64,000 nt of DNA from Myxococcales bacterium. Lineage in GTDB: Bacteria; Myxococcota_A; Polyangia; Polyangiales; Polyangiaceae. Below the pieces are notes generated by a model, which made no database searches, had not been told where the DNA came from, and worked only from the letters and a program-made list of their open reading frames with translations. Shown here one piece after another: positions 1 through 64,000 of this stretch. The stretch spans positions 1 through 64,000 of the forward strand of contig SECP01000028.1 of NCBI GenBank assembly GCA_004193285.1, given 5' to 3'. Numbering within the stretch: the first letter of the stretch is position 1; each line of letters starts with the position of its first letter. A program made the position numbers and the translations under genes.

Positions 1-62
1 GCGGTTGGGGCGGCGGTGGCGGCGGCGGCTTCGGCGGCGGCGGGAGCTCCGGGTCATGGTGA
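1..62 (+). CDS. C-terminal tail of a TPM-domain protein (partial, 5' end outside window)
   Basis: Only the last 19 codons are present, in the frame whose first full codon is base 3, ending in TGA at 60-62. They encode a glycine run closing in GGGGSSGSW. That glycine-rich tail ending in GSW is the usual C-terminus of YgcG-like TPM-domain membrane proteins, which are commonly encoded next to lemA and a second TPM protein. The stop codon overlaps the next gene's ATG (base 56) by seven bases, which implies translational coupling. The identification rests on the tail and on the neighbour, because the globular domain lies outside the window. Confidence 0.6.
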   Translation, partial: GWGGGGGGGFGGGGSSGSW

Positions 63-679
63 GGTCGCTCCTGTCAGAGGCGGACGCGCGCCAGGTGGAG
101 GCGGCGGTGGCGCGGGTGGAGGCTCAGAGCGCGGCGGAGGTCGTCGTCGCGGTGCTACCGCAGAGTCACGAGTACTGGCAGCCGCGAGCGCTGGCTTCGC
201 TGGCGTGGGCGCTCGCAGCTGGCTTTGCGTTCCTACACTTCGAGCCGTGGCGCGATCCTGCGCTCTCGCTCGTCGTCGAGGTGCTCGTGGGCGGCTTCAC
301 GTACGCCCTCCTCGGGGTGCCCGCGTTGAAGCGGCTCCTCCTGCGCGGCGACGCGGCGACCGCCGCCGTACGCGCCAGAGCCTTTCAGCTGTTCGCCGAG
401 CGCGGCTTGTACGCGACGAGCGGGCGAACCGCGCTCCTCATCTTCGTTTCCGAGCTCGAGCATCGGGTCGTGCTCCTCGGAGATCACGGCATTCACGCCG
501 AGCTCGGTCAGACGGGCTGGGACAACGAGGTGGCGCTCCTGGTTCGGCACATCCGCGAGGGCAAGCTGCGCGAAGGCCTCCTGGCGGTGCTTGCAGACCT
601 CGCTCCCCATCTGGCGCGCGTTGCACCGCGCGCGGTGGACGACGTGAACGAGCTGCCGGACGGAGTCGTACGCGGCTGA
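56..679 (+). CDS. TPM-domain membrane protein, second member of a TPM pair
   Basis: Predicted 207-residue protein. The first 40 residues resemble the start of a TPM fold (SEADARQVEAAVARVE, then AAEVVVAVLPQS). Two hydrophobic stretches at about residues 45-65 and 75-98 form a likely membrane hairpin. The remainder (FAERGLYATSGRTALLIFVS, then HRVVLLGDHGI) is the characteristic TPM core, in which a small domain is interrupted by the hairpin. The family is an envelope protein group of poorly known role, some members being linked to photosystem repair or phosphatase activity. ATG at 56 was chosen over upstream starts because the upstream frame is low-complexity Arg and overlaps the preceding gene's Gly tail. 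Confidence 0.7.
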   Translation: MVRSLLSEADARQVEAAVARVEAQSAAEVVVAVLPQSHEYWQPRALASLAWALAAGFAFLHFEPWRDPALSLVVEVLVGGFTYALLGVPALKRLLLRGDAATAAVRARAFQLFAERGLYATSGRTALLIFVSELEHRVVLLGDHGIHAELGQTGWDNEVALLVRHIREGKLREGLLAVLADLAPHLARVAPRAVDDVNELPDGVVRG

Positions 680-753
680 CGCGCCGTTGAGTGCTGCATG
701 ACGCGCGCCGGCGTGGACGGCGGCACGGATCTTTCATACCGTGTGCCGCTCCC

Positions 754-1323
754 ATGCTGCGCTCGTCTTTGCGGTTGCTCCGGCGTCCCTGGGTCGCACT
801 CTGCGGCGCCGCGCTGGCATTCGCAGGCGTCGCCTGCGGCTTCACGACCGGAACCGGGTCCAGCTGCGCCACCTTGCAGTGCGACGCGTCCGGCAACTGC
901 ATCAACCCGCAACCCGCTTTGCCCCTCTGCGGCGTGAACACGGGCGGGAGCAGCACCGGCACGAGCGGCAGCGGCACGAGCTTGGGCGGCAACGGGCAAG
1001 GCGGCACCGGCGTCCCGGCTGGCGGCAGCGAGAGCACCACCGGTGGCATCGGCGGGTCCGCAACTGGCGGCTCTTCGGCGGGAGGCTCTTCGGCGGGAGG
1101 CAGCGCCGCGGGCGGCTCGTCGGCGGGCAGCCCGTCGGCGGGAGGCATGGGCGCGGGCGGTGAAGCCAGCCCAGAAGGTGGCGCGGGGCCCAACGATGGC
1201 GGCGCCAGCGGCACCGGCGGCGCGGGGGGCGAGGCCGGCACCGGCGGCGCTGAAAATGAAGGTGGCGCGGGTGGCGAGGCCGGCACCGGCGGCCAGCCCG
1301 CGCTGGCACCCCGGTTCCCGTAA
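754..1323 (+). CDS. Gly/Ser/Ala-rich putative lipoprotein
   Basis: Predicted 189-residue protein with a basic N-terminus, a hydrophobic core and a lipobox ending AGVAC at about residue 28, so it is probably lipid-anchored. A short segment with four further cysteines (TCATLQC-like, then GNCI and PLCG) is followed by more than 120 residues of Gly/Ser/Ala/Thr repeats with no globular domain. The ATG at 754 places the signal peptide correctly; an upstream TTG-type start would add 21 Arg-rich residues. No function can be assigned. Its composition matches the linkers of other lipoproteins in this window, so it may be a surface spacer protein. Confidence 0.6.
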   Translation: MLRSSLRLLRRPWVALCGAALAFAGVACGFTTGTGSSCATLQCDASGNCINPQPALPLCGVNTGGSSTGTSGSGTSLGGNGQGGTGVPAGGSESTTGGIGGSATGGSSAGGSSAGGSAAGGSSAGSPSAGGMGAGGEASPEGGAGPNDGGASGTGGAGGEAGTGGAENEGGAGGEAGTGGQPALAPRFP

Positions 1324-1568
1324 CCGGCAGGCTGGCCCCCCTGACGCACCGATCGCGGGGCGGTGTGCCAGCTGTGTCAGGCGGCTGAGGACGCGCCAAC
1401 CGTCGCAATCATTTGCGCGCTGTGAAGACTTTGCGTGTAGGTGGGGCACCTCACCCTCACTCAAGTACCTGAAACCACACGTCATTCGGCGCAGAACGAG
1501 GCGCGCTGCGGCGGCATGCCTCGTGCTAGCGACGTCGGACCAAATTTTTAGCCCGGCTGTGGAGGTTA
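1324..1568. other. Intergenic region before the PA14 lipoprotein gene
   Basis: No credible gene is seen in these 245 bases. The segment has a small dyad (AGGTG, three bases, CACCT at 1439-1451) and an A/T-rich patch around 1538-1552 about 25 bases ahead of the next start, which would suit a promoter. No recognisable consensus promoter could be defined. Confidence 0.4.
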
Positions 1569-4500
1569 GTGAGCGTGGGTTTTCGGAGTTCCCCCCAAGC
1601 GATACGGCTCGCCTGTACCCTGACTTTAGCGGGCCTTGGCGTTTTCGCTGGGGGCTGCGGTAACGACACGCCACCAGCCGGCTTGGCGTCCGACCCCGGG
1701 CGCGGGCACATCGACCCCGGCGATCGCTGTGCGACGCCCAACGCCGGCTGCCCGTGCGGCAAGCCGGCCCTCGCGGTGGACTGCGGCAAGGTGCAGCGCG
1801 AGGCGGAGGGCCAAACCTGGTGCTCGGTCGGGCACCGCACCTGCGGCGACGACGGCGCGTGGGGCGAGTGCGAGGTCGAGGGGCTGCGCGTCGTCTCGAA
1901 TGGGCAGCCGAGCCAGTCCTCACAAGCGCTAGGCGCTCCGACCGCTTGCACCACGAATCTCTGCGATCCCTTCTGCCAGCAAGTGCTCGACACCGGGACG
2001 GATCTCGATCTGCCCGACGGCCTGCAGGAGACGCCTGAGGGCGGTATCACTCTCGTCTCCAAAGACAGCACCATCAACGACACCACGTGTACGGGCATCG
2101 AGGCGCTCCCTACGCCTCAGGTGCTCACGGTGACCAGCTTCTCCGGAGCCAGCACCGCGACCGGCCTTCAGGGTGAGTACTTCGACCGTCTCTTTGGCAC
2201 CGACACGTCGCCCGTGAGCGAGATTCCGCCCACCGCCACCCCGGACGCGACGCGCATCGATCCGCAGGTCGACTTCCTCTGGTCCGGCGCGCCCGCGGCC
2301 GAGCTGAGCAGCGACGACTACTCGATTCGGTGGACGGGTTGGATTCGCCCCACGGTGACCCGCAGCTATCAGATTTGCACCGTGAGCGACGACGGCGCGC
2401 GGCTGTGGCTCGGAAACGCGGCCACGCCGGTCATCAGCAATTGGACGGACCACGGCAGCATCGAGGACTGCGCTCCCGCGACCACTCTTACCGCGAACAC
2501 GCTCTACAAGGTTCGCATGGAGATGTTCGACAACGCCGGCTACGGCGTCGCCGAGCTACGGTGGAAGCACTCCGGGGCCGTCGAGGGCGAGCTCATTCCG
2601 AGCTGGAACCTGCAGCCACCGAGCGCGGTGACGAGCGACAATGGCTTCGCGGTCACGCCCGGCTTTGCTCAGTTCACGGTCTCGGCGCTGCCATCCGGCT
2701 GCTTCGAGGGCCCGGTGCGCGCGGCCTGGAGCTTGGACCGCCTGGATCGCGCCACCGTCGACAACCTGGGCAAGGTGTCACTCTTCGCGCCCATCGCCGG
2801 TGACATCACCGCCACCGCCTACGTCGGCGGGTTCCGCGCCACCGGCACGGTGCAGGTCAAGGTGGACGTGCTGGACACCGAGCAGGCGCCCGCAGGCTCG
2901 GTGGATCTACTTGAAGGTCCCACCACCGGCACGGATCCGATGACCGTGCTGTACCCCTACGCGGACACCGTGTTCCCGCTTGGGTTGCGAGCGCCTACGA
3001 TTCAATGGGACACGGGTAACACCGCGGCCAGCGCAGTGGCAATCACGCTCACCGCCCCCGCGACCGGCACGCCCATCTTCCGCTGGCGGAAGCTCGTCGC
3101 AGAGACGAGCCCTGGCCGTTACACCATACCGCAAGATGTCTGGGCGCTGCTGGAAGGCAGCGCGAAGGGCAAGACAGCGGCTTACTCGGTCCAGCGCGTG
3201 ACGGGCGGGGCGGCGCGGCCCCCGGTGGTGCGGCGCATCTCGTTCGCTACCGCGCCGGTGCGGGGCAAGATTTACTACACGCAGTACGCGACGAACGCGA
3301 CGAACATGATGGTGGCGGACCCCGGTTCGACCACGAGCGCCAAGAGCGTCTTCCCGAACGAAACCGGCGGGGTCAATGGCCAGAAGTGCCCCGTGTGCCA
3401 TAGCGTGTCGGCGAACGGCACCTTGTTCGCGACGTCCGATCGGAGCTTCAGCTCGAACGGGGGGCTGTCGCGCATCAACGCGGACGGCAGCTTCACGCTG
3501 CTCTCGGACTATTCGGCGAACAACCTGCCCTATCGCGATGCCAGCAGTGACTGGCGCGGCTTCGCCTGGGCCCCGCTCACGCCGGACGGCAAGTTGGCGC
3601 TGGCCGCCAACAACATCTGGGGCAACTCCAAGCAGCAGGTCGTCGGCATCGACGCGGACACGCGCACCGTCTCCGTTCCCGGCACGTTCCTGTCCGGCGG
3701 CAACGGCACCGGGCTCCTCGCCAAGTACTACATGAACACGGCGCGGTCGGGGTGGGACTGGCGGCGTACGGACCCCAAGATCGATTTCAACTGGGCGACG
3801 CTGTCGCCGGGCGGCCCCGTTCCCACCGCGTTCTCCGTGAGCTGGACGGGGCAGGTTCAGGCGTACACCACCGAGACTTACACGTTCGAGCTGCAAACGA
3901 GTGGTGGGGTGCAGCTCTCGGTCGGCGGCAGCGTCGTCATCGACCAGCTCGCCAACACCGCGGCGAACCAGACGTACGTCGCGAACGTGGCGCTAACGCG
4001 CGGCGAGAAGGTAGCGCTCGCGCTCGCGTTCCGAGACCTGGGCGCAAACGCGGCGGTGGCGCTCCGCTGGAGCACGCCGACGATCCCCAAGCAGCTGGTG
4101 CCGCAAACTCAGCTGTACCCGAACGACGGTTGGCACGGCGTGCTCGCCACGTACTACGACGAGCGCAACTTCACGGGTCCGTTCATCACGGACCGCCTCG
4201 AGTCCAACTTGGACGCGAGCTGGGGCGACGGTGGGCCGCGGCCGATGCCGAGCCAAGACAACGACACCTGGAGCGCGGTCTTCACGGGACAGCTCCAGGC
4301 GCCCGCGACCGGTGATTTGCAAATCTGCGCGACCTCGGACGACGCTGTCGCCATCTCGGTGGGCGGCGCTCAGCTCCCCCTAACGGCTGGGTGCTCGAGC
4401 TCGTTTCCGGTCACGGAGGGCACGAAGTACGACCTCCGCGTGACGTTTCAAGAAGACACGGGCGGCGCCGCGCTCACCCTTGGCTGGGCCATGCCCGGCT

Positions 4501-6521
4501 TCTTCGCCCGCGAGACCATTCCGAGTGAGCGCTTGAGCCCGCCCGCGACGTGGTCGCCGCCGACCCACGGGCTCACCGTCACTTACTACGATACGGAGGA
4601 CTTCAACGGGACCCAGGCGACGGGGGCGAGCGTCAACGCGAGCACGCGTATCGAGACGAACGCTCACCTGCTGTGGGACAACTACCGCCCAGAGTTCAGC
4701 AGCGCGCTCACCAGCTCGGACTATTTTTCGTCGCGCTTCACCGGTCGGCTCGAAGCGCCTTGCTCCGGCGTCTACGAGCTCGAGGTGTACGGCGACGACG
4801 GTGGCCGCCTTTGGCTGGACGACCAGCGGGTGGTCCATCTGTGGTCGTACGGCACGCAGCAGGGCGCGGTGTGGCTGGACGCCGGCATGCATGATCTGAA
4901 GCTGGACCACCACGACAGCTGGGGCGGCGCGCTGGTGCGGCTGAGCTGGCGGGCGGCATGCATGAACGAGACCTCCTTCAAGCCGATCCCGAGCGCCAAC
5001 CTGTATCCGACGGGTGACCGCGGCACTGCCGGTTACGTGCTCGCAGGCGGCGACAACGGCAACGACAAGGGCTACTTCGTTTGGCAGACGCCGGCGACCG
5101 CCGGCAGCGCCTCGCTGGACGTCACGAACGCGAGCCCAGGTCGGTGGGGCCTCGGCGCTTCCGTGATGATGGTGCCCTCCTTTTCGCCGGACTCTTCCAA
5201 GCTCGTCTTCATCGACGGCGATTCGGCGGGAGGCAGCGGCTGGCGCAAAGGCCTGAGCGTTTTCGACTTCGACCAAGCGGGCAAGGTCTTCAAGAACCGC
5301 AGGAGCATCGTGAGCACGTGGCCGCGTGGCGACGTGATGAAGTGGCCGGTCTTCGAGAGCGACTCACGTACCGTGATCTACCAAGCCACCGTACCGGCCG
5401 ATGTGTGCTGCCGTAAAACGAGCTGGACGAAGTACGGCTACATGGGGCCGACCAACTACTTCGAAGACCCGGGTCGCTTGTTCTCGGTGGACACCCAGGC
5501 TCCGAACCCGGCGCCGGTGGAGCTCGCGAAGCTCAACCAGGGCGAGCGCGCGCTGGACCGCAACAAGGCGTATCAGCCGACGATGCTGCCGCAAGCAGCC
5601 GGCGGCTACCGCTGGGCGGTGTTCACGAGCACGCGGCCCTACGGCAACACCCTGAACCTGCAAGGTCAGCAAGATTTCTCGAATACCGGCGCGTACACTC
5701 ACATCTCGGAGTACGGCAAGCTCCAGAGCATGCTCTGGGTCTCCGCGGTGGACGACGCGCCGAGCGCGGGCGCAGATCGCAGCCACCCCGCGTTCTTCCT
5801 GCCGAACCAGAATTTCGGCGAGGCCGCGCCCGCGCGCTACCTGAACGAGCGCGCTTTTTGGGTTGCAGAAGCATGCCGGCCGACGGGAAACACTTCCGCC
5901 AGCACCTGTGACGTGGACGAAGACTGCTGCGGCGGCACGACCGGCGCGGCGGTGTGCCGCATCGACTCCCCGGTGAGCATTCCCCCCACGCGCCATTGCT
6001 TTCAATTGCCGGACGCCGGCTCGTGCATCCAAAAGGGCAACGCGTGCGTCTCGAGCGACGAGTGCTGCACGGGCACCGTGTGCGACGACGGCACGTGCGT
6101 GAAGCCGCCCGGCTTCGCCAAATACGCGCCGGCGAACTTCGAGCGCGTGTACGAGGCCAATTGCGAGCTCGGCACGCTCGCTGATTGGACCTTCTTCGAC
6201 ATCAAGGCCTCCGTCCCGGCAACCGGCGGCAAAATCGAGATCTACGCGGAGTCCTCGGACTCCCCCACCGGCTTTCAGAACCTGCCGGTGTACCCCGCGC
6301 CAGTAGCGCTCGAGGGGGTCGCGCAGATCGCCGAGCTGGAGTCGCCCGGCACGCTGCCTGATTTTCAGCGCTACCCTCTCGACGAAGCACTCGAGAGCGC
6401 GAGCGTGGTGGAGCGAAAATACCTGAAAATCACGCTGCGCTTGGCGCCGAACCAGGCCGGCATCGCGGCGCCCGTGCTCATGGAGTTTCGTCAATCCTTC
6501 AGCTGCCCTCCCGGCGAATGA
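1569..6521 (+). CDS. Giant lipoprotein with four PA14 domains, a CxxCH site and propeller-like segments
   Basis: Predicted 1650-residue secreted lipoprotein (GTG start; lipobox VFAGGC near residue 30). PA14 domains lie at about residues 198-340, 715-853, 857-998 and 1000-1147; each starts with a GxxxxYY/EYFD-type motif and ends in a P-x-xxLYP-like strand. PA14 is a sugar-binding beta-barrel found in adhesins and glycosidases. A Big-like segment follows the first copy. CPVCH at residues 607-611 is a c-haem-type motif, inside a region resembling a TolB/WD40-like propeller that resumes after the last PA14. Residues about 1436-1520 contain two small disulfide-rich knots with CC and DxCC patterns. 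Its stop overlaps the next gene by four bases. A carbohydrate-binding or adhesive surface protein is inferred; no catalytic domain is visible. Confidence 0.75.
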   Translation: MSVGFRSSPQAIRLACTLTLAGLGVFAGGCGNDTPPAGLASDPGRGHIDPGDRCATPNAGCPCGKPALAVDCGKVQREAEGQTWCSVGHRTCGDDGAWGECEVEGLRVVSNGQPSQSSQALGAPTACTTNLCDPFCQQVLDTGTDLDLPDGLQETPEGGITLVSKDSTINDTTCTGIEALPTPQVLTVTSFSGASTATGLQGEYFDRLFGTDTSPVSEIPPTATPDATRIDPQVDFLWSGAPAAELSSDDYSIRWTGWIRPTVTRSYQICTVSDDGARLWLGNAATPVISNWTDHGSIEDCAPATTLTANTLYKVRMEMFDNAGYGVAELRWKHSGAVEGELIPSWNLQPPSAVTSDNGFAVTPGFAQFTVSALPSGCFEGPVRAAWSLDRLDRATVDNLGKVSLFAPIAGDITATAYVGGFRATGTVQVKVDVLDTEQAPAGSVDLLEGPTTGTDPMTVLYPYADTVFPLGLRAPTIQWDTGNTAASAVAITLTAPATGTPIFRWRKLVAETSPGRYTIPQDVWALLEGSAKGKTAAYSVQRVTGGAARPPVVRRISFATAPVRGKIYYTQYATNATNMMVADPGSTTSAKSVFPNETGGVNGQKCPVCHSVSANGTLFATSDRSFSSNGGLSRINADGSFTLLSDYSANNLPYRDASSDWRGFAWAPLTPDGKLALAANNIWGNSKQQVVGIDADTRTVSVPGTFLSGGNGTGLLAKYYMNTARSGWDWRRTDPKIDFNWATLSPGGPVPTAFSVSWTGQVQAYTTETYTFELQTSGGVQLSVGGSVVIDQLANTAANQTYVANVALTRGEKVALALAFRDLGANAAVALRWSTPTIPKQLVPQTQLYPNDGWHGVLATYYDERNFTGPFITDRLESNLDASWGDGGPRPMPSQDNDTWSAVFTGQLQAPATGDLQICATSDDAVAISVGGAQLPLTAGCSSSFPVTEGTKYDLRVTFQEDTGGAALTLGWAMPGFFARETIPSERLSPPATWSPPTHGLTVTYYDTEDFNGTQATGASVNASTRIETNAHLLWDNYRPEFSSALTSSDYFSSRFTGRLEAPCSGVYELEVYGDDGGRLWLDDQRVVHLWSYGTQQGAVWLDAGMHDLKLDHHDSWGGALVRLSWRAACMNETSFKPIPSANLYPTGDRGTAGYVLAGGDNGNDKGYFVWQTPATAGSASLDVTNASPGRWGLGASVMMVPSFSPDSSKLVFIDGDSAGGSGWRKGLSVFDFDQAGKVFKNRRSIVSTWPRGDVMKWPVFESDSRTVIYQATVPADVCCRKTSWTKYGYMGPTNYFEDPGRLFSVDTQAPNPAPVELAKLNQGERALDRNKAYQPTMLPQAAGGYRWAVFTSTRPYGNTLNLQGQQDFSNTGAYTHISEYGKLQSMLWVSAVDDAPSAGADRSHPAFFLPNQNFGEAAPARYLNERAFWVAEACRPTGNTSASTCDVDEDCCGGTTGAAVCRIDSPVSIPPTRHCFQLPDAGSCIQKGNACVSSDECCTGTVCDDGTCVKPPGFAKYAPANFERVYEANCELGTLADWTFFDIKASVPATGGKIEIYAESSDSPTGFQNLPVYPAPVALEGVAQIAELESPGTLPDFQRYPLDEALESASVVERKYLKITLRLAPNQAGIAAPVLMEFRQSFSCPPGE

Positions 6522-7525
6522 AGCAAAATTATAGGTTCTGGAGCTTGGTTACGGCACTCGCGATGCCGCTCTCGTGCTCCTCGGAAGAGCAGCCGCCCGG
6601 GCTCGCCGAGGCCGGCACCTCCGGTAGCGCGTCGCGCAGCGGTAGCCCGAGCGCGGAGGCGGGCGGCGAAGGGGCCGTGGGCGCCGGCGGTCGAGCGACG
6701 GGCGGCGCCGCGGACGGGCCGCCCATCGGCGAGGTCGGCGGCGACGGTTTCTACGTGGGTGAAGGAGGCGCTCCCGAAAATCCGGCCACCGCCTGCCGCC
6801 GCGACGCGGAGTGGGTGACCACGGGCGTCGAGGCCATCAACACTGCCGCGGATGAGCGCCTGCTGGCCATGACGCCGGACGAGCGCACCCTCGTGTACTC
6901 GCAGGACGACGCGCTGTTCGTGCGGGACGACGACGAGGTCACGGCCGTCGCGTTGCCGCCGGGCTACACGCACGCGCTAGGTGTCTCCGTCACTGCGGAT
7001 GGCCTCGCGCTGATCATCGTCGCCGAGGACGGCTCGCGCTTCGCGGAGGTGTCGCGAGCCAGCCGCGGCTCGCCCTTTTCGGAGGCCGCGAGCACGGCGA
7101 GGTTCACCCTGCTCAACAACGGGCAAGTCACGTCCGGTGACTTCTTTTCGTCGCCTGCCCTCAGCGTGAGTGGCGAATCTTTTTACTACACGGCGCGCAA
7201 GGGCCCCTCGGTCGCGTACGTCTACCGCGCCCATGGCGAGCAGCTCTCCCAGCAAGAGATGCAAGATCCTGTCACGCTCGGGACCGAGGACGGTCAGGCC
7301 AAGCTGGTGGTCAGTGTTTCCTCCGACGAACGCACCTTGTTCGTCCTGGACGAAGCGCTCGGCTACGTCACCGGCTTGTGGAGCGCGACGCCCGCCGCGG
7401 AGCTCACCGAAGCGATTCCGCTGCCGGAGCTGCAGACCGCGGTCACGAACCTGGCCTGCGATCGCATCTACGGCACGACGGAAATCGATGGCTCGCTGGA
7501 CGTCGTCGTCGGCACGCGCAAGTAG
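6518..7525 (+). CDS. Lipoprotein of unknown function, propeller-like
   Basis: Predicted 335-residue lipoprotein whose ATG overlaps the stop of the giant PA14 gene (ATGA), so the two are probably cotranslated. The lipobox is MPLSC near residue 20 and is followed by a Gly/Ala-rich linker to about residue 75. The remaining 260 residues contain repeated blades of the kind LLAMTPDERTLVYSQDD and VSSDERTLFVLDE, which look like WD40/TolB-type beta-propeller strands. Probably a partner of the upstream surface protein; no enzymatic motif was found. Confidence 0.6.
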   Translation: MKQNYRFWSLVTALAMPLSCSSEEQPPGLAEAGTSGSASRSGSPSAEAGGEGAVGAGGRATGGAADGPPIGEVGGDGFYVGEGGAPENPATACRRDAEWVTTGVEAINTAADERLLAMTPDERTLVYSQDDALFVRDDDEVTAVALPPGYTHALGVSVTADGLALIIVAEDGSRFAEVSRASRGSPFSEAASTARFTLLNNGQVTSGDFFSSPALSVSGESFYYTARKGPSVAYVYRAHGEQLSQQEMQDPVTLGTEDGQAKLVVSVSSDERTLFVLDEALGYVTGLWSATPAAELTEAIPLPELQTAVTNLACDRIYGTTEIDGSLDVVVGTRK

Positions 7526-7594
7526 CGAATCATCGAGCCGAAATCGCTGATCGTTCCGCGACCGGGTGTGGTAGCGAGTACGCCTCGGAGATTG

Positions 7595-9193
7595 ATGATG
7601 ATGCGTCGGCGTATGATCGTGACGAGCGTGCTCGCGCTTTGCCTGTCGGTGTCGGGGGGAGCGTTCGCCCAGAACGCGCCAAAGCCCGCGCCGGCTCCAG
7701 CTAAACCTGCCCCCGCGCCTGCTCCCGCTCCCGCTCCCACTCCGCCGCCCGGCGCTCAGGCTCCTGGTTTCGCGCCTGCACCCGCACCCGCGCCGGTGCC
7801 CGCGCCGGACATGCCTCCCCCGCCTGCGGACGCAGCGCCGCCTCCTGCGCCCGAGCCTCAGCCGGCCCCGCCGCCCGCCCCCCTGCCGGTGGAGCCCGCA
7901 CCGCTACCGGTCGACAACCTGTCCCCGGCGGATCCGGAGCCGGACTTGCCGCCGCCCGTGGACGTTGCGTCGGATGGTGACTACAGCTGGTACGACGCCA
8001 TCGAGTTCTCGGCGTTCGTGGATGCGTACGCGAGCGTGAACTACAACATGCCCAAGCCTCAGGTGGGCCGCAACTCGCTCCGCACGAACGACATCGCGAA
8101 CGGCTTCGCCCTTTCCTGGGTGGGCGTGAACGCCAGCTACCCGGCGGATCCGGTGGGCGCAACCATCAACCTGCGCTTCGGCCCAACCGCGAACACGGTC
8201 GCAGGCAGCTGCGTGAGCGACGACAAGAGCCTGTGCGACTCCGCGTACGGCCTTCAGTTCGTCAAGCAAGCGTTCGGCTCGTGGAAGCCGGGCGGGGCGG
8301 ACGGCATCTTCCAGCTGGACCTCGGCAAGTTCGACACGCCGTTCGGCGCGGAGGTGCTGGATAGCCAGCTGAACATCAACTACACGCGCGGCATTTTGTT
8401 CTACTCGCAGCCCTTGTTTCACACCGGCTTGCGCGCCAGCTTCGCCGTGTCGGAGGCTTTCGACTTCAAGCTCCTGGCCGTCAACGGCTGGAACAACACC
8501 ATCGACAACAACGTCGGCAAGAGCCTGGGCGCGCAGCTGAACTTCCACGTCAAAAAGGACGACGGCGCGGACGTGTTCGGCGCATCCATCGGCTACCTGG
8601 GTGGGCCGGAGCGTGACGACACCCGCACCATCGGCTGCGGCGACGGCACGGAGTTCTCGGCGAGCACGCTCCAGTGCGTGGCGTCCCCCGCGTCGCGGTC
8701 GCGCCAAGACGTCGTGGACAGCGGTCTCGACAAGGGCGTGGTGGACGCCGCGAGCAACAACACCAAGGGCCTGAGGCACTTGATCGACTTGGTCGTCACC
8801 GCAAGCCCCATCGACCGGCTGCTCTTGGTCTTGAACGCGGACTTCGGGGTGGAGCGTCGGCGCAGCAGCCCCGAATCGTCGAGCTTCGACAGCCACACCT
8901 ACTACGGGGCCATGCTCGGCGCGCGCTTCGCGGTCGTGGACCAATTCGGCATCGGCGTGCGCGGCGAGTATTTCCGCGATAACGGAGGGTTCGTCGTCGC
9001 CGACCACCCGGAGCTGGACGTGGACTTGCTGGGCGGCACCCTGACCCTCGACTACCTGCCTTCGGATTTCTTGACCATCCGCCTGGACAACCGGCTGGAC
9101 TGGGCGAGCTACGAGATCTTCAATAAAGACGTGCGTGGCCACGTGGGTAACCAGTTCACCACCACGCTGGGCGTCGTCGCACACACGAACTAG
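7595..9193 (+). CDS. Outer-membrane beta-barrel porin with Pro/Ala-rich N-terminal linker
   Basis: Predicted protein of about 532 residues. GGAG at 7587-7590 precedes a run of three ATGs (7595, 7598, 7601), so the exact start is uncertain by two codons. A signal peptide ending GAFAQ is followed by about 95 residues of Pro/Ala repeats, then a barrel with alternating strands: FSAFVDAYASVNY, LDLGKFDTPFGAEVLDSQ and FYSQPLFHTGLRASF. The last two match the BBP2-type putative porin family, in which the N-terminal low-complexity arm may cross the periplasm or peptidoglycan. The substrate is unknown. A 42-69 base gap and its own Shine-Dalgarno suggest it may be separately expressed from the preceding lipoproteins. 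Confidence 0.75.
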   Translation: MMMRRRMIVTSVLALCLSVSGGAFAQNAPKPAPAPAKPAPAPAPAPAPTPPPGAQAPGFAPAPAPAPVPAPDMPPPPADAAPPPAPEPQPAPPPAPLPVEPAPLPVDNLSPADPEPDLPPPVDVASDGDYSWYDAIEFSAFVDAYASVNYNMPKPQVGRNSLRTNDIANGFALSWVGVNASYPADPVGATINLRFGPTANTVAGSCVSDDKSLCDSAYGLQFVKQAFGSWKPGGADGIFQLDLGKFDTPFGAEVLDSQLNINYTRGILFYSQPLFHTGLRASFAVSEAFDFKLLAVNGWNNTIDNNVGKSLGAQLNFHVKKDDGADVFGASIGYLGGPERDDTRTIGCGDGTEFSASTLQCVASPASRSRQDVVDSGLDKGVVDAASNNTKGLRHLIDLVVTASPIDRLLLVLNADFGVERRRSSPESSSFDSHTYYGAMLGARFAVVDQFGIGVRGEYFRDNGGFVVADHPELDVDLLGGTLTLDYLPSDFLTIRLDNRLDWASYEIFNKDVRGHVGNQFTTTLGVVAHTN

Positions 9194-9223
9194 CGCCGGC
9201 GGTTCGTCCCCGCGCGCGTCCTC

Positions 9224-10171
9224 ATGCCCTCCTTTGCCGACAGCCAGCGTCCGCGTAAACTCGTGCCGGCGGCCGAAATGCATCACACGCTGCGCACCCA
9301 AGACCTCGAGCTCGCGATCGACGGCGTCGTCGAGAGCTACGACGGCGCGGAAGAGATCAACAACCTGGAGAGTGCGGCGCTGCCCAACAAGCGCGCCGTC
9401 GTCGACGCCTACAACCACATCAAGCCGGTCATCTACCTCGGCTTCTACAGCTTGCGGTCGCTCCGGCGGGAGAACCTGCGGTTCGCGGTGAGCGAGCACC
9501 TCTATCCGGCTTACGAGGCGCTGGTCGAGCAAATCGATCGCGCGCTCACTTACGAGACGGGCGTGGGCCGCGCGCAGGGCGGCTTCCCCGCGGGGTGGGC
9601 GGAAGAGGTGGTGCTGCGGCTCTTTCGCGAGCTGCCGAACGTGCGCCGCCTGCTGAACACGGACGTGGTGGCCGCCTTCGAAGGGGACCCGGCGGCGCGC
9701 AGCGTCGAAGAGATCGTCTTCAGCTATCCGGCCATCGAGGCGATCACCGCGCATCGCGTCGCCCACGTGCTCTACCGGGAGCGCGTGCCGATGATCCCGC
9801 GCATCATCGCCGAGTACGCGCACAGCCAAACCGGCATCGATTTGCACCCGGGCGCCAGCATCGGCGAGGCCTTCTTCTTGGACCACGGCACCGGCACGGT
9901 GGTGGGGGAGACGAGCCGCATCGGCAAAAACGTCAAGCTGTACCAAGGGGTCACGCTGGGCGCGCTCAGCACCCGCCGCCGGGAATGCGAGCACGACGAG
10001 TTCGTGAAGCAGCGCCACCCGACTCTCGAGGACAACGTGACCATCTACGCAGGGGCGACCATCCTCGGGGGTGACACGGTCGTTGGCGAGGGCTCGGTCG
10101 TCGGCGGCAACGTGTGGCTCGTGAGCTCGGTTCCTCCCGGCTCCAAGATCTTCGGGCGCGCCCGCGAATAG
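9224..10171 (+). CDS. cysE: Serine O-acetyltransferase, EpsC type
   Basis: Predicted 315-residue cytoplasmic enzyme that makes O-acetylserine from serine and acetyl-CoA, the first step of cysteine synthesis. An alpha-helical N-terminal half (with RRLLNTDVVAAFEGDPAA and AITAHRVAHVLYRE) carries the SATase signature and active-site His. The C-terminal left-handed beta-helix contains TGIDLHPGASIGEAFFLDHG and the GETSRIGKNVKLYQGVTLGA hexapeptide repeats. The length and the extended N-terminus fit the EpsC subgroup rather than the roughly 270-residue enterobacterial CysE. The HAD hydrolase gene follows after seven bases and may be cotranscribed. Confidence 0.9.
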   Translation: MPSFADSQRPRKLVPAAEMHHTLRTQDLELAIDGVVESYDGAEEINNLESAALPNKRAVVDAYNHIKPVIYLGFYSLRSLRRENLRFAVSEHLYPAYEALVEQIDRALTYETGVGRAQGGFPAGWAEEVVLRLFRELPNVRRLLNTDVVAAFEGDPAARSVEEIVFSYPAIEAITAHRVAHVLYRERVPMIPRIIAEYAHSQTGIDLHPGASIGEAFFLDHGTGTVVGETSRIGKNVKLYQGVTLGALSTRRRECEHDEFVKQRHPTLEDNVTIYAGATILGGDTVVGEGSVVGGNVWLVSSVPPGSKIFGRARE

Positions 10172-10178
10172 GACCTAC

Positions 10179-10805
10179 TTGCTACCTGCCGACTCCACCC
10201 GCTACTCCGCCTGGCTCGTCGATTTGGACGGCACGCTCTACCGCCACAAACCCGTGCAGCTAGCGATGGCGGCGGAGCTGCTCTTGTTCGGCTGGACGTC
10301 GATCAAGACCTTGCGCACATTTCGCCACTCTCACGAGGAGCTGCGGGCAGAGTCCAGCACTGCGCTCGCGGTGGGGACGAGCCCGTTCCAGCGCCAGCTG
10401 GAGCTCGCGGCGAAGAAGCTCGGCAAGCCTCCTCAAGACGTGGAGCGCGTGGTCCGACGGTGGATGTTCGAGCGCCCGCTCAAGTGGGTCGCGCGCAGCA
10501 AACGCCAGGCTTTGCTGGACGCGCTGGCTCAGTACCGGGCCGGAGGCGGGAAGACGGCCCTCGTGAGCGACTACCCGGCGAGCGGCAAGCTCGCGGCGCT
10601 CGGGGCGACGACCTTGTTCGACCTCGTCGTCTCGAACGGCGAGGAGGGCGGTCCGAGCAAGCTCAAGCCCGATCCGGAAGGCTACCTGAGCGCGGCGCGG
10701 CGGCTGGGGGTCGAGCCGGCGCGGTGCCTGGTCATCGGCGATCGCGACGACGCGGACGGCGCGGCCGCGCGAGCCGCCGGCATGGGCCTTTGCCTCATCC
10801 GCTAG
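10179..10805 (+). CDS. HAD-superfamily hydrolase
   Basis: Predicted 208-residue cytoplasmic phosphatase-like protein. Motif I is WLVDLDGTLY with the nucleophile Asp and the general acid two residues later. A helical cap occupies about residues 25-110, motif II is TALVSD, motif III is the Lys in SKLKPDPEGY, and motif IV is VIGDRDDADG. All catalytic positions are intact. The TTG start is supported by an AGGA a few bases upstream and by the position of motif I. The end overlaps the convergent DUF4230 gene by 11 bases. Substrate cannot be predicted; phosphoglycolate phosphatase-like subfamilies are the closest by layout. Confidence 0.8.
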   Translation: MLPADSTRYSAWLVDLDGTLYRHKPVQLAMAAELLLFGWTSIKTLRTFRHSHEELRAESSTALAVGTSPFQRQLELAAKKLGKPPQDVERVVRRWMFERPLKWVARSKRQALLDALAQYRAGGGKTALVSDYPASGKLAALGATTLFDLVVSNGEEGGPSKLKPDPEGYLSAARRLGVEPARCLVIGDRDDADGAAARAAGMGLCLIR

Positions 10806-11496
10806 TCGCGGCAGCAGGCGCGGGCGCGTTGGGTGCCCGCACCGTCACTTCTACCTTGTCGTAGCCGAGCGAATGGACGAGCGCCTCGACGGTGCGGCGC
10901 GCGTTGTCACCGGCGCGGCTGAGCAAGCCGGCCTGGCGCGCGGCCTCGATCAGCGTGCGCTCCGCCTCCTTGCGGGCCCGGCTCTCCAGGTTCTCGTTGC
11001 GCGAGGCGAGCGTGCCCGTCTTCCGCGAGTGAACGTAGGTCTTCTCGTTATCGAGCGCGGCGTGGAGCACCTCCGGCGCCGGGAGCTCGATGCGCGCGGT
11101 GCGACGCGCCGGGTCCACCACGACGTCCGCCGCGGTCAGCTTCTGCAGATCGAGCCCCGCCGTCACCTCCGCTACCGCGACGAGCAAGATGGCGTCCTCC
11201 GTGCTCACCATGCCCCAGAGCTTGGACTGCTTATCGGAGAGGTCGATCACGCGCTCCATGTGGAATGCGGCGGACTCCAGGCGAGCCAGGTCCCGAACCG
11301 CGACCAGCACGTCCGGAGTCGGGCGCACCACCGTCACCGAGGAGGTCATCGGCGGCAGCAGGGGCCGTGGGGGAGCGGCGCAGGTCTTCAACCCGAACAG
11401 GCCGAGCCCGACGCCGAGGCACAGCGCGCTGCCGCCGACCAAGAAGGGGAGGACGCCGCCGCGGCGGCGCTTCGGTCGCTCGACCTCGCTGACCAT
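10795..11496 (-). CDS. DUF4230 membrane-anchored protein
   Basis: Predicted 233-residue protein with a basic N-terminus (ERPKRRRGG), one transmembrane helix at about residues 16-36 and an extracytoplasmic domain. LARLESAAFHMERVIDL, then ILLVAVAEVTAGLDLQKL and ARIELPAPEVL match the DUF4230 family, which has an SPFH-like early segment, ending in a helix rich in charged residues (RARKEAERTLIEAA). The role of the family is unknown. It lies downstream of a hybrid histidine kinase on the same strand, separated by a stem-loop, so it may have its own promoter. Confidence 0.75.
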   Translation of the reverse strand: MVSEVERPKRRRGGVLPFLVGGSALCLGVGLGLFGLKTCAAPPRPLLPPMTSSVTVVRPTPDVLVAVRDLARLESAAFHMERVIDLSDKQSKLWGMVSTEDAILLVAVAEVTAGLDLQKLTAADVVVDPARRTARIELPAPEVLHAALDNEKTYVHSRKTGTLASRNENLESRARKEAERTLIEAARQAGLLSRAGDNARRTVEALVHSLGYDKVEVTVRAPNAPAPAAATSG

Positions 11497-11514
11497 CCTG
11501 AGAACATAGACTGC

Positions 11515-11547
11515 CCCGGAGCCTCACGCACGCGCGGGCGCTCCGGG
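11515..11547 (-). terminator. Inverted repeat downstream of the hybrid kinase gene
   Basis: Perfect 8-base arms (CCCGGAGC and GCTCCGGG) separated by 17 bases lie between the histidine kinase stop and the DUF4230 start, reading leftward. The stem is G/C-rich and begins three bases after the stop, as expected for a terminator. There is no T-run, so it is either factor-assisted or merely a structured spacer. Confidence 0.35.
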
Positions 11548-11549
11548 CC

Positions 11550-13424
11550 TCAGACCGAGAGGCACGACGAAGCCCCAGAGCTCACTTCGTCCACCGCCCG
11601 CGCGACCGTCGTCAAGTCCACCGGCTTGTACAGCACCGGCTGGTCCTGAGCGTCGAGGAAGCGGCGCGAGGCTTCGTCCGTGACGCCGCCGGTAACGAAG
11701 ATCACCCGTGCTGCGGAGCTGGGGCGCTCTCGCAGGAGCCAGGTGTAGAACGCCTCACCGCCTCCTTCATCCATCATCACGTCGCACAAGATGGCGTCGA
11801 AGTGCGAGCCGTTCAGGCTGCGCCGAGCCTCGGTCACGCCCGAGGCCGTCTCCACCTCGAAGACCCTGCCGAGCATGCGCGACAGGCTCTCTCGCACGAT
11901 CGGGTCGTCGTCGACCACGAGGAGGCGCTGCGTCGACCGCGCGCCGGGCCCGGAGGGCGGAGGCGGGGAACTGGAGAGGCGCAAGCTGGAGCGAACCGTG
12001 AGCTCCATGACGGTGCCCTCGTCCGTGCTGGACGCGACTCGCAGATCGCCGCCGACCGCTTTCGCGAGACCGAGCGAAACGGACAGGCCGAGCCCGGTGC
12101 CCTTGCCGAAGGGCTTCGTGCTGAAGAATGGCTCGAAGGCGCGCCGGGCTACCTCCTCTGGCATCCCACCGCCGTTGTCGGAAACCTCGACCTTGATCCC
12201 GCTCGCACCCGCCTCGGCGCGGATCGAAATGCGCGCGGCGCGTGAGTCCGGAACCGCTTGCGCGCCATTCACGATCAAATTGACGAGGACCTGCTCGACC
12301 ATCAACGGATCGCCGATTCCATAGAGGGCCGGCACCTCCACCGCTACCTCGAGCGGACGGTCCAGCGCCGCGCGGGCGGTCTGCACCGCGTGATCGACGG
12401 CGAGCGAGACATCGAAGGTGCTACGCATCGAAGTCTCGGCGGCCGCGACCCGCCCCGTGTCCAGCAGCTGGCGCACGATGCGGGCGATCTTGCCCATCGA
12501 GGTGAGCGAATCCTCGACGGCCTCGCTCGCGTCCGCTGGCAGCTCGCCCTGCGCGATCGACGTCTTCAAGTAGCTGAGATTGGAGACCACGGCCGCGGAC
12601 GGGTTATTGATCTCGTGCGCCACCCCCGCCGAAAGACGACCCACCGCCGCGAGCCGCTCGGCTTGAGCGAGAGCTTCGTGAGCCTTGGCCAGCTCCCGGG
12701 TCCGCTCCGCGACGATGCCTTCCAGCCGCGTGGAGAGCACGTCCAGGCGGTGCGTGGCGACCGTGAACCGCTCCATGAGGACGCTCCACACCAGCGCCAC
12801 CAGCAGCAGGTACCCGATGTCCAACAGGTAAGGCAGCGAGTATTGGCCGGTGGAGGCGAGCAGGTCATTCAAGCCGCACGCGCAAAGCAGGAGCAGCCCC
12901 GCCGCGTAGCGGCGCGCGTCCGGGCGCTGCCGCGCGCGGCGGAGAAAACGCGCGATCGGCGCCAAAAGCGCGCCATAAAGGGGCAACGCCGCGAACGAGC
13001 CGAGCGAGGTCGTCACCGGCTCGCGGTAGACCACGCCCAGGAATTGGTGGCTGACGACCGCGTCCTGCAGGAGCACCCCGGGGAGCAACGCCGCGACGCC
13101 GACCGCGACCGCGGCCGCGACCACGAACCGCTCCGTGCGGCCCAGCTCCGCATGAAAGTGCGCCGCACTGTGCAGCGACCACGCGACGACGTGAAGCGAC
13201 AACGACGCCCAGCTGCCGCGCGCCCCGACGAGCACCGCCCACGTCGGCACGTCCAGCGTCACGATCACGTTGAAGCCGGTGTAGAGGCTCGCGCTCGCCG
13301 CGATGAGCCAGAACCAACGCTGGTCGCGCCAGCCTGGTAGCCGCGCGAAGCGGTAGCCGAGCACCGCGAGGCACGCCGCGACGGTCATCGCAATGACGGA
13401 GATGGTCGGGACCAGGAACCTCAA
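11550..13424 (-). CDS. Hybrid sensor histidine kinase/response regulator with multi-helix membrane sensor
   Basis: Predicted 624-residue protein. Residues 1-215 contain about seven hydrophobic helices (7TMR-like sensor layout) and 225-258 a coiled-coil linker. The HisKA domain carries SAGVAHEINNP with phospho-acceptor His270. The HATPase domain spans about 340-480 with N382 and N386 (N box), DNGGG from residue 416 and GKGTGLGLS from 440. A Pro/Ser linker leads to a C-terminal receiver at about 498-624 with DDD at 505-507 and Asp548 as phospho-acceptor. A C-terminal receiver means either a relay to a separate HPt or autoregulation. No cognate effector is adjacent. The signal sensed is unknown. 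Confidence 0.88.
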   Translation of the reverse strand: MRFLVPTISVIAMTVAACLAVLGYRFARLPGWRDQRWFWLIAASASLYTGFNVIVTLDVPTWAVLVGARGSWASLSLHVVAWSLHSAAHFHAELGRTERFVVAAAVAVGVAALLPGVLLQDAVVSHQFLGVVYREPVTTSLGSFAALPLYGALLAPIARFLRRARQRPDARRYAAGLLLLCACGLNDLLASTGQYSLPYLLDIGYLLLVALVWSVLMERFTVATHRLDVLSTRLEGIVAERTRELAKAHEALAQAERLAAVGRLSAGVAHEINNPSAAVVSNLSYLKTSIAQGELPADASEAVEDSLTSMGKIARIVRQLLDTGRVAAAETSMRSTFDVSLAVDHAVQTARAALDRPLEVAVEVPALYGIGDPLMVEQVLVNLIVNGAQAVPDSRAARISIRAEAGASGIKVEVSDNGGGMPEEVARRAFEPFFSTKPFGKGTGLGLSVSLGLAKAVGGDLRVASSTDEGTVMELTVRSSLRLSSSPPPPSGPGARSTQRLLVVDDDPIVRESLSRMLGRVFEVETASGVTEARRSLNGSHFDAILCDVMMDEGGGEAFYTWLLRERPSSAARVIFVTGGVTDEASRRFLDAQDQPVLYKPVDLTTVARAVDEVSSGASSCLSV

Positions 13425-13497
13425 AGAGGTAGGGAAGTATATGCCGCAGCCTGGCGCGCGTCGCGCGGGGCCGGAATCGCGCGAGCTCGGCTTTCAA

Positions 13498-13513
13498 TCA
13501 CTCCTAAGGGTGA
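13498..13513. promoter_or_regulatory. Imperfect palindrome in the kinase/cytochrome divergent gap
   Basis: TCACTCCTAAGGGTGA matches its own reverse complement at 12 of 16 positions. It lies in the roughly 270-base gap between the leftward hybrid kinase and the rightward cytochrome lipoprotein, where an operator would be expected. There is no second copy to support it, so this is a weak candidate. Confidence 0.2.
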
Positions 13514-13693
13514 TGAATGGCGCGCCCGGTCCCCTCTTTTACGGGCGGCGTGAACCGGAACCGGGTCCTCGCAATTTCCAGTGAAGCTGAATCCTGCTCG
13601 GCTGAGCGCACACTCCGATGTCACGGGCGCCTGGCGCGAAAGACGATGGGTGTTACCCTGCCTGTTGGCTGCGCGGTCGGGCGGAGCCGGGAG

Positions 13694-15592
13694 ATGGGTG
13701 GAAGCGCGATGAGAAATCACACCGGCTTGGGTTCGGCGTTGGGGGCGATAGTGCTGTTGACCGGAGCCGCCGGCTGCCGGGAGCCAGGCGATTGGGGCTA
13801 CCAGGACACCGCTCCGGCGCCCGCCGCGACGACGCCGCCGGCGCCTACCTCCACGCCTTCGGGCTCGAGCTCTCTGTTTCAAGGGCAGACCGTGCGTGCG
13901 AGCGGGAAGGTCGCGCCGGTCGCGGGCGGCACGCTGCTCGTGACGAAAAGCGGCCACGCGATTGCATCGGACCCCGACCGTGACGTGGCGTACGTCGCGG
14001 ACCTGTCGACGCAGAAGGTGACGACCGTGCCGCTGCTGGAAAACGACGAGCCCGGGCGCGTCGTGGAGGGCCCGGCCGGTACCGCGTTCATCGTCGCGCG
14101 TCGCGGCGGCGCGGTCATCGCGGTCGACACCGCCGCCGGGACTGCACGCCGCTTTCCGGTCTGCAGCGCGCCGCGCGGGCTCGCCTACGACGCGGATTTT
14201 GCGAAGCTCTACGTGGCTTGTCGCTCGGGGCTCTTGGCGGAGTTGAACGCGCAGACGGGCGAGGTCACGGCGCGCCACCAGCTGGAGCCGGATTTGCGCG
14301 ACGTGCTGCTGCTCGGTGAAGATCTCGTGGTCACTCGCTTCAAGAGCGCGGAGATGATGGTGGTGGCTCGTGACGGCAAGGTGCTGCGCCGCTCCGCCCC
14401 CAATCCGCAAGGCTCGCTACGCGGCGCCAGCGTGACGCCGACCGTCGCGTTCCGCGCCCTCGCCCTGCCGAGCGGCGGCGTCTTGGTGGGTCATGTGGAC
14501 TCGAGCGATGCCACGCTGCCCTCGGGCGCCGGCGCCTACTACGGCGCCAGCTGCGGGGGCTCGGTGGCGGACCTCACCGCGACGGTCATGAACCCGGCCG
14601 GCACGAGCTCGCAAACGACGATAGCCACGGTGGCTTCTAGCCCCATCGGGAACGCCTCCGGCCCGCTGGACATCGCGGTATCCGCGGATGGCATGCGGGT
14701 CGCGCTGTTGGCCGTCGGCAACGCCTGGAACCTGCCGAACGGCGCCACGCGCGCCAACCTATTCCTCGCTTCTTCTGCCGAGGTCACGTCGGGCGGCTTG
14801 GCCGTGCCCTGCGGAGGCGCCGGGTCGACTTCGGGCACGTCCGTGAGCGTCGCGGTCGGAGGCGAGCCGGTCGCGGTCGCGTTCGACGCGAACGGGCGCT
14901 GGGTGGCGCAATCGCGCGAGCCGGCGCGGCTCACTTTCGAGGGCGGGGCCACGCTCTCGCTCGCGACCGACTCGCGTTTCGATACCGGTTTCGCGATGTT
15001 CCACCTCAACACCGGCGGCGGCATCGCTTGCGCCTCGTGCCACCCCGAAGCGGGGGAGGACGGCCACACTTGGCAATTCTCGTTCGGGCCGCGCCGTTCG
15101 CAGACGCTCGAAGGCGGCGCCAGCCAGCGCGCGCCATTTCACTGGAGCGGCGATCTGGGCGATTTCGACGCGCTCGTGGACGAGGTCATGATGAAGCGCA
15201 TGTCGCTGTTCGCAGACGTCGACCCGGGCCAACGCGCAGCCTTGCGCGACTGGCTGGACAGCGTACCCAAGGCGCCCACCGCGGACGGCCTGGACCCTCG
15301 GCAAGTCGAGCGCGGCCGCCTGCTGTTCAACGACGAAGAGCTGGCCTGCGCCACGTGCCACAGCGGCAGCGACTACACCGACAACCTGGCCCACGACGTC
15401 GGGACGGGCGAAGCGTTCGTCACGCCGTCTTTGGTGGACGTGAACATGCGCGCGCCGCTTTTCCACGATGGCTGCGCGGCCACGCTGGCCGGGCGCTTCG
15501 GGCCATGCGGGGGCGGGGACAAGCACGGCATCACGTCCCGGCTGACCCGCGGCGAGGAAGCCGATTTGGTCGCCTTCATGCAGTCTCTCTGA
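13694..15592 (+). CDS. Lipoprotein with N-terminal propeller and C-terminal di-haem cytochrome domain
   Basis: Predicted 632 residues from ATG 13694 (ATG 13709 is also possible). A lipobox LLTGAAGC is followed by a short linker. Residues about 60-430 have repeated DVAYVADL- and KLYVACRS-type blades of a YVTN/NHL-like beta-propeller. The C-terminal part has two c-haem sites, CASCH and CATCH, separated by about 110 residues, and resembles di-haem cytochrome c peroxidase/MauG-like domains. Those proteins reduce peroxide or oxidise proteins or copper-peptide partners in the periplasm. The terminal motif HGITSRLTRGEEADLVAFMQ is the typical end of such cytochromes. A divergent kinase gene lies upstream with a gap of about 270 bases. 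Confidence 0.78.
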   Translation: MGGSAMRNHTGLGSALGAIVLLTGAAGCREPGDWGYQDTAPAPAATTPPAPTSTPSGSSSLFQGQTVRASGKVAPVAGGTLLVTKSGHAIASDPDRDVAYVADLSTQKVTTVPLLENDEPGRVVEGPAGTAFIVARRGGAVIAVDTAAGTARRFPVCSAPRGLAYDADFAKLYVACRSGLLAELNAQTGEVTARHQLEPDLRDVLLLGEDLVVTRFKSAEMMVVARDGKVLRRSAPNPQGSLRGASVTPTVAFRALALPSGGVLVGHVDSSDATLPSGAGAYYGASCGGSVADLTATVMNPAGTSSQTTIATVASSPIGNASGPLDIAVSADGMRVALLAVGNAWNLPNGATRANLFLASSAEVTSGGLAVPCGGAGSTSGTSVSVAVGGEPVAVAFDANGRWVAQSREPARLTFEGGATLSLATDSRFDTGFAMFHLNTGGGIACASCHPEAGEDGHTWQFSFGPRRSQTLEGGASQRAPFHWSGDLGDFDALVDEVMMKRMSLFADVDPGQRAALRDWLDSVPKAPTADGLDPRQVERGRLLFNDEELACATCHSGSDYTDNLAHDVGTGEAFVTPSLVDVNMRAPLFHDGCAATLAGRFGPCGGGDKHGITSRLTRGEEADLVAFMQSL

Positions 15593-15648
15593 GCCCTCCG
15601 GTCGCGGTTTCCTTCCGTTCCGCGCGCCGATGATTTAATCATGGCGCC

Positions 15649-16311
15649 ATGCAAAGGCGCGGGTCGGTAGCTGCTTGGTCGTTCGCGGTCTGCTCGTTGG
15701 TCGTCGGGTGCGGCGGTGGTTCCAAACCGGCCGAATCGCCGGAGCCGGCCGTGGAGGCTTCGGAAAAGCCGCCCGCTAGCGGCGCCGGCTCGAGCGCGGA
15801 AGGCTCGGCGCCGCAGGCCGAAGCGAAGAAGCCCGCGGCGGAGGAGGGGCCGAAGGCGACCCGCTCCGCCGCTGACATCCTCACCGCGCCGGACGTCGTC
15901 TACCTGTTTTCGTTCAATGACTCGGAGCCGAAGCAAGCGGCGGAAGAGAAGTGCGACAAGAAGGCAGGGAGCGACCCGAAGAAGAAGAACGAGTGCATGG
16001 CGGCCGCGCGCAAGGCGTTCCCGGCGGACGGTCATCGCTTCAAGAAGGACGAGAAGGAGCAGTGGTGGTGGATCACGGTCCGCCAGAACGGCAACAAGCT
16101 CGTTTCGCTCCACAAGATCCCGGTAGAGATCGCGGAAGAGACAGCGACGAGCGTCACCCTCAAGCCGGTCGGCAAAGACAAGGGCTCCTCGCCCATCACG
16201 CCCCCCGCGCAAATCGTGTTCGAGGTGCCGAACGACTACCAGATCGCGATTCAGGACCCCAAGTCGGGCCGCCTCGTCTTTCAGGCGAAGGTCGGTGTGG
16301 TCAGCGAGTAG
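15649..16311 (+). CDS. Small lipoprotein of unknown function
   Basis: Predicted 220-residue protein. The signal peptide ends in VVGCGGG (cysteine near residue 21), followed by an Ala/Glu/Pro-rich linker to about residue 75. The folded part begins with ILTAPDVVYLFSFNDSEPK and continues with alternating charged helices and strands. The sequence EKCDKKAGSDPKKKNECMAA suggests a disulfide between two cysteines. No known domain was recognised. The ROK kinase gene begins five bases after its stop, so the two may be cotranscribed. An ATTTAATCA patch 10-20 bases upstream of the ATG is the only A/T-rich promoter-like stretch. Confidence 0.6.
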   Translation: MQRRGSVAAWSFAVCSLVVGCGGGSKPAESPEPAVEASEKPPASGAGSSAEGSAPQAEAKKPAAEEGPKATRSAADILTAPDVVYLFSFNDSEPKQAAEEKCDKKAGSDPKKKNECMAAARKAFPADGHRFKKDEKEQWWWITVRQNGNKLVSLHKIPVEIAEETATSVTLKPVGKDKGSSPITPPAQIVFEVPNDYQIAIQDPKSGRLVFQAKVGVVSE

Positions 16312-16316
16312 CCGCC

Positions 16317-17723
16317 GTGCCCGGCGCCACCTTCGCTCAGGCTCCGCTCGTGGCGCCGCCCTTGGACGCTAGCTTTCGGCCGTTTTACCTGGCCTTGCGA
16401 GAGCATGCGCGCGCGGTGGGGGAGGGCGGGGCGAGGCTCAGCCTAGCCCTCGAGCGCGGCGGCGGGAGCGTGTCTCGCCATTCGCTGCGAGTGTTCGAGC
16501 GCGGGCATGCACGTTGCGAAGAGAGCGCGGCGCTCGTGGAGCGCGTGCTCAAGTTCTTACTTTGGCAGCGCGGCGGCCACCATGTGTACGTGGCGGGTCC
16601 CGCGTACGTGTCCGAGTACTTGGAGGAGCGGTACCGCGCGGGCGGTGAGCGCGCCTTCGACGCGGAATTTTTCGCGAAGGTCTACGAGCAGCCGCGCTTC
16701 GTGCTGGAGGCGGTGCAAGAATCGGCGCTCCCGCCGGAGGTCGAGCGCGGCAAGGAGGTCGGCGGGCACCTGGACGGGTGCCGCATCGGCTTCGACGCGG
16801 GCGGCAGTGACCGCAAAGTCGCGGCGGTGATCGACGGCAAAGAGGTGTTCTCCACCGAAACGGTGTGGCAGCCGAAGCTGGAGAGCGACCCCGACTATCA
16901 CTTTTCGGGTATCGACGACTCGATCCGCCAGGCCGCCGCGCATTTGCCGCGCATCGACGCGATCGGCGTGAGCTCGGCCGGCATCTACGTCGACAACCGC
17001 ACGATGGTGGCGTCACTTTTTCGCAAGGTTCCCGAGGCGCAGTTCGCCGTGCGCATCAAGAGCATCTACCAAGACATCGCGGAAAAGTGGGGCGGCGTGC
17101 CGCTGGAGGTCGCCAACGACGGCGACGTCACCGCGCTCGCGGGCGCGCTCGAGCTGAAGGATCATTCAGTGCTCGGCATCGCGATGGGCACGAGCCAAGC
17201 TGCCGGCTACGTGAACGAGCAGGGGCTCGTCACCGGCTGGCTCAACGAGCTTGCCTTCGCTCCCGTGGACGTGAGCGCGGAGGCGCCCGTGGACAGCGAT
17301 TGGTCTGGCGATCGCGGTACCGGCGTGAGCTACTTCTCCCAAGACGCCGCCATTCGTCTGGCCGAGCGCGCGGGCCTCGAGCTGCCGACGGACGCGTCGC
17401 CGGGGCAGAAGCTGAAGCTGCTCCAAGAGCACGTGCAGGTCGGCGATTCGCGCGCGGTCGCCGTCTTCGAGAGCTTGGGCGTGTACCTCGGCTACGGCTT
17501 GCTCCTTTACGCTCAATTTTACGCCCTCAAGCACGTGCTGCTGCTCGGACGCGTGACCTCCGGCGGAGGCGGCAACTTGCTACTGGAAAAGGCGCGCGAG
17601 GTGCTGCAGCGCGAGGCTCCGCAGCTCGCCGAGCAGCTGCGTCTCCACTTGCCGGACGAAGCGACGCGCCGTGTCGGGCAGGCCATCGCCGCCGCTAGCT
17701 TACCCAGGGTTCGAAGGGCATGA
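16317..17723 (+). CDS. ROK-family sugar kinase-like protein with N-terminal extension
   Basis: Predicted 468 residues from GTG 16317, chosen because it follows the previous stop by five bases; the open frame extends further but overlaps that gene. Residues 1-155 form an extension (with RVLKFLLWQRGGHHVYVAGP). The ATPase core follows: CRIGFDAGGSDRKVAAVIDG (phosphate-1 region), AIGVSSAGIYVDNR, VANDGDVTALAGAL with the catalytic-type Asp, and IAMGTSQAAGYVN. The conserved GRVTSGGGGNLLLEKA and LPDEATRRVGQAIAAASLP close the protein. This architecture recurs in a conserved group of ROK proteins also found in clostridia and spirochaetes whose substrate I do not know. It overlaps a PIG-L deacetylase gene by four bases, which suggests amino-sugar metabolism. 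Confidence 0.78.
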   Translation: MPGATFAQAPLVAPPLDASFRPFYLALREHARAVGEGGARLSLALERGGGSVSRHSLRVFERGHARCEESAALVERVLKFLLWQRGGHHVYVAGPAYVSEYLEERYRAGGERAFDAEFFAKVYEQPRFVLEAVQESALPPEVERGKEVGGHLDGCRIGFDAGGSDRKVAAVIDGKEVFSTETVWQPKLESDPDYHFSGIDDSIRQAAAHLPRIDAIGVSSAGIYVDNRTMVASLFRKVPEAQFAVRIKSIYQDIAEKWGGVPLEVANDGDVTALAGALELKDHSVLGIAMGTSQAAGYVNEQGLVTGWLNELAFAPVDVSAEAPVDSDWSGDRGTGVSYFSQDAAIRLAERAGLELPTDASPGQKLKLLQEHVQVGDSRAVAVFESLGVYLGYGLLLYAQFYALKHVLLLGRVTSGGGGNLLLEKAREVLQREAPQLAEQLRLHLPDEATRRVGQAIAAASLPRVRRA

Positions 17724-18568
17724 GCCTGAGCCTCAGCCAGGGCGGCGCCGACGTCTTCGTGCCGGACGGCAGCGACGCCCCCAGCGCTCTCGCGCGCACC
17801 ACCCACCTCGCGGTGGGGGCGCACCAAGACGACTTGGAGCTCATGGCCGCGCACGGCGTCATGGAGTGCTTCCAGAACCCCGCGCGTTGGTTCACGGGCG
17901 TCGTGGTGACGGACGGAAGAGGGAGCGCGCGGGACTTCGAGTACCAGAAGTACACGGACGAGCAGATGATGGCGGTGCGGCGCCTCGAGCAGCGCAAAGC
18001 CGCGTACGTCGGCGAGTACTCCGCGATGCTGCAGTTGTTTCACTCGAGCCAGGAGGTCAAGACGCCGCCCGCGCCGCAGGTGGTGCGCGATCTAGCCCAG
18101 GTGCTGGAGCTGAGCCGCCCGAACGTGGTGTACACCCACAATCTGGCCGACAAGCACGACACGCACGTCGCGGTGGCGCTGCGCGTCGTCGCCGCGTGCT
18201 TGGAGCTACCCGCCGAGGCCCGCCCGCAGCGCATCATTGGCTGCGAGGTTTGGCGCGACCTGGATTGGCTGTGCGACGAAGACAAAGTCGTCATGCCGGT
18301 TTCACGGCACGAGAACCTGCACGCGGCGTTGATGGGCGTGTTCGATTCACAAATCGCCGGCGGCAAGCGCTACGACCTGGCCACCGCTGGGCGGCGCCGC
18401 GCGCACGCCACCTACTTCGAGTCGCACGAGGCGGACGGCGAGTCCGCGCTCAGTTGGGGCATGGATCTCACTCCTCTGCTCCAGGGCGCCGATCCGGCGC
18501 AGCTGCTGAAGCAGTACCTCGCGCGCTTCGAAGGTGAGGTCACGTCGCGCGTCGCGCGGCTGCGTTAG
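17720..18568 (+). CDS. PIG-L (LmbE-like) family deacetylase
   Basis: Predicted 282-residue enzyme. The metal-binding motif appears as AVGAHQDDLELMA, with Gln in place of the usual Pro of AHPDDxE. The second metal site is THNLADKHDTHVAVAL. The family hydrolyses N-acetyl groups from amino sugars, for example GlcNAc-PI or GlcNAc-malate, using zinc. Its ATG overlaps the ROK kinase stop (ATGA), so the two proteins are almost certainly made together and may act on the same N-acetylated sugar: one phosphorylates, the other deacetylates. The last four bases overlap the convergent Kunitz lipoprotein gene. No signal peptide is present, so it is cytoplasmic. Confidence 0.85.
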   Translation: MSLSLSQGGADVFVPDGSDAPSALARTTHLAVGAHQDDLELMAAHGVMECFQNPARWFTGVVVTDGRGSARDFEYQKYTDEQMMAVRRLEQRKAAYVGEYSAMLQLFHSSQEVKTPPAPQVVRDLAQVLELSRPNVVYTHNLADKHDTHVAVALRVVAACLELPAEARPQRIIGCEVWRDLDWLCDEDKVVMPVSRHENLHAALMGVFDSQIAGGKRYDLATAGRRRAHATYFESHEADGESALSWGMDLTPLLQGADPAQLLKQYLARFEGEVTSRVARLR

Positions 18569-19539
18569 TACGCGAGGTAAGCCAGCTCGCAGCGGCCATT
18601 CGCGCCGCATTGAGGGATGGGCGCCGCTTTGGGGGAGATGGGCGGGCAAGCGCCGCAAGCGACGTCGCCATCGCCGCTGCAAACGAGGCTCTCGATGCGG
18701 GCGTCCTTACGGAGCGCGATGGCTTCCGATTCGTGGCAGCTCGCGCAGCAGGCGGTGCCGAGGCGGTAGGTGCAGTCTTCGGCGGTCATGCACGCGGTGA
18801 ACTGCGGATCGCGCAGGTCGACGACGGTGCACTGGTTCTGCACGCAGTCCGGCACGAAGTACTGTCGCGCGCCGCCCACCACCGGCGGGCATGGCGCGCA
18901 CGCAACCGGCGCTCCCGCGGGCTCGGAGCTGCCGGGCGGCGGCAGGGTCAGCGGCACCCCCGCGCACTGGAGCGCGGCTTGGTACTTGCGGTTGTAAGCG
19001 ATGAAGTCGTGCTTGGTGAGGCTCGGCGAATCGCAGACGCCGCAGCAACCCGTGCCCGTGACGACGCAGTCGCTCGGCTGCGTGCACGCGTCGTAGTTGA
19101 GTCCTTGGCTGGGGCACGCCTTCTGGCACTCCTCGAGCGACGTGTAGCGGTTGTCATTGCCGCCGCAGCCGCCGTACGTGAAGGGCCGACAAATACCGAT
19201 GCCTGCATCGTGGTACCAGGCGGGCTGGGCGGCCTCGCAAGGACCGGCCTCTGGCTGCGCAACGCACGCCAGATTGAGGTTGCCGCCGCTGCCGGTGCCG
19301 CTCGTGCTCGTCGCGCCGCCGACAGGAGTCGCCCCCGTACCGCCCGTGCCGATGCTCCCGCCCACCGGGGGCTTACCGGAAGTGGAGCTGGTCGCACCCG
19401 AGCCAGGGGTGCCGCCCGCGCTGCTGCCGCCTTCGTCTCCCCCGTCCACATCCACGCTCTTGCCGCCACACGCGGCGCCGAGCGCCACCGCAGCGACCGC
19501 GACCAGGCCAAAACGCGCGAACGAAGCTAGGTGGCTCAT
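18565..19539 (-). CDS. Lipoprotein with a Kunitz/BPTI domain and two Cys-rich repeats
   Basis: Predicted 324-residue lipoprotein (lipobox LGAAC at Cys24, then a Gly/Ser/Thr linker to about residue 85). Cys92, 101, 117, 125, 138 and 142 have the exact BPTI spacing of 8, 15, 7, 12 and 3 intervening residues, with FTYGGCGGNDNRY in the conserved place. The position corresponding to the inhibitory P1 residue, directly after Cys101, is Glu, so a trypsin-type target is unlikely. Residues about 150-324 hold two related modules, each with a DC...GTxCCxxC core (GTGCCGVC and GTACCASC). Kunitz domains are rare in bacteria. An extracellular protease inhibitor or protein-binding role is inferred, not shown. 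Confidence 0.8.
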   Translation of the reverse strand: MSHLASFARFGLVAVAAVALGAACGGKSVDVDGGDEGGSSAGGTPGSGATSSTSGKPPVGGSIGTGGTGATPVGGATSTSGTGSGGNLNLACVAQPEAGPCEAAQPAWYHDAGIGICRPFTYGGCGGNDNRYTSLEECQKACPSQGLNYDACTQPSDCVVTGTGCCGVCDSPSLTKHDFIAYNRKYQAALQCAGVPLTLPPPGSSEPAGAPVACAPCPPVVGGARQYFVPDCVQNQCTVVDLRDPQFTACMTAEDCTYRLGTACCASCHESEAIALRKDARIESLVCSGDGDVACGACPPISPKAAPIPQCGANGRCELAYLAY

Positions 19540-19621
19540 GCAACTCCTCGATTAACGCTCAGCAAGCTATGTGCCACCAGCAGCGAATGGCTGGCGCAAC
19601 GGATCCAGCAACTTACGGCCA

Positions 19622-19644
19622 TGTGCCAGGCCGTCGCTGGCACA
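19622..19644 (-). terminator. Perfect 8-base inverted repeat after the flippase-like gene
   Basis: Arms TGTGCCAG and CTGGCACA are separated by seven bases, directly after the stop of the leftward membrane-protein gene and about 80 bases upstream of the Kunitz gene start. It could be a terminator (no T-run) or an operator for the Kunitz gene. A second, weaker dyad (CCAGC/GCTGG) lies at 19577-19594. Confidence 0.35.
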
Positions 19645-19645
19645 G

Positions 19646-20605
19646 TCAAACCGGCTTTCGGGCGCCGCTGTCTCGGAAGGGACGGAAAGCCATCCACACG
19701 CCGAAGTCCACGATGACGGAGGTGCCGCGCGAGATGAGCGCGGCGTAGAGCGCGGCCGCGGGCCCTACCGAGGCAGAGAGCGCGATCGAAACCACCGCTT
19801 CACGCACGCCGAGCCCGCCCGGCGCCGCGAGGGCCAAGAACCCCATCACTGGCGCCAGCACGTAAAAGCCCATGCTCGCGAGCGAAACGTCCACCGGCGC
19901 GTGCACCGCGCGGCTGGTCAGGTAGCCATGCACGGCCCAGGTCAGCCAGTAGCCAGCGTGGATGAGGGGCAGCACTGCCGGTACCAAGGGCCCTTCGCCA
20001 TCGAGCTTCAAAAGGTCGCGCGCCTTCTGAGGTAAGCGCCGGCGATCCACGAGCAGCAGCACCAGCAGAGCCACCACGAAGCCGGCGAGCAGCACGATGC
20101 CGACCACGCCCAGCGCCTCCGTGAGCCGACCGAAGAGATCACCGGAGAGCACGAGCACGAGCGGACCCAGCACGCCGCCGGTGGCGACGAAGCACAGTAC
20201 CTCGATGAACACGGATGAGCCGGCGATGCGGCCGGTGGTTCCGAGCTTCTCTGCGCCGAGGATGCGGACCAACGGTAGCCCGACCTTGCCGGGGGTGTAC
20301 CGCGCTGCTTGCGACTCCAGGTGGATGGCCATGGCCGGAAGCACCGGCACCTTCACGCCGCTCATCCGCGACAGAAGCCACACCCAGCCGAGGCCGAGCA
20401 GCACGCAGCCGACCGCGAGCGGCACCATCGAGAGCGCGGCGAGCCAGTAGTCCACCTCGACGACGCCCGGCTGCCAGCGGCGGTGTAAGTCCCAGGCCGC
20501 GACGCCCACGAAGACTGCCGCCAGCACGCCCATGATCGGGCGCAGGACGGCCTTGAGGCGCTGAGCTCCACCGAGCGCCCCCGACTCACTCGCGCTCGGC
20601 TGCAT
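19646..20605 (-). CDS. Lysylphosphatidylglycerol synthetase/AglD-type membrane protein (UPF0104)
   Basis: Predicted 319-residue integral membrane protein with about eight hydrophobic helices. AIHLESQAARYTPGKVG is the family hallmark, and FLALAAPGGLGVREA is the second conserved signature. The family includes the transmembrane domain of MprF and flippase-like proteins, without the aminoacyl-transferase domain here. The start is set at the ATG overlapping the upstream dehydrogenase stop by one base (TGATG); the open frame continues upstream through that gene in a false frame. Coupling with a UDP-sugar dehydrogenase suggests a part in envelope glycan or lipid transport. Confidence 0.78.
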   Translation of the reverse strand: MQPSASESGALGGAQRLKAVLRPIMGVLAAVFVGVAAWDLHRRWQPGVVEVDYWLAALSMVPLAVGCVLLGLGWVWLLSRMSGVKVPVLPAMAIHLESQAARYTPGKVGLPLVRILGAEKLGTTGRIAGSSVFIEVLCFVATGGVLGPLVLVLSGDLFGRLTEALGVVGIVLLAGFVVALLVLLLVDRRRLPQKARDLLKLDGEGPLVPAVLPLIHAGYWLTWAVHGYLTSRAVHAPVDVSLASMGFYVLAPVMGFLALAAPGGLGVREAVVSIALSASVGPAAALYAALISRGTSVIVDFGVWMAFRPFRDSGARKPV

Positions 20606-21924
20606 CAGCCCTGGGCGGGGCGACCCATGCCGCGGTAGCGCAGGCCGGCGTCCACCACCGCGCCCGGTACGACCACGTTGCGGCCGTCGAACAAGTGACG
20701 ACCGCGCATGAGCTGCTTCACCCGGGGCAGATCCGGCGAGCGGTACTCGTTCCACTCCGTGGCGATGACGAGCGCGTCCGCGCCCTTGACCGCGTCGTAC
20801 TCGTTGTCGAACAGCTCCACGCCCTTGGTCTCGCCCGAGCGCTCGAGCGACTCGCGGGCGGTGCCGAGCGCCTCCGGGTCCGCAGCGCGAACGGTCGCGC
20901 CGCGCTTCAGCAGCTCCGAGATGAGCTTGAGCGCAGGGGCTTCGCGCACGTCGTCCGTGCGGGGCTTGAAGGCCAAACCCCACACCGCGATGACCTTGCC
21001 GGAGACGCCGCCCAGGTCCTTCTCCATGTGCTTCAGGAGCATCTCCGGGGGGCCCTCGTTGGCGCGCACCGCGGCCTCCGAAACCTCCATGCTCACGCCG
21101 TAGTCCTTACCGGTGCTGACCAGCGCGCGCAGGTCTTTGGGAAAGCAGCTGCCGCCGAAGCCCAGGCCCGGGTAGAGGAACTGCATGCCGATGCGCTCGT
21201 CCGAGCCGACGGCCAAGCGCACCTGCTCGACGTCGCCGCCCGCGGCATCACACAGCTCGGCGATCTCGTTCATGAACGAAATCTTCGTCGCGAGCAGCGC
21301 GTTGGAGGCGTACTTCACGATCTCGGCGCTCTTGGGAGCCATGCGCTGCAAGCGGTTGCGCTGGCGGTTGAAGGGCGCGTAGAGCCGCGAGAGGAGCTCG
21401 AACGCGCGCTCGTCCTCGGCGCCGACGACGATGCGGTCCGGCTTCAAGAAGTCGGACAGGGCGTCGCCTTCTTTCAAGAACTCGGGGTTCGAGACCACCA
21501 TGATCTTGTGCTTGGCGAACGGCTCGATGTGCTTGCGCACGCGCTCGTTCGTGCCGACCGGCACCGTGCTCTTGAGCACCAGCGCGAGCTCGTGCTCCGC
21601 CGCCGTGGCGACCTGCTCGGCCACCTTGAGCACGTGGGAGAGGTCCGCCGAGCCGTCTTCCGCGGGCGGCGTGCCGACCGCGACGAAGACGACGTCTCGC
21701 CCGCGGATGGAGTCGGGCAAGTTCGAGCTGAAATCCAGTCGGTGCGGCCAGTTGCGCTTCACCAGGTCCGCGAGGCCGGGCTCGAAGAAGGGAACCTCGC
21801 CGTTTCGCAGCTTCTCGAGCTTGCGCTCGTCCACGTCCACGCACGTCACGTGCGTACCGGAATCCGCGAAGCATGCCCCCGCCACGAGACCCACGTAGCC
21901 AGACCCAATGACTGCGATTTTCAC
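20605..21924 (-). CDS. ugd: UDP-glucose 6-dehydrogenase
   Basis: Predicted 439 residues from the GTG beginning VKIAVIGSGYVGLVAGACF, whose GxGxxG binds NAD; upstream in-frame residues lack this context. Downstream are VAVGTPPAEDGSADL, VSNPEFLKEGDA and the catalytic-cysteine motif GFGGSCFPKDLRAL, then the C-terminal UDP-binding domain. The enzyme oxidises UDP-glucose twice to UDP-glucuronate, a precursor of capsule and lipopolysaccharide uronic acids. A TGATG junction couples it to the downstream flippase-like gene. It belongs to the exopolysaccharide side of the cell rather than to the pectin locus. Divergent from capA with an 86-base gap. Confidence 0.92.
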   Translation of the reverse strand: MKIAVIGSGYVGLVAGACFADSGTHVTCVDVDERKLEKLRNGEVPFFEPGLADLVKRNWPHRLDFSSNLPDSIRGRDVVFVAVGTPPAEDGSADLSHVLKVAEQVATAAEHELALVLKSTVPVGTNERVRKHIEPFAKHKIMVVSNPEFLKEGDALSDFLKPDRIVVGAEDERAFELLSRLYAPFNRQRNRLQRMAPKSAEIVKYASNALLATKISFMNEIAELCDAAGGDVEQVRLAVGSDERIGMQFLYPGLGFGGSCFPKDLRALVSTGKDYGVSMEVSEAAVRANEGPPEMLLKHMEKDLGGVSGKVIAVWGLAFKPRTDDVREAPALKLISELLKRGATVRAADPEALGTARESLERSGETKGVELFDNEYDAVKGADALVIATEWNEYRSPDLPRVKQLMRGRHLFDGRNVVVPGAVVDAGLRYRGMGRPAQG

Positions 21925-22010
21925 AAAACCCGAAGTAAATCGAGCGCGAGCGCCGCGCAAATAGATTCGTCAACGTTCAGCCTTTCGGCCAAAATAGCCG
22001 GCTGGTTTCC

Positions 22011-23234
22011 TTGGTGGCTCGCTCCATTTACCCGCTCCTCGCGCTCGTTTGCGTCTTCGCGGCCGCAGCGTCTGCTGCGTGCAGTCGCAGCGACGGAGAG
22101 GCGCCCAAGTCACCGCGGCTCGGCGCGTCCGTAAGAGCGCTCGCAAGCGCGCAACTAGTGGAAACGATAGCAGCGATCCCGCAGGAGGCGCTGCCTCCGC
22201 CCGCAGACCCCGAGCCGGAACCGAGCCTCGTGCTGGCGGCGGGTGGGGACGTGAATTTCGGGCGCGAATGCGGGCAAGAGATCCTGCGGGATCCCGCCTA
22301 CGCGCCGCTCGCCGGGCTCGGAGCGGCCTGGACGAGCGCCGACGCGCGCTTCGCCAACTTGGAGTCGCAGCTCAGCGATCAGAACGGCGAGACCCAATCA
22401 CCTCGGCATCGGCTGATCTTCACCGGCCCGCCAGGAGGAGCGGCCGTCCTTTCACTCTCCGGGGTAAGCGTGGTCTCGACTGCCAACAACCACGCTTGGG
22501 ACTACGGCCGCGGGGCGCTGCTCGAGACGATGACGAACTTGGAGCAAGCCGGCGTCGGCTTCGTGGGCACGGGGCGGGACGCGCCAGAGGCGTACCGGCC
22601 GTACGTGCTCCGCATTAAGGGACGCACCATCGCGCTCTTCGCGGTGACGCACGTTTGGAACCAGCCGCCCTTCGCGACCCACCCCGGCCGTGAGCTGGTG
22701 GCTTGGGCGGACGTGCCGCGGCTGAGGGCCAACATCGAGCGCGCGCGGCGCGAGCACGATTTCGTGCTCGTGAGCTACCACGGCGGCGAAGAGTACGTGC
22801 ACGCGCCAACCGAGCGCGTGCAGTGGTTCGCGCGGCAGATGATGGCGCTCGGGGTAGACGCGGTGATCGGCCATCACCCCCACGTGCCGCAAGGAATCGG
22901 TCACGTCACCGGTCGCCCGATTCTTTACAGCTTGGGCAACCTCGCCTTCGCCGGTCACCAGGACCGACCGTGGACTCGGCAGAGCTTCTTCGCGCGCCTC
23001 ACCCTGACCAAAGGCAAGCCCCCCGCGCTCGCCGCCTGCCCCTTCGCGCTGGATGGTCACCGGCCCCGCTCCTTCCAACTCCAGCGCGAATCGCTCGCGA
23101 TCGAGCTGTTTCGGCGTCACTTGGTCGAGCTATCCCGTTATACGGGCGGAGCCGTCGTCTCGGGACCCGACGAGCTCGGCTGTTTGACGGTCGCGAGCCC
23201 TGCGGCTCAGACCTCGCGGTCTTCCTCCAACTGA
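22011..23234 (+). CDS. CapA-family lipoprotein (metallophosphatase-like)
   Basis: Predicted 407-residue lipoprotein, TTG 22011 or GTG 22014 start, lipobox ASAAC near residue 24. Motifs of the CapA/PgsA metallophosphoesterase-like fold run LAAGGDVNFGR, ARFANLESQLSD, VSTANNHAWDYG, VSYHGGEEY and VIGHHPHVPQG, then ILYSLGNLAF. The conserved Asp, Asn, His and HH positions are present. Family members act in poly-gamma-glutamate or capsule assembly, though many lipoprotein homologues are uncharacterised. A dyad (CAGCC at 21978-21982, GGCTG at 22000-22004) lies just ahead of the start. Overlaps the convergent TerB-like gene by 28 bases. Confidence 0.85.
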   Translation: MVARSIYPLLALVCVFAAAASAACSRSDGEAPKSPRLGASVRALASAQLVETIAAIPQEALPPPADPEPEPSLVLAAGGDVNFGRECGQEILRDPAYAPLAGLGAAWTSADARFANLESQLSDQNGETQSPRHRLIFTGPPGGAAVLSLSGVSVVSTANNHAWDYGRGALLETMTNLEQAGVGFVGTGRDAPEAYRPYVLRIKGRTIALFAVTHVWNQPPFATHPGRELVAWADVPRLRANIERARREHDFVLVSYHGGEEYVHAPTERVQWFARQMMALGVDAVIGHHPHVPQGIGHVTGRPILYSLGNLAFAGHQDRPWTRQSFFARLTLTKGKPPALAACPFALDGHRPRSFQLQRESLAIELFRRHLVELSRYTGGAVVSGPDELGCLTVASPAAQTSRSSSN

Positions 23235-23743
23235 TCTAGCAGCTCGCCGGCGCGCTCGGGGGCGATGCCGAACCACTCCGCGAGCTGATTGATGAAGGCG
23301 TTCTCTTCCTCCGTGACCTCGTCGTCGGCGAGGGCGATGGCCGCCGCCAGCGCGAAGGCGCCTTCGGCTTCTCCCTTCTCCTCGGCGATCTCCGAAGCGA
23401 TCTCCTGGAGCCGGGCGTCTCGACCTTGGGCGCGAAGGCGCTCCGCGTAATTCTCCATCATGACGTTGATGGTGCCGGTTCGGAGCAGGTTGTCCGTGAG
23501 CCCACGCACCGCGCCGCGCACGGCGTCCCGCTCGGATTCGGCCACCTCGCCGTCGGCGGACATCATCAAGAACATTGCCTCGGCCAGCGGGTCCACGCGG
23601 TTCAGGGCGCTCGCTTCCTCCGGGCTCAGCAAACCTTCGCGCGTCAACGTCTCGTAGGCGGAGGAGAGCACGACGCTGGGGCGGCGGCCGCTCTGCAGCA
23701 GCGCGTCCCGCAGGCGCTCGATGGTCGCAGTCTTGAGCTTCAT
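23207..23743 (-). CDS. TerB-like small helical protein
   Basis: Predicted 178-residue, all-helical acidic protein. FLMMSADGEVAESERDAV and ALADDEVTEEENAFINQLAE are two repeats of the TerB fold signature, in which an acidic DGE or DDE loop follows a helix. No membrane segment or signal peptide. Standalone TerB proteins of this kind are widespread and no tellurite-resistance partner (terC, terD) is present, so the name indicates fold only. Shares 28 bases with the convergent capA end. Confidence 0.7.
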   Translation of the reverse strand: MKLKTATIERLRDALLQSGRRPSVVLSSAYETLTREGLLSPEEASALNRVDPLAEAMFLMMSADGEVAESERDAVRGAVRGLTDNLLRTGTINVMMENYAERLRAQGRDARLQEIASEIAEEKGEAEGAFALAAAIALADDEVTEEENAFINQLAEWFGIAPERAGELLDQLEEDREV

Positions 23744-23780
23744 CGACCCCCAACGCTACACGCGCGCTGGCGGCGACTCA

Positions 23781-24380
23781 ATGTGGGTAGCACTGCTCCG
23801 AGCCTCGTGTTTGGATGCGCGCGCCTTGAGCCAGCGCGACCCTTGCCGATTTTGCCGCCTCTTCGCGATCGCGGCTCCGGCCATCGCGCTCGTCATGGGG
23901 CTGTGGACCAGCTTGCAAGCGCTGCTGGATCCCAGCGCGGCTCAGAAGGGGCACCTCGTGTGGGGGACGCTGGTGCGCGCCACCGCGCCGGCCGCCAGTG
24001 GCTCGGCGGTGCTACTCGCCCTTTTGCTATGGGCGCACCCGCTGCGTCCGGCTGCGCTCCAGCAGGACCTGCCGCGCATTTTGCGGCGCGCCGCGCTGGT
24101 CGCGCTGCCTGGCTACCTCGTCGCGGCCGGCGTCGCGCTGCTGGCCGGGCTCACGCTCGGCGATCGCGAGACCTTCGCCCTGGCGCCGGCCGACTTCGCG
24201 CTCGGGGGAGCCTTCGCGGCGGTCGACAGCGCGCTTTTGGTCGCGCTTTCTTGGCGCTTCCTGCCGCGCCTCTCGCACTGGCCGCTCAGCTTACCGGCAA
24301 AGCTGAGCCTGGCTCTCGCGGTCACGGTCCCGCTGCGGGCGACCGTCGCGCTCCTCGCGGCCAACGTCCTGTCACCTTGA
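23781..24380 (+). CDS. Unknown polytopic membrane protein
   Basis: Predicted 199 residues from ATG 23781; the upstream in-frame start overlaps the divergent TerB-like gene. After CRFCRLF there are five hydrophobic stretches at roughly residues 30-50, 70-95, 112-132, 145-165 and 178-196. No catalytic motif or known family was recognised. The CxxC-containing short N-terminal part faces the cytoplasm by the positive-inside rule. A strong hairpin starts at its stop codon. Confidence 0.5.
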   Translation: MWVALLRASCLDARALSQRDPCRFCRLFAIAAPAIALVMGLWTSLQALLDPSAAQKGHLVWGTLVRATAPAASGSAVLLALLLWAHPLRPAALQQDLPRILRRAALVALPGYLVAAGVALLAGLTLGDRETFALAPADFALGGAFAAVDSALLVALSWRFLPRLSHWPLSLPAKLSLALAVTVPLRATVALLAANVLSP

Positions 24381-24406
24381 CAGCGCGCTCGCCGGCGCGC
24401 CTGTCA
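24378..24406 (+). terminator. Hairpin overlapping the stop codon of the membrane-protein gene
   Basis: TGACAG followed by CGCGC pairs with GCGCG followed by one bulged C and CTGTCA, enclosing a loop of six bases. The left arm starts at the TGA stop itself. The position suits a rho-independent-like terminator, but no T-run follows. Confidence 0.4.
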
Positions 24407-24483
24407 GACTGTCGCGCAACCCGCGACGCAGTACGAAGAAGCTCGGCATTTCTCGACGGCACGCACGTTGCTGTAGCGCGGGC

Positions 24484-24891
24484 ATGCAGCTCACGTCATT
24501 CAAGCGCTCGAGGGGATACGAACGGCGCCGCGCTCGCGGCTTCAACTTGATCGAGATCGTCGTCGCGATTGCGATCATTGCCATGCTCTCCGCCGCGGTC
24601 ACGGTAGGAGTCGTGAAGGTCAAGAAGGGGCAAGACATCGAGCTGACGCGCACCAACGCGCAGTCGCTACGCAGCGCGGTCAAGGTGTGGTGGGCCCTCG
24701 GCAACAAGGACTGCCCCACCGTCCCCCAGCTCATCGCGGAGGGCGCGCTCGACAAGAGCAGGTCCACCAAGGCGGACGCGTGGGACCAGCCCTGGGTCAT
24801 CAAGTGCGAGGGGGACGACGCCACCGTGATCTCGCGGGGCCCCGACAAATCCGCCGAGACCGAGGACGATATTGTCGTGCCGAACGGCTGA
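24484..24891 (+). CDS. Type II secretion/type IV pilin-like pseudopilin (GspG-like)
   Basis: Predicted 135-residue prepilin. The basic leader ends in Gly19, and the mature part begins FNLIEIVVAIAIIAMLSAAV with the conserved Glu at +5 (Glu24), the prepilin-peptidase recognition pattern. The C-terminal globular part (DAWDQPWVIKCEG, then SRGPDKSAETEDDIV) matches the calcium-binding end of GspG major pseudopilins, which lie at the core of the type II secretion pseudopilus. No other gsp genes are adjacent, so it is an isolated paralogue. Ends 49 bases before the methionine aminopeptidase gene. Confidence 0.82.
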   Translation: MQLTSFKRSRGYERRRARGFNLIEIVVAIAIIAMLSAAVTVGVVKVKKGQDIELTRTNAQSLRSAVKVWWALGNKDCPTVPQLIAEGALDKSRSTKADAWDQPWVIKCEGDDATVISRGPDKSAETEDDIVVPNG

Positions 24892-24940
24892 AAATGCGCG
24901 CGGATTTGCGCGGGCGCGCTTCGCCTCTAATCTTGGGACG

Positions 24941-25681
24941 ATGTCCATCGACGGTCAGCACGACGTAGAAGGTTTGAAGCGCGCCGGCGCAGCGGTGGCG
25001 GAGGCGCGGGACGCCATGGCCGCACACGTAGCCGCCGGCATCACGACGCGCGAGCTGGACGCGATCGGTCGCGAGGTGCTCCGGCGCCACGGCGCCCGCT
25101 CGGCTCCCCAGCTCGCGTACGACTTCCCGGGCACCACGTGCATCAGCGTGAACGACCAGCTGGCGCATGGCATCCCCTCGAACCGTAAGCTGAAGGATGG
25201 CGACCTCGTCAACATCGACGTCTCGGCGGAGCTCGACGGCTATTGGGCGGATAGCGGCGCGAGCTACCCGGTGGGCAAAGTCGCACCCAAGCTGCGCAAT
25301 CTGCTGTTCACGACTCGTCAGGCCTTGAACGAGGCCATGAGCGAGGTGCGCGCGGGGGCGCCGATTCGAAACATCGGCCGCGCAGTGGAGCGCCGGGCCA
25401 AGCGCGCCGGCTTCCGCGTCATTCGTGATTTGTGCGGGCACGGCGTGGGTCGCAACATTCACGAGCCTCCGAACGTGCCCAATACGTTCGACCGCGGCAA
25501 TCAAGACGTCTTGCACGAAGGCCTCGTCATCACGATCGAGCCCTTCTTGACGACGGGCGCGACCAGCATCTACGAGGCGGACGACGGCTGGACTCTATGC
25601 ACGCCGGACGGCAGCGTCGGAGCACAATTCGAGCACACGATGATCGTGACTCGCGGCGAGCCGATCGTGGTCACGCGGTGA
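24941..25681 (+). CDS. map: Type I methionine aminopeptidase
   Basis: Predicted 246-residue cytoplasmic enzyme removing N-terminal methionine. All five metal ligands are visible: the Asp of NIDVSAEL, the Asp of GYWADSG eleven residues later, His of LCGHGVGRNIHEPPN, Glu of ITIEPF and Glu of QFEHTMIVT. ATG 24941 is preceded by GGGA and gives the expected start, MSIDGQHDVEGLKRAG. No N-terminal zinc-finger extension. Its TGA overlaps the GTG of the HipA-like gene by four bases. This is possibly a second copy in the genome, since it is not near rpsM, infA or secY. Confidence 0.92.
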   Translation: MSIDGQHDVEGLKRAGAAVAEARDAMAAHVAAGITTRELDAIGREVLRRHGARSAPQLAYDFPGTTCISVNDQLAHGIPSNRKLKDGDLVNIDVSAELDGYWADSGASYPVGKVAPKLRNLLFTTRQALNEAMSEVRAGAPIRNIGRAVERRAKRAGFRVIRDLCGHGVGRNIHEPPNVPNTFDRGNQDVLHEGLVITIEPFLTTGATSIYEADDGWTLCTPDGSVGAQFEHTMIVTRGEPIVVTR

Positions 25682-26466
25682 ACGAACCGCTGCGGCGGGT
25701 TCGGGTCACGCGCGTGCGCTCCACCTTTCGAGGCAGCACGTGGCCGGTGCTGGCGCTCGCGAGCGAAGGGAGCGTGGTCGTCAAGCTGCACGGCTCTGCC
25801 GAGGGCACGCTGCCGCTGGTCGCGGAGGTCGTGGTCGGTGCTCTGGCCGATGCGCTCGGGCTCGCGACGCCGGCGCGCCTGCTCGTCGAGCTTCCCCCGG
25901 ATGTCCCGAGCGATGATCCGCACGAAGAGCTGCGCGACTTGCTGACGAAGAGCGCGGGGCTGAACCTCGGATTCAGCTACTTGGAAGGCTTTCGTAACGT
26001 CACGGTGGCGGACGCTTCTCGGATTCCGGCGGAGCTCGCGGCCCGCGTCGTGTGGTTGGACGCCTTCGTGCAGAACCCCGACCGCACCGCGAAGAACCCG
26101 AACCTGATGATCAAAGCCGGTAAAATCTGGCTCATCGATCACGGGGCAGCGCTGAACTTTCATCACGATTGGCGCGCGGTCACCGAGCAGTCACCGCGGG
26201 AGCCCGGCTCCGTGGTGACAGCGCACCTCTTTCAGGTTTCGGAGCGAGACCTACTGCTGGCCGACGCACGGTCCGCGGAGGTGCTGAGCAGGGAAGTTCT
26301 GGCGCGCGCGCTTGCCCAGGTGCCTGACGAGTGGCTCTCTACCGGCGGCGCCGAAGCGGCGGACCGCGAACGCGCGGCGTACGTCGCTTACCTGCAAAAG
26401 AGACTGCACGCGCCGCGCCCGTTCGTCGCTGCCGGTAAGCGCGTGCCGTTTCAATTCGGCCGCTGA
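25678..26466 (+). CDS. HipA-like kinase-fold protein
   Basis: Predicted 262 residues from the GTG overlapping the map stop (GTGA). It resembles the HipA_2/HipA-like kinase family: a short N-terminal strand region with VVKLHGSAEGTLPLVAE, then VWLDAFVQNPDRTAKNPNLM (catalytic-loop Asp and metal Asn) and KIWLIDHGAALNFHHDW (the DFG-equivalent ID site). No HipB antitoxin is present, unlike classic toxin-antitoxin loci. The substrate is unknown. Strict coupling with methionine aminopeptidase is unusual and suggests co-expression. Confidence 0.78.
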   Translation: MNEPLRRVRVTRVRSTFRGSTWPVLALASEGSVVVKLHGSAEGTLPLVAEVVVGALADALGLATPARLLVELPPDVPSDDPHEELRDLLTKSAGLNLGFSYLEGFRNVTVADASRIPAELAARVVWLDAFVQNPDRTAKNPNLMIKAGKIWLIDHGAALNFHHDWRAVTEQSPREPGSVVTAHLFQVSERDLLLADARSAEVLSREVLARALAQVPDEWLSTGGAEAADRERAAYVAYLQKRLHAPRPFVAAGKRVPFQFGR

Positions 26467-26473
26467 AGGCGGC

Positions 26474-27748
26474 TCACTTCATGGCGGGCAGGCTGCCGTC
26501 GGCGTTACGCGGCGCGCTGCGCGCATCCGCCGCCGATAAGCTCATGTCTACGGGGCCGGAGACGCTCAGGTCGCAGTAGGCGGTCTTGTTGTCTTTGGCG
26601 CCGCAGGCGGTGAGCTGGGGCGTCTCCGTATTGTTGTTGCGCACGAAGCCGCACGCCTTGTTCTCGAAAGCGAACGAGCCGCTCACCAGGTGCACGGCGC
26701 CGCCTTGCCCTTCTCCGTTCGGCTTCCCGCCGAGCTTGAAGCCGTTGCCGTCTCCTTGCGGATTGCTGCCGCCGATGGGCTTGCCGTTGGAAAACGCCCA
26801 CGAATTCTCGATTTTTACGACGTCGTCGGCGGCGAACAAATCCCAGCCATCATCGGCGTTGTTCCAGGCGCGGCAGCCGCGGAACACGTTGCCAGGGCCG
26901 ATGCGCAGCTTGGCCGCAAAGCCGTCCGCGTTCTCGCCTCCCGTCGTCGTGTCGAGGTTGCCCCACGAATCGCAGTTGGAGACGGTGTTGTTCGCGGCGC
27001 GCGTGTCGTCGGTGGCCTGGCTGCTGGGCGCGGTGATCTGAATGCCGGTGTCGCCGCACTCGTGCACGATCACGTCGTCGATGACGTTGCCGGAGCCGGA
27101 GATGGCGATGCAGTTGTCGGCCGCCTTCATCACCTCCAGGCCTTTGAGCTGCCAGTAGTTGGCGGCGATGCTGATGCCGCGGTTGCTGTCCACTCCTCGC
27201 GGCTGGGTCGAGAAGTCCAGCACCGGGCGACCTCCCGGCGCTGCCTGCAGCTTCACGAGGTTGCCGGGCTGTCCGCTGTATTTGAATTCGATGTCGAGCG
27301 TCGCGGCGATCGCGTACGTCCCCGGCTTCAACCAGATCGTGATGCCCGGCTTCACTTTGGGCAGCGCGCCGGCCAGGCTGGCGAGGGGAGCCGCCTCCGT
27401 CCCGGGGTTCGTGTCCGCGCCGGTCGTCGCCACCCAGAGCTCGCTCGCGCTGGCAGCGCCGCCCACGGTCGCGCCGCCTCCGGGCGCGGTTCCAGCCGTC
27501 GGAGTCGAAGGCGCTCCGCCGCTCCCGGCGCCGCTCGGCACGCCTCCTTGCGGCAAGGGCGCTCCGCCGCTCCCGGCGCTGCTCGGGGGCGAGCCGGAGC
27601 CGCCACTCGCGGAGCCGCCGCCGGAAGCGGTGGCAGCGCTGCCCGCCGCCCCCGGCGCGCCGAGCTCTTCCGCGCCATCGCTACCGCACGCGGCGAGCGA
27701 GCCAAGTGCGGAGAGGGTCGCGAGCGCGTGGAGCGGAAGTCGGAACAT
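26474..27748 (-). CDS. Pectate lyase, polysaccharide lyase family 9, lipoprotein
   Basis: Predicted 424 residues: lipobox SLAAC at Cys21, Gly/Ala/Pro linker to about residue 100, then a right-handed parallel beta-helix. The PL9 signature is clear: GENADGFAAK, NNADDGWDLF and GNGFKLGG. Asp275, 299, 300 and 303 have the spacing of the four calcium ligands of the Erwinia Pel9A enzyme, and Lys338 is placed as the catalytic base. The enzyme cleaves polygalacturonate by beta-elimination to give unsaturated oligogalacturonides. It is divergently transcribed from a jelly-roll lipoprotein gene and ends eight bases from the convergent HipA-like gene. Confidence 0.9.
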   Translation of the reverse strand: MFRLPLHALATLSALGSLAACGSDGAEELGAPGAAGSAATASGGGSASGGSGSPPSSAGSGGAPLPQGGVPSGAGSGGAPSTPTAGTAPGGGATVGGAASASELWVATTGADTNPGTEAAPLASLAGALPKVKPGITIWLKPGTYAIAATLDIEFKYSGQPGNLVKLQAAPGGRPVLDFSTQPRGVDSNRGISIAANYWQLKGLEVMKAADNCIAISGSGNVIDDVIVHECGDTGIQITAPSSQATDDTRAANNTVSNCDSWGNLDTTTGGENADGFAAKLRIGPGNVFRGCRAWNNADDGWDLFAADDVVKIENSWAFSNGKPIGGSNPQGDGNGFKLGGKPNGEGQGGAVHLVSGSFAFENKACGFVRNNNTETPQLTACGAKDNKTAYCDLSVSGPVDMSLSAADARSAPRNADGSLPAMK

Positions 27749-27798
27749 GGCACCAGCTAATGCGGGCCGCTGCGTCGTCGATCACCGCCTTTGGTGGT

Positions 27799-27825
27799 CG
27801 CCGACCGCGCCGCGCGCGGTCGGCG
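27799..27825. promoter_or_regulatory. 11-base perfect inverted repeat in the PL9/jelly-roll divergent promoter
   Basis: Arms CGCCGACCGCG and CGCGGTCGGCG are separated by five bases, in the 184-base gap between two divergent genes, about 50 bases upstream of the pectate lyase start. It could be an operator or a very stable hairpin in one of the leaders. Confidence 0.45.
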
Positions 27826-27932
27826 CGTGCCGAGTCCAGCACCGACGCAGATATCCAATCACGGTGAGTGCTCCAAAAGGAGAACCGCCGCGACTCGTGA
27901 TCGATCGACCCCGTTTCCGGGATGACTACGGG

Positions 27933-28835
27933 ATGTTCCCGCGACTGCCCGTGGTCGTCTGCTGTTTGATGGCCGTAGCTGGCTGCGCCGCCGAACAAGT
28001 CGACGACGACCTGCCGGGAGGGGGGACCGGAAACACCACCTCCGCCGGAGGCTCGGGCGCGGCAAGCGGAGGCAGTCCCGCCACTGGCGGCAAACCCAGC
28101 GTCGCTGGAACCGGCAACGTTGCTGGCACCGGCGCTGGCGCGGGGACGGCGGGGACGGGCTCGGGCACCGCGGGAACGGGCGGCTCACCCGGTAGCGCGG
28201 GCACATCCTCTGGCGGCGGCTCCGGAGCTGGAACGAGCGGCGGCACGGGTGGCGGAGGTAGCCCCGGCAGCGGCGGCAAACCCAGCATCACTCTGCCGTT
28301 CACCGAGAGCTTCGAGGACGGCGTGGCGGACGGCTTCATGCCCTGGAACGAGGACTTGATGGCGGGCGAGTGGGCGGTGGTGGCAGAGGGCGCCGGCAAG
28401 GTCTACCAGCCCAAGGCGCCGGTCGCGGAGCTCGAGTTCGCGGTCGGAGGCGTCACCGCGTGGACGGACGTCGCGCTCAAGGTGAAGGTGAAGCTTGCGG
28501 ATGCCGACTCCGGCGCGCAAATCGTGCTGCGCTTCAAAGACGCCAAGACCTATTTGTTCGTCGAGATGGCGGAGGGCAAGTTCAAGCTCCGCGGTCGCGC
28601 CAACGGCTCGACCCAAGACCTCGTCGCGCCCTCCCCCAAGCCGACGATCGTGGCCGGGACTTGGTACACGGTCGGCATCACCGTGAAGGGCACCACCGCT
28701 TCCGTCACGTTGAACAACGCGCCGATAGGCTCGCCCGCGATGTGCGACGCGCTCATCTCCAACGGCGGCGTCGCCCTCGGGGTCGCCGAAGGCAGCGTGG
28801 CCTTCGACGACTTGAGCGTGACCGCGGCCCCTTAG
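27933..28835 (+). CDS. Lipoprotein with C-terminal concanavalin-like jelly-roll domain
   Basis: Predicted 300 residues from ATG 27933; upstream in-frame extension would run through the neighbour's antisense. Lipobox VAGC near residue 18, then about 95 residues of Gly/Thr/Ser linker. The folded part (about 118-300) has FTESFEDGVADGFMPW, IVLRFKDAKTYLFVEM, AGTWYTVGITVKGTTASVTL and VAFDDLSV, the strand pattern of LamG/DUF1080-like carbohydrate-binding jelly rolls. No catalytic residues are evident. Divergent from the PL9 lyase, so a pectin-binding or accessory protein is a reasonable guess. Confidence 0.65.
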   Translation: MFPRLPVVVCCLMAVAGCAAEQVDDDLPGGGTGNTTSAGGSGAASGGSPATGGKPSVAGTGNVAGTGAGAGTAGTGSGTAGTGGSPGSAGTSSGGGSGAGTSGGTGGGGSPGSGGKPSITLPFTESFEDGVADGFMPWNEDLMAGEWAVVAEGAGKVYQPKAPVAELEFAVGGVTAWTDVALKVKVKLADADSGAQIVLRFKDAKTYLFVEMAEGKFKLRGRANGSTQDLVAPSPKPTIVAGTWYTVGITVKGTTASVTLNNAPIGSPAMCDALISNGGVALGVAEGSVAFDDLSVTAAP

Positions 28836-28836
28836 C

Positions 28837-30072
28837 TCAGACGAGCGCGCGCAGCGTACCGATCCGCTCGACCAGCGGCGGGTGCGAGTAATAAAACTTC
28901 GCGTAGAGCGGGTGCGGGTGAAGGTTGGACAGATTTTCGGTGCCGAGCTTGGCGAGCGCGTCCGCCAGATCCCCCGCGTGGCCGTGGAGGTCCACCGCGA
29001 AGCGGTCCGCTTCGCGCTCGTCGCGCCTGGACCACGCCGAAAAGAGCGGCGTGAGCGGGAACGAGAGGCTGGAGGCGGCCACCATCAACACGACGACCCG
29101 GGATGGGAAAGAGGCGGCGGAGAGCCCGACGAGGCCCGGAACGGCGGGGCTCGGAACGAGCGTGAACGCCAAGTACGCCGCGCCCACGAGCAGCGCGAGC
29201 ATCACCAGCATGCGCACGAGCACGTGGTGCTTCTTCCAGTGCCCGAGCTCGTGAGCGAGCACGGCGAGGATCTGCGCGTGGCTCATTTGCGAGAGCAACG
29301 TATCGAACAGAACGACTCGCTTCACGCGGCCCAGCCCCGTGAAGTAAGCGTTCGAGTGCGAGCTGCGGCGGGAAGCGTCTACCTTCAGCACGCGGCCGAG
29401 GTGAACGCCCGCCTTCTCGGTCATGGCGCGGATCCCCTCCGAAAGGCCGCTCACCTCGAGCGGCTCCATTTTGTTGAACAGAGGCTCGATGACGTACGGC
29501 GAGAGGAAGTTCATGAGCAGGCCCACGCCGGCGACGAGCGCGGTGACCCACAGCCACCAAGTGCCGGGCGCAGCTCGAACCAGGGCCAGCGCGCCGGCCG
29601 CGAGCAAGCCGGTGAGCACCAGCGAAAGGGCCGTGCTCTTCAGCCAATCGCTCCACCAAAGGCCGGCGGTTTGACGATTGAAGCCGTGGCGCTGCTCGAT
29701 GCGAAAGTCGCCGTAGAGCTGGAACGGTACCTCCAGCACCGCGCCGGCTACCAGCAGCCCGACCACGAACAGTACGCCGCTCCCGACGAACGAGCCCGAC
29801 AGGCTTTGCACCCAGCGGTCGTACGCACCCAGCCCGCCGCCGAACAGGAACGCCCCGGTGACCAGCGCGGAGGCGACGGCGTGCACCAAGCCGAACCGCG
29901 CGCGCTCCGCGGTGTAGTCGCTCATCTTTCGTAGCTTCTCCGCGTCCACCTCGCCGCGAAGCTCGGCCGGCACCTCGTGACCGCGCCGAGTGAGGTGCCG
30001 TAAGTTGAGCCAGGAGAGGCCGAGCCGCGCGGCCACGACCGCCACATAGACCGAGAGCGCCACGTCACGCAT
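28837..30072 (-). CDS. M48-family membrane metalloprotease (Ste24/CAAX-protease-like)
   Basis: Predicted 411 residues from ATG 30072, which starts at the first membrane helix; a TTG at 30106-30108 would add 12. Several hydrophobic helices precede the zinc site AVLAHELGHWKKHH, with the third ligand in the following helix (READRFAVDLHG). The N-terminal part, with ERARFGLVHAVASALVTG and GFNRQTAGLWWSDWLKS, is typical of eukaryotic-type Ste24 proteases found in bacteria. Probably acts in membrane protein quality control. It follows kdgA closely (45 bases) on the same strand and so may be carried on the uronate operon transcript without a shared function. Confidence 0.85.
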   Translation of the reverse strand: MRDVALSVYVAVVAARLGLSWLNLRHLTRRGHEVPAELRGEVDAEKLRKMSDYTAERARFGLVHAVASALVTGAFLFGGGLGAYDRWVQSLSGSFVGSGVLFVVGLLVAGAVLEVPFQLYGDFRIEQRHGFNRQTAGLWWSDWLKSTALSLVLTGLLAAGALALVRAAPGTWWLWVTALVAGVGLLMNFLSPYVIEPLFNKMEPLEVSGLSEGIRAMTEKAGVHLGRVLKVDASRRSSHSNAYFTGLGRVKRVVLFDTLLSQMSHAQILAVLAHELGHWKKHHVLVRMLVMLALLVGAAYLAFTLVPSPAVPGLVGLSAASFPSRVVVLMVAASSLSFPLTPLFSAWSRRDEREADRFAVDLHGHAGDLADALAKLGTENLSNLHPHPLYAKFYYSHPPLVERIGTLRALV

Positions 30073-30117
30073 GGACGGCAACGTAAGGCGCCCCGAGCGG
30101 GTCGCCAAGCGCTCGTC

Positions 30118-30768
30118 TCAGTGGGCGCGGTGAGTCGCGACCGCGTCTACCAGCTCTTTGGCCCGCGCCGTGATGACGGCCAGGTTGCCGGCCGCGAGCG
30201 CCTGCGCATCCACCAGCTCGGAACCGATGCCGAGCGCGGCCGCCCCGGCGGCCAGGTATTCCGGCGCGGTGGCGGCGTTCACTCCGCCCGTGGGCAGGAG
30301 CTTCACTTGGGGAAGCGGCCCCTTGAGCGCCTTGAGGTATTTGGCGCCCCCCATCGCGGAGCAGGGGAAGATCTTCACCATGTCCGCCCCCGCCTTCCAG
30401 GCCGTGATGACCTCCGTGGGGGTCAGGGCGCCGGGCATCATCGGGACGCCTTGCTGCAGCACGTACTCGACCGTCGGCAAGTCCAAGCCGGGGCTCACTA
30501 CGAACCTTGCGCCAGCGCCCAGGCAAGCGCGAGCCTGCTCCACGTTCAGCACCGTGCCGGCGCCGATCAGCGCCCGCGCGCCGAAGCGGTTCGATAGGCT
30601 CTCCATCAGCTGAACTGCGCCCGGCACCGTGAGCGTGATCTCGAAGATCGAGATGCCGCCTTCGAGGATCGCTTCTACCGCGGCCGTGGCGAGCTCCGCG
30701 GTGGGCGCGCGCACCACCGGTACGAGCACCCTTTGCTCCAACTGCTCGAGTACTTCTTCGCGTTTCAT
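30118..30768 (-). CDS. kdgA: 2-dehydro-3-deoxyphosphogluconate/4-hydroxy-2-oxoglutarate aldolase
   Basis: Predicted 216-residue class I aldolase splitting KDPG into pyruvate and glyceraldehyde-3-phosphate. Catalytic residues are in place: Glu43 in FEITLTVPGA and Schiff-base Lys132 in DMVKIFPCSAMGG. Also seen are RALIGAGTVL and LPTGGVNAATAPEYLAAGA. ATG 30768 is one base after the KduD stop, so it is the natural start; upstream in-frame residues belong to kduD read in another frame. Third gene of kduI-kduD-kdgA. The intermediate kinase step (KdgK) is not encoded nearby. Confidence 0.93.
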   Translation of the reverse strand: MKREEVLEQLEQRVLVPVVRAPTAELATAAVEAILEGGISIFEITLTVPGAVQLMESLSNRFGARALIGAGTVLNVEQARACLGAGARFVVSPGLDLPTVEYVLQQGVPMMPGALTPTEVITAWKAGADMVKIFPCSAMGGAKYLKALKGPLPQVKLLPTGGVNAATAPEYLAAGAAALGIGSELVDAQALAAGNLAVITARAKELVDAVATHRAH

Positions 30769-30769
30769 G

Positions 30770-31528
30770 TCAGCGTCCCATCCACCCGCCGTCCACCGTG
30801 AGGACATGGCCGTGCACGTAACCTGCGGCGGGTGAGCACAAGAACACGGCCGCGCCGGCGATATCGCGCGGCGTGGCCCAGCGCCCGGCCGGAATGCGCT
30901 CGGAAATTTGCCGAAAACGCTCGGCGTTTTGGCGGAGCGCGGCGGTGTTGTCGGTCTCCACGTAGCCCGGCGCGACCGCGTTCACGTTCACTCCGCGCCC
31001 CGCCCATTCGTTGGCCAGCGCCTTGGTGAGCTGCGCGACGCCGCCTTTAGCCGCCGCGTAGCCGGGCACCGTGAGCCCACCCTGGAACGAGAGCAGCGAA
31101 GCCACGTTGACGATCTTGCCCGAGCCTTGCTCGAGCAGGTGCTTGCCGACCAGCTTGCAGAGCGAGAACACGCTCGTCAGGTTCACGCCGATGACCGCGT
31201 CCCAATCCTCGTCGCTATGCTCCACCGCGGGCGCGCGGCGGATGATGCCGGCGTTGTTCACGAGGAGGTCCACCCGTCCGAACCGCTCCAGCACCTCTGC
31301 CACCAGGCGCGCGGGGGTGGCGCGGTCACTCAGATCGCCGGAGACGGCGGCCGCCTTGCGGCCCTTGGCTCGGACGACGGAGGCCGTCCCGTCTGCGGGG
31401 CGAGAGTTCCCGTGGCAAGCGACGTCCGCCCCCTGCTCGGCGAGCGCCTCTGCGATCGCCGCCCCAATGCCGGCGGATGCGCCGGTGACCAGCGCGACCT
31501 TGCCGTCCAACCGGAAAAGATCGCTCAT
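30770..31528 (-). CDS. kduD: 2-dehydro-3-deoxy-D-gluconate 5-dehydrogenase (SDR family)
   Basis: Predicted 252-residue NAD-dependent short-chain dehydrogenase. TGASAGIG binds the cofactor, NNAG at about residue 91 is present, and the Ser144, Tyr157, Lys161 catalytic triad lies in NVASLLSFQGGLTVPGY followed by AAAKGG. Glycines and the C-terminal PAAGYVHGHVLTVDGGW fit KduD. In the pathway it reduces 2,5-diketo-3-deoxygluconate to KDG. SDRs are numerous, so this assignment leans on position: its ATG overlaps kduI by four bases and kdgA follows after one base. Confidence 0.85.
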   Translation of the reverse strand: MSDLFRLDGKVALVTGASAGIGAAIAEALAEQGADVACHGNSRPADGTASVVRAKGRKAAAVSGDLSDRATPARLVAEVLERFGRVDLLVNNAGIIRRAPAVEHSDEDWDAVIGVNLTSVFSLCKLVGKHLLEQGSGKIVNVASLLSFQGGLTVPGYAAAKGGVAQLTKALANEWAGRGVNVNAVAPGYVETDNTAALRQNAERFRQISERIPAGRWATPRDIAGAAVFLCSPAAGYVHGHVLTVDGGWMGR

Positions 31529-32349
31529 TTTTGGCCCTGGCTCGCTTCCAGACCCGAGCCGGCCTGGTCGAAGCCCGGCTGCACGTTCACCACGCCGAAC
31601 TTGCGATCTTCGACCTCACGGTGGGCGGCCATCATCCAGATGAAGTTGATGCCGTGCCCGGGCGCGGCGACGTTCGGGTGGTAGCCGGCCGGCATGAGCA
31701 CCGCGTCGCCGTCCCGCACGATGCTCACGAGCTCCGGCGTTTGCGGATCCGTGTAGACGAGCTGAATGCCGAACGCGGGCGCGGGCATGTCGAAGTAAAC
31801 GTACACTTCTTCCAGGAGCTGGGTGTGCTCGTGGGGCGGCCAGCTCGTCCAGTTCCCGGGCTGGCTCTTGGTGAAGCCCATCAAGATGCGGCCAGCCTTC
31901 ACGTTGTCGCCGATGACGATGTTGAGGTCACGGGAGGTCGCGGGGCCGCCAGCGGTGAACTTCTGCGCCGGGTTCTGCGACACGGTCGCGTACGGCACGA
32001 CTTGCAGCGGGTACTCGCCGTCCACCTCTGCTGCGCACTCCACCAAGTCCACGTTGGAGTCTGTCGTGACCTCCACGCTCGAGCCGCGCGGCACGTAGAT
32101 CGCGTCGTACTGCCCCAGCACGTGGCGCGCGCCATCCACCACGACGCTGCAGCCGCCGTGCATGCACAGGAGCGCGGTCTCGCGCCGGGCGGTTTCGAAG
32201 CTCACGTGAGGCGAAGAGGCATCGAGCAGGATGCGGCCATAGTGCAGGTGCGAAACCGCGCTATTGCCGGGAGATACCGAAATTTTGCGACCTTTGTGGG
32301 CGGTCGTGCCGGAAAAAACCAGTTGCTGATCGCGGAGGGCTTGGGCCAT
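31525..32349 (-). CDS. kduI: KduI/IolB-family isomerase, probable 5-keto-4-deoxyuronate isomerase
   Basis: Predicted 274-residue double cupin of the KduI/IolB family. The metal-binding site is NWTSWPPHEHTQLLEEVYVY with His173, His175 and a following Glu, plus His224 in GYHPN. The PPHEH form and the length of about 270 are closer to IolB (5-deoxyglucuronate isomerase of inositol catabolism), while the operon with KduD and KdgA argues for KduI activity, opening 5-keto-4-deoxyuronate from pectin breakdown. No iol genes are present in the window. Either assignment implies keto-aldose isomerisation of a deoxyuronate. Confidence 0.75.
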   Translation of the reverse strand: MAQALRDQQLVFSGTTAHKGRKISVSPGNSAVSHLHYGRILLDASSPHVSFETARRETALLCMHGGCSVVVDGARHVLGQYDAIYVPRGSSVEVTTDSNVDLVECAAEVDGEYPLQVVPYATVSQNPAQKFTAGGPATSRDLNIVIGDNVKAGRILMGFTKSQPGNWTSWPPHEHTQLLEEVYVYFDMPAPAFGIQLVYTDPQTPELVSIVRDGDAVLMPAGYHPNVAAPGHGINFIWMMAAHREVEDRKFGVVNVQPGFDQAGSGLEASQGQK

Positions 32350-32384
32350 CGGATTGCTCGAAATCGCTGAGTTGTAGGGGCGAG

Positions 32385-33893
32385 TTATTTGACGGGCGGA
32401 ATCGGAATCGAAATCTCGTCGTCTTCCTTTTGAATGCAGGAAGAGAGGTCGAAGATCATGAACTCGAGCGCCTTCTCTTGCGGCGAGAGCTCGGCGCTAG
32501 AGCTCATGTTGCAGCGCGTGGGGAACGGCTCTGCCGCGAGCTTGTCGCCACCGAACGTGACGTGCACGTCGCTGAAGACCATGCGCCCGCACTCCTTCTG
32601 ACCTACCGGCGTGGTGAACGAGAAGTACTGCACCATGTCAGCGGCGCGCTCGTCGCCGTCCGCTCCCTCGTCCGTCCCGTAGATCCAGCGCTGGGCCAGG
32701 TTGTCGTCGACGATGTCCACCGAGTGCTCGGCCTTGACGAGCGACAGCTTGCCGGCCGTCGTCGAAGCGCCGACCTGCATCAGCCAATCGCGAAACGCGA
32801 TGCCTTTGGGGAAGGTGTCGTCCACCTGGACCGTCACGGAGCCGATGTCAGCCGCGCCCTTCGAAAACGACGCCACTTTGGGGTACTCGTCGTTGGGAGT
32901 CGTGTCCCCGGAGTTGATCCAGCGGTGGTGCCAGTGCGAGCCGAAGATGCGCCCGCCCAGGTCGGCGTACTTTCGCACCTCCAGGTGCATCTCCAGGGGG
33001 CGACGCTCGGTCACGTCGTCCGGCAGCTTGTCCGGCGGTTGGTTCCACAGGTTGTCGCTGCCCTCGCAGCTCATCAAGATCATGTCGTAGCCGAGCATGC
33101 GGTTCGAATCGGCCCAAAGCTCGCGCGCGGAGGGGAGCGCGACGGACTGCCCGTTGCTCAGCATGGAGGGAGCGGCCTTGTAGCCCGCCCACAGGTTCAC
33201 GCGCCCGCCGCCGCTCTCCGGGGTGAACTCGTCTGCGTCGACACCGATGCGATGCAGGAGGCACTCGAGCGCGTCAGAGCCGCCCGTCGTGACGGCGATC
33301 TTGGGGATGTGGCCTTCCGCGGAGTTGCGCGGCAAGCGCGTGATGTCCGGCGGGAGCTTCGTGTCGGTGCACGGCTCGACCTTGATCTCCACCGTGCGGC
33401 GCCACTTGCCGAGCTGCACCGTGAGCGGGATGGCGTCACCGACCGGCACGTCAGTCAGCTTGAAGCTGCCATCGGGCTTCGTGAGCGCGACCGCCGTCGC
33501 CGTGTCCGGAAAGTGAGCGCCGCAGTCTTCGCACTGCGCGCGGTCCTTCAAGTCCACGAGCGAACCTGGCTCGGCCACGTAAACGACCGCGTTGTAGAGC
33601 GGCACCTTGCCGGCGGGGTCGTAGACACGACCGCTGACGGACGTGGTCGACGGCACGCTGTCCGCCGGGCAGTCCACCTTCTTGCAGCGCAGGGAGGATT
33701 TGTCCTCGCAGCTCGCGGGGAGCGGCGGCAAGTGGATGCTGCCGCCGATGCCGGGCGAGCTACCGGCGCCGCTCCCGTCCGCCGGGTCCAAGGTCTTCGC
33801 CGAGCAAGCCCCGAGCGCGGCCAGCGCGAGCACGCTGGCAGCTAGCATTTGCCGCCGGTGAGGGCCGCTACGGTGCATGACAGGGCTTCGCAT
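32385..33893 (-). CDS. Large lipoprotein with carboxypeptidase-regulatory-like domain
   Basis: Predicted 502 residues from ATG 33893 (ATG 33878 also plausible). Lipobox LAALGAC near residue 30. Four conserved cysteines follow (CEDKSSLRCKKVDCP), then a carboxypeptidase-regulatory-like segment (SGRVYDPAGKVPLYNAVVYV, then GSFKLTDVPVG). The middle, with MLGYDMILMSCEGSDN and YADLGGRIFGSHWHHRW, resembles the ThuA/glutamine-amidotransferase-like flavodoxin fold. Such proteins are common in myxobacteria and of unknown role. It lies 35 bases upstream of kduI, so it probably heads the operon. A substrate-binding surface role is possible. Confidence 0.6.
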   Translation of the reverse strand: MRSPVMHRSGPHRRQMLAASVLALAALGACSAKTLDPADGSGAGSSPGIGGSIHLPPLPASCEDKSSLRCKKVDCPADSVPSTTSVSGRVYDPAGKVPLYNAVVYVAEPGSLVDLKDRAQCEDCGAHFPDTATAVALTKPDGSFKLTDVPVGDAIPLTVQLGKWRRTVEIKVEPCTDTKLPPDITRLPRNSAEGHIPKIAVTTGGSDALECLLHRIGVDADEFTPESGGGRVNLWAGYKAAPSMLSNGQSVALPSARELWADSNRMLGYDMILMSCEGSDNLWNQPPDKLPDDVTERRPLEMHLEVRKYADLGGRIFGSHWHHRWINSGDTTPNDEYPKVASFSKGAADIGSVTVQVDDTFPKGIAFRDWLMQVGASTTAGKLSLVKAEHSVDIVDDNLAQRWIYGTDEGADGDERAADMVQYFSFTTPVGQKECGRMVFSDVHVTFGGDKLAAEPFPTRCNMSSSAELSPQEKALEFMIFDLSSCIQKEDDEISIPIPPVK

Positions 33894-34103
33894 GAACGGG
33901 CGCGCCGCGGAGGGAGGCCGAGCCCACCGCACAGGATAGCGCGAATTGGCCGGGCGCCAGGTGCCTCGCGCGGAGCGGGCGGCTGCGTCCTGACCTCGCC
34001 GCGAGCCGCCGAGGCCGCCTGGAAAATTGCCGAGCCCTTTCACTCCACAGGCCTTATGCCGCTGCGACGAGATTCGATCACGGCCCGGTGCGCACTTCCG
34101 CCG

Positions 34104-35411
34104 CTATTGTGCGGAAGCGCTGGACGCGTCCAGGTTTTCGTCGATTTCCAGCGGGGTGAAGCGGGGCGCCAGCACATGGTTGATGGCGAACGCCACCAGG
34201 TAGGCGAAGCCGCAGATGGCGAACAGGATCGCGTAGCCGGCGGTGACGTTGCCGGTGGTTTGGAAGCGATCCAGCAGCTTGCCCGAATACAGGGGGAACA
34301 AGATGCCGCCGAAGGAGCCGGCCATGCCGCCGATGCCCACGATGCTCGCCACCGCGCGCTTGGGGAATACGTCCGATACGCTGGTGAACAGGTTGGCGCT
34401 CCAGGCTTGATGAGCGGCGCCGGCCAGACCGATCAGGAGCACCGCGGTCCAATCCCCCACCTGGGTGACGGCCAAGATGGGGATGACCGCGACCGCGAAG
34501 GCGAACATGCTCGTCTTGCGCGCGCGGCTCTGCGTGTAGCCGCGGCGCATCAGGTAGCCCGGCAGCCAGCCGCCGACCACGCTGAGCGCGGTCACGATCG
34601 AGTAGATGAGCACGAGGTGCACCCAGCTGTGCTTGATGTCCAGCCCGCGCGTCTTCTTGAAAAAATCCGGCAACCAGATCAGGAAGAACCACCACACCGG
34701 GTCGGTCAAGAACTTCGCCGCAACGAAGGCCCAGGTTTGCCGGTACTTCAGCAAGCTGCCCCAGCTCATCTTCGTGCTGTGCTCCACTTCGCGATCGCTC
34801 TGGATGTAGGCGAGCTCGGAAGCGTGCAGCCGCCGGCTGCGCTCGGGGATTTCGTAGAACGGAATCCACAAACCGAGCCAGAGTAGACCGACCAGGCCGG
34901 CGCCGACGAAGGCCGCGCGCCAGCCCCACAAATCCGCGATGAGCGGGATGACCGCGGGCGCCACGATCGCGCCCACGTTGGTGCCGGAGTTGAACAGCGC
35001 GGTCGCCAGCGCTCGCTCCTTACGCGGGAACCAAAGCGCAACCGCCTTGATCGCGGACGGGAAATTGCCGCCCTCACCCAAACCCAGCGCGACGCGGGCC
35101 CGCACGAAGCCGCTCACACTACCGACGGCGGCGTGCCCGATCGCGGCGATGCTCCAAGCCGCGATCGACACCGCGTACCCGACCTTGGTACCGAACCTGT
35201 CGACCAAATAGCCGAAGCCGAGCAGGCCCACCGCGTAAGCGCCCTGGAAAGCCGCGTTCACCTCGCCGAACTCGGTGTTCGTCCACTTCAGCTCTTCATC
35301 CAGGATGGGCTTCAGGAGCGAGAGAATCTGACGGTCGATGTAATTGACGGTGGTCGCGAAGAACAACAGTGCGCAGACCAGCCATCGGTAACGATGGGCA
35401 CCCTCGGGCAT
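34104..35411 (-). CDS. exuT: MFS hexuronate-type transporter (ExuT-like)
   Basis: Predicted 435 residues from ATG 35411, with AAGG upstream; longer in-frame starts add a hydrophilic tail. Twelve membrane helices. VNYIDRQILSLLKPIL, the anion:cation symporter (ACS) group signature, is followed by GLGEGGNFPSAIKAVALWFP and FNSGTNVGAIVAP. The E. coli ExuT relative imports galacturonate and glucuronate by proton symport. In this setting it could carry galacturonate or unsaturated uronates, but specificity is inferred from context. Reads leftward into the kdu operon after a 210-base gap and shares a dyad-rich upstream region with the divergent surface operon. Confidence 0.85.
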   Translation of the reverse strand: MPEGAHRYRWLVCALLFFATTVNYIDRQILSLLKPILDEELKWTNTEFGEVNAAFQGAYAVGLLGFGYLVDRFGTKVGYAVSIAAWSIAAIGHAAVGSVSGFVRARVALGLGEGGNFPSAIKAVALWFPRKERALATALFNSGTNVGAIVAPAVIPLIADLWGWRAAFVGAGLVGLLWLGLWIPFYEIPERSRRLHASELAYIQSDREVEHSTKMSWGSLLKYRQTWAFVAAKFLTDPVWWFFLIWLPDFFKKTRGLDIKHSWVHLVLIYSIVTALSVVGGWLPGYLMRRGYTQSRARKTSMFAFAVAVIPILAVTQVGDWTAVLLIGLAGAAHQAWSANLFTSVSDVFPKRAVASIVGIGGMAGSFGGILFPLYSGKLLDRFQTTGNVTAGYAILFAICGFAYLVAFAINHVLAPRFTPLEIDENLDASSASAQ

Positions 35412-35436
35412 GCGCCTTAATGCGCGCGAGCGCGAA

Positions 35437-35460
35437 TTCGATCGAAAAGACCGCTTTTCG
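35437..35460. promoter_or_regulatory. Overlapping palindromes upstream of exuT
   Basis: A 10-base perfect palindrome TTCGATCGAA overlaps a 7-base-arm inverted repeat CGAAAAG, four bases, CTTTTCG. They lie 26-49 bases ahead of the exuT ATG, where a repressor would block transcription. The sequence fits an operator of GntR- or IclR-type size (both families control uronate genes elsewhere); which regulator binds is unknown. Confidence 0.5.
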
Positions 35461-35620
35461 TCGCGCCCGTCACCCTCGCCCACGGCGCCCGGCACCTGGT
35501 GGTGAAAAAAAAGCACGCCGCCATGATCGATCCCCCGGCCACGCGCATTACGTCGTCAGCCGCACACAAGCTCCCTGCTCGGCGGAGACCCGCCCGACGG
35601 GTGGGGAAGCAGGTGTGCGG

Positions 35621-35630
35621 TGATTAATCA
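35621..35630. promoter_or_regulatory. A/T-rich perfect palindrome
   Basis: TGATTAATCA stands out in a G/C-rich region. It is about 210 bases upstream of the vWA gene and could be part of a promoter or operator. A similar core with one extra T (TGATTTAATCA) occurs just ahead of the small lipoprotein gene at 15631-15641. Confidence 0.3.
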
Positions 35631-35670
35631 TGGCCGCTTTTGCCACTCCACACGCAACCGGTGAAAGCGC

Positions 35671-35724
35671 GCCGGGTGCCCGGCTGCTCGTCGTTTAATA
35701 CGCAATCCCCTTGCGACGAGCAGC
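35671..35724 (+). promoter_or_regulatory. Overlapping hairpins in the leader of the pectin operon
   Basis: A short stem GCCGGG-TG-CCCGGC (35671-35684) overlaps by two bases a long perfect dyad: 11-base arms GCTGCTCGTCG (35683-35693) and CGACGAGCAGC (35714-35724) around an A/T-rich 20-base loop. If transcribed, these stems could compete. The position, about 115 bases upstream of the first ATG, suits a leader element; alternatively the long dyad is a DNA operator. Confidence 0.4.
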
Positions 35725-35838
35725 TGGGCCACCTGCTTGGACCCGCCGCGGCCCATCGGGCTCGCCAAGTCGAAGCGACGACGGTGCCCCGATGACGCGA
35801 GTGCGAGAGCTGGCGCTTCGAGCCTCTGGGAGCGAATC

Positions 35839-36975
35839 ATGAAGCCTTCGATCATTGTCGGTTCGGTTGCGATCTTGCTCGGCGTGGCCTGCTCGGCCGA
35901 GTCGGGCGGCGACGGCGGGAGCGGCGCCAACGGCTCCGGTGCCAGCTCCAGCAACGGGGCGACCAGCAGCAATGGCGCGACCGGCAACATCGGCATCGGC
36001 GCCGGCCCCGTCTTGGAGATGCCCAGCGGCGGTAGCGGCGGCGCCGGCGGCACCTCACCGGTGGACAACGGCGAGTGCGCTCAGCAAAGCGTCGTCGTCG
36101 GAGCCAAACCGGCGGACGTGCTGCTCGTGCTGGACCGCTCCAAGTCGATGATCGAAAACAAGGTGCCGCCGAACAACGTGACGCGTTGGGACGCGGTAGT
36201 GCCCGCGCTCAAGGCCGTGATCACGGAGACGGACGCGAGCGTCTCCTGGGGGCTCAAGGTATTCCCCGAGGGCGAAGGCAGCGAGTGCATCGAGGCCAGC
36301 GTCACGGACGCGATCCCGGTCCCGATTGCGACCCAAGACGCTGCGGCGGTGACCGGCGCGATCACGGCGACGATGGCGCTCGGCAACGGCACACCGACGG
36401 GTGAGGCCATCAAGAGGGCGACCGCGTACCTCAAGTCACGCGGTGCCAGCAATCAGTTCATCTTGCTGGCGACGGACGGTGATCCGTCGTGTCCGGACAA
36501 AGAGCCCGAAGCCTACGCGATCACCGCGATCAGCGAAGCCAAGGCCGCGGGCTTTCCGGTGTACGTCGTCGGCGTGCTGGATCCGGTCAAGGACAAGAGC
36601 AAGTTTCCGACGCTCAACGCGATGGCGGACGCGGGCGGCACCTCCCGCAGCGACAACCCGATCGCGGACAAGTTTTACCAGGCGTACAGCCAAGAGGAGC
36701 TGACGAACGCGCTCAAGGCCGTGACCGGCCAAGTCGTCAGCTGCGTCTTCGAGTTCACCTCCAAGCCGCCGGTTCCGACGAACATCGCCGTCATCGTCAA
36801 CGGCCAGCAGCTGAGCCAGGACCCGACCAAGGCGCAAGGGTGGGACTACACGAGCGACCAGTACGTGGCGCTCGAGCTTCATGGTGATGCGTGTCAGCAA
36901 GTGAAGACCGCGAGCCAGAACAAGATCGACATCATCTTCGGCTGCCCTGGCAAGCCCGTCATCGTTCCCAAGTAG
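35839..36975 (+). CDS. Lipoprotein with von Willebrand factor A domain
   Basis: Predicted 378 residues from ATG 35839, giving a signal peptide with lipobox LGVAC near residue 18, then a Gly/Ser/Ala/Asn linker to about residue 80. The vWA domain has the metal-ion-dependent adhesion site DRSKSM (DxSxS), the conserved Thr in GNGTPTGEAI and the Asp in LATDGDPSCPD. A short C-terminal sheet region with several cysteines follows. vWA domains bind proteins through a divalent cation. It is the first gene of the rightward operon containing GH105, PL1, outer-membrane barrels and PL3, so attachment to substrate or organising enzymes is inferred. Confidence 0.8.
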   Translation: MKPSIIVGSVAILLGVACSAESGGDGGSGANGSGASSSNGATSSNGATGNIGIGAGPVLEMPSGGSGGAGGTSPVDNGECAQQSVVVGAKPADVLLVLDRSKSMIENKVPPNNVTRWDAVVPALKAVITETDASVSWGLKVFPEGEGSECIEASVTDAIPVPIATQDAAAVTGAITATMALGNGTPTGEAIKRATAYLKSRGASNQFILLATDGDPSCPDKEPEAYAITAISEAKAAGFPVYVVGVLDPVKDKSKFPTLNAMADAGGTSRSDNPIADKFYQAYSQEELTNALKAVTGQVVSCVFEFTSKPPVPTNIAVIVNGQQLSQDPTKAQGWDYTSDQYVALELHGDACQQVKTASQNKIDIIFGCPGKPVIVPK

Positions 36976-36978
36976 GTC

Positions 36979-36983
36979 GGAGG
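36979..36983 (+). promoter_or_regulatory. Shine-Dalgarno that fixes the TTG start of the GH105 gene
   Basis: GGAGG lies six bases ahead of TTG 36990. Starting there gives a short signal peptide with a lipobox, whereas the longer open frame begins inside the preceding vWA gene and has no signal sequence. Confidence 0.7.
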
Positions 36984-36989
36984 TATCCC

Positions 36990-39359
36990 TTGTCGCGCGC
37001 ATTCAGCGCGGTCCTCGCCGCTAGCGTCGCGGCGTGCGCCGCCACCGCACCGTCGCAGCCTGCGGCCGTGCCTACCAGGCCCGCAAACCCATCGGCGGCG
37101 GCCCCCCCGGCCACCGCGGAAGACGTGGTAGCGCTCTCGCCGCAGGGCGTGGGCGTTACGGTCGAAAATCCGCTGCCGGAGGCGCGCGGACCCGAGACCA
37201 TCTCCGTCAAAATCGGCGATCTTTTGCGCATTCTTCCGACGCTCGAGCCAAAGAAGCTCCTCGTCGTGGACGGCGCAGGGCGCGTTCAACTGTCGCAGCT
37301 CGTGGACACCAACGGCGACGAGTCGCCGGACGAGCTCGTGTTTCAGACGACCCTCGCCGCGAGCGAGACGAAGACGCTGCGCGTGCAGCCGGGCGAGCGC
37401 AAGCCCTACAAGGCTTCGGACTTCAAGGTGTACGGGCGGTTCGTCCGGGAGCGTCACGACGACTTCGCGTTCGAGAACGACAAGCTCGCTCAACGCATGT
37501 ACGGCCAGGACCTCGAGACCTGGAAGGCCGAGCCCCTCACCTCGAGCGGCATCGACGTGTGGGCGAAGCGCACGCACCGGCTGGTCATCAACGACTGGTA
37601 CATGACGGACGACCACCACCGTGACAACGGCGACGGCGCCGACCTGTATTCGGTGAACAAGGCGCGCGGCTGCGGCGGCCTCGGCGTTTGGGACGGTGGA
37701 AAGCTCTACGTTTCGCGTAATTTCGTGGGGTCGCGCGTGCTCGCGCAGGGCCCAATTCGGCTGCTCTTCGAGCTCGAATACCCCGCTTACGAAACCGCGA
37801 GCGGCAAGGTCATCGAGACCAAGCGCATCACGGTGGACGCGGGCCGCAACCTCAACCGCTTCGAGAGCCATTTCAAGGTCGAGAGCGGCTCGCGCCCCGC
37901 CGCGGTGGGCATCGGGATCGCCAAGCACAAGGGCGGTAGCGCCGGGTTCGACAAGTCGCTCGGCCTGTTGCACAGCTGGGAGCCGCTCAAAGAAGGCGGC
38001 GGCAACGTCGGCTGCGGCATCGTGGCGTCGCCGGAAACCGTCGAGGGTTCGCAGGAAACCGAGCTGGATACGCTGCTCGTCGCGAACGTGCCTCCGAACG
38101 GACCGCAGGTCTACTACGCCGGCTTCGGTTGGGATCGCAGCGGGGACTTCGCCGACCAAAAGGCGTGGCTCGGCTACGCGCAGGGCTTCGCTCGGGCGCT
38201 CCGCGCGCCCTTGCGCGTCTCGCTCAGCAATGCAGCGGAGCGCGCGGCCACCCCGCCTCAGGCGGACGGCGCCTGGGCCAAGCTGACTTGCGATTGGCTC
38301 ATGGCTGGTCACCCTGAAGGGCTACCCAGCTGGGAGTACGACAACGGCTTGGTGCTCCGCGGGTGTGAGCAGCTGGGGCTGAAGACCGGCGACGCGCGCT
38401 ACCTGGACTACGTGCGAAAGAGCATCGACCCGCTCATCGCCGCCGACGGCAGCATCAAGGGTTTCAAGCTGGACGAGTACCAGCTGGACCACGTGGCCTC
38501 CGGCAAGCTCGTGCTTGGCCTCTACGACCGAAGCAATGACCCGAAGGACCGTGCGCGTTACAAGAAGGCGCTCCTGCTGCTGCGCGGTCAGCTACGAGCG
38601 CAGCCCCGCACGACGGACGGCGGCTTCTGGCACAAGAAGATTTATCCCAGCCAAATGTGGTTGGACGGCTTGTACATGGCCGCTCCCTTCATGGCGGAGC
38701 TCGCGGGCAAGCTCGAGGAACCGGCGCTCTACGATGACGTGATCAAGCAGGTCGCGCTCATGGAGCAGCACACGCGCGATCCCAAGACTGGCCTTCTGTA
38801 TCACGGCTGGGACGAGAGCAAGAAGCAGCGCTGGGCGAGCAAGTCGACCGGCGTCTCCCCGGAGTTTTGGGGACGCGCGGTCGGCTGGTACGCGATGGGC
38901 CTCGTGGACGTGCTGGACTTTTTGCCGGAGAAGCACCCGAAGCGCGCCGACGTCCTCGCGGCGCTCGGGCGCCTCGCGGCGGCGGTGAAGGCAGCGCAAG
39001 ACCCGGAGCGCGGCGTGTGGTGGCAGGTGCTGGACAAGCCGGGCGCGCCGCGCAACTACCGGGAAGCCTCCGCGACCGCCATGCTCGTGTACGCGCTCGA
39101 GAAGGGCGTCCGAAAAGGCTGGCTGGACAAGGGCGTCTACGGACCGGTCGCGGAGCGCGGCTACGCGGGACTGCTGAAGGAGTTCGCGAGCGTGGACGCC
39201 CAAGGAAACGTGGAGCTACGGGGCGTGTGCAAGGTGGCGGGTCTGGGCGGCAACCCCTATCGAGACGGCTCCTACGAGTACTACGTCAGCACGGACATTG
39301 CGTCGAACGACCCTAAAGGGCTCGGCGCGTTCATCTTGGCGAGCGTGGAGCGACCGTGA
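36990..39359 (+). CDS. DUF4861-GH105 fusion lipoprotein, probable unsaturated glycuronyl/rhamnogalacturonyl hydrolase
   Basis: Predicted 789 residues. A short signal ends in ASVAAC (Cys16), then a Pro/Ala linker. Residues about 55-420 are a DUF4861 domain (RMYGQDL, IDVWAKRTHRLVINDWY, RGCGGLGVWDGGKLYVSRNF). Residues about 430-789 are a GH105 (alpha/alpha)6 barrel with MWLDGLYMAAPFMAELAG, HGWDESKKQRWA and PEFWGRAVGWYAMGLVDVL, including the conserved Asp/His active-site region. GH105 enzymes remove the unsaturated uronic acid that lyases leave at the non-reducing end, releasing 5-keto-4-deoxyuronate. DUF4861 is frequently found fused to or beside GH88/GH105 enzymes. Its stop overlaps the next gene's GTG by four bases. 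Confidence 0.88.
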   Translation: MSRAFSAVLAASVAACAATAPSQPAAVPTRPANPSAAAPPATAEDVVALSPQGVGVTVENPLPEARGPETISVKIGDLLRILPTLEPKKLLVVDGAGRVQLSQLVDTNGDESPDELVFQTTLAASETKTLRVQPGERKPYKASDFKVYGRFVRERHDDFAFENDKLAQRMYGQDLETWKAEPLTSSGIDVWAKRTHRLVINDWYMTDDHHRDNGDGADLYSVNKARGCGGLGVWDGGKLYVSRNFVGSRVLAQGPIRLLFELEYPAYETASGKVIETKRITVDAGRNLNRFESHFKVESGSRPAAVGIGIAKHKGGSAGFDKSLGLLHSWEPLKEGGGNVGCGIVASPETVEGSQETELDTLLVANVPPNGPQVYYAGFGWDRSGDFADQKAWLGYAQGFARALRAPLRVSLSNAAERAATPPQADGAWAKLTCDWLMAGHPEGLPSWEYDNGLVLRGCEQLGLKTGDARYLDYVRKSIDPLIAADGSIKGFKLDEYQLDHVASGKLVLGLYDRSNDPKDRARYKKALLLLRGQLRAQPRTTDGGFWHKKIYPSQMWLDGLYMAAPFMAELAGKLEEPALYDDVIKQVALMEQHTRDPKTGLLYHGWDESKKQRWASKSTGVSPEFWGRAVGWYAMGLVDVLDFLPEKHPKRADVLAALGRLAAAVKAAQDPERGVWWQVLDKPGAPRNYREASATAMLVYALEKGVRKGWLDKGVYGPVAERGYAGLLKEFASVDAQGNVELRGVCKVAGLGGNPYRDGSYEYYVSTDIASNDPKGLGAFILASVERP

Positions 39360-39892
39360 CTCTGCTGCGTCGCACGCTGAGCTGCTTCGTGCTCGGCTCG
39401 GCGTTGTCTTGCTCCGCGGCCAAGCCCGCCGCCGCTACGCCGCCCGCGCCGGCGCCGATGCCAGCGGGCGCTACGTGGGCCGGGCTCTATCAGGGGCCCT
39501 ACCACCTCATCCTCAACATCTGGACTCGGGGCGGTCGTGCCGAAGGCAACTGGCGAGCGGTCGGCAATCGCGAGGGCGCGTTCACCGGCACCGTGAACGG
39601 CAACCTGCTGGTCCTCGACTGGACCGAGCGCGCGCAGGGCAACCAGGAGACTTGGTCGGGGAGCGGCTACTTCGTGTACAGCGCGGCGCCCGGTCGCCCC
39701 GCCGAAATCTTCGGTGAATGGGGCATGGGCAGCGCCGGAAAAGTCAACGATTGGTGGGCCAAGAAGCGCTCCGACGAGCCGCTGCGCGACGAGCGCGGCC
39801 AGATCGACCGCGACGCCGACCAGCAGTACCAAGACGATAGCGCCGGCTGCGAGATGGCCGGCTGCGACACTTCGGATCAGGACGGCAAATGA
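39356..39892 (+). CDS. Small lipoprotein, lipocalin-like barrel
   Basis: Predicted 178 residues. GTG start overlapping the GH105 gene stop. A signal peptide ends around SALSC (residue 19), then a short Pro/Ala linker. The core, WAGLYQGPYHLILNIWTRGG, then GNWRAVGNREGAFTGTVNGN and LVLDWTER, has the alternating strands of a small beta-barrel, similar to bacterial lipocalin-like proteins. The acidic C-terminus (RDADQQYQDDSAGC) holds two cysteines. No enzyme motif. Its coupling on both sides (GTGA and ATGA overlaps) places it in the pectin degradation complex or pathway. Confidence 0.6.
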   Translation: MTLLRRTLSCFVLGSALSCSAAKPAAATPPAPAPMPAGATWAGLYQGPYHLILNIWTRGGRAEGNWRAVGNREGAFTGTVNGNLLVLDWTERAQGNQETWSGSGYFVYSAAPGRPAEIFGEWGMGSAGKVNDWWAKKRSDEPLRDERGQIDRDADQQYQDDSAGCEMAGCDTSDQDGK

Positions 39893-40986
39893 GGCGAAGC
39901 GCGGTGCTCGCCGCGTGCATCTCGCTCGCGTGCTCCAGCGCCCCCACTCAAGTCACCGGCCAAGCCGCGACGACCGACTCGGGACCGCCTCCCTTCGACA
40001 CCGCCCCGAGCGGCTGGGCGGCGGTGCCTGCGCTCGGCCTGAACGGCACGACCGGCGGTGAAGGCGGTCCGCTCGTCACCGTCACCACGACGGCGGACTT
40101 CATCGCGCAAGTGAAGTCGGCGCAGCCGAGCACCGTGCTCGTCAGCGGCGTCATCGGTGAAGGAACGCGCGTCACCATCACGTCGAACCACACCATCATC
40201 GGCCTCCCCGGGGCCGAGTTTCACGGCGGCCTCAAGGTGAGCGGCGGCTCGAACATCATCATTCGCAATCTCAAGATCGTCGGCAACAACTGCGTAGACA
40301 GCCCGAGTGACTGCTCGGCGGGGGCGGACGCGGTCAGCATTGGGAGTGACGCGCACCACGTTTGGGTCGACCACTGCGACGTCTCGGATGGGTCGGACGG
40401 CAACTTGGACGTGAACGGGGGCGCGGATTTCGTGACCATCTCGTGGACGAAATTTTCGTACTCGGGCCTTCGCGCTGGCGGCCATCAGTTCTCCAATCTG
40501 GTCGGTTCCAACGACGACGAGCCGTCGGACGCCGGAAAGCTGCGGGTGAGCTACCATCACGTTTGGTGGGGTGAGCACGTGCGTGAGCGCATGCCGCGGG
40601 TGCGCTACGGGCAGGTGCACGTCTTCAACAGCCTGTATACCGCGACCGGCAACGACTACTGCATCGGCCTCGGCGTGTACGCCAACATCTTGACGGAAGC
40701 GAACGTCTTTCAAGCGGTGCACGACCCGATCGAGAGCAACAGCTACGCCAACGAGCAGAGCATCGTCGTCTCGCGCGACAACTTGTATTTGGGCGCGTCC
40801 GGCACCGTCGCGGATCGCGGAAGCGCGGTGTTCGTGCCGCCGTATCCGTACACGCTCGCAGACGTGAACACGGTTCAAGACTCCGTACAAAACGGCGCGG
40901 GGCCGTGCTCGAGCCGCTTCGTTCTCGAGACCACGCCGACTTTGCGCTGCAGTGCGCCGTCAGGCTCGCCGCTGAATACGCCGTAA
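39889..40986 (+). CDS. Pectate lyase, polysaccharide lyase family 1
   Basis: Predicted 365 residues. A short N-terminal signal with cysteines at 10 and 15 (probable lipoprotein, although the -3 position is atypical). The parallel beta-helix has VWVDHCDVSDGSDGNLDV (substrate/calcium loop, the VDH element) and the catalytic Arg in RERMPRVRYGQVHVFNSLY, where Arg234 and Arg237 match the RxPxxR signature. The enzyme cleaves polygalacturonate at internal sites by calcium-dependent beta-elimination. Fourth gene of the operon; a 93-base gap follows, with a small hairpin at its stop codon, before the outer-membrane barrels. Confidence 0.9.
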   Translation: MRRSAVLAACISLACSSAPTQVTGQAATTDSGPPPFDTAPSGWAAVPALGLNGTTGGEGGPLVTVTTTADFIAQVKSAQPSTVLVSGVIGEGTRVTITSNHTIIGLPGAEFHGGLKVSGGSNIIIRNLKIVGNNCVDSPSDCSAGADAVSIGSDAHHVWVDHCDVSDGSDGNLDVNGGADFVTISWTKFSYSGLRAGGHQFSNLVGSNDDEPSDAGKLRVSYHHVWWGEHVRERMPRVRYGQVHVFNSLYTATGNDYCIGLGVYANILTEANVFQAVHDPIESNSYANEQSIVVSRDNLYLGASGTVADRGSAVFVPPYPYTLADVNTVQDSVQNGAGPCSSRFVLETTPTLRCSAPSGSPLNTP

Positions 40987-40994
40987 CGATACGG
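40981..40994 (+). terminator. Small hairpin spanning the PL1 stop codon
   Basis: CCGTA, four bases, TACGG includes the TAA stop and is followed by AATTT. A weak terminator or attenuator. It might let the outer-membrane genes downstream be expressed separately. Confidence 0.3.
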
Positions 40995-40996
40995 AA

Positions 40997-41010
40997 TTTC
41001 GTGATCGAAA
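40997..41010. promoter_or_regulatory. Palindrome upstream of the first outer-membrane barrel gene
   Basis: TTTCG, TGAT, CGAAA is a perfect dyad with 5-base arms, 70 bases ahead of the next ATG in an A/T-enriched patch. Its centre shares the 10-mer TCGTGATCGA with the PL9 divergent promoter (27895-27904), so both could be bound by one regulator. Confidence 0.4.
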
Positions 41011-41079
41011 GTTATCGCTGCCGCATTACACGGAGTCGAGCGCGATGATCGCGAATCGGCGCGACAGAAGCCTTGCTCC

Positions 41080-42741
41080 ATGTCCAGGCACCGCCTGCCG
41101 ATTGCCGCCGCTCTTCTCGCCCCACTGCTAGCCCCTGCGGCGGTGTGGGGGCAGGAGGCCAACAAACCCGCTCAGGTCACCAAGCCTGCGGAGTCCATCG
41201 AAGACGTGAAGGCGGCGCCGTACGAGCCTCCGCAGGAACGCGGCAAGTCTTTGCAGAGCAGCGTGGGCCTGCCGCCCAACTCGCTGGATCTGGGCAGCGA
41301 GGCCGACATCCTCGGCGTCCGTGACTCGCGGGAGATGGCGGCGATGCTCGAGCGCTGGAGCTTCAGCATGAAGGGCTCGATCCGAGCGCCCCTGCGCGTC
41401 GGCTTTGGCCGCCGGAACGACGGCCAGCCCGGCACGGAGATGCACGCGCTGCCGCGCATCGTCGGCCTCGGCTCCGGCGACTGGAACTACGTCGGCCTCG
41501 CGCCGAACGCCTCGGTCACCCTCGGTATCGTCGTGGCGAACCCGGTCGTCAGCGGGACGATCATTCTCGGTACGAGCCACCTGAGCGACCCTTCCTATTC
41601 GGTCATCGACGACGTCGGTCTGGACCAAGCGTACCTGACCTTCAAGTTCCCCAAAGCCTTCGGCAACCGTGGCGGCATCTCCCTGATGACCGGCATCTTC
41701 TCGGAGCGCTTCGGTCTCTCGGGGCCGTACCAAAAGAGCTCTGGCTACTACTCGACCTACCTCTTCGGTCGCACCCACCAAGCCGGCGAGTCGCTCACGT
41801 TCGACATCGACCTGAGCCGCAAGGTGCAGCTCATCATGGAAAACGGCGTCGGCGCGAAGACGGACACGGTGCCGTTCTTCGCCAACTCGGGGGCGGCACC
41901 GGACGGCCCGCCCGAGGCGGACTTCTTTCCAGGGCAGCAGTCGCAGCCCTACGGCTCCACGTTCGTGCACCACACCCACGCCGCGCTTTTGTACGATGAC
42001 TGGTTCCGAGTCAGCGCCAACTACTTGAGCTCTTGGTCGCCGGACGACAAGACGCTGCTCACCGGCGCGCACGTGGCTCCTGCGCGCTTGAACGTCGTCG
42101 GCGGTGACGTGCACATCGACAAAGAGCTGTTCAATCTGTACGTCGGCTATTCGCACGTGGACGCCAACAACGTGTACCCGCTTTCGGACGCGGTGAACGT
42201 GCTGCATAGCGGCACCGGGCGCTCGCTCAAGCTCAACTACTTCGGCCAAAAAGACCGCTTTACTGGGATCACGCCGTCCAATTTTTCCGGCACGATCGAC
42301 ACCGTGCTGTGGCAGGGAATGCTGCGGGTCGCGCCCCTGCTGGGGGACCCGTTCGGCAGCCGCGATCTGAACTTGGCCGTGTACGGCATGTACAACAAGG
42401 CCAAGAGCCCGAAGGAAGATCCGAACGATCCGACTTCGATCAACATCGACGACGACAAGCTCAAATTCGGTGTCGATCTGGACCTGTCGCTGTTCAAATT
42501 CATGTCCGTCGGCACGCGCCTGGATCGCGTTGCCCCGCGGCTCGCGGACACTTCGGACGCGTACACCGCGCTCTCGCCGCGCGTGAGCTTTTACACGAAG
42601 TGGAAGAGCAAGGAGCAAGCCATCGTGCAGTACACGCACTTCTTCATGGGGAAGAACACGGTGCCGGGCTCGCCCTACACCGACGAGTACTTTCACCCCG
42701 ACCCCGACATGCTCGTGGTCATGGGCAGGATGTCGTTTTGA
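41080..42741 (+). CDS. Outer-membrane beta-barrel protein (first of a tandem pair)
   Basis: Predicted 553 residues. A signal peptide ends AVWGQ (residue 25), an N-terminal linker lasts to about residue 55, then many amphipathic strands. Examples are FSMKGSIRAPLRVGFG, VGLAPNASVTLGIVVANP and YYSTYLFGRTHQAGESLTFD. The last strand ends with an aromatic residue (MLVVMGRMSF), as outer-membrane barrels require. The sequence is clearly related to the next gene product, with aligned FGxxNAGPYQxSxGYY-like and FGRTH segments. It is not recognisably a KdgM-type oligogalacturonate porin, but the location suggests passage of pectin fragments. Just two bases separate it from its paralogue. Confidence 0.78.
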   Translation: MSRHRLPIAAALLAPLLAPAAVWGQEANKPAQVTKPAESIEDVKAAPYEPPQERGKSLQSSVGLPPNSLDLGSEADILGVRDSREMAAMLERWSFSMKGSIRAPLRVGFGRRNDGQPGTEMHALPRIVGLGSGDWNYVGLAPNASVTLGIVVANPVVSGTIILGTSHLSDPSYSVIDDVGLDQAYLTFKFPKAFGNRGGISLMTGIFSERFGLSGPYQKSSGYYSTYLFGRTHQAGESLTFDIDLSRKVQLIMENGVGAKTDTVPFFANSGAAPDGPPEADFFPGQQSQPYGSTFVHHTHAALLYDDWFRVSANYLSSWSPDDKTLLTGAHVAPARLNVVGGDVHIDKELFNLYVGYSHVDANNVYPLSDAVNVLHSGTGRSLKLNYFGQKDRFTGITPSNFSGTIDTVLWQGMLRVAPLLGDPFGSRDLNLAVYGMYNKAKSPKEDPNDPTSINIDDDKLKFGVDLDLSLFKFMSVGTRLDRVAPRLADTSDAYTALSPRVSFYTKWKSKEQAIVQYTHFFMGKNTVPGSPYTDEYFHPDPDMLVVMGRMSF

Positions 42742-42743
42742 TC

Positions 42744-44600
42744 ATGGCCACGCTCACCCGCAAACAGGTCGCTTCGCTGTCTTTGAGCCTGGCGCTCAAC
42801 CTCGGTATCTCCGCGCCGGCGCTCGCTCAGGAGCCCCCCGCCGACAACCAAGCGCCCGCGCCTGCGCCGCGCCCCGCGCCAAATCCGGACGCGCCGGTTC
42901 CGGCCGCCCCCGGGGGTGACGCCAACCTGGTCGCGCCGACGCCGGAGCTCAACGACCCCGCGGCGGCGGGGAACGCGAAGCCGATCGAAGAGAAGAAGGG
43001 CGTCAATACGGTCTTCCCGCCGCCGGTGGACCGCCCCCCGGCCCCCAAGCGCGAGAAGCTGCAGGTAACGAGCGTCGGCATGCGGCTCGGCGCGGTGGAC
43101 TTCGGCGCGGAGGCGGACATCGTGAGCTCGGTCGGGCGGCTCAAGCCTCCGCCGGACAACCGCCGCTGGGCGTACGCGTTGCGCGGCTTCTTCCGCGCGC
43201 CGATGCGCGTCGGTATCGGCCCGGAAACGGGCACGACGAGCGGCAGCCAGCTGCACAGCCCGCCGCGCATGACCGGCTTCGGCTCGGACGAGTGGAGCTA
43301 CATCAACGTCGCGCCCGGCGCGATCGGGCAGCTCGAGCTCGCGGTCACGAACCAGCGGGTAGAGGGCCACGTCATCCTCGCGGGTGATTTGTTCGCGGAC
43401 GCGGCCTACCCTCACCTGGACAAGCTGGGCGGTTTTTCGCAGGCATGGGTCACCCTCAAGGCGCCGGCGATGCTGGGCCTGAAGGGCGGCGCCGCGCTCA
43501 ACGTGGGCGCGTTTTCGGAGCGCTTCGGCAACGCTGGCCCCTACCAGCAGAGCACTGGCTACTACGGGACTTACTTGTTCGGCCGCACCCACGTCGCGGG
43601 CGAGTCCATGGTGCTCGACTGGGACGTGACTCCGGATCTCGAGCTGGTGCTCGAGCACGGCATCGGCGCCAAGGTGGAGGTCGTGCCGTACACCAAGAGC
43701 GGCGCGCCGATCGCGCCGTACTTGCCGAACCAAGGTCCGACGCCGCAAGGGTCGAACTTCGTGCACCACGCGCACGTGAACCTGCTGTTCAAAGACTGGC
43801 TGTCGGTCGCGGCTCACTACCTCTCGTCGTGGAGCCCCAACGATCTGCAAGAGGTGACGCAGAACCCCGCCAAAGAAGCGCGCATGACGATCATGGGCGG
43901 CGAGGTGCACCTGGATCACCCGGTGGCTGGCAATGGCTACGTCGGCTATTCCTACATCGACGCCGAGCGCATCTTGCCGCTGTCGAACGGCGTGCAGGTG
44001 CTGCATGGAGCAAACGGCGCCGGCTTCAAAGACAACTACTTTGGGCCTCTGTCCGCCGGCGTGCCGCCCGTCCTGCAGCAGGGCAAGGACGACCCCCGTC
44101 GGGACGACTCGGGCAAGCTGCACACCGTCCTCTTTCAATACATCTTGCGCGCGGCGCCGCTTCTGGGGCGGAAGGAGCCCGGTCCCGATGTCTCGCTGGG
44201 CGTCTTCGGCATGTACAACCACGTCGACGCGCTGAAGCAGGATCTGAACGGCATGACGGTGCCGGCCTACGCCTTCAAGCAGGACAAAGTGAAGCTCGGC
44301 GCGGAGCTGCAGGTCGCGCCCATCGAGCAGCTCTCCATCGGTTGCCGGTTCGACACCGTGATGCCGGACGGCGGCAACAAGGAAGTCTCCTACTCCGCCA
44401 TCTCACCGCGCATCGTTTTGCACTCCAAGTGGATCGGGCGCGAGTACGTGATCTTGAACTACACGCGCTTCGTCGGAGTCGGCAGTCAGGTGCGGCCCAG
44501 CGCGCCGTACTCCCAGCCCAATCCACCGTCGGCCCCGTTGGCTACCATAACCAAGCCAGACGAGAACCTCATCTCGCTGACGGCGATGGTCGCCTTCTGA
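42744..44600 (+). CDS. Outer-membrane beta-barrel protein (second of a tandem pair)
   Basis: Predicted 618 residues from ATG 42744; the longer open frame runs inside the preceding gene. A signal peptide ends APALAQE, followed by about 80 residues of Pro/Ala linker, longer than in its paralogue. The barrel shares strands with the first protein: FFRAPMRVGIGPETG, SPPRMTGFGSDEWSYINVAP, GAFSERFGNAGPYQQSTGYY and FGRTHVAGESMVLD. The C-terminus ends in TAMVAF, aromatic as expected for insertion by BamA. Probably arose by duplication, with divergence concentrated in loops. Substrate inferred only from neighbours. Confidence 0.8.
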   Translation: MATLTRKQVASLSLSLALNLGISAPALAQEPPADNQAPAPAPRPAPNPDAPVPAAPGGDANLVAPTPELNDPAAAGNAKPIEEKKGVNTVFPPPVDRPPAPKREKLQVTSVGMRLGAVDFGAEADIVSSVGRLKPPPDNRRWAYALRGFFRAPMRVGIGPETGTTSGSQLHSPPRMTGFGSDEWSYINVAPGAIGQLELAVTNQRVEGHVILAGDLFADAAYPHLDKLGGFSQAWVTLKAPAMLGLKGGAALNVGAFSERFGNAGPYQQSTGYYGTYLFGRTHVAGESMVLDWDVTPDLELVLEHGIGAKVEVVPYTKSGAPIAPYLPNQGPTPQGSNFVHHAHVNLLFKDWLSVAAHYLSSWSPNDLQEVTQNPAKEARMTIMGGEVHLDHPVAGNGYVGYSYIDAERILPLSNGVQVLHGANGAGFKDNYFGPLSAGVPPVLQQGKDDPRRDDSGKLHTVLFQYILRAAPLLGRKEPGPDVSLGVFGMYNHVDALKQDLNGMTVPAYAFKQDKVKLGAELQVAPIEQLSIGCRFDTVMPDGGNKEVSYSAISPRIVLHSKWIGREYVILNYTRFVGVGSQVRPSAPYSQPNPPSAPLATITKPDENLISLTAMVAF

Positions 44601-44637
44601 CTTGGCGCTCGAAGAATGCACGAAAAGTGAGGTTTGA

Positions 44638-45309
44638 ATGAACAAGGTATATGCAGGCATCGCATCGGTCGGGTTCCTCGTTCTCGGTAGCCAAGCCGGT
44701 TGCAGCAGCGCGGACCCTCCTACGGGTAGTGGCGGCACGACCTCGGTCGGCGCGACCACCAGCACCGGCGGGAGCACCGTAATCCCGACGGGTGGTACCG
44801 GTACCGGCGGCACCGGAACCAGCACTGCCGGCACCGGCACCTCCGGCACGGGAACCGCCACCGCGGGCACCGGCGCGGGCGGCACCGGCACGGCCGGGAC
44901 TGGCGGGGGCACGGCTGGAACCGGCACCGCCGGCACCGCGGCTGGCGGGACGGGCTCCGCCGACCTCAATTGCAAAGGCATCAAAACCATGATGGCTTGC
45001 ATGCCGGAAGGCACGTCGTGCCCGGGTCAGGCGTGCGGCCTCGCCGACAGCGGCGTTCGCTCGTGCAACTGCGCGACGACGTGGGCGTGCACGGCTTGCG
45101 ATTACGCAGCATCCCCCTTCAAGGATAAACCCGCTGATCTGGCCGCCTGTGCCGGCATCGAGGGTGACAACATCACGTGCAACGAGGCGGACAAGGGCAA
45201 GGTATGCCAGAGCGCCGGCGGCGAGGTGTGCGCGTGCTGGACCGACGCGAAGGGCGCGCTCGTTTGGGACTGCGACAAGCCGCCGTCCACTTGGGCTGCG
45301 GCGATGTGA
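44638..45309 (+). CDS. Cys-rich lipoprotein with Gly/Thr linker
   Basis: Predicted 223 residues. Lipobox SQAGC at about residue 21; residues 25-105 are a Gly/Thr/Ser/Ala linker. The C-terminal 115 residues have 16 cysteines in a pattern such as CMPEGTSCPGQACG and CNCATTWACTACDYAA, which would give a disulfide-bonded extracellular module. No family was recognised. The next protein has similar spacing (CxC, then a Trp or aromatic and another C), so the two are probably distant paralogues. The operon position between the barrels and the PL3 lyase suggests a surface role linked to pectin. Confidence 0.6.
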   Translation: MNKVYAGIASVGFLVLGSQAGCSSADPPTGSGGTTSVGATTSTGGSTVIPTGGTGTGGTGTSTAGTGTSGTGTATAGTGAGGTGTAGTGGGTAGTGTAGTAAGGTGSADLNCKGIKTMMACMPEGTSCPGQACGLADSGVRSCNCATTWACTACDYAASPFKDKPADLAACAGIEGDNITCNEADKGKVCQSAGGEVCACWTDAKGALVWDCDKPPSTWAAAM

Positions 45310-45320
45310 GCGGAGGCAGC

Positions 45321-46010
45321 ATGGCGACGCACGCTGTTACCCCCCGGCATGGCTTCGAGCTACGACGGCTGCTGCTCGCAGTCGTCGTGGCGACGGGGGG
45401 CATGCTGACCGCCGCCGGCTGCTCCGGGGGCTACGACGTTCCTCCGCTCCCCAACGGCGAGCGCGCGGAGGGTGACCTGCTTTGCGAAGCGGACATGGAG
45501 CCCGGCCAGGGTGACGTGTGCACCAAAGACTGCCTCATGGCGTCATGCGCTAGCAGTCTCGGTCGCCGTGTATGCACGTGTGAGGGCGGCGTGTTTTTGC
45601 AGTGCGCGTGTCTGCCGCCCGCCGACTGGCCTTACAAGGACGTGCCCGCTGCGCCCTACTGCGATCGACTGACCGGACAGCCGCGCTACCTGAGCACCGA
45701 GGCTTGCTCCTCGGAAGGCAGTCAGTGCATCAGCAGCACCTTTCCGAATCAGGGCTGCACCTGTAGCAAGGGCAAATGGCAGTGCGGCCTCAGCGAAGGG
45801 TACTCACCTGGAGCCGAGGAGTGCGAGTCGCTCGGCAACGGTCTGCAGGCCCTGCTCAAAGACCGTCCTTGTGACACCCAGTGGGACCTGTGTGTCTCGC
45901 GCGACTTCAACCCGACCGGTACGTCCCCACGCGGCTGCTTCTGCGCCGACAAGGCCGGCCGGCTCGCGTGGCAATGTGGCGGCACCAACCGCTGGTGGCG
46001 CGCCCAGTGA
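45321..46010 (+). CDS. Cys-rich lipoprotein, second of two
   Basis: Predicted 229 residues from ATG 45321, which has GGAGG at 45312-45316; upstream in-frame codons lie inside the previous gene. Lipobox TAAGC near residue 34. About 20 cysteines follow in repeated short modules (RRVCTCEGGVFLQCACLP, then QGCTCSKGKWQCG and GCFCADKAGRLAWQC). Each module has a C-x-C step and ends with W/L-x-C, like the C-terminal module of the preceding protein. Disulfide-rich extracellular repeat protein of unknown function; the PL3 gene begins 11 bases after. Confidence 0.6.
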   Translation: MATHAVTPRHGFELRRLLLAVVVATGGMLTAAGCSGGYDVPPLPNGERAEGDLLCEADMEPGQGDVCTKDCLMASCASSLGRRVCTCEGGVFLQCACLPPADWPYKDVPAAPYCDRLTGQPRYLSTEACSSEGSQCISSTFPNQGCTCSKGKWQCGLSEGYSPGAEECESLGNGLQALLKDRPCDTQWDLCVSRDFNPTGTSPRGCFCADKAGRLAWQCGGTNRWWRAQ

Positions 46011-46021
46011 AGAGACTTCAG

Positions 46022-46828
46022 ATGACCACTCTACGCGCGCTCTCCCTCGTGACGCTGCTGGGGCTCTCCGCCTGCGGACCCGAGGGCCCCACGTTTCCTC
46101 GCGCCAACACGACCCCGGCGTCGTCGCCGATCGTGAAGTGGCCGACCCCGACCGGCGAAAAGCAGGTGGACGCCACCATCCGCGTGCTCACGCATTTCGA
46201 CGGGAAAATGCAGCGCTTTTACGGGGTGGACGACCTGGGCACGAGCAGCCAGGACGAGAACCAAGACCCCATGTTCCGCCTCTCGGACAACGCAGTCCTA
46301 GAGAACGTGATCATCGGGGACCCGGCCGCGGACGGCATTCACTGCTACGGCTCCTGCACCCTCAAAAACGTCTGGTGGGAGCGGGTAGGTGAGGACGCCG
46401 CCACGTTCCGAGGCCAAATGCCGGACGACGTGATGCTCATCGACCGCGGGGGTGCGAGCGGCGCGAAGGACAAAGTCTTTCAGAACAACGGCGTCGGCAC
46501 GATGATCGTGAAAGACTTTTACGTCGAGAACTTCGGCAAGCTGTACCGCTCGTGCGGCAACTGCAGCCGCCAGTCCGCGCGCACCATCGTGCTCGAGAAC
46601 GTCACCGCGCTCGTCGGAAAAAAGAGCTCGTGCCTCGTCGGCCTGAACGAAAACTACGGCGACCGCGCGATCTTCAAGGGCTTGAACCGCGTCTTCGTGG
46701 ACGCGAAGCCGAGCTTCCCGGTGTGCCAGCGCTTTCTCGGCAACGCGCGCGGCCTGGAGCCGAGCAAGACCACCACCGGGCCGGACCGCAATTGCGTCTA
46801 CGACGGCGGCAGCGTCGTCGTCGAATGA
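46022..46828 (+). CDS. Pectate lyase, polysaccharide lyase family 3, lipoprotein
   Basis: Predicted 268 residues from ATG 46022 (an AGAGA lies upstream). Lipobox GLSAC at Cys18, short linker, then the small PL3 beta-helix. Family signatures are strong: HFDGKMQRFYGVDDLG, QDENQDPMFRLSDNAVLENV, GIHCYGSCTLKNVWWE and VGEDAATFRG, followed by a disulfide-rich end. PL3 enzymes cleave polygalacturonate with calcium and are often active at high pH on low-esterified pectin. It is the last gene of the rightward operon, and eight bases separate it from the convergent hybrid kinase. Confidence 0.92.
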   Translation: MTTLRALSLVTLLGLSACGPEGPTFPRANTTPASSPIVKWPTPTGEKQVDATIRVLTHFDGKMQRFYGVDDLGTSSQDENQDPMFRLSDNAVLENVIIGDPAADGIHCYGSCTLKNVWWERVGEDAATFRGQMPDDVMLIDRGGASGAKDKVFQNNGVGTMIVKDFYVENFGKLYRSCGNCSRQSARTIVLENVTALVGKKSSCLVGLNENYGDRAIFKGLNRVFVDAKPSFPVCQRFLGNARGLEPSKTTTGPDRNCVYDGGSVVVE

Positions 46829-46836
46829 GCCCGCGG

Positions 46837-48981
46837 CTATAAGCCGAGCGCTTGCACGCGAGCTTGCTCGATCGCTTGCACGAGCTCGTTCAAGCTGTAC
46901 GGCTTGGGCAGGAAGACCTGGTAAGCGCGCGCGTCGAGCCGGTCCGCCGCCGCGTGCGCTTGGTAGCCGGAAGAGAGCACGATCGCGACGCGCGAGCCTG
47001 CTTCGCGAACGCGCCGCACGACCTCGGCGCCGTCGATGTCCGGCATGGTCATGTCCACGACGAGCACATCGGCGGGGCAGGCGGCGTGACGCGCGACCCC
47101 GCTCAGGCCGTCCTCCGCTTCGTCTACCACGTAGCCTTTTCGCTCGAGGGAGCGGCGCAGCTGCGAGCGCACCAGCTCTTCGTCGTCCACGACCAGCACC
47201 CGGCAAGGCTCGTTGCTGAGCGCGGGCGGATCGGTCTTGAGCGCGTCCTCGCGCCGTGTGGTCGCAGGCAGCACGACCGAGAATCGGCTGCCGACTCCCC
47301 GCCAGCTCTCGAGCAGGAGCGCGCCGCCGTGGCTCGTCACGATTCCGAGGCACGCCGCGAGGCCGAGGCCGTGACCGTGCTCTTTGGTCGTGAAGAACGG
47401 CTCGAATACCCGCTGCCGCGTCGCTTCATCCATACCGACGCCGTCGTCCTCCACCTCGATCAGCACCCAATCCCCCGCGCGGCCGGTCACACGCGCACCG
47501 AGGGCGTCCTCCCAGCGCGCGTCCAGCTCGCCGATCAGGCTGGTGCGCACGTCGATCTTGCCAGGCTTACCCTCGAGCGCGTCCGAAGCGTTGGTCAGCA
47601 GGTTCATCATGACCTGCGTCAAGGGCGCGCGATCGCCGATCACGACGCTGTTGGGTGCGATCACGAAGCGCATCGCCGCCTTCTTGGAGAGCGTCGCGTC
47701 GAGCAAGGTGCGGAGCTCGCGGAACAGGTCGTTCAAGTCCACGGGGTCGCGCCGACTCAGATCTTGGCGGCCCGCGTAGGCCAGCATTTGCCGAGTCAGC
47801 ATCGCCGCGCGCTCGCCCGCGCTCATGATGGCCTGAGCCGCTTGGCGATCGAACGGCGTCTCCAGCGTGCTGAGCAGCAGGCTCGCGTTGCCGATCACGC
47901 CCACGAGCAGGTTGTTGAAGTCGTGCGCGATTCCGCCGGCCAAAACCCCCAGGCTATCGAGCTTTTGGCTGCGCTGTAGCTGCAGCTCGAGCTTGCGTCG
48001 CTCTGCCTGCTGGCGGTTGCGGTCGCGCAGGTCGCGGAAGCCGGCGACCCGCGCTGGCTCGCCGTGAAACGTGGACCGCACGCCCACTACCTCGGTCGGA
48101 ATCTCTTCGCCGCTCTTGCTGAGCAGGACCGTTTCGTAGGCGCCGTGGCGGTTGTCTGCGATGGCTTCGCTCGAGACGACCCTCGCGGAAGGCGCGACGA
48201 ATTCGAGCGAGTGTCGCCCGACCATCTCCTCGGCGGTGAAACCGAGCAGCTCCTGAAAGCGGCCGCCTACCTGCACCAAGATGCCCTTCTGCGAGACGCA
48301 CATGAAGTCGAAGGCGCCGAGGGCCAAGTCCTGGGTGTGCTGCTCGCTTTCGCGCAGCAAAGAGAGGGTGCGTTCGCGCTCCGTCACGTCCCGCACCGCC
48401 GCGATGCGCACGGGGCGATCACCGAGCCGGCCTTGTTTGGACTGCAGCTCGGCGCGGAAGCGAGTGCCGTCTGCGCGCCGCGCGGTGATCGTGTAGGTGC
48501 CTTCGTGGCCGAGCGCCACCCGCCGCTTGGTCGCCTCCAAGTCCTCTGGCGCCACCGTGCGGTGGATCGTGTCCGGGCCGAGCAGCTCCTCGGGCCGGCA
48601 GCCGACCATCTCCGCCAAGCGCTCGTTCACGTCGATGACGACGCCGCCTACGTGCACCAAAATTCCCTCGAACGAGGCTTCGGAAAGCAGCTGCAAGCGC
48701 TCGCGCGTGCTCCTGTGTTCCTCTTGCTCTACCGCTCGCTTCAGCGCCAGTCGGAGCAGTGGGGTGAGCGCCACGCAAAGCTCGCGCGAGCCCCCGGCTA
48801 GCGACAGAACCTGCCTGCCCGCGCTAACGCTCAGCGAAGCCCCCGCCGCCCCGGCTTGAATGCGACGCACCCCCAGCTCGGCGAGCCGCGCCAGCGCTTG
48901 CTCCAAACAAGCGCGGGCGTCGTCACCGGAGAGCAGCTCCGTGAGCTCGGCCGAGAGGGTGGAAGGGGAGGGCAGCGACAT
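46837..48981 (-). CDS. PAS-PAS hybrid sensor histidine kinase with C-terminal receiver
   Basis: Predicted 714-residue cytoplasmic protein with no membrane helix. Residues 1-90 are an unassigned helical input; PAS domains lie at about 96-200 and 220-320. The HisKA domain has GGIAHDFNNLLVG with His353. The HATPase domain spans about 440-575 with NLLTNASDAL, EDDGVGM and EHGHGLGLA. The receiver (593-714) has VLVVDDEE, phospho-acceptor Asp643 in DVLVVDMTMPDIDG, and a Lys in FLPKPYS. An AHDFNN-type H box is common in PAS hybrid kinases. It sits between the PL3 and uxaE genes, so it may sense a uronate-related signal, but this is only location-based. Confidence 0.88.
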   Translation of the reverse strand: MSLPSPSTLSAELTELLSGDDARACLEQALARLAELGVRRIQAGAAGASLSVSAGRQVLSLAGGSRELCVALTPLLRLALKRAVEQEEHRSTRERLQLLSEASFEGILVHVGGVVIDVNERLAEMVGCRPEELLGPDTIHRTVAPEDLEATKRRVALGHEGTYTITARRADGTRFRAELQSKQGRLGDRPVRIAAVRDVTERERTLSLLRESEQHTQDLALGAFDFMCVSQKGILVQVGGRFQELLGFTAEEMVGRHSLEFVAPSARVVSSEAIADNRHGAYETVLLSKSGEEIPTEVVGVRSTFHGEPARVAGFRDLRDRNRQQAERRKLELQLQRSQKLDSLGVLAGGIAHDFNNLLVGVIGNASLLLSTLETPFDRQAAQAIMSAGERAAMLTRQMLAYAGRQDLSRRDPVDLNDLFRELRTLLDATLSKKAAMRFVIAPNSVVIGDRAPLTQVMMNLLTNASDALEGKPGKIDVRTSLIGELDARWEDALGARVTGRAGDWVLIEVEDDGVGMDEATRQRVFEPFFTTKEHGHGLGLAACLGIVTSHGGALLLESWRGVGSRFSVVLPATTRREDALKTDPPALSNEPCRVLVVDDEELVRSQLRRSLERKGYVVDEAEDGLSGVARHAACPADVLVVDMTMPDIDGAEVVRRVREAGSRVAIVLSSGYQAHAAADRLDARAYQVFLPKPYSLNELVQAIEQARVQALGL

Positions 48982-49074
48982 GGCGAGGAGTCCGCCGACC
49001 CCGGCGCACCAGCATAGCTGCGCCGACCAGCCGCCGGAAGCCCAGCCACGTTTCGCGCGTTTTTGCCGCGCCGC

Positions 49075-50934
49075 TCAGGCGGGAGCGATGTCCGCCAGCA
49101 GCGCGGCGTAGCTCGAAATCCCGGACAGCCTCTCGCGCGCAGTGTGACACGTGAGGGCGGTAGCCTGGCCCGTCGTCTCCGCCAAAAAGCACAAGTAAAG
49201 CGCCACGTTCTTGGCGTACAGCAGCTGCGCCTCGTCGCTCAACGCGTAGAACCGAGCGCGCTGCGCGTAGCCGGCCGGGGTGTGATCACCGAGCGATGCC
49301 TTGTCCGCTCGCCCGCCAGCAGCGAGGACGAACAGGAAATTGTATTCGAACCAGAACATGTGATCGGGGCTCGGGGAAAGCGCGGAGAGCGCCTCCCGGC
49401 ACGCGCGTTCGCTTTCGAACACGTCTTCTGAACGCCCTTCGCTGCGGAGCGCGTGCAAGACGAACGAGCGCGCCATGCTGCGCTCTTGCTCGTCGGCCGC
49501 GAACGCGCTCGCCGCCGCGAGCTCCCGAGTGAAGCGGTGCCAGTCCTGCCACAGCGCGCGGTCCGCTTCGTTCGAAGAAGCGGCGAGCGCGCGGCCCATC
49601 TCGTACGTGTAGCGGCCGCTCGTCTTGATTTCGAGCTTGCTGCCCGTGACTCGCCCGCACAGCCGGTAGTTTTCTTCGGACTTGCCGGAGCCGCTATGAA
49701 AGCCGATGGAGCAGCCGAAAGCCTGGCAAATGCGCCAAGCACCTTGCACTCGCCGCTCCAGCTCTGCGCTGTCGTCGAAGGGAAAGTTTTTTTGAAAGCC
49801 GAAAGCGGGCGCCACGTAGTGAATACGTAGGTCCAGCGCCTCGCAGAGCGCCAGCATCGTCGCTAGAGTCTCGGGTGAGGTGAGGCCGGGTAGCTCGTCG
49901 ATGGAGAGCTCACGGAAGTACGCCTGCCCGCTGGGCGTGCTGAACGCGCGCCGCCTGGCTTCCGCGTAGAGCCGATCGCGCCGCTGCAGCTTCTGCACTG
50001 CCGGCCACACCGCGCACAGCAGCTCCGCCAGCGCGCGCTCGTCCAAGTACAACCCGAGCCCGCTCGCGCGTGCGCGCACGTGGTCCAAAATCTTGCTCGG
50101 CACCTGCGCCGCGCACCAGCCGAGCGGGTCGCTCTGCTTCGGGGTGATGCTCAGCTCTGGCGAAAGGTCGAACGTGATGTAGCTCGAGAGCAGGCAACCC
50201 GCGACGAGCTCGGCCTCGCGCGCGTCGTACTTGCCGCCCACGGGCTGGTGATCGGCGTTGAAGCCCCAGGCGATACGTCGCTGGTGAAAGCCCGTTTTTA
50301 GCTTGGAAAGCACGGCGCCGTGGCTCATGCCTTCCACGCTCTGGCCCTGGTGCCCTTCTGGAACCTCCGCCCCGATGAACGGAAACGGCACGCCTTGTAG
50401 GCGGCCCTCGAGCATGGCGTTCACGTCGTACACGAGCTCGCGAGGGATGCTGTTCTGGTTGGCGGTCATGCTCAGGCCGAGCGCGGACATCGCCCACTCG
50501 ACTGCTGGCCAATGCAAGGTCGTGAAGCGCGCGCCGACGCCCAAGCTCTGCACCTGCAACGTGCCGCTGGCGCTAGGGAAGATGGTGCTGCTCGGATCGT
50601 GCTCCTGCACCAGGTTCTTGAGCGTCAGCAGGTTTTGCCACGTCGCCGGAAAGGCGTAAGTGTCGTTGGCGAGCGCCACGCCGTCTTCCAGCACGCTCTC
50701 GGCGCCTTCGCGGCTGCTCTTCAAGACCCACGCGCAGTCGCCGTCTTCGTCCTCGGCCAGGGTGAACGTGCCGAGCGCGACGGTGAAGCGGCTTTTTTCG
50801 AAGTGAGTGACCCGCGCGCTGCGCGCCAATCGGTCGTAAAGGCGCGCAAAATCCAGGCAAAAATCGGGCGAGATACAGGGATTTTGGCGGAGTGAGATAC
50901 GCGCTTCGGTCAAGAAGCGATTGATGGCGCTCAT
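49075..50934 (-). CDS. uxaE: Tagaturonate epimerase (UxaE) homologue, long form
   Basis: Predicted 619 residues from ATG 50934, preceded by GAAAG; an upstream in-frame TTG or GTG would add a low-quality Arg-rich tail. The core matches UxaE: WGFNADHQPVGGKYDAREAE with following YITFDLSPEL, then IGFHSGSGKSEENYRLCG and SKLEIKTSGRYTYEMGRALA, which correspond to GFGADADH, HSGSDK and HVKTAGTSYLEA of the Thermotoga enzyme. UxaE interconverts D-tagaturonate and D-fructuronate, connecting galacturonate to the glucuronate route. It is roughly 130 residues longer than the Thermotoga protein, mostly at the N-terminus. Complements the galacturonate side of the locus. Confidence 0.78.
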   Translation of the reverse strand: MSAINRFLTEARISLRQNPCISPDFCLDFARLYDRLARSARVTHFEKSRFTVALGTFTLAEDEDGDCAWVLKSSREGAESVLEDGVALANDTYAFPATWQNLLTLKNLVQEHDPSSTIFPSASGTLQVQSLGVGARFTTLHWPAVEWAMSALGLSMTANQNSIPRELVYDVNAMLEGRLQGVPFPFIGAEVPEGHQGQSVEGMSHGAVLSKLKTGFHQRRIAWGFNADHQPVGGKYDAREAELVAGCLLSSYITFDLSPELSITPKQSDPLGWCAAQVPSKILDHVRARASGLGLYLDERALAELLCAVWPAVQKLQRRDRLYAEARRRAFSTPSGQAYFRELSIDELPGLTSPETLATMLALCEALDLRIHYVAPAFGFQKNFPFDDSAELERRVQGAWRICQAFGCSIGFHSGSGKSEENYRLCGRVTGSKLEIKTSGRYTYEMGRALAASSNEADRALWQDWHRFTRELAAASAFAADEQERSMARSFVLHALRSEGRSEDVFESERACREALSALSPSPDHMFWFEYNFLFVLAAGGRADKASLGDHTPAGYAQRARFYALSDEAQLLYAKNVALYLCFLAETTGQATALTCHTARERLSGISSYAALLADIAPA

Positions 50935-51085
50935 CGGCTTTCTTTCGTCGAGGCTGAGGCGTCGCGCGTGATGCCGGCCGAACAGCCCGGGGCGAGCACG
51001 GCTAGGCGCAGTGCGTTGGAGGGAATCTGTGTCGAGCTGTGTTCGAGGGCGCGCACTCATTGCCCCTTTCGGTGTTTAATGCTCG

Positions 51086-52123
51086 GTGCCCGTGAAACGA
51101 TCACAGCGTCATCGAGCTGCTGTCGCCCTGGCGGTCGCCGGCGCGCTGTTCGCGGTGCCCACCAGGGCGCAAGCCCCCTCCGGGGAGCCGACGCATTTCG
51201 AGCTGCGCGCGCCCGCGGGGTGCAGCAGTGTGGAAGATTTCTCCGCGCGTGTTCGCAAGCGCTCGGCGCGCATCGTGCTCGTTCCCGGCCCTGCGAGACG
51301 GTCCCTGGTGGTGGAAATTCAGGAGCAATTGCCGGGGGTGCTGCGCGGCTCCGTGCGCGTCGTCGAGCCCGGGGGTGGGGCGCGCTCCCGTCAGCTGAGG
51401 GCATCCACCTGTGCGGAGGCGGTAGACGCGCTGTCCCTCATCGCCACCGTCACTCTCGATCCGGACGCACTGTTGGCGGAGCCTGAGGGCGAGCCCGAGC
51501 CCGAGCCCGAGCTCACGGCAAAGCCGCCACCTCGCCCGGCGGAGCTTCAGCACCGGCCGCGCGGCGTGCAGCCGCAGCCTCCGCCCCCCCGTGAGTCCGT
51601 TGCCGCGTATCGCTTCAGCGTGGGTCTCGGCGCCGCCCTCCTCTTCAATCAAGCGCCGGAGCTGGCGCCGGGAGCCTCTGCCGCGCTCGCGCTGGAGCTT
51701 TGGCCCGGCGCCGTGCTCGCGCCCTTCGTGCGGCTTTCGCTCGTGCATGCACAGCGCCGAGGCATCGCCGAGCCAGGCGGCTCCGCCAGCTTTGCCTTCA
51801 CCCTGCCGACACTGGACGTTTGCCCCGTGCGGCTCGGGCCTCGGGAGCTGGGCATCCGCCCGTGCGCCTACGGCAGTGTTGGCATGCTGGAGGCGTGGGG
51901 CTCCGCCTCGGGGGCCGGTGAGTCACGCGCTCGCCTTTCCGGTTCCGGTGGCGGCTCACTTTGGGTCGGCTTGCGGGTGAGCGAAGCCTTCGAAATCGTT
52001 GCGGATGGGCGCGTGGGAGCGCTCTTCCCGCGCGATCGCTTCGGCTTCGACAATCGGGGTTTTTTCACGACACCCAGACTGGGATTTTCTGCCGGCTTGG
52101 GACTAGCCGGCGGATTTCCGTGA
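51086..52123 (+). CDS. Secreted protein with C-terminal beta-barrel-like region
   Basis: Predicted 345 residues (GTG 51086, alternative GTG 51092). Signal peptide ending VPTRAQA (about residue 30). Residues 35-130 (FELRAPAGCSSVEDFSARV, CAEAVDALSLIATVTLDPDA) form a small domain with a cysteine pair, followed by a Glu/Pro linker. The rest has repeated amphipathic strands (YRFSVGLGAALLF, GPRELGIRPCAYGSVGMLEAWG, FEIVADGRVGALFPRDRFGF), looking like an OmpA-size barrel. No recognised family; similar layouts are common in myxobacterial genomes. It lies directly before the ECF sigma gene. Confidence 0.55.
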   Translation: MPVKRSQRHRAAVALAVAGALFAVPTRAQAPSGEPTHFELRAPAGCSSVEDFSARVRKRSARIVLVPGPARRSLVVEIQEQLPGVLRGSVRVVEPGGGARSRQLRASTCAEAVDALSLIATVTLDPDALLAEPEGEPEPEPELTAKPPPRPAELQHRPRGVQPQPPPPRESVAAYRFSVGLGAALLFNQAPELAPGASAALALELWPGAVLAPFVRLSLVHAQRRGIAEPGGSASFAFTLPTLDVCPVRLGPRELGIRPCAYGSVGMLEAWGSASGAGESRARLSGSGGGSLWVGLRVSEAFEIVADGRVGALFPRDRFGFDNRGFFTTPRLGFSAGLGLAGGFP

Positions 52124-52153
52124 TCGATGGCGGCCGTGCTCGCATCATGAGAG

Positions 52154-52738
52154 GTGCGGGTGAACACAATCTCCGATTTGGAGCTCCCCTCCACCGAAGC
52201 AGACGTCGCCAGACAGGCCGCGTCGCGCTTGCGGTTGGAACAGATGTTCAATGACCACCACGACTTCATTTGGCGACTCATTCGGCGGCTGGGGCTCAGC
52301 CGCGGAGCCGCCGATGACGCCGCACAACAAGTCTTTCTGGTCGCAGCCGAGCGGATCCTGGACATCCAAGAAGGACGCGAGCGAGCGTTCTTGTTTGGTA
52401 CCGCGCTGCGAGTCTCCCGTCGTGTCTCCCGCAACGAGAAGCGCTGGGTCTTGGAAGACGACATGGACTTTCGCAACAGCGCAGCTCTTCGTCCGGAAGA
52501 GCTCGCCGATCAACGCCGCGCCGTCGACCTGATGGGGCGCATCTTGGCGAACATGGACCACGACCTCAAGACCGTATTCATCCTCGCGGAGCTGGAAGGC
52601 ATGACGATGCCGCAGGTGTCGTCACTCCTGGAGATTCCGCTGGGCACCGCGACTTCCCGCCTGCGGCGCGCACGTGAAGCCTTCCGCTCGGCCGTAGCCG
52701 CGTTCGAGGCTGCGGTGCCGCAAGGGGCCAAGACATGA
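52154..52738 (+). CDS. ECF-type sigma factor
   Basis: Predicted 194 residues, GTG start with a GAGG-like sequence. Region 2 is visible in FNDHHDFIWRLIRRLGLSRG and DDAAQQVFLVAAERI, the core-binding and -10 recognition helices. Region 4 has HDLKTVFILAELEGMTMPQV with SLLEIPLGTATSRLRRARE as the -35 helix-turn-helix. The C-terminus ends shortly after region 4, so it lacks any ECF-specific extension. Its stop overlaps the next gene's ATG (ATGA), so the protein encoded there is a likely regulator of this sigma. Confidence 0.88.
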   Translation: MRVNTISDLELPSTEADVARQAASRLRLEQMFNDHHDFIWRLIRRLGLSRGAADDAAQQVFLVAAERILDIQEGRERAFLFGTALRVSRRVSRNEKRWVLEDDMDFRNSAALRPEELADQRRAVDLMGRILANMDHDLKTVFILAELEGMTMPQVSSLLEIPLGTATSRLRRAREAFRSAVAAFEAAVPQGAKT

Positions 52739-53496
52739 GCAACTTGAAGCTCGTGCCGGACGCGCCCACGCCGCTGGAGAGGATGCTGCTGGAAGCGTCA
52801 CGCGCGGAGCAGCCTTCCAGCGAGCACAAGGCTCGCTTGCGGGCAGCGCTCGGTCTTGGCTTGCCGCTCTCCGGTCCGCTCGCGGCGCCGCCGCCCGCGC
52901 CCGCTCCGCTCCCCGCGACTCAGCCTGCGGCCGCAGCGCTGCCAGCGGCGGGTAAATCGCTCACCTTCGCCAAGGTCGCCGCTGCGGTTGGCGCTCTCGT
53001 CTTGGTCGGCGCGCTCGTGCTGACTCGTGAGGGCGAAGCGCCGAGCGCGCCGGTGACCGCGGTCGCGCCGTCTCCGGTCGTGGTCAGTCCCGTCCGGCCT
53101 CAGCCTGCGAGCGCGGTTCCCGCGGAAGAGCTGGCCGTCTCGCCGCTGCCGCCAGTGGAAGAGCGGGCAGCCAGCGCGCCGCGGCCCTCGCGCGGCTCCC
53201 CCGCGCCCGGCTCCAGCGCGGATCTCTCCGAGCAAATCTTGCTGATTGAAGCAGCGCGCGCCGGCGTCGCCGGGCGGGACGCCAAGGGCGCGCTGACCGC
53301 GCTGGATAGCTACGCGGTCAGGTTCCCGCGGGGCGCCTTCGGTCAAGAAGCGGCCGTGCTCCGCATTCGCGCCCTCGATCAATCGGGGGACTCCGCGCGA
53401 GCGACCCAGCTCGCCAAATCCTTCGTGGCGCGCTTCCCGAACAGTCCTCACGTCGCCCGCTTGAAGCCCATCGCGGAGCGCGCGACTTCGCGATAG
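52735..53496 (+). CDS. Probable anti-sigma factor-like membrane protein
   Basis: Predicted 253 residues. An N-terminal cytoplasmic segment of about 75 residues (MLLEASRAEQPSSEHKARL) carries no zinc motif. One membrane helix lies at about residues 79-99 (KVAAAVGALVLVGALVLT). A Pro/Ala/Ser linker follows to about 160, then helical repeats (LLIEAARAGVAGRDAKGAL, RFPRGAFGQEAAVLRI, FVARFPNSPHVARL) that look like TPR or YfiO-type repeats. Translational coupling with the ECF sigma and the single-helix layout support an anti-sigma role, but a classic anti-sigma domain is not visible. Confidence 0.6.
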   Translation: MSNLKLVPDAPTPLERMLLEASRAEQPSSEHKARLRAALGLGLPLSGPLAAPPPAPAPLPATQPAAAALPAAGKSLTFAKVAAAVGALVLVGALVLTREGEAPSAPVTAVAPSPVVVSPVRPQPASAVPAEELAVSPLPPVEERAASAPRPSRGSPAPGSSADLSEQILLIEAARAGVAGRDAKGALTALDSYAVRFPRGAFGQEAAVLRIRALDQSGDSARATQLAKSFVARFPNSPHVARLKPIAERATSR

Positions 53497-53507
53497 ATTG
53501 AGCCTTC

Positions 53508-54452
53508 ATGGCTCGGTCGCCGCTGCTCGCGCTCGCGCTCGCCATGGGGGCGGGCTTGCTCTCCGCTTGCGACGGTGAGTTCGTCAATCTGGGCACCTCC
53601 GACGCGCCGTTGGGGGAAGCGGGGCGCCCCGGCGGGCCGCCACTCATCCGCGTGTGGCAGGTCGCGGAGGCGCCGCTCTTGCCGCAGATGGAGGGCCTGC
53701 TCCTCGCCAGCCCCTCGTTGACGGCGAGCGGCGAGCTGTTCTTTTCCGCGCAGGAGCGCGGCACCTCGGGCGGGGAGCCCAAGCCAACCGGTGTTTGGCA
53801 CGCGCCTCCGGTAGCCGGTGGCTTCGGCGCGCCGACCGCGCTGCAGCTTGGCACGATGACGAGCGCGGACGTCGCCAGCCCGGCCGTGTCGCCTTCGGGG
53901 CGAGAGCTGTGGTTCGGCATGAACCCCACCGGCCGTGACACGGACGTGTTCCGCTGCGAGCTGCTCGATGGGGTGTGCGGCACACCCGTGGAAGTGGAGG
54001 AGCTCAACGGCGACTACGACGACGCGCCTCGTCCTCCCGCGCTCGGTGAGACGATGATGGCGCTGTCCTCCAAGCGCCATGGCCGTCCCACCCTTTACCA
54101 AATCTATTTAGTCACGCGGGCGAGCGCGGAAGCAGCGTGGAGTGCTCCGAGCCAGGCGGGCCTGGAGACCATCAACTCGGCGGAGTTCCAGAGCGCGGAC
54201 GGCTTCTTGGCAGAAGAAGGCCTCGCGCTGTACTTCTCCTCGACTCGCGCGGGCACGTCGGATCTCTACGTCGCTCGTCGTTCGTCGCTCGCCACCTCGT
54301 TCGGCGCGCCGCAGGCCCTGGCCGACCTGAACAGCAGCGCGGAAGAGCGCATGCCCTGGCTCAGCCCGGACGGGCAGAAGCTGTACTTCGTCTCGGACCG
54401 GGCCAGCGGGCGGTACGCGCAGTACTCGCTCTACGTGGCGCAGAAGCTCTGA
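53508..54452 (+). CDS. Lipoprotein with PD40-type beta-propeller
   Basis: Predicted 314 residues. Lipobox GLLSAC (residue 21) and a short linker. Several propeller blades follow: LLLASPSLTASGELFFSAQE, SPAVSPSGRELWFGMNPTG, FLAEEGLALYFSSTRAGTSD and PWLSPDGQKLYFVSDRASG, the WD40-like PD40 repeat found in TolB and surface proteins. The domain is complete from about residue 45 to the end. Could be a substrate or signal sensor near the ECF cassette. The convergent GYF-like gene ends one base after. Confidence 0.72.
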   Translation: MARSPLLALALAMGAGLLSACDGEFVNLGTSDAPLGEAGRPGGPPLIRVWQVAEAPLLPQMEGLLLASPSLTASGELFFSAQERGTSGGEPKPTGVWHAPPVAGGFGAPTALQLGTMTSADVASPAVSPSGRELWFGMNPTGRDTDVFRCELLDGVCGTPVEVEELNGDYDDAPRPPALGETMMALSSKRHGRPTLYQIYLVTRASAEAAWSAPSQAGLETINSAEFQSADGFLAEEGLALYFSSTRAGTSDLYVARRSSLATSFGAPQALADLNSSAEERMPWLSPDGQKLYFVSDRASGRYAQYSLYVAQKL

Positions 54453-55652
54453 CTACTTGGCGTTGTCCGCGGCGATGGCGCTGCGGATCGCAGCCTTGAG
54501 CGGGTTGTCGTTGGCGACCGGCGCGGGGGCCTTCGGCTTTGCTTGGACTTTGGGCTTGGGCTCGGCCTTCGGCTTTGCTTCGGCCTTCGGCTTCGGCTCG
54601 GCTTTTTGCCGTGGCTCCGACTTGGTCACCGCTTGGGCCGGCCTCGCTGCTACGGCTGCGCGAGCCTTCGGCGCGACGACGCTCGGTGCCGCGGCCTCCG
54701 GGTTCGGAGCCGCGCCTTGAGCCAGCGTGGGCAGTGAGTCCAAAGACACCGTCTGCACCGCTTCGGTCTTGGGCTTCGCTTCCGCGTCTTGGCTCAGCGG
54801 TGCCGGCGTCGCGGGCACGGCCGCCACCGGCAGCGGAGCGGGCGTGGCCGGTTCCGGTGCGCGCGGCCGCGGGGCGACGGGGGCCGGCTCCGCGTTGGGG
54901 CCGGGAAGCAGGGCGAGCTTGCCGAGCACGTTCTTGACTGCGAACGGCGCCTTCGCGCTCACGAAAGCCGTGACGCGACGCTCGCCGTACAGGTACTTGT
55001 TCTCCATTCCCACGCGCCGCGCGCCTTCTCGAAGCCAGTTCTGGCGGTAAGCAGCGAGCACGCCGCCCGTGAGCAAGAGCCCGAGCATGAGCCAACGGCC
55101 CCAGCGCACGCCGCCCGGCCTGCGACGAAAGTCCACCTCGCTCGTCATCGCCGAGCGCCGCTTCACCGCGACGGGGGGCGTGTACACCGGAGCGACCAAC
55201 CGTGGCTGCTGGTAAACGGGCGCGACCAGCGGCTGCGGGGGGAACGCGGGCGCGGTGGCCGCGAACGGATTCGGCGCGGTGGTGAGAAACGGATTGGCCA
55301 CGGGGCGCGCAACCGCCACCGGGCGAGCTACCGGAGCCGGGCGAGGTGCGGGCGGGATGCTGCGCGGCGAAGGCGGCTTCGGCGCGGGCCGGGCCATGGG
55401 GCGCGGAGGTGCTGAAGGAGCGCGGGGCGCTGCCATCAAGCGGGTCACGGAGTCCTCCGGCTCGTCGTCGTCCAGACCGGCGACCGCGCCGAGGCGCTGC
55501 CAAGTCTTCATGCCGGCCTTCCACACCAAGGTGGATGCATCCACCAAGCTGAGGCGAAACGCGTCGTCGAGCTGCTCGACGTTCATGCGCTTCATGTCGT
55601 CGTCCGCGATCATCACGTGCCAGGTCTCGTTGTCGGCGATAGAGGCTGCCAA
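54453..55652 (-). CDS. GYF_2-domain membrane protein with Lys/Pro/Ala repeat tail
   Basis: Predicted 399 residues. Residues 1-62 contain a GYF_2/DUF4339-type domain (ETWHVMIADDDMKRMNVEQL then TLVWKAGMKTWQRLG). A Pro/Ala linker to about residue 165 is followed by one membrane helix at about 185-205 (WGRWLMLGLLLTGGVLAAY). After this come a second linker and a KPKAEAKPKAEPKPK repeat before an Ala-rich end. GYF_2 domains sit on the cytoplasmic side and usually mediate protein interactions. The long proline-rich tail could bridge envelope layers. No enzyme function seen; identity of partner unknown. Confidence 0.65.
   Translation of the reverse strand: MAASIADNETWHVMIADDDMKRMNVEQLDDAFRLSLVDASTLVWKAGMKTWQRLGAVAGLDDDEPEDSVTRLMAAPRAPSAPPRPMARPAPKPPSPRSIPPAPRPAPVARPVAVARPVANPFLTTAPNPFAATAPAFPPQPLVAPVYQQPRLVAPVYTPPVAVKRRSAMTSEVDFRRRPGGVRWGRWLMLGLLLTGGVLAAYRQNWLREGARRVGMENKYLYGERRVTAFVSAKAPFAVKNVLGKLALLPGPNAEPAPVAPRPRAPEPATPAPLPVAAVPATPAPLSQDAEAKPKTEAVQTVSLDSLPTLAQGAAPNPEAAAPSVVAPKARAAVAARPAQAVTKSEPRQKAEPKPKAEAKPKAEPKPKVQAKPKAPAPVANDNPLKAAIRSAIAADNAK
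54530..54615. repeat. Imperfect tandem repeat encoding the Lys/Pro/Ala tail
   Basis: Repeated units built around TTCGGCTT and TTGG/TCGG within the 3' part of the GYF_2 gene code for alternating KPKAE and KPKVQ units. A short-period repeat such as this may expand or contract by slippage. Confidence 0.5.
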
Positions 55653-56057
55653 GCATTCCCTCCGAGGAGCGAGATTGTCTCACCAGGTTACCACTCACGC
55701 GAGTGCGGCTGACCCTCAAAGGGCGCCGCGCGCAAGATTCGCTTCGCCTCTCGTCGAGATTTTCCAGTTTCCTCGGCTGCCCCTGCCGTTTTCTGCGTCA
55801 AAGCCGAGGTCGGACGCTGTGGAAAACTCCCTGACTCGTTGGCTCCCATCACCGGCAGCAGCGAGACGTTCCACAGCTCGTTCGCCCACCGGTCGCTGTG
55901 TTTCGGGGCACGGCTCGATGCAGTCATGCTCCCAACCTAAAGCGACCAAATGACAGCGTTATGTCAGTGATTTTTGGCACAGCGCGACCAGCTGTAGGTG
56001 GCGAAATTCCTTGAGGTTTTGGCGGGTGTCCGGAAGCCCGTAGTGGCCGCCCTATTC
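55653..56057. other. 405-base gap without a convincing gene
   Basis: Short open frames exist on both strands, but none has a Shine-Dalgarno, a recognisable domain or the codon pattern of neighbours. It contains one clear dyad (55951-55966) and otherwise no recognised element. Its base composition is less G/C-rich than the surrounding genes. Confidence 0.5.
55951..55966. promoter_or_regulatory. TGACA/TGTCA dyad
   Basis: TGACA, six bases, TGTCA forms a perfect dyad inside the gap between the GYF_2 gene and the SpoIIE-like gene. The arms resemble those of the hairpin at 24378-24406 (TGACAG/CTGTCA). A binding site for a dimeric regulator is possible. Confidence 0.3.
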
Positions 56058-56888
56058 TCAGCCAGGCTCGGAGCCGCGCTGAATGCCGCTCTCGAATCTG
56101 GCATTGGGGTCGGCTCCGACGAGAACGAGCGTCGCATCGTCGCGCGAGAAGCGACCGGACTCGGAGACGCGGCTCGCGAGCAGCTCGTACAGCGCGTCGG
56201 GGCTTTGTCCGCTCAGGATGAGGCCGCGCTGGGGAAGCTCCAGATCCAGGGCGAGCCGGCGCACGGGATCGGGGTGATCCGAGCCGGCGGTGAAGCCGTC
56301 CGAAACTGTCAGCCACGTGGTACCCCAGACGAGCGGCACGACCTCGACCGGCGGGGGCACGGTGGTGGTCGACGTGAGAGGCGGTGAAGAGGTGCCGTGG
56401 GTCGAGACGTGCCCATCCGGGCGCGCGCAAGCCAGCGGTGGCATGCCGGCGGTCGTCACCTCCGCGCGCGCTTCGGCGATGGAGCAGCGCAAGATAGTGA
56501 CGCGAAGCTCCGTGCTCGGGTATTCGAAGAGCGCGCGCACGAGGTCGAGCATGACCGCGTGCAGCGGTGTGCGTTCGTTGATGCCCCGCGCGGCTTTGGC
56601 GAGCAGAGCGCGAGCGACGTCACTCGGGCTCGAGTGACGGGTGGCGATGTCGAGCAGAACGATGCCGACGTCTCCGCCCGGGCCGCTGACGATGTCGAAC
56701 GCGTCGGTCTCGCGAGGCCCTTCGAGGGTGTCACCGGTGATGCGGAGGAGGCCGCGCTGCAGGGGGAGCTTCGGAGAGTTGGACTGACGGGAGGAGGCTG
56801 GCAAAGCGGGAGGCCGGATTGCGAAACGCGTTCCACGGCGAGCCCAAACCCGGCATGTGTGAGGGGTAACGGCTTTCCCGAGCAACAA
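56058..56888 (-). CDS. Diverged SpoIIE/PP2C-like phosphatase domain protein
   Basis: Predicted 276 residues. The order of motifs follows SpoIIE-type PP2C phosphatases. TDAFDIVSGPGGDVGIVLLD stands for the GDYYD and GDVSGHG region, with Asp kept but the GHG replaced by ATRHSS. AEVTTAGMPPLACARPDG matches the AGHPPPLLLR region. LTVSDGFTAG stands for the YTDGLTE motif, and DDATLVLV for the closing DDITLVV. Enough metal-binding Asp residues remain for activity to be possible. The N-terminal 50 residues show no domain. Divergent from the sigma54 activator gene with a 128-base gap, so it may regulate the same pathway. Confidence 0.6.
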   Translation of the reverse strand: MLLGKAVTPHTCRVWARRGTRFAIRPPALPASSRQSNSPKLPLQRGLLRITGDTLEGPRETDAFDIVSGPGGDVGIVLLDIATRHSSPSDVARALLAKAARGINERTPLHAVMLDLVRALFEYPSTELRVTILRCSIAEARAEVTTAGMPPLACARPDGHVSTHGTSSPPLTSTTTVPPPVEVVPLVWGTTWLTVSDGFTAGSDHPDPVRRLALDLELPQRGLILSGQSPDALYELLASRVSESGRFSRDDATLVLVGADPNARFESGIQRGSEPG

Positions 56889-57016
56889 CCGAGACTTGGG
56901 TCAATTCCGCTGACGCTGGACGCTCGGTTTTAGCAACTATTTCGGTCTCAGGCTGAGCTTCCTGGACGAGCGCGTCTAAAGCTGGGACCGGATCGTGCGT
57001 TGAAGGTTGAGTAGCA

Positions 57017-58459
57017 ATGCTCGACGAAGAAACGTCTGCATCGATGGGCCCGCGCCCAGTCAGCGTCGCGGTGGTGGATGACGACCCCACGGCTCGCCGC
57101 CTGATGCGCTTTTGGCTGGAGCGGGCGGGTTACACCGTCGTCGAGCACGAGTCCGCACGTAGCGTGCTGGATCACGATGGTCCGATCCCGGAGCTTGCCT
57201 GCGTCGACCTCGGGTTGGGAGAGGTGACCGGGATCAAGGTGATTCAACACCTGAAGGCGCGTGACTCGGAGCTGCCCATCATCGTCGTGACGGCGCAGCG
57301 TGAGCTGGAGACGGCGGTGGCGGCGATGCAAGCCGGCGCGTACGACTACGTGACCAAGCCGCTCGACCGCGACCGCTTGCTGCTCGCGGTGCACCGCGCC
57401 AACGAGCGCCGCGAGCTGCTCTCGAACGTGCGCCGTCTGGAATCTGCGCTCACCGAGCGCTCCGTGCTCGGCTCGATCGTCGGCAAGAGCCCGCCCATGC
57501 GCGAGCTCGCGCAGCAGGTTCAGCGCGTGCTGGAGAGCGACGTCGCGGTGTGCGTGTTCGGCGAATCCGGCACCGGCAAAGAGCTGGTCGCGCGCGCCAT
57601 TCACAACGGTAGCGCTCGAAGGCGCGGGCCCTTCGTGGCCATCAACTGCGCCGGCATTCCCGAGTCTTTGCAAGAATCCGAGCTGTTCGGCCATGAGCGT
57701 GGCGCCTTCACCGGTGCTACCCAGCAGCGCCGCGGCTGCTTCGAGCAAGCCAACGGGGGGACCCTGCTGCTGGACGAGCTGGGCGAGATGAGCCTGCAAA
57801 CCCAGGCCAGCCTGCTGCGCACGCTACAGGAAAAAACGATTCGCCGCGTCGGCGGCTCGGGCGAGATCCCGATCGACGTGCGCATGGTTTGCGCGACCCA
57901 CCGCGACCTTCGCGCCGAGGTGGAGGCGGGGCGCTTCCGCGAGGACTTGTACTTCCGGCTGGTGGTGTACCCCATCCAGCTTCCGCCACTTCGCGAGCGC
58001 GTCGAAGACATTCCGCTCTTGGTCGGGCATTTCCTGCGCTCGCTCTCCAAAGACGTAGGGCGCGACGTGCAAAGTATTTCCCCGGAGGCGCTGGAAGCTC
58101 TCGCTCGCCACCTTTGGCCTGGAAACGTGCGCGAGCTGCAGAACGTCGTGCACCGGAGCCTGCTGGCCTGCCGGGGCGACGAAGTCATGTTGGCGGACCT
58201 GCCGCCGGACATCCGCGAGCTGGCGCTGCCGGCGATCCTGCCGACCGTGCATCACATGAACGGCAACGGCGCGAGCCGTTTTCAAGAGCCCAGCGAGGAA
58301 GACATCATCCCGCTCCGCGAGCTGGAGCGCCGCGCGATACAACGCGCGCTCCGCGCGACCCACGGCAGCGTGGGCCGCGCCGCCAAGTTGCTCGGTATCG
58401 GTAGGGCCACCCTGTATCGCCGCATCGCGACCCTGGATCTTTCTCGAGACGTCGCGTGA
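57017..58459 (+). CDS. Sigma54-dependent response regulator (NtrC family)
   Basis: Predicted 480 residues. The N-terminal receiver (about 14-130) has VVDDDP and phospho-acceptor Asp64 in LACVDLGLG, with Lys114. The AAA+ sigma54-interaction domain spans about 152-390: Walker A GESGTGKE (182-189), GAFTGA (229-234) for sigma54 contact, Walker B GGTLLLDELGEM, and R-finger region REDLYFRL. The C-terminal Fis-type helix-turn-helix contains RELERRAIQRALRATHGSVG and RAAKLLGIGRATLYRRI. All elements are intact, so it should activate sigma54 promoters. The next gene starts four bases before its stop. Confidence 0.93.
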   Translation: MLDEETSASMGPRPVSVAVVDDDPTARRLMRFWLERAGYTVVEHESARSVLDHDGPIPELACVDLGLGEVTGIKVIQHLKARDSELPIIVVTAQRELETAVAAMQAGAYDYVTKPLDRDRLLLAVHRANERRELLSNVRRLESALTERSVLGSIVGKSPPMRELAQQVQRVLESDVAVCVFGESGTGKELVARAIHNGSARRRGPFVAINCAGIPESLQESELFGHERGAFTGATQQRRGCFEQANGGTLLLDELGEMSLQTQASLLRTLQEKTIRRVGGSGEIPIDVRMVCATHRDLRAEVEAGRFREDLYFRLVVYPIQLPPLRERVEDIPLLVGHFLRSLSKDVGRDVQSISPEALEALARHLWPGNVRELQNVVHRSLLACRGDEVMLADLPPDIRELALPAILPTVHHMNGNGASRFQEPSEEDIIPLRELERRAIQRALRATHGSVGRAAKLLGIGRATLYRRIATLDLSRDVA

Positions 58460-59547
58460 CGAGACCTCGCGACTCGGGCCCGGAGCCTACCCTCACCGGT
58501 GAGGAGGCGCTGGAGCTCTTGCGCAAGCTCAGCCACGACCTGCGCGACCCGATGACGAACGTGCTCGGGTCCACCGAGCTGCTCCTGGAGAGCGAGCTGG
58601 ACACCGCGCAGCGCTTGGCCGCGGAGAACGTGCACCGCTCCGGGCGAGCCCTTTTGGACGTCGTGGATCGACTGCTCGACGCGCACCAGATCAGCAAGAG
58701 CGCGCCCCCGAGCTCTGGCGAATACCGCGCCGCGCCCCGCGTGGCGGCCGTGCTCTCCGGTCGTCGGATTCTCCTCGCCGAAGACAACTCCTTCAATCGG
58801 GCACTCATCGATCACGTGCTGGAGCCGATGGGCTGCCAGGTGGATAAGGCCGCGTCCGGCACCGAAGCGGTGAAGCTGTTTCAACCGGGTCGCTACGATT
58901 TGGTGCTCATGGACTGCCAGATGCCGGAGCTCGACGGCTTGGCGGCGACGCGAGGCATTCGCAGTATCGAAGCCGGCAAGAGCCGCGTACCCATCGTCGC
59001 GGTGACGGCGGGTACGGTATCCGGGGCTCGCCGCGCTTGCCTGGAAGCCGGCATGGACGACTTTTTGGCGAAGCCGTTCTCGCTCGGCCGACTTCGCAAG
59101 AAGGTGCTGGAATGGCTGCTGCCGGCGATCGACTCGGAGCCGCCGGATCCGGAAGACCGCAAGAGCGACCCGGACGTTTCGCGCGCGCTCGGCGACGCGC
59201 AAGTGATGGACCTTTCGCGCTTGCAAGAGCTGGCGCACGAGTCCGGCTCTCAGCAAATCGTGGTCGAGCTGTCGCGCATCTTTTTGGATGACGTGGCGCG
59301 GCGCATCGTCGCGCTGGGGCTGGCCGCCAAGGCGCGCGACCAGCGCGCCTACCTGAACGTGATTCACGCCGTGAAGGGCGCCTCCGGGAACTTCGGGGCG
59401 GTGCGTATGGCGCGCATCGCGGAAGCGAGCGAGCGGCAGGCGAAGCACGGAGACCTCTCGCAGGTGCAAGCGGCCGTCGCGGAGCTGGGGCGCGAGCTCG
59501 AGGTGGTTCGGGTGATTTTGGACCGTAAGGTGTTCCAAAACGCCTGA
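58456..59547 (+). CDS. HisKA-receiver-HPt phosphorelay protein lacking an ATPase domain
   Basis: Predicted 363 residues. HisKA-type H box RKLSHDLRDPMTNVLG with His27 at the start and helix two ending near residue 80; no HATPase domain follows. A receiver at about 102-222 has LLAEDN, phospho-acceptor Asp153 in LVLMDCQMPELDG and Lys206. An HPt domain is at about 250-355 with NVIHAVKGASGNFGAV (His304). It is translationally coupled to the sigma54 activator (GTGA overlap). Without its own ATPase it must accept phosphate from another kinase or act as a dimerisation/relay unit. The H box is normal, so loss of the domain seems real rather than a frameshift. Confidence 0.82.
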   Translation: MTRPRDSGPEPTLTGEEALELLRKLSHDLRDPMTNVLGSTELLLESELDTAQRLAAENVHRSGRALLDVVDRLLDAHQISKSAPPSSGEYRAAPRVAAVLSGRRILLAEDNSFNRALIDHVLEPMGCQVDKAASGTEAVKLFQPGRYDLVLMDCQMPELDGLAATRGIRSIEAGKSRVPIVAVTAGTVSGARRACLEAGMDDFLAKPFSLGRLRKKVLEWLLPAIDSEPPDPEDRKSDPDVSRALGDAQVMDLSRLQELAHESGSQQIVVELSRIFLDDVARRIVALGLAAKARDQRAYLNVIHAVKGASGNFGAVRMARIAEASERQAKHGDLSQVQAAVAELGRELEVVRVILDRKVFQNA

Positions 59548-59563
59548 TTAAAGCGATTTTGGA

Positions 59564-59573
59564 CGGCTAGCCG
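59564..59573. promoter_or_regulatory. Palindrome upstream of the Ser/Thr kinase gene
   Basis: CGGCTAGCCG is a perfect palindrome framed by AAGCG (59551-59555) and CGCTT (59576-59580), in the 49-base gap before the kinase start. A nested dyad of this type can form a hairpin or a binding site. Confidence 0.3.
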
Positions 59574-59596
59574 AGCGCTTGCACTATGCTCGCGCG

Positions 59597-61321
59597 GTGG
59601 CAGCGACGCCGGAACAAGCCCAGCCAGCGGACGCGGACCTCCCGCGGCTCGAGCCGGATGACATGCAGCTCATCGAGGCCGAGCCCAGACGGCTCGACCT
59701 GAGCGTCTGGAATCAGGCGGAAGCGGTGCGCGGCGCCGCTAACCGTCAGCTATCGGGCTCCTTGCTTGGCACCGCCGTCACCCGGCTCGGGCAGATCGGT
59801 CTGTTCGGCGCGCTCTCTTTTTCCTCCTACGTACTGTGGGCGCTCCTGCTCGGAAGGGCTCGCGTCGGCTCCAGCTACGGCACCGCCATCGGCATCGCCA
59901 TCGCGGGCGCGGCCTTGAGCTTGGTGCTCTTCGGCGTCACCAAGCTCCGCAAGATCCCGCCGCAGAACATGGCGGATCTCGGCAACGTGTACTTGTTTTT
60001 GGTCTGCCTGCTGCTGGGCGTGCTCCGGCACTCGCAGCCTTCCACCGCCGGTGACCTGCTGCGGCAGGTATCCCCGGTGGTGATTCCGCTCCTCACGTAC
60101 GGCGCGCTCATTCCCACCGTTCCCGGCAAGGCGCTGGTCATCATGCTCTTCGGCGCCGCGATGGATCCGCTGGGGCTGATGCTCATGCGCGCGCACACTC
60201 ACTACGACGCGAGCGAGCTCGTAGTCGTGCTGGCTTCGCCGCTGGTGGCCGCCCTCGTGGCGCAGCAAGTCTCCAAGGTCGTGCATCACCTGACGGAGGG
60301 CATCGTCAAGGCGCGTGAAGTCGGCAGCTACAAGCTGGTGGAGCGACTCGGCGTCGGCGGTATGGCCGAGGTCTGGCGCGCCAATCACCGCATGCTGCGC
60401 CGCCCCGCCGCGATCAAGCTCATCCGCCCCAAGGTGCTGATCGACCACGGCCCGGCGGATTCCGAGCGCTTGCTCCGCCTGTTCACTCGCGAAGTGCGCA
60501 CCACCGCGTCCCTCCGGTCACCTCATACGATTCAGATTTACGACTTCGGTATCACGCAAGAGGGCGCGTTTTACTACGTGATGGAGCTGCTCGACGGCAT
60601 CGACTTGATGACGCTCGTCGAGCGCTTCGGTCCGCAGTCCGCCGAGCGCGTCGCGAGCTTGATGCGCCAGGTCTGCCACTCGCTCCGCGAAGCCCACGCG
60701 CGCGCGTTCGTGCACCGGGACGTCAAGCCCGCCAACGTGCTCATCTGCGCGGTCGGCGGTGACTACGATTTCGTCAAGGTGCTGGATTTCGGCTTGGTCC
60801 TGGATCGCCATCTCACCAGCGAAGAGCTGGAGGACGAGAAGCAGTTCGTGGGTACGCCGGCGGTGATGGCACCAGAGATGTTGCGCTTTCAAGCGCCGGT
60901 GGACGCGCGGGCGGATTTGTATGCGCTCGGCTGCGTCGGCTACTGGCTGCTCACCGGAAAGCGCGTCTTCGAAGCGCAGACGCGAGCGGACATGCTCGTC
61001 ATGCACGCGCACCAGAAGCCGCTGCTCCCTTCCAAGCGCATCGACCGCGCGATTCACCCCGGGCTGGAGGCGCTCGTCATGCAGTGCCTGGAGAAGAACC
61101 CGAACAAGCGCCCGCAAACCGCGCACGAGCTGTCAGAGGCGCTCGGCGCCCTGCACTTCGACCACCCGTGGACAGACGAGCGCGCGGCTTTGTGGTGGAA
61201 GCAGAACCGCCCGGAAGCTCAGCGCGCGACCTCCGCCCTGGACGAAAAAGAGCGCGCCGCCGCGCAACCGGTGGAAGCCGCCCCGGTGGATGTCGAGCCG
61301 GCGCCCGCCGCGTCCGAGTAG
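59597..61321 (+). CDS. Membrane Ser/Thr protein kinase with N-terminal polytopic domain
   Basis: Predicted 574 residues from GTG 59597; TTG 59579 is an alternative adding six. Residues about 55-225 contain several hydrophobic helices (LGQIGLFGALSFSSYVLWAL, IGIAIAGAALSLVLFG, VVIPLLTYGALIPTV). The kinase domain runs from about 247 to 525: ERLGVGGMAEVWRANHR (Gly loop), AIKLIRPK (Lys), HRDVKPANVLIC (catalytic loop), KVLDFGLV and GTPAVMAPEM. It thus has the membrane part before the kinase, whereas PknB-type proteins have one helix after it. The C-terminus is Ala/Pro-rich. It follows the phosphorelay genes and may link Ser/Thr and His-Asp signalling. Confidence 0.85.
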   Translation: MAATPEQAQPADADLPRLEPDDMQLIEAEPRRLDLSVWNQAEAVRGAANRQLSGSLLGTAVTRLGQIGLFGALSFSSYVLWALLLGRARVGSSYGTAIGIAIAGAALSLVLFGVTKLRKIPPQNMADLGNVYLFLVCLLLGVLRHSQPSTAGDLLRQVSPVVIPLLTYGALIPTVPGKALVIMLFGAAMDPLGLMLMRAHTHYDASELVVVLASPLVAALVAQQVSKVVHHLTEGIVKAREVGSYKLVERLGVGGMAEVWRANHRMLRRPAAIKLIRPKVLIDHGPADSERLLRLFTREVRTTASLRSPHTIQIYDFGITQEGAFYYVMELLDGIDLMTLVERFGPQSAERVASLMRQVCHSLREAHARAFVHRDVKPANVLICAVGGDYDFVKVLDFGLVLDRHLTSEELEDEKQFVGTPAVMAPEMLRFQAPVDARADLYALGCVGYWLLTGKRVFEAQTRADMLVMHAHQKPLLPSKRIDRAIHPGLEALVMQCLEKNPNKRPQTAHELSEALGALHFDHPWTDERAALWWKQNRPEAQRATSALDEKERAAAQPVEAAPVDVEPAPAASE

Positions 61322-61387
61322 GCTCGCCACGAAATTGCCATCGTCTCTCCCCACTGTGGCGGGGCCCACCGGGTCAGAGTGGACGGC

Positions 61388-62527
61388 ATGGCGGACGATC
61401 GAATTGGCCTGTTGATACGGGGCGCCGCGCTCGCGCTCGCCGCGGCGCTGCTTCCGCGTCTCCTGGCGACCTCGGGAGCGGCCGAGCTTTGGCAGGGCGG
61501 CCCCGCGCAGGTGGATTTGGCCCGCCAAGTGGCGTCCAAGTCGCTCGCTGGCGTCGGCGCCAATGACTTTCACACCGGCAGCGCGCGCTTCGACGGCGAA
61601 TGGGCGTTCGGCACCCACCTCATGACCACGCTCGGCCTCGGGCAGGTCGCGCTCGAGCACCCGGAGCTCCGCGCAGAGCTCTTGCCGGCCATGAGCCACG
61701 CCGTCGAACGCATGCTCGCGCCGGAGACGAACGCCTTCGGTACCGAAGCGTGGGGCAACGTCGGTCTGCGGACGCTGCCTGACGGCCACGGCCATGGCTA
61801 CCTCGGTTACGCCAACCTCGCCCTCTCGATGCTGCGGCTCGTGGACCCGCAGACTCGCTTCGCGGCGCTCAGCGACGAGCTCTCGGACGCGATGGCGAGC
61901 CGGCTCGCCGCGGCGCCGCACGCGCTGTTCGAAACCTACCCGGGGGAAGCGTACGCGCCCGACATGTCGATGGTGGCCGGCTCGATCGCCCTGCACGATT
62001 GCGCCGCCGGCCGCGCCGAACGACCGTTCTTTCCTGCCTGGCGCCGCGCGTTCGAGCGCTACATCGACCCTGCCTCAGGCCTCCTCTACCAAGCCGCAGA
62101 AGCCGAGACGGGCCGGCCGCTGGACGCGCCGCGCGGCTCCGGCGCCGCCATCGCGGCCTACGCGCTGTCGTTCTTTGACCGTGACCTCTCGGCGCGGCTT
62201 TATGACGGCGTGCGTCGTCACGCGGTGCAGCCCCTCGGCTTCGGCATGATGCACGAGTACGCGCCAGGGAAGGCGGGCCGCGGGGACATCGACTCCGGTC
62301 CCGTCTTGCTCGGCGTGGGCGTCTCCGCGACCGGCTTCGCTCTCGCCGGAGCGCGCCTCCACCGCGACCGTGAGCAGTTCACGGCGCTGTACCGCACCGT
62401 GAATTTCGTAGGCGTGCCGCTCGGGGGGCATTTCATGAGCGGCGGCCCGCTCGGAAACGCCATCTTGCTGGCGATGACCAGCGCCAGCTTCGAATGGCAA
62501 AAACACTGCCGGAAGGTGTCCTCATGA
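61388..62527 (+). CDS. Unknown protein, probable (alpha/alpha) barrel
   Basis: Predicted 379 residues from ATG 61388 (GTG 61379 possible). The N-terminal helix (residues 8-26) is hydrophobic, so the protein is probably exported or anchored. The rest alternates helices with conserved-looking aromatic and acidic loops, such as GANDFHTGSARFDGEWAFGT, YPGEAYAPDMSMVAGSIALH and GHGHGYLGYANLALSMLRL. The pattern resembles (alpha/alpha)6 barrels like GH88/105 or linalool dehydratase-isomerase-like domains, but no catalytic signature is sure. Overlaps the small membrane protein by four bases. Confidence 0.5.
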   Translation: MADDRIGLLIRGAALALAAALLPRLLATSGAAELWQGGPAQVDLARQVASKSLAGVGANDFHTGSARFDGEWAFGTHLMTTLGLGQVALEHPELRAELLPAMSHAVERMLAPETNAFGTEAWGNVGLRTLPDGHGHGYLGYANLALSMLRLVDPQTRFAALSDELSDAMASRLAAAPHALFETYPGEAYAPDMSMVAGSIALHDCAAGRAERPFFPAWRRAFERYIDPASGLLYQAAEAETGRPLDAPRGSGAAIAAYALSFFDRDLSARLYDGVRRHAVQPLGFGMMHEYAPGKAGRGDIDSGPVLLGVGVSATGFALAGARLHRDREQFTALYRTVNFVGVPLGGHFMSGGPLGNAILLAMTSASFEWQKHCRKVSS

Positions 62528-62775
62528 GCCCCGCTCGGGCGACGGCGTGGCTCGTGAGCTCCGCGCTGATGAACCTCCTCGGTGCGCGGCTGCTGGACTG
62601 GCTCGGCCTCGTCGAAGGGCTGCTCGCGCCACAAGGCTGGCGCTTGTTACTGATCGTCCCACTGGCTGTATCGTTTTACGCCGCTCGCTTCATCGCCTGG
62701 TTCGTCGCTCCCGGGCTACTGCTCGGCGCGCTGCTCGTCAGCTTTCGCAAAGCGCGTTTGACTTCCGGAGACTGA
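62524..62775 (+). CDS. Small membrane protein
   Basis: Predicted 83 residues from ATG 62524, which overlaps the preceding stop (ATGA). Two hydrophobic segments (about residues 8-24 and 36-68, the second long and probably two helices). No known family. Coupling with the alpha-barrel-like gene suggests it anchors or assists that protein. Confidence 0.5.
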   Translation: MSPARATAWLVSSALMNLLGARLLDWLGLVEGLLAPQGWRLLLIVPLAVSFYAARFIAWFVAPGLLLGALLVSFRKARLTSGD

Positions 62776-62793
62776 CCGGCCCACACCCATTCG

Positions 62794-63780
62794 GTGGCGA
62801 CCATCAATTTCCCCTCTCGCCCTCGACTCCCAACCTTCAAGACCGGCTGGATCGGCACCGCGCTGCTGGTGGTAGGCGGGCTCGTCTTCGCGTGGACGGC
62901 CTACTACACGGTTCCGGCCGAAGCGGAAGGCGTGGTGCTGCGCTTCGGCCGCTTCAGTCACGTCGTGCCCTCCGGCCTTCACTTCAAGCTGCCCATGGGC
63001 ATCGACACCGCGCAACTCGTGCCGGTCAAACGCCAACTGAAGCTCGAGTTCGGCTTCGGTACGGAGAACGCGAGCGCGCCGCACCAGCTCGGTGACCCCG
63101 AGGAGTACGAGGAAGTGAAGTCCATGGTGACCGGCGACTTGAACGCGGTCTTGGTGGAGTGGGTGATTCAGTACCGGATCGAGCGCGCCGACCACTACCT
63201 GTTCAACGTTCGCAGCCCGGACGAGACGTTGCGGGACGCCGCCGAGAGCGTCATGCGCGAGGTGGTCGGTGATCGCACGGTGGACGAGATCATCACCATC
63301 GGCCGCCAAGAGGTGGAGGACGAAGCGCTGCAAAAACTGCGCACGTTGGTGCAAGCCTACGCCATGGGCGTGAAGGTCGACCAGGTGCAGCTCAAGAACG
63401 TGAACCCTCCGAAGAAGGTGCAAGCTTCCTTTAACGAGGTGAACCAAGCGCAGCAGGAGCGCGAGCGCGCTATCAACGTCGCGAGCGGTGAGTACAACAA
63501 AGAGGTGCCGCGCGCGCGGGGCCGGGCCGCCCAGACCATTCGCGCCGCCGAGGGGTACGCCAAGCAGCGCGTCAACCAAGCGGAGGGTGAGGTCACCGCG
63601 TTCAACGCGCTACTGGCCGAGTACAGCAAGGCGCCGGAAGTGACCCGCCGCAGGCTCTATCTGGAGAGCATGGCGGAGGTGCTGCCGAAGGTGAAAAACA
63701 AGATCATCGTGAGCGAGGACGCAAAAGGACTCTTGCCGATTCTGAACCTGAATGGCCTCTCGAGCGGAGCCAAGCCATGA
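62794..63780 (+). CDS. hflK: FtsH protease modulator HflK
   Basis: Predicted 328 residues, GTG start. One membrane helix at about 18-42 followed by an SPFH/prohibitin domain (TVPAEAEGVVLRFGRFSHVV, VEWVIQYRIERADHYLFNVR, VQLKNVNPPKKVQASFNEVN) and the coiled-coil end (QQERERAINVASGEYNKEVP). With HflC it forms a cage around FtsH in the inner membrane and controls degradation of membrane proteins. The Gly/Pro-rich N-terminal arm of E. coli HflK is missing, giving a shorter protein. hflC starts four bases before its stop. Confidence 0.92.
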   Translation: MATINFPSRPRLPTFKTGWIGTALLVVGGLVFAWTAYYTVPAEAEGVVLRFGRFSHVVPSGLHFKLPMGIDTAQLVPVKRQLKLEFGFGTENASAPHQLGDPEEYEEVKSMVTGDLNAVLVEWVIQYRIERADHYLFNVRSPDETLRDAAESVMREVVGDRTVDEIITIGRQEVEDEALQKLRTLVQAYAMGVKVDQVQLKNVNPPKKVQASFNEVNQAQQERERAINVASGEYNKEVPRARGRAAQTIRAAEGYAKQRVNQAEGEVTAFNALLAEYSKAPEVTRRRLYLESMAEVLPKVKNKIIVSEDAKGLLPILNLNGLSSGAKP

Positions 63781-64000
63781 AGGCGCTCAAGCTCGGCTTC
63801 GTGCTCTGGGTGCTGGCGATCGCCGGCTTCTTCTTGGCGAGCGCCTCGCTCTACACGCTGCAGGAGACAGAGCAGGCCATCATCACGGAGTTCGGCAAGC
63901 CCGTGGGCCAGCCGGTCACCCAGGCCGGCCTTCACTTCAAGACGCCGCTCACCCAGCAGGTGAACATCATCGAGAAGAACATCTTGGAGTGGGACGGGCA
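63777..64000 (+). CDS. hflC: HflC, N-terminal part (3' end outside window)
   Basis: The first 74 codons are present, starting at the ATG overlapping the hflK stop (ATGA). The protein begins MKALKLGFVLWVLAIAGFF, a signal-anchor helix, and continues ETEQAIITEFGKPVGQP and GLHFKTPLTQQVN, the start of the SPFH domain of HflC. The rest lies beyond the window edge. Forms the HflKC complex with the upstream protein. Confidence 0.88.
   Translation, partial: MKALKLGFVLWVLAIAGFFLASASLYTLQETEQAIITEFGKPVGQPVTQAGLHFKTPLTQQVNIIEKNILEWDG

Follow-up and report, generated by a model that had tools for sequence, protein, structure and literature searches.

The window analyzed here, a 64,000-nucleotide stretch of one contig from a Polyangiaceae bacterium, holds between positions 26474 and 50934 a cluster that unites genes for carbohydrate-active enzymes, exported proteins, transport, and catabolism. 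An earlier note, which had rightly guessed a myxobacterial host, read in this cluster PL9, PL1, and PL3 lyases, a DUF4861-GH105 protein, a KduI/IolB-type isomerase, KduD, KdgA, an MFS carrier, and two tandem barrels. All of them are in place; the enzymes and the carrier were identified by Pfam scans covering 20 locus proteins, by NCBIfam profiles, and by comparison with solved structures. The PL9 pectate lyase (26474..27748, minus strand; PF22842, Pel9A-like helix, E 1.7e-21) has the Pel9A-type 1ru4 as its top solved relative at 153 bits, ahead of the rhamnogalacturonan lyase 5olq at 87 bits. The PL1 lyase (39889..40986, plus strand) matches PF00544 at E 2e-28 and the solved 3zsc at 121 bits, and the PL3 lyase (46022..46828, plus strand) matches PF03211 at E 1.3e-67 and 1ee6 at 115 bits; by eye, PL9 and PL3 carry lipobox-like signals. 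A YteR-like DUF4861-GH105 lipoprotein (36993..39359, plus strand, start set by eye) joins PF16153 (DUF4861; E 1.9e-77) to PF07470 (GH88/105; E 2.4e-104), with 4wu0 (334 bits) and YteR 1nc5 (267 bits) as solved relatives. Judged by family, pectate lyases and an unsaturated-uronyl hydrolase are thus both encoded in the locus.

Several further proteins of the cluster appear to be exported. A LamG/ConA-like lipoprotein (27933..28835, plus strand, start by eye), possibly glycan-binding, matches PF06439 at 28.2 versus 26.8 bits on the longer open frame 27159–28835. A second lipoprotein (32385..33848, minus strand) has a weak CarboxypepD_reg match (18.8 versus 32.3 bits), and a third (35839..36975, plus strand) carries a VWA domain (PF00092, E 7.1e-11). 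A small exported protein (39356..39892, plus strand) and two Cys-rich ones (44638..45309 and 45291..46010, both plus strand) lack Pfam matches, the last when scanned as a longer open frame. An M48 protease (28837..30108, minus strand; PF01435, PF16491) probably lies outside the pathway. In the middle of the plus-strand genes stand the two barrels (41080..42741 and 42738..44600), tandem paralogues with about 40% identity; neither has a Pfam match, and the first is modeled as an 18-strand, porin-like protein. The absence of a SusC/SusD pair, which had already been remarked on, is supported in that neither TonB-dependent receptor nor SusD families gave any match among the 20 scanned proteins (Pfam, E 0.01).

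The catabolic genes lie on the minus strand. KdgA/Eda aldolase (30118..30768; PF01081 KDPG aldolase, E 2.8e-47) scores 200.1 bits against the TIGR01182 cut-off of 156.05, whereas the KduD-type SDR (30770..31528; Pfam SDR, E 1.5e-64) falls just short of its own, at 336.0 versus 338.85 bits for TIGR01832. The KduI/IolB-type isomerase (31525..32349; PF04962, E 1.2e-36) stays under both NCBIfam equivalog cut-offs (104.6 versus 205 and 64.3 versus 250 bits) and finds KduI and IolB-like solved relatives alike, at 51–53 bits. Among the proteins scanned for the set of KduI, KduD, KDG kinase, and KdgA, only KdgA exceeds its NCBIfam cut-off. The MFS carrier, of the hexuronate/galactonate type (34104..35411; PF07690, E 2.7e-56), is nearest the galactonate-transporter model TIGR00893, below cut-off (223.5 versus 395 bits). 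The remote UxaE homologue (49075..50934, 619 aa) does lie where the earlier note had it, but the match is weak: PF16257, a model with 475 positions, aligns with 131 residues at E 9.1e-07, 28.3 versus 27.1 bits. Its solved relatives are 9kcs (E 8e-10) and UxaE 6ilb (E 1e-6), over 136–152 residues. Among the 183 genomes of the order, the homologue was found in three, each belonging to this genus.

The cluster is more than a chance assembly, because its gene order, whose comparison across genomes the earlier note had suggested, is retained in the congeneric genome G139 at protein identities of 67–94%. Both barrels are 92–93% identical to their counterparts there, and the small exported protein and the first Cys-rich protein are retained; at the corresponding place PL9 is absent and PL1 is reduced to its ends. 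Contamination as the origin of the locus is unlikely, since G+C is even across the window and the stretch is syntenic in the congeneric genome.

We think it likely, with some reserve, that this is a pectin-utilization locus built on a plan without SusC/SusD, whose barrels come from a family often found beside glycan genes. The three lyases, exported and probably lipid-anchored, would cut polygalacturonate into unsaturated oligomers, which would cross the outer membrane through the two 18-strand barrels. The DUF4861-GH105 lipoprotein would then free the unsaturated end residue, and the MFS carrier would import the monomers. KduI, KduD, and KdgA, together with a KDG kinase from another part of the genome, would convert the unsaturated residue to pyruvate and glyceraldehyde phosphate. 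Genes outside the locus would complete this branch: of five PfkB matches, the three that were scanned are KDG-kinase-like, being nearest to KDG-kinase-type models, below their cut-offs. Saturated galacturonate would pass through UxaC, which is encoded elsewhere in the genome, perhaps through the UxaE homologue, and then through further steps.

The earlier reading of the cluster as one pathway is supported for the unsaturated-uronate branch only. Of the galacturonate branch, the known reductase and dehydratase families, namely UxuA, UxuB/UxaB (Mannitol_dh family), and altronate dehydratase (GD_AH family), were not found in the organism's own assembly, which is 98% complete. The isomerase-pathway set, UxaC with UxaB/UxaA or UxaE/UxuB/UxuA, is therefore incomplete there. 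ManD was also sought, and the two enolase-superfamily matches of the genome, neither of which aligns with the ManD proteins of two other barrel loci (L049 and L105), look by eye like a dipeptide epimerase and MenC. These gaps, together with the marginal UxaE match, lend some weight to the idea that the branch is unused, with the unsaturated residue alone being consumed and the 619-aa homologue serving another role. We regard this as possible but the weaker case. The genome does encode UxaC, discarding galacturonate would waste carbon, and a gene may be missing from a draft that is 98% complete. Moreover, KduI/KduD may stand in, because E. coli KduI is reported to facilitate galacturonate and glucuronate breakdown (PMC3578941).

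The barrels belong to an apparently undescribed family. None of 31 members has a Pfam match at E 0.01, and a family profile found no match among PDB sequences at E 1. A reading of the barrels as remote BBP2 porins was not supported, with an hhalign probability of 5.9% against the BBP2 protein of the window (7568–9193), the template being a single sequence. The model of barrel 1 (pLDDT 73.9, pTM 0.78) has 18 strands by count. Its best structural matches by TM-score are the sugar porins ScrY and LamB, at 0.43–0.48 by query length, a modest maximum; by E-value the general porin BpsOmp38 comes first. The latter match would suit a pectinolytic cluster of the ordinary kind, without a dedicated uptake system, where general porins sit nearby by chance. 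The family occurs in 36 of the order's 183 genomes and is missing from the other 147, so glycan use does not generally depend on it. We nevertheless hold the ordinary-cluster explanation to be unlikely: barrels adjoin glycan genes in many genomes, pairs retain their partners across the tree and the barrel loci compared, and both barrels are closely conserved in G139. We favor dedicated uptake through the barrels, which may work in partnership.

Of 72 GH9 genes, 15 have a barrel no more than 10 kb away, versus 0.58 expected. Glycoside hydrolases are abundant beside tandem and single barrels alike among the Pfam families listed (25 of 57 and 25 of 61, respectively; 25 of 150 in the control scan), in tallies that count families without naming which protein matched. 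In the organism's own genome, one single barrel adjoins GH94/GH9 and another AraA/GH39/LacI; the two larger scanned neighbors of a third are an EDD-type dehydratase and SelO, with no hydrolase. By eye, four barrel loci (L054, L058, L060, and L061) show only a sugar-type ABC importer, and in one (L063) no glycan gene was seen. Some names given by eye did not survive scanning: the "GH10" proteins of L094 and L102 are GH44, the "GH30" of L105 has no Pfam match, and the "GH74" of L064 was not confirmed.

Catabolic neighbors at other barrel loci include AraA, XylA, and ManD. Together with KduI, KduD, KdgA, and the MFS carrier here, and with the lack of any matched polysaccharide synthase in the Pfam scan of the pectin locus, they speak against an AlgE-like role for the barrels, in which polysaccharides made by the cell itself would be exported or handled there, as alginate is by AlgE, and trimmed or recycled by the lyases. 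AlgE is indeed among the structural matches of the model (TM 0.37–0.40 by query length), and the GH44 protein of L102 is nearest the exopolysaccharide-cluster model EpsB, far under its cut-off (223 versus 1250 bits). Even so, we consider such a role very improbable.

The paired barrels, with their ties to other glycan loci in the wider family, are the more interesting part of this work than the first reading of the cluster. In the barrel tree, 21 other pairs fall into two largely mirrored groups, and the pectin-locus pair is placed apart, as a separate duplication unlike the common type. CBM11-like lipoproteins occur within 5 kb at 35 of 51 barrel loci versus 0 of 26 non-barrel loci; there are none in the pectin-locus window. 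Their predicted fold matches the CBM11 of Clostridium thermocellum Lic26A-Cel5E (TMt 0.72–0.74), and their sequences match it weakly, with Pfam CBM_11 reached at E 0.01 by 3 of 14 (one example scores 24.2 versus 27 bits). That CBM11 is an enzyme module, whereas the barrel-associated lipoproteins are free-standing. This Myxococcota barrel family often adjoins glycan genes of several kinds; some of its members form pairs that diverge together, and CBM11-like lipoproteins are frequent companions. We lean slightly toward a broader proposal: Myxococcota may own a class of polysaccharide-utilization locus whose hallmark is this 18-strand porin family, single at cellulose and arabinan loci or an obligate co-diverging heteropair at those for other glycans, with CBM11-like surface lipoproteins replacing SusC/SusD. 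The pectin pair would then be a second, independent origin. Neither barrel pairs of this kind nor a myxobacterial pectin locus is described among the PMC literature matches listed (titles and abstract beginnings).

These results bear on the import of glycan fragments by myxobacteria that degrade plant polymers. If it marks sugar loci, the barrel family would help to locate them in Polyangiales, and barrel clade could help to guess the substrate of a locus. The family would also allow direct uptake tests in culturable Polyangium or Minicystis strains. If pairing arose twice, some glycans may need two channels.

It is useful to contrast the pectin locus with known systems. Like SusC/SusD loci of Bacteroidota, it brings together surface-type lipoproteins, carbohydrate-active enzymes, outer-membrane transport, an inner-membrane carrier, and catabolic genes, with a hybrid kinase near; unlike them, it has plain tandem barrels, predicted to be 18-stranded, where those loci have a TonB-dependent receptor capped by a lid. 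The enterobacterial pectin regulon comprises Pel lyases, the KdgM porin, OGL, KduI, KduD, KdgK, and KdgA. PL9, PL1, and PL3 lyases and KdgA recur here, as do, judged by sequence, KduI-type, KduD-type, and KDG-kinase-like genes, but here a single cluster is formed, GH105 takes the place of oligogalacturonate lyase, and KdgR was not found. The barrels differ in size and family from KdgM, which has 12 strands. They resemble ScrY/LamB in their predicted 18 strands, and differ in lacking sequence matches to Pfam or PDB and in forming tandem pairs. The UxaE homologue aligns with the tagaturonate-fructuronate epimerase over some 130–150 residues near its C-terminal half; the usual partners UxuA/UxuB were not found. 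Finally, a PAS hybrid histidine kinase (46837..48981, minus strand; PAS, HATPase_c, Response_reg) is a candidate regulator. The upstream regions compared share no palindrome, and the sole 11-base word in common links the divergent promoter with one kinase upstream region.

At 26474–50934, the pectin/galacturonate locus shares its layout with polysaccharide-utilisation loci. However, those loci have a SusC/SusD pair (the TonB-dependent receptor and lid of Bacteroidota), and this one, as an earlier note had observed, has none: neither family was matched at E 0.01 among the 20 proteins scanned. Beyond the pectin genes themselves, a plan centred on outer-membrane barrels sets the locus apart from the known kind, and no earlier description of it appeared among the matches listed in the open-licence literature (PMC). 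The host contig measures 110 kb, within a draft genome of 8.66 Mb that is 98% complete with 7.8% contamination.

Pfam scans (20 proteins in and beside the locus) and NCBIfam scans (10 proteins) recovered the genes previously named by motif: PL9, PL1 and PL3 lyases, a DUF4861-GH88/105 hydrolase, KduI/IolB, KdgA and an MFS carrier. The presumed KduD is an SDR whose nearest model is KduD; the UxaE homologue is present, although only as a remote relation. The closest solved structures concur for the lyases (Pel9A-type 1ru4 for PL9, 3zsc for PL1, 1ee6 for PL3), and those of the GH105 are YteR-like chains. Since YteR is an unsaturated rhamnogalacturonyl hydrolase, the GH105 may cut rhamnogalacturonan ends in addition to, or in place of, homogalacturonan ends. 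All three lyases and the GH105 carry lipobox-like signals by eye.

The genes form two divergent blocks around an intergenic stretch at ∼35412–35838. Leftward from it run the MFS carrier, a lipoprotein, KduI, KduD, KdgA and an M48 protease. The right block, with short gaps or overlaps, comprises a VWA lipoprotein, the GH105, a small protein, PL1, two tandem barrels (barrel 1, 41080–42741; barrel 2, 42738–44600; both plus strand), two Cys-rich proteins and PL3. PL9 and a LamG-like lipoprotein lie beyond the left block, and a hybrid kinase and the UxaE homologue beyond the right one; the 20 flanking proteins scanned include no further pectin genes. VWA-domain lipoproteins with 26–27% identity to the window's (35839–36975) also occur near single barrels at three further loci (L045, L050, L062).

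Whether these genes make up one pathway, as the earlier note proposed, depends on the substrate: the route from unsaturated residues to pyruvate can be closed, whereas the families searched leave gaps in the galacturonate route. This follows from the genes present and not found, with reactions taken from the review PMC6353982. UxaC is present (628 bits) and also passes the NCBIfam cut-off, and the genome has five PfkB-family matches, of which the three scanned are nearest to KDG-kinase-type models, all below equivalog cut-offs. UxuA (PF03786), UxuB/UxaB of the Mannitol_dh family and the altronate-dehydratase family were not found in the genome. Two enolase-superfamily matches were considered as ManD; neither aligns with ManD from related loci. 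PMC3578941 describes Escherichia coli KduI as aiding hexuronate breakdown under osmotic stress, a role that offers a possible way out for the missing galacturonate steps.

Gene-order comparison with the congeneric genome G139 found the locus collinear, with protein identities of 67–94%. At the locus G139 lacks the PL9 stretch (window 26467–27814) and a PL1 stretch (39903–40812); both PL1 ends still align and overlap by 13 bases, as expected if G139 has undergone a deletion. An extra 262-aa gene, nucleotidyltransferase-like by eye and absent from the window, lies there between the M48 protease and KdgA (L032:5938–6726). In a third congeneric genome the UxaE homologue is in two overlapping pieces and a barrel is on a separate contig. 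Across the order, the UxaE homologue was found in 3 of 183 genomes, all belonging to this genus.

The barrels are more widespread. Barrel 1 as query matched 36 of the 183 genomes (its own included), and sampling the phylum evenly but more coarsely gave a barrel in 25 of 377, some beyond the order and class. In 26 genomes picked for having one, a profile built from 27 barrels identified 73: 16 tandem pairs (12 genomes) and 41 single barrels. Two peptide patterns derived from the second members of seven pairs yielded 21 loci in named genomes, 20 with Myxococcota-type names and 1 in a bin labelled Proteobacteria. None of 31 barrels matched Pfam at E 0.01, nor did the profile match PDB sequences at E 1. 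The barrel 1 model (mean pLDDT 73.9, pTM 0.78) has 18 long strands by our count. Among the 50 PDB matches listed, the sugar porins ScrY (0.47–0.48) and LamB (0.43–0.47) have the top TM-scores by query length, and the general porin BpsOmp38 comes first by E-value; AlgE reaches 0.37–0.40. Most barrels, including those at 41080–44600, have a long Pro/Ala-rich N-terminal stretch after the signal peptide, a low-confidence part of the model. Another putative outer-membrane barrel, at 7568–9193 (BBP2 family, PF07642, E 1.6e-59), is unrelated to the locus barrels by profile comparison.

Barrels tend to sit beside glycan genes. The cleaner test is distance to GH9: across the 26 genomes, 15 of the 72 GH9 genes have a barrel no more than 10 kb away, against 0.58 expected from lengths, and the remaining 57 are located elsewhere. 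The 15 are spread over 14 genomes and nine genera (by genus labels), and thus the proximity does not stem from one lineage. Family tallies are less clean. For the 67 proteins that lie no more than 5 kb from tandem barrels (12 loci), the matches listed (25 of 57 families) include GH3 (3), GH67 (2), GH44 (2), GH31, GH130, alpha-1,3-glucanase, MalK-type ATPases (3) and enolase-superfamily proteins (2), along with unrelated families such as squalene/phytoene synthase. Among those listed for single barrels (25 of 61 families; 74 proteins, 15 loci) are GH9 (4), GH94 (3), CBM4_9 (3), arabinofuranosidase B (2), GH5 (2), GH48, GH1, GH6, GH3, GH39 and AraA, and also SelO and pyruvate kinase. A control of 118 proteins from 19 regions drawn at random in these genomes showed no glycoside hydrolase among the 25 of 150 families listed, a scope that makes the comparison weak.

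In the same genome as the locus, one single barrel accompanies GH94 and GH9 (C22) and another AraA, GH39 and a LacI regulator (C41). At the third (C95), scans of the two larger neighbours gave no hydrolase. By eye, no glycan gene is apparent in L063, and a sugar-type ABC importer is the sole one in the L054/L058/L060/L061 group. ManD was confirmed in L105 and xylose isomerase in L102. L105:6991–11120 is likely a glucuronoxylan locus: after its barrel pair come an SDR with 45% identity to the KduD of the window, a ManD above cut-off and a GH67-like protein. Fen metagenome Myxococcota (L095–L098, L102, L111) share a layout of CBM11-like lipoproteins, a barrel pair, a GH44-type protein and, by eye, a ROK-type regulator, with xylose isomerase where the contig extends (L097, L102; names checked in L102 only).

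Pairs outside the window's type appear to have diverged together. In a tree of 70 barrels, such pairs contribute 21 first members, which form one group (91/84), and 21 second members, which form another (100/97) that also holds one single barrel; the branching of the two groups is largely mirrored. Partners remain matched in three genomes with two such pairs each (G071, G092, G139). First- and second-member distances correlate at r 0.94 (21 pairs) and 0.82 (13 less redundant pairs), values reached in 0 of 5000 permutations, and the correlation owes part to shared host descent. The two barrels of a pair may form one complex. The window's two barrels cluster apart with their G139 counterparts (100/100), next to single barrels from a different family in the order (99/94). 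Thus, the window's pair arose separately.

Lipoproteins recur at barrel loci. An iterated profile from 22 of them gathered 106 members in 48 barrel loci and 0 in 26 non-barrel loci, with drift possible. CBM11-like lipoproteins lie within 5 kb at 35 of 51 barrel loci, a count that includes near-duplicate loci from genomes related to one another. Aligned, 14 of the lipoproteins show a weak sequence match to CtCBM11, and CBM11 is the best match by fold to the model made for them (pLDDT 77; TMt 0.72–0.74). The window has no CBM11-like lipoprotein, and its LamG-like lipoprotein may take their place. A lipoprotein-like protein at 18565–19539 carries a protease-inhibitor domain of the Kunitz/BPTI type (PF00014, E 2.6e-18), which to our knowledge is unusual in bacteria.
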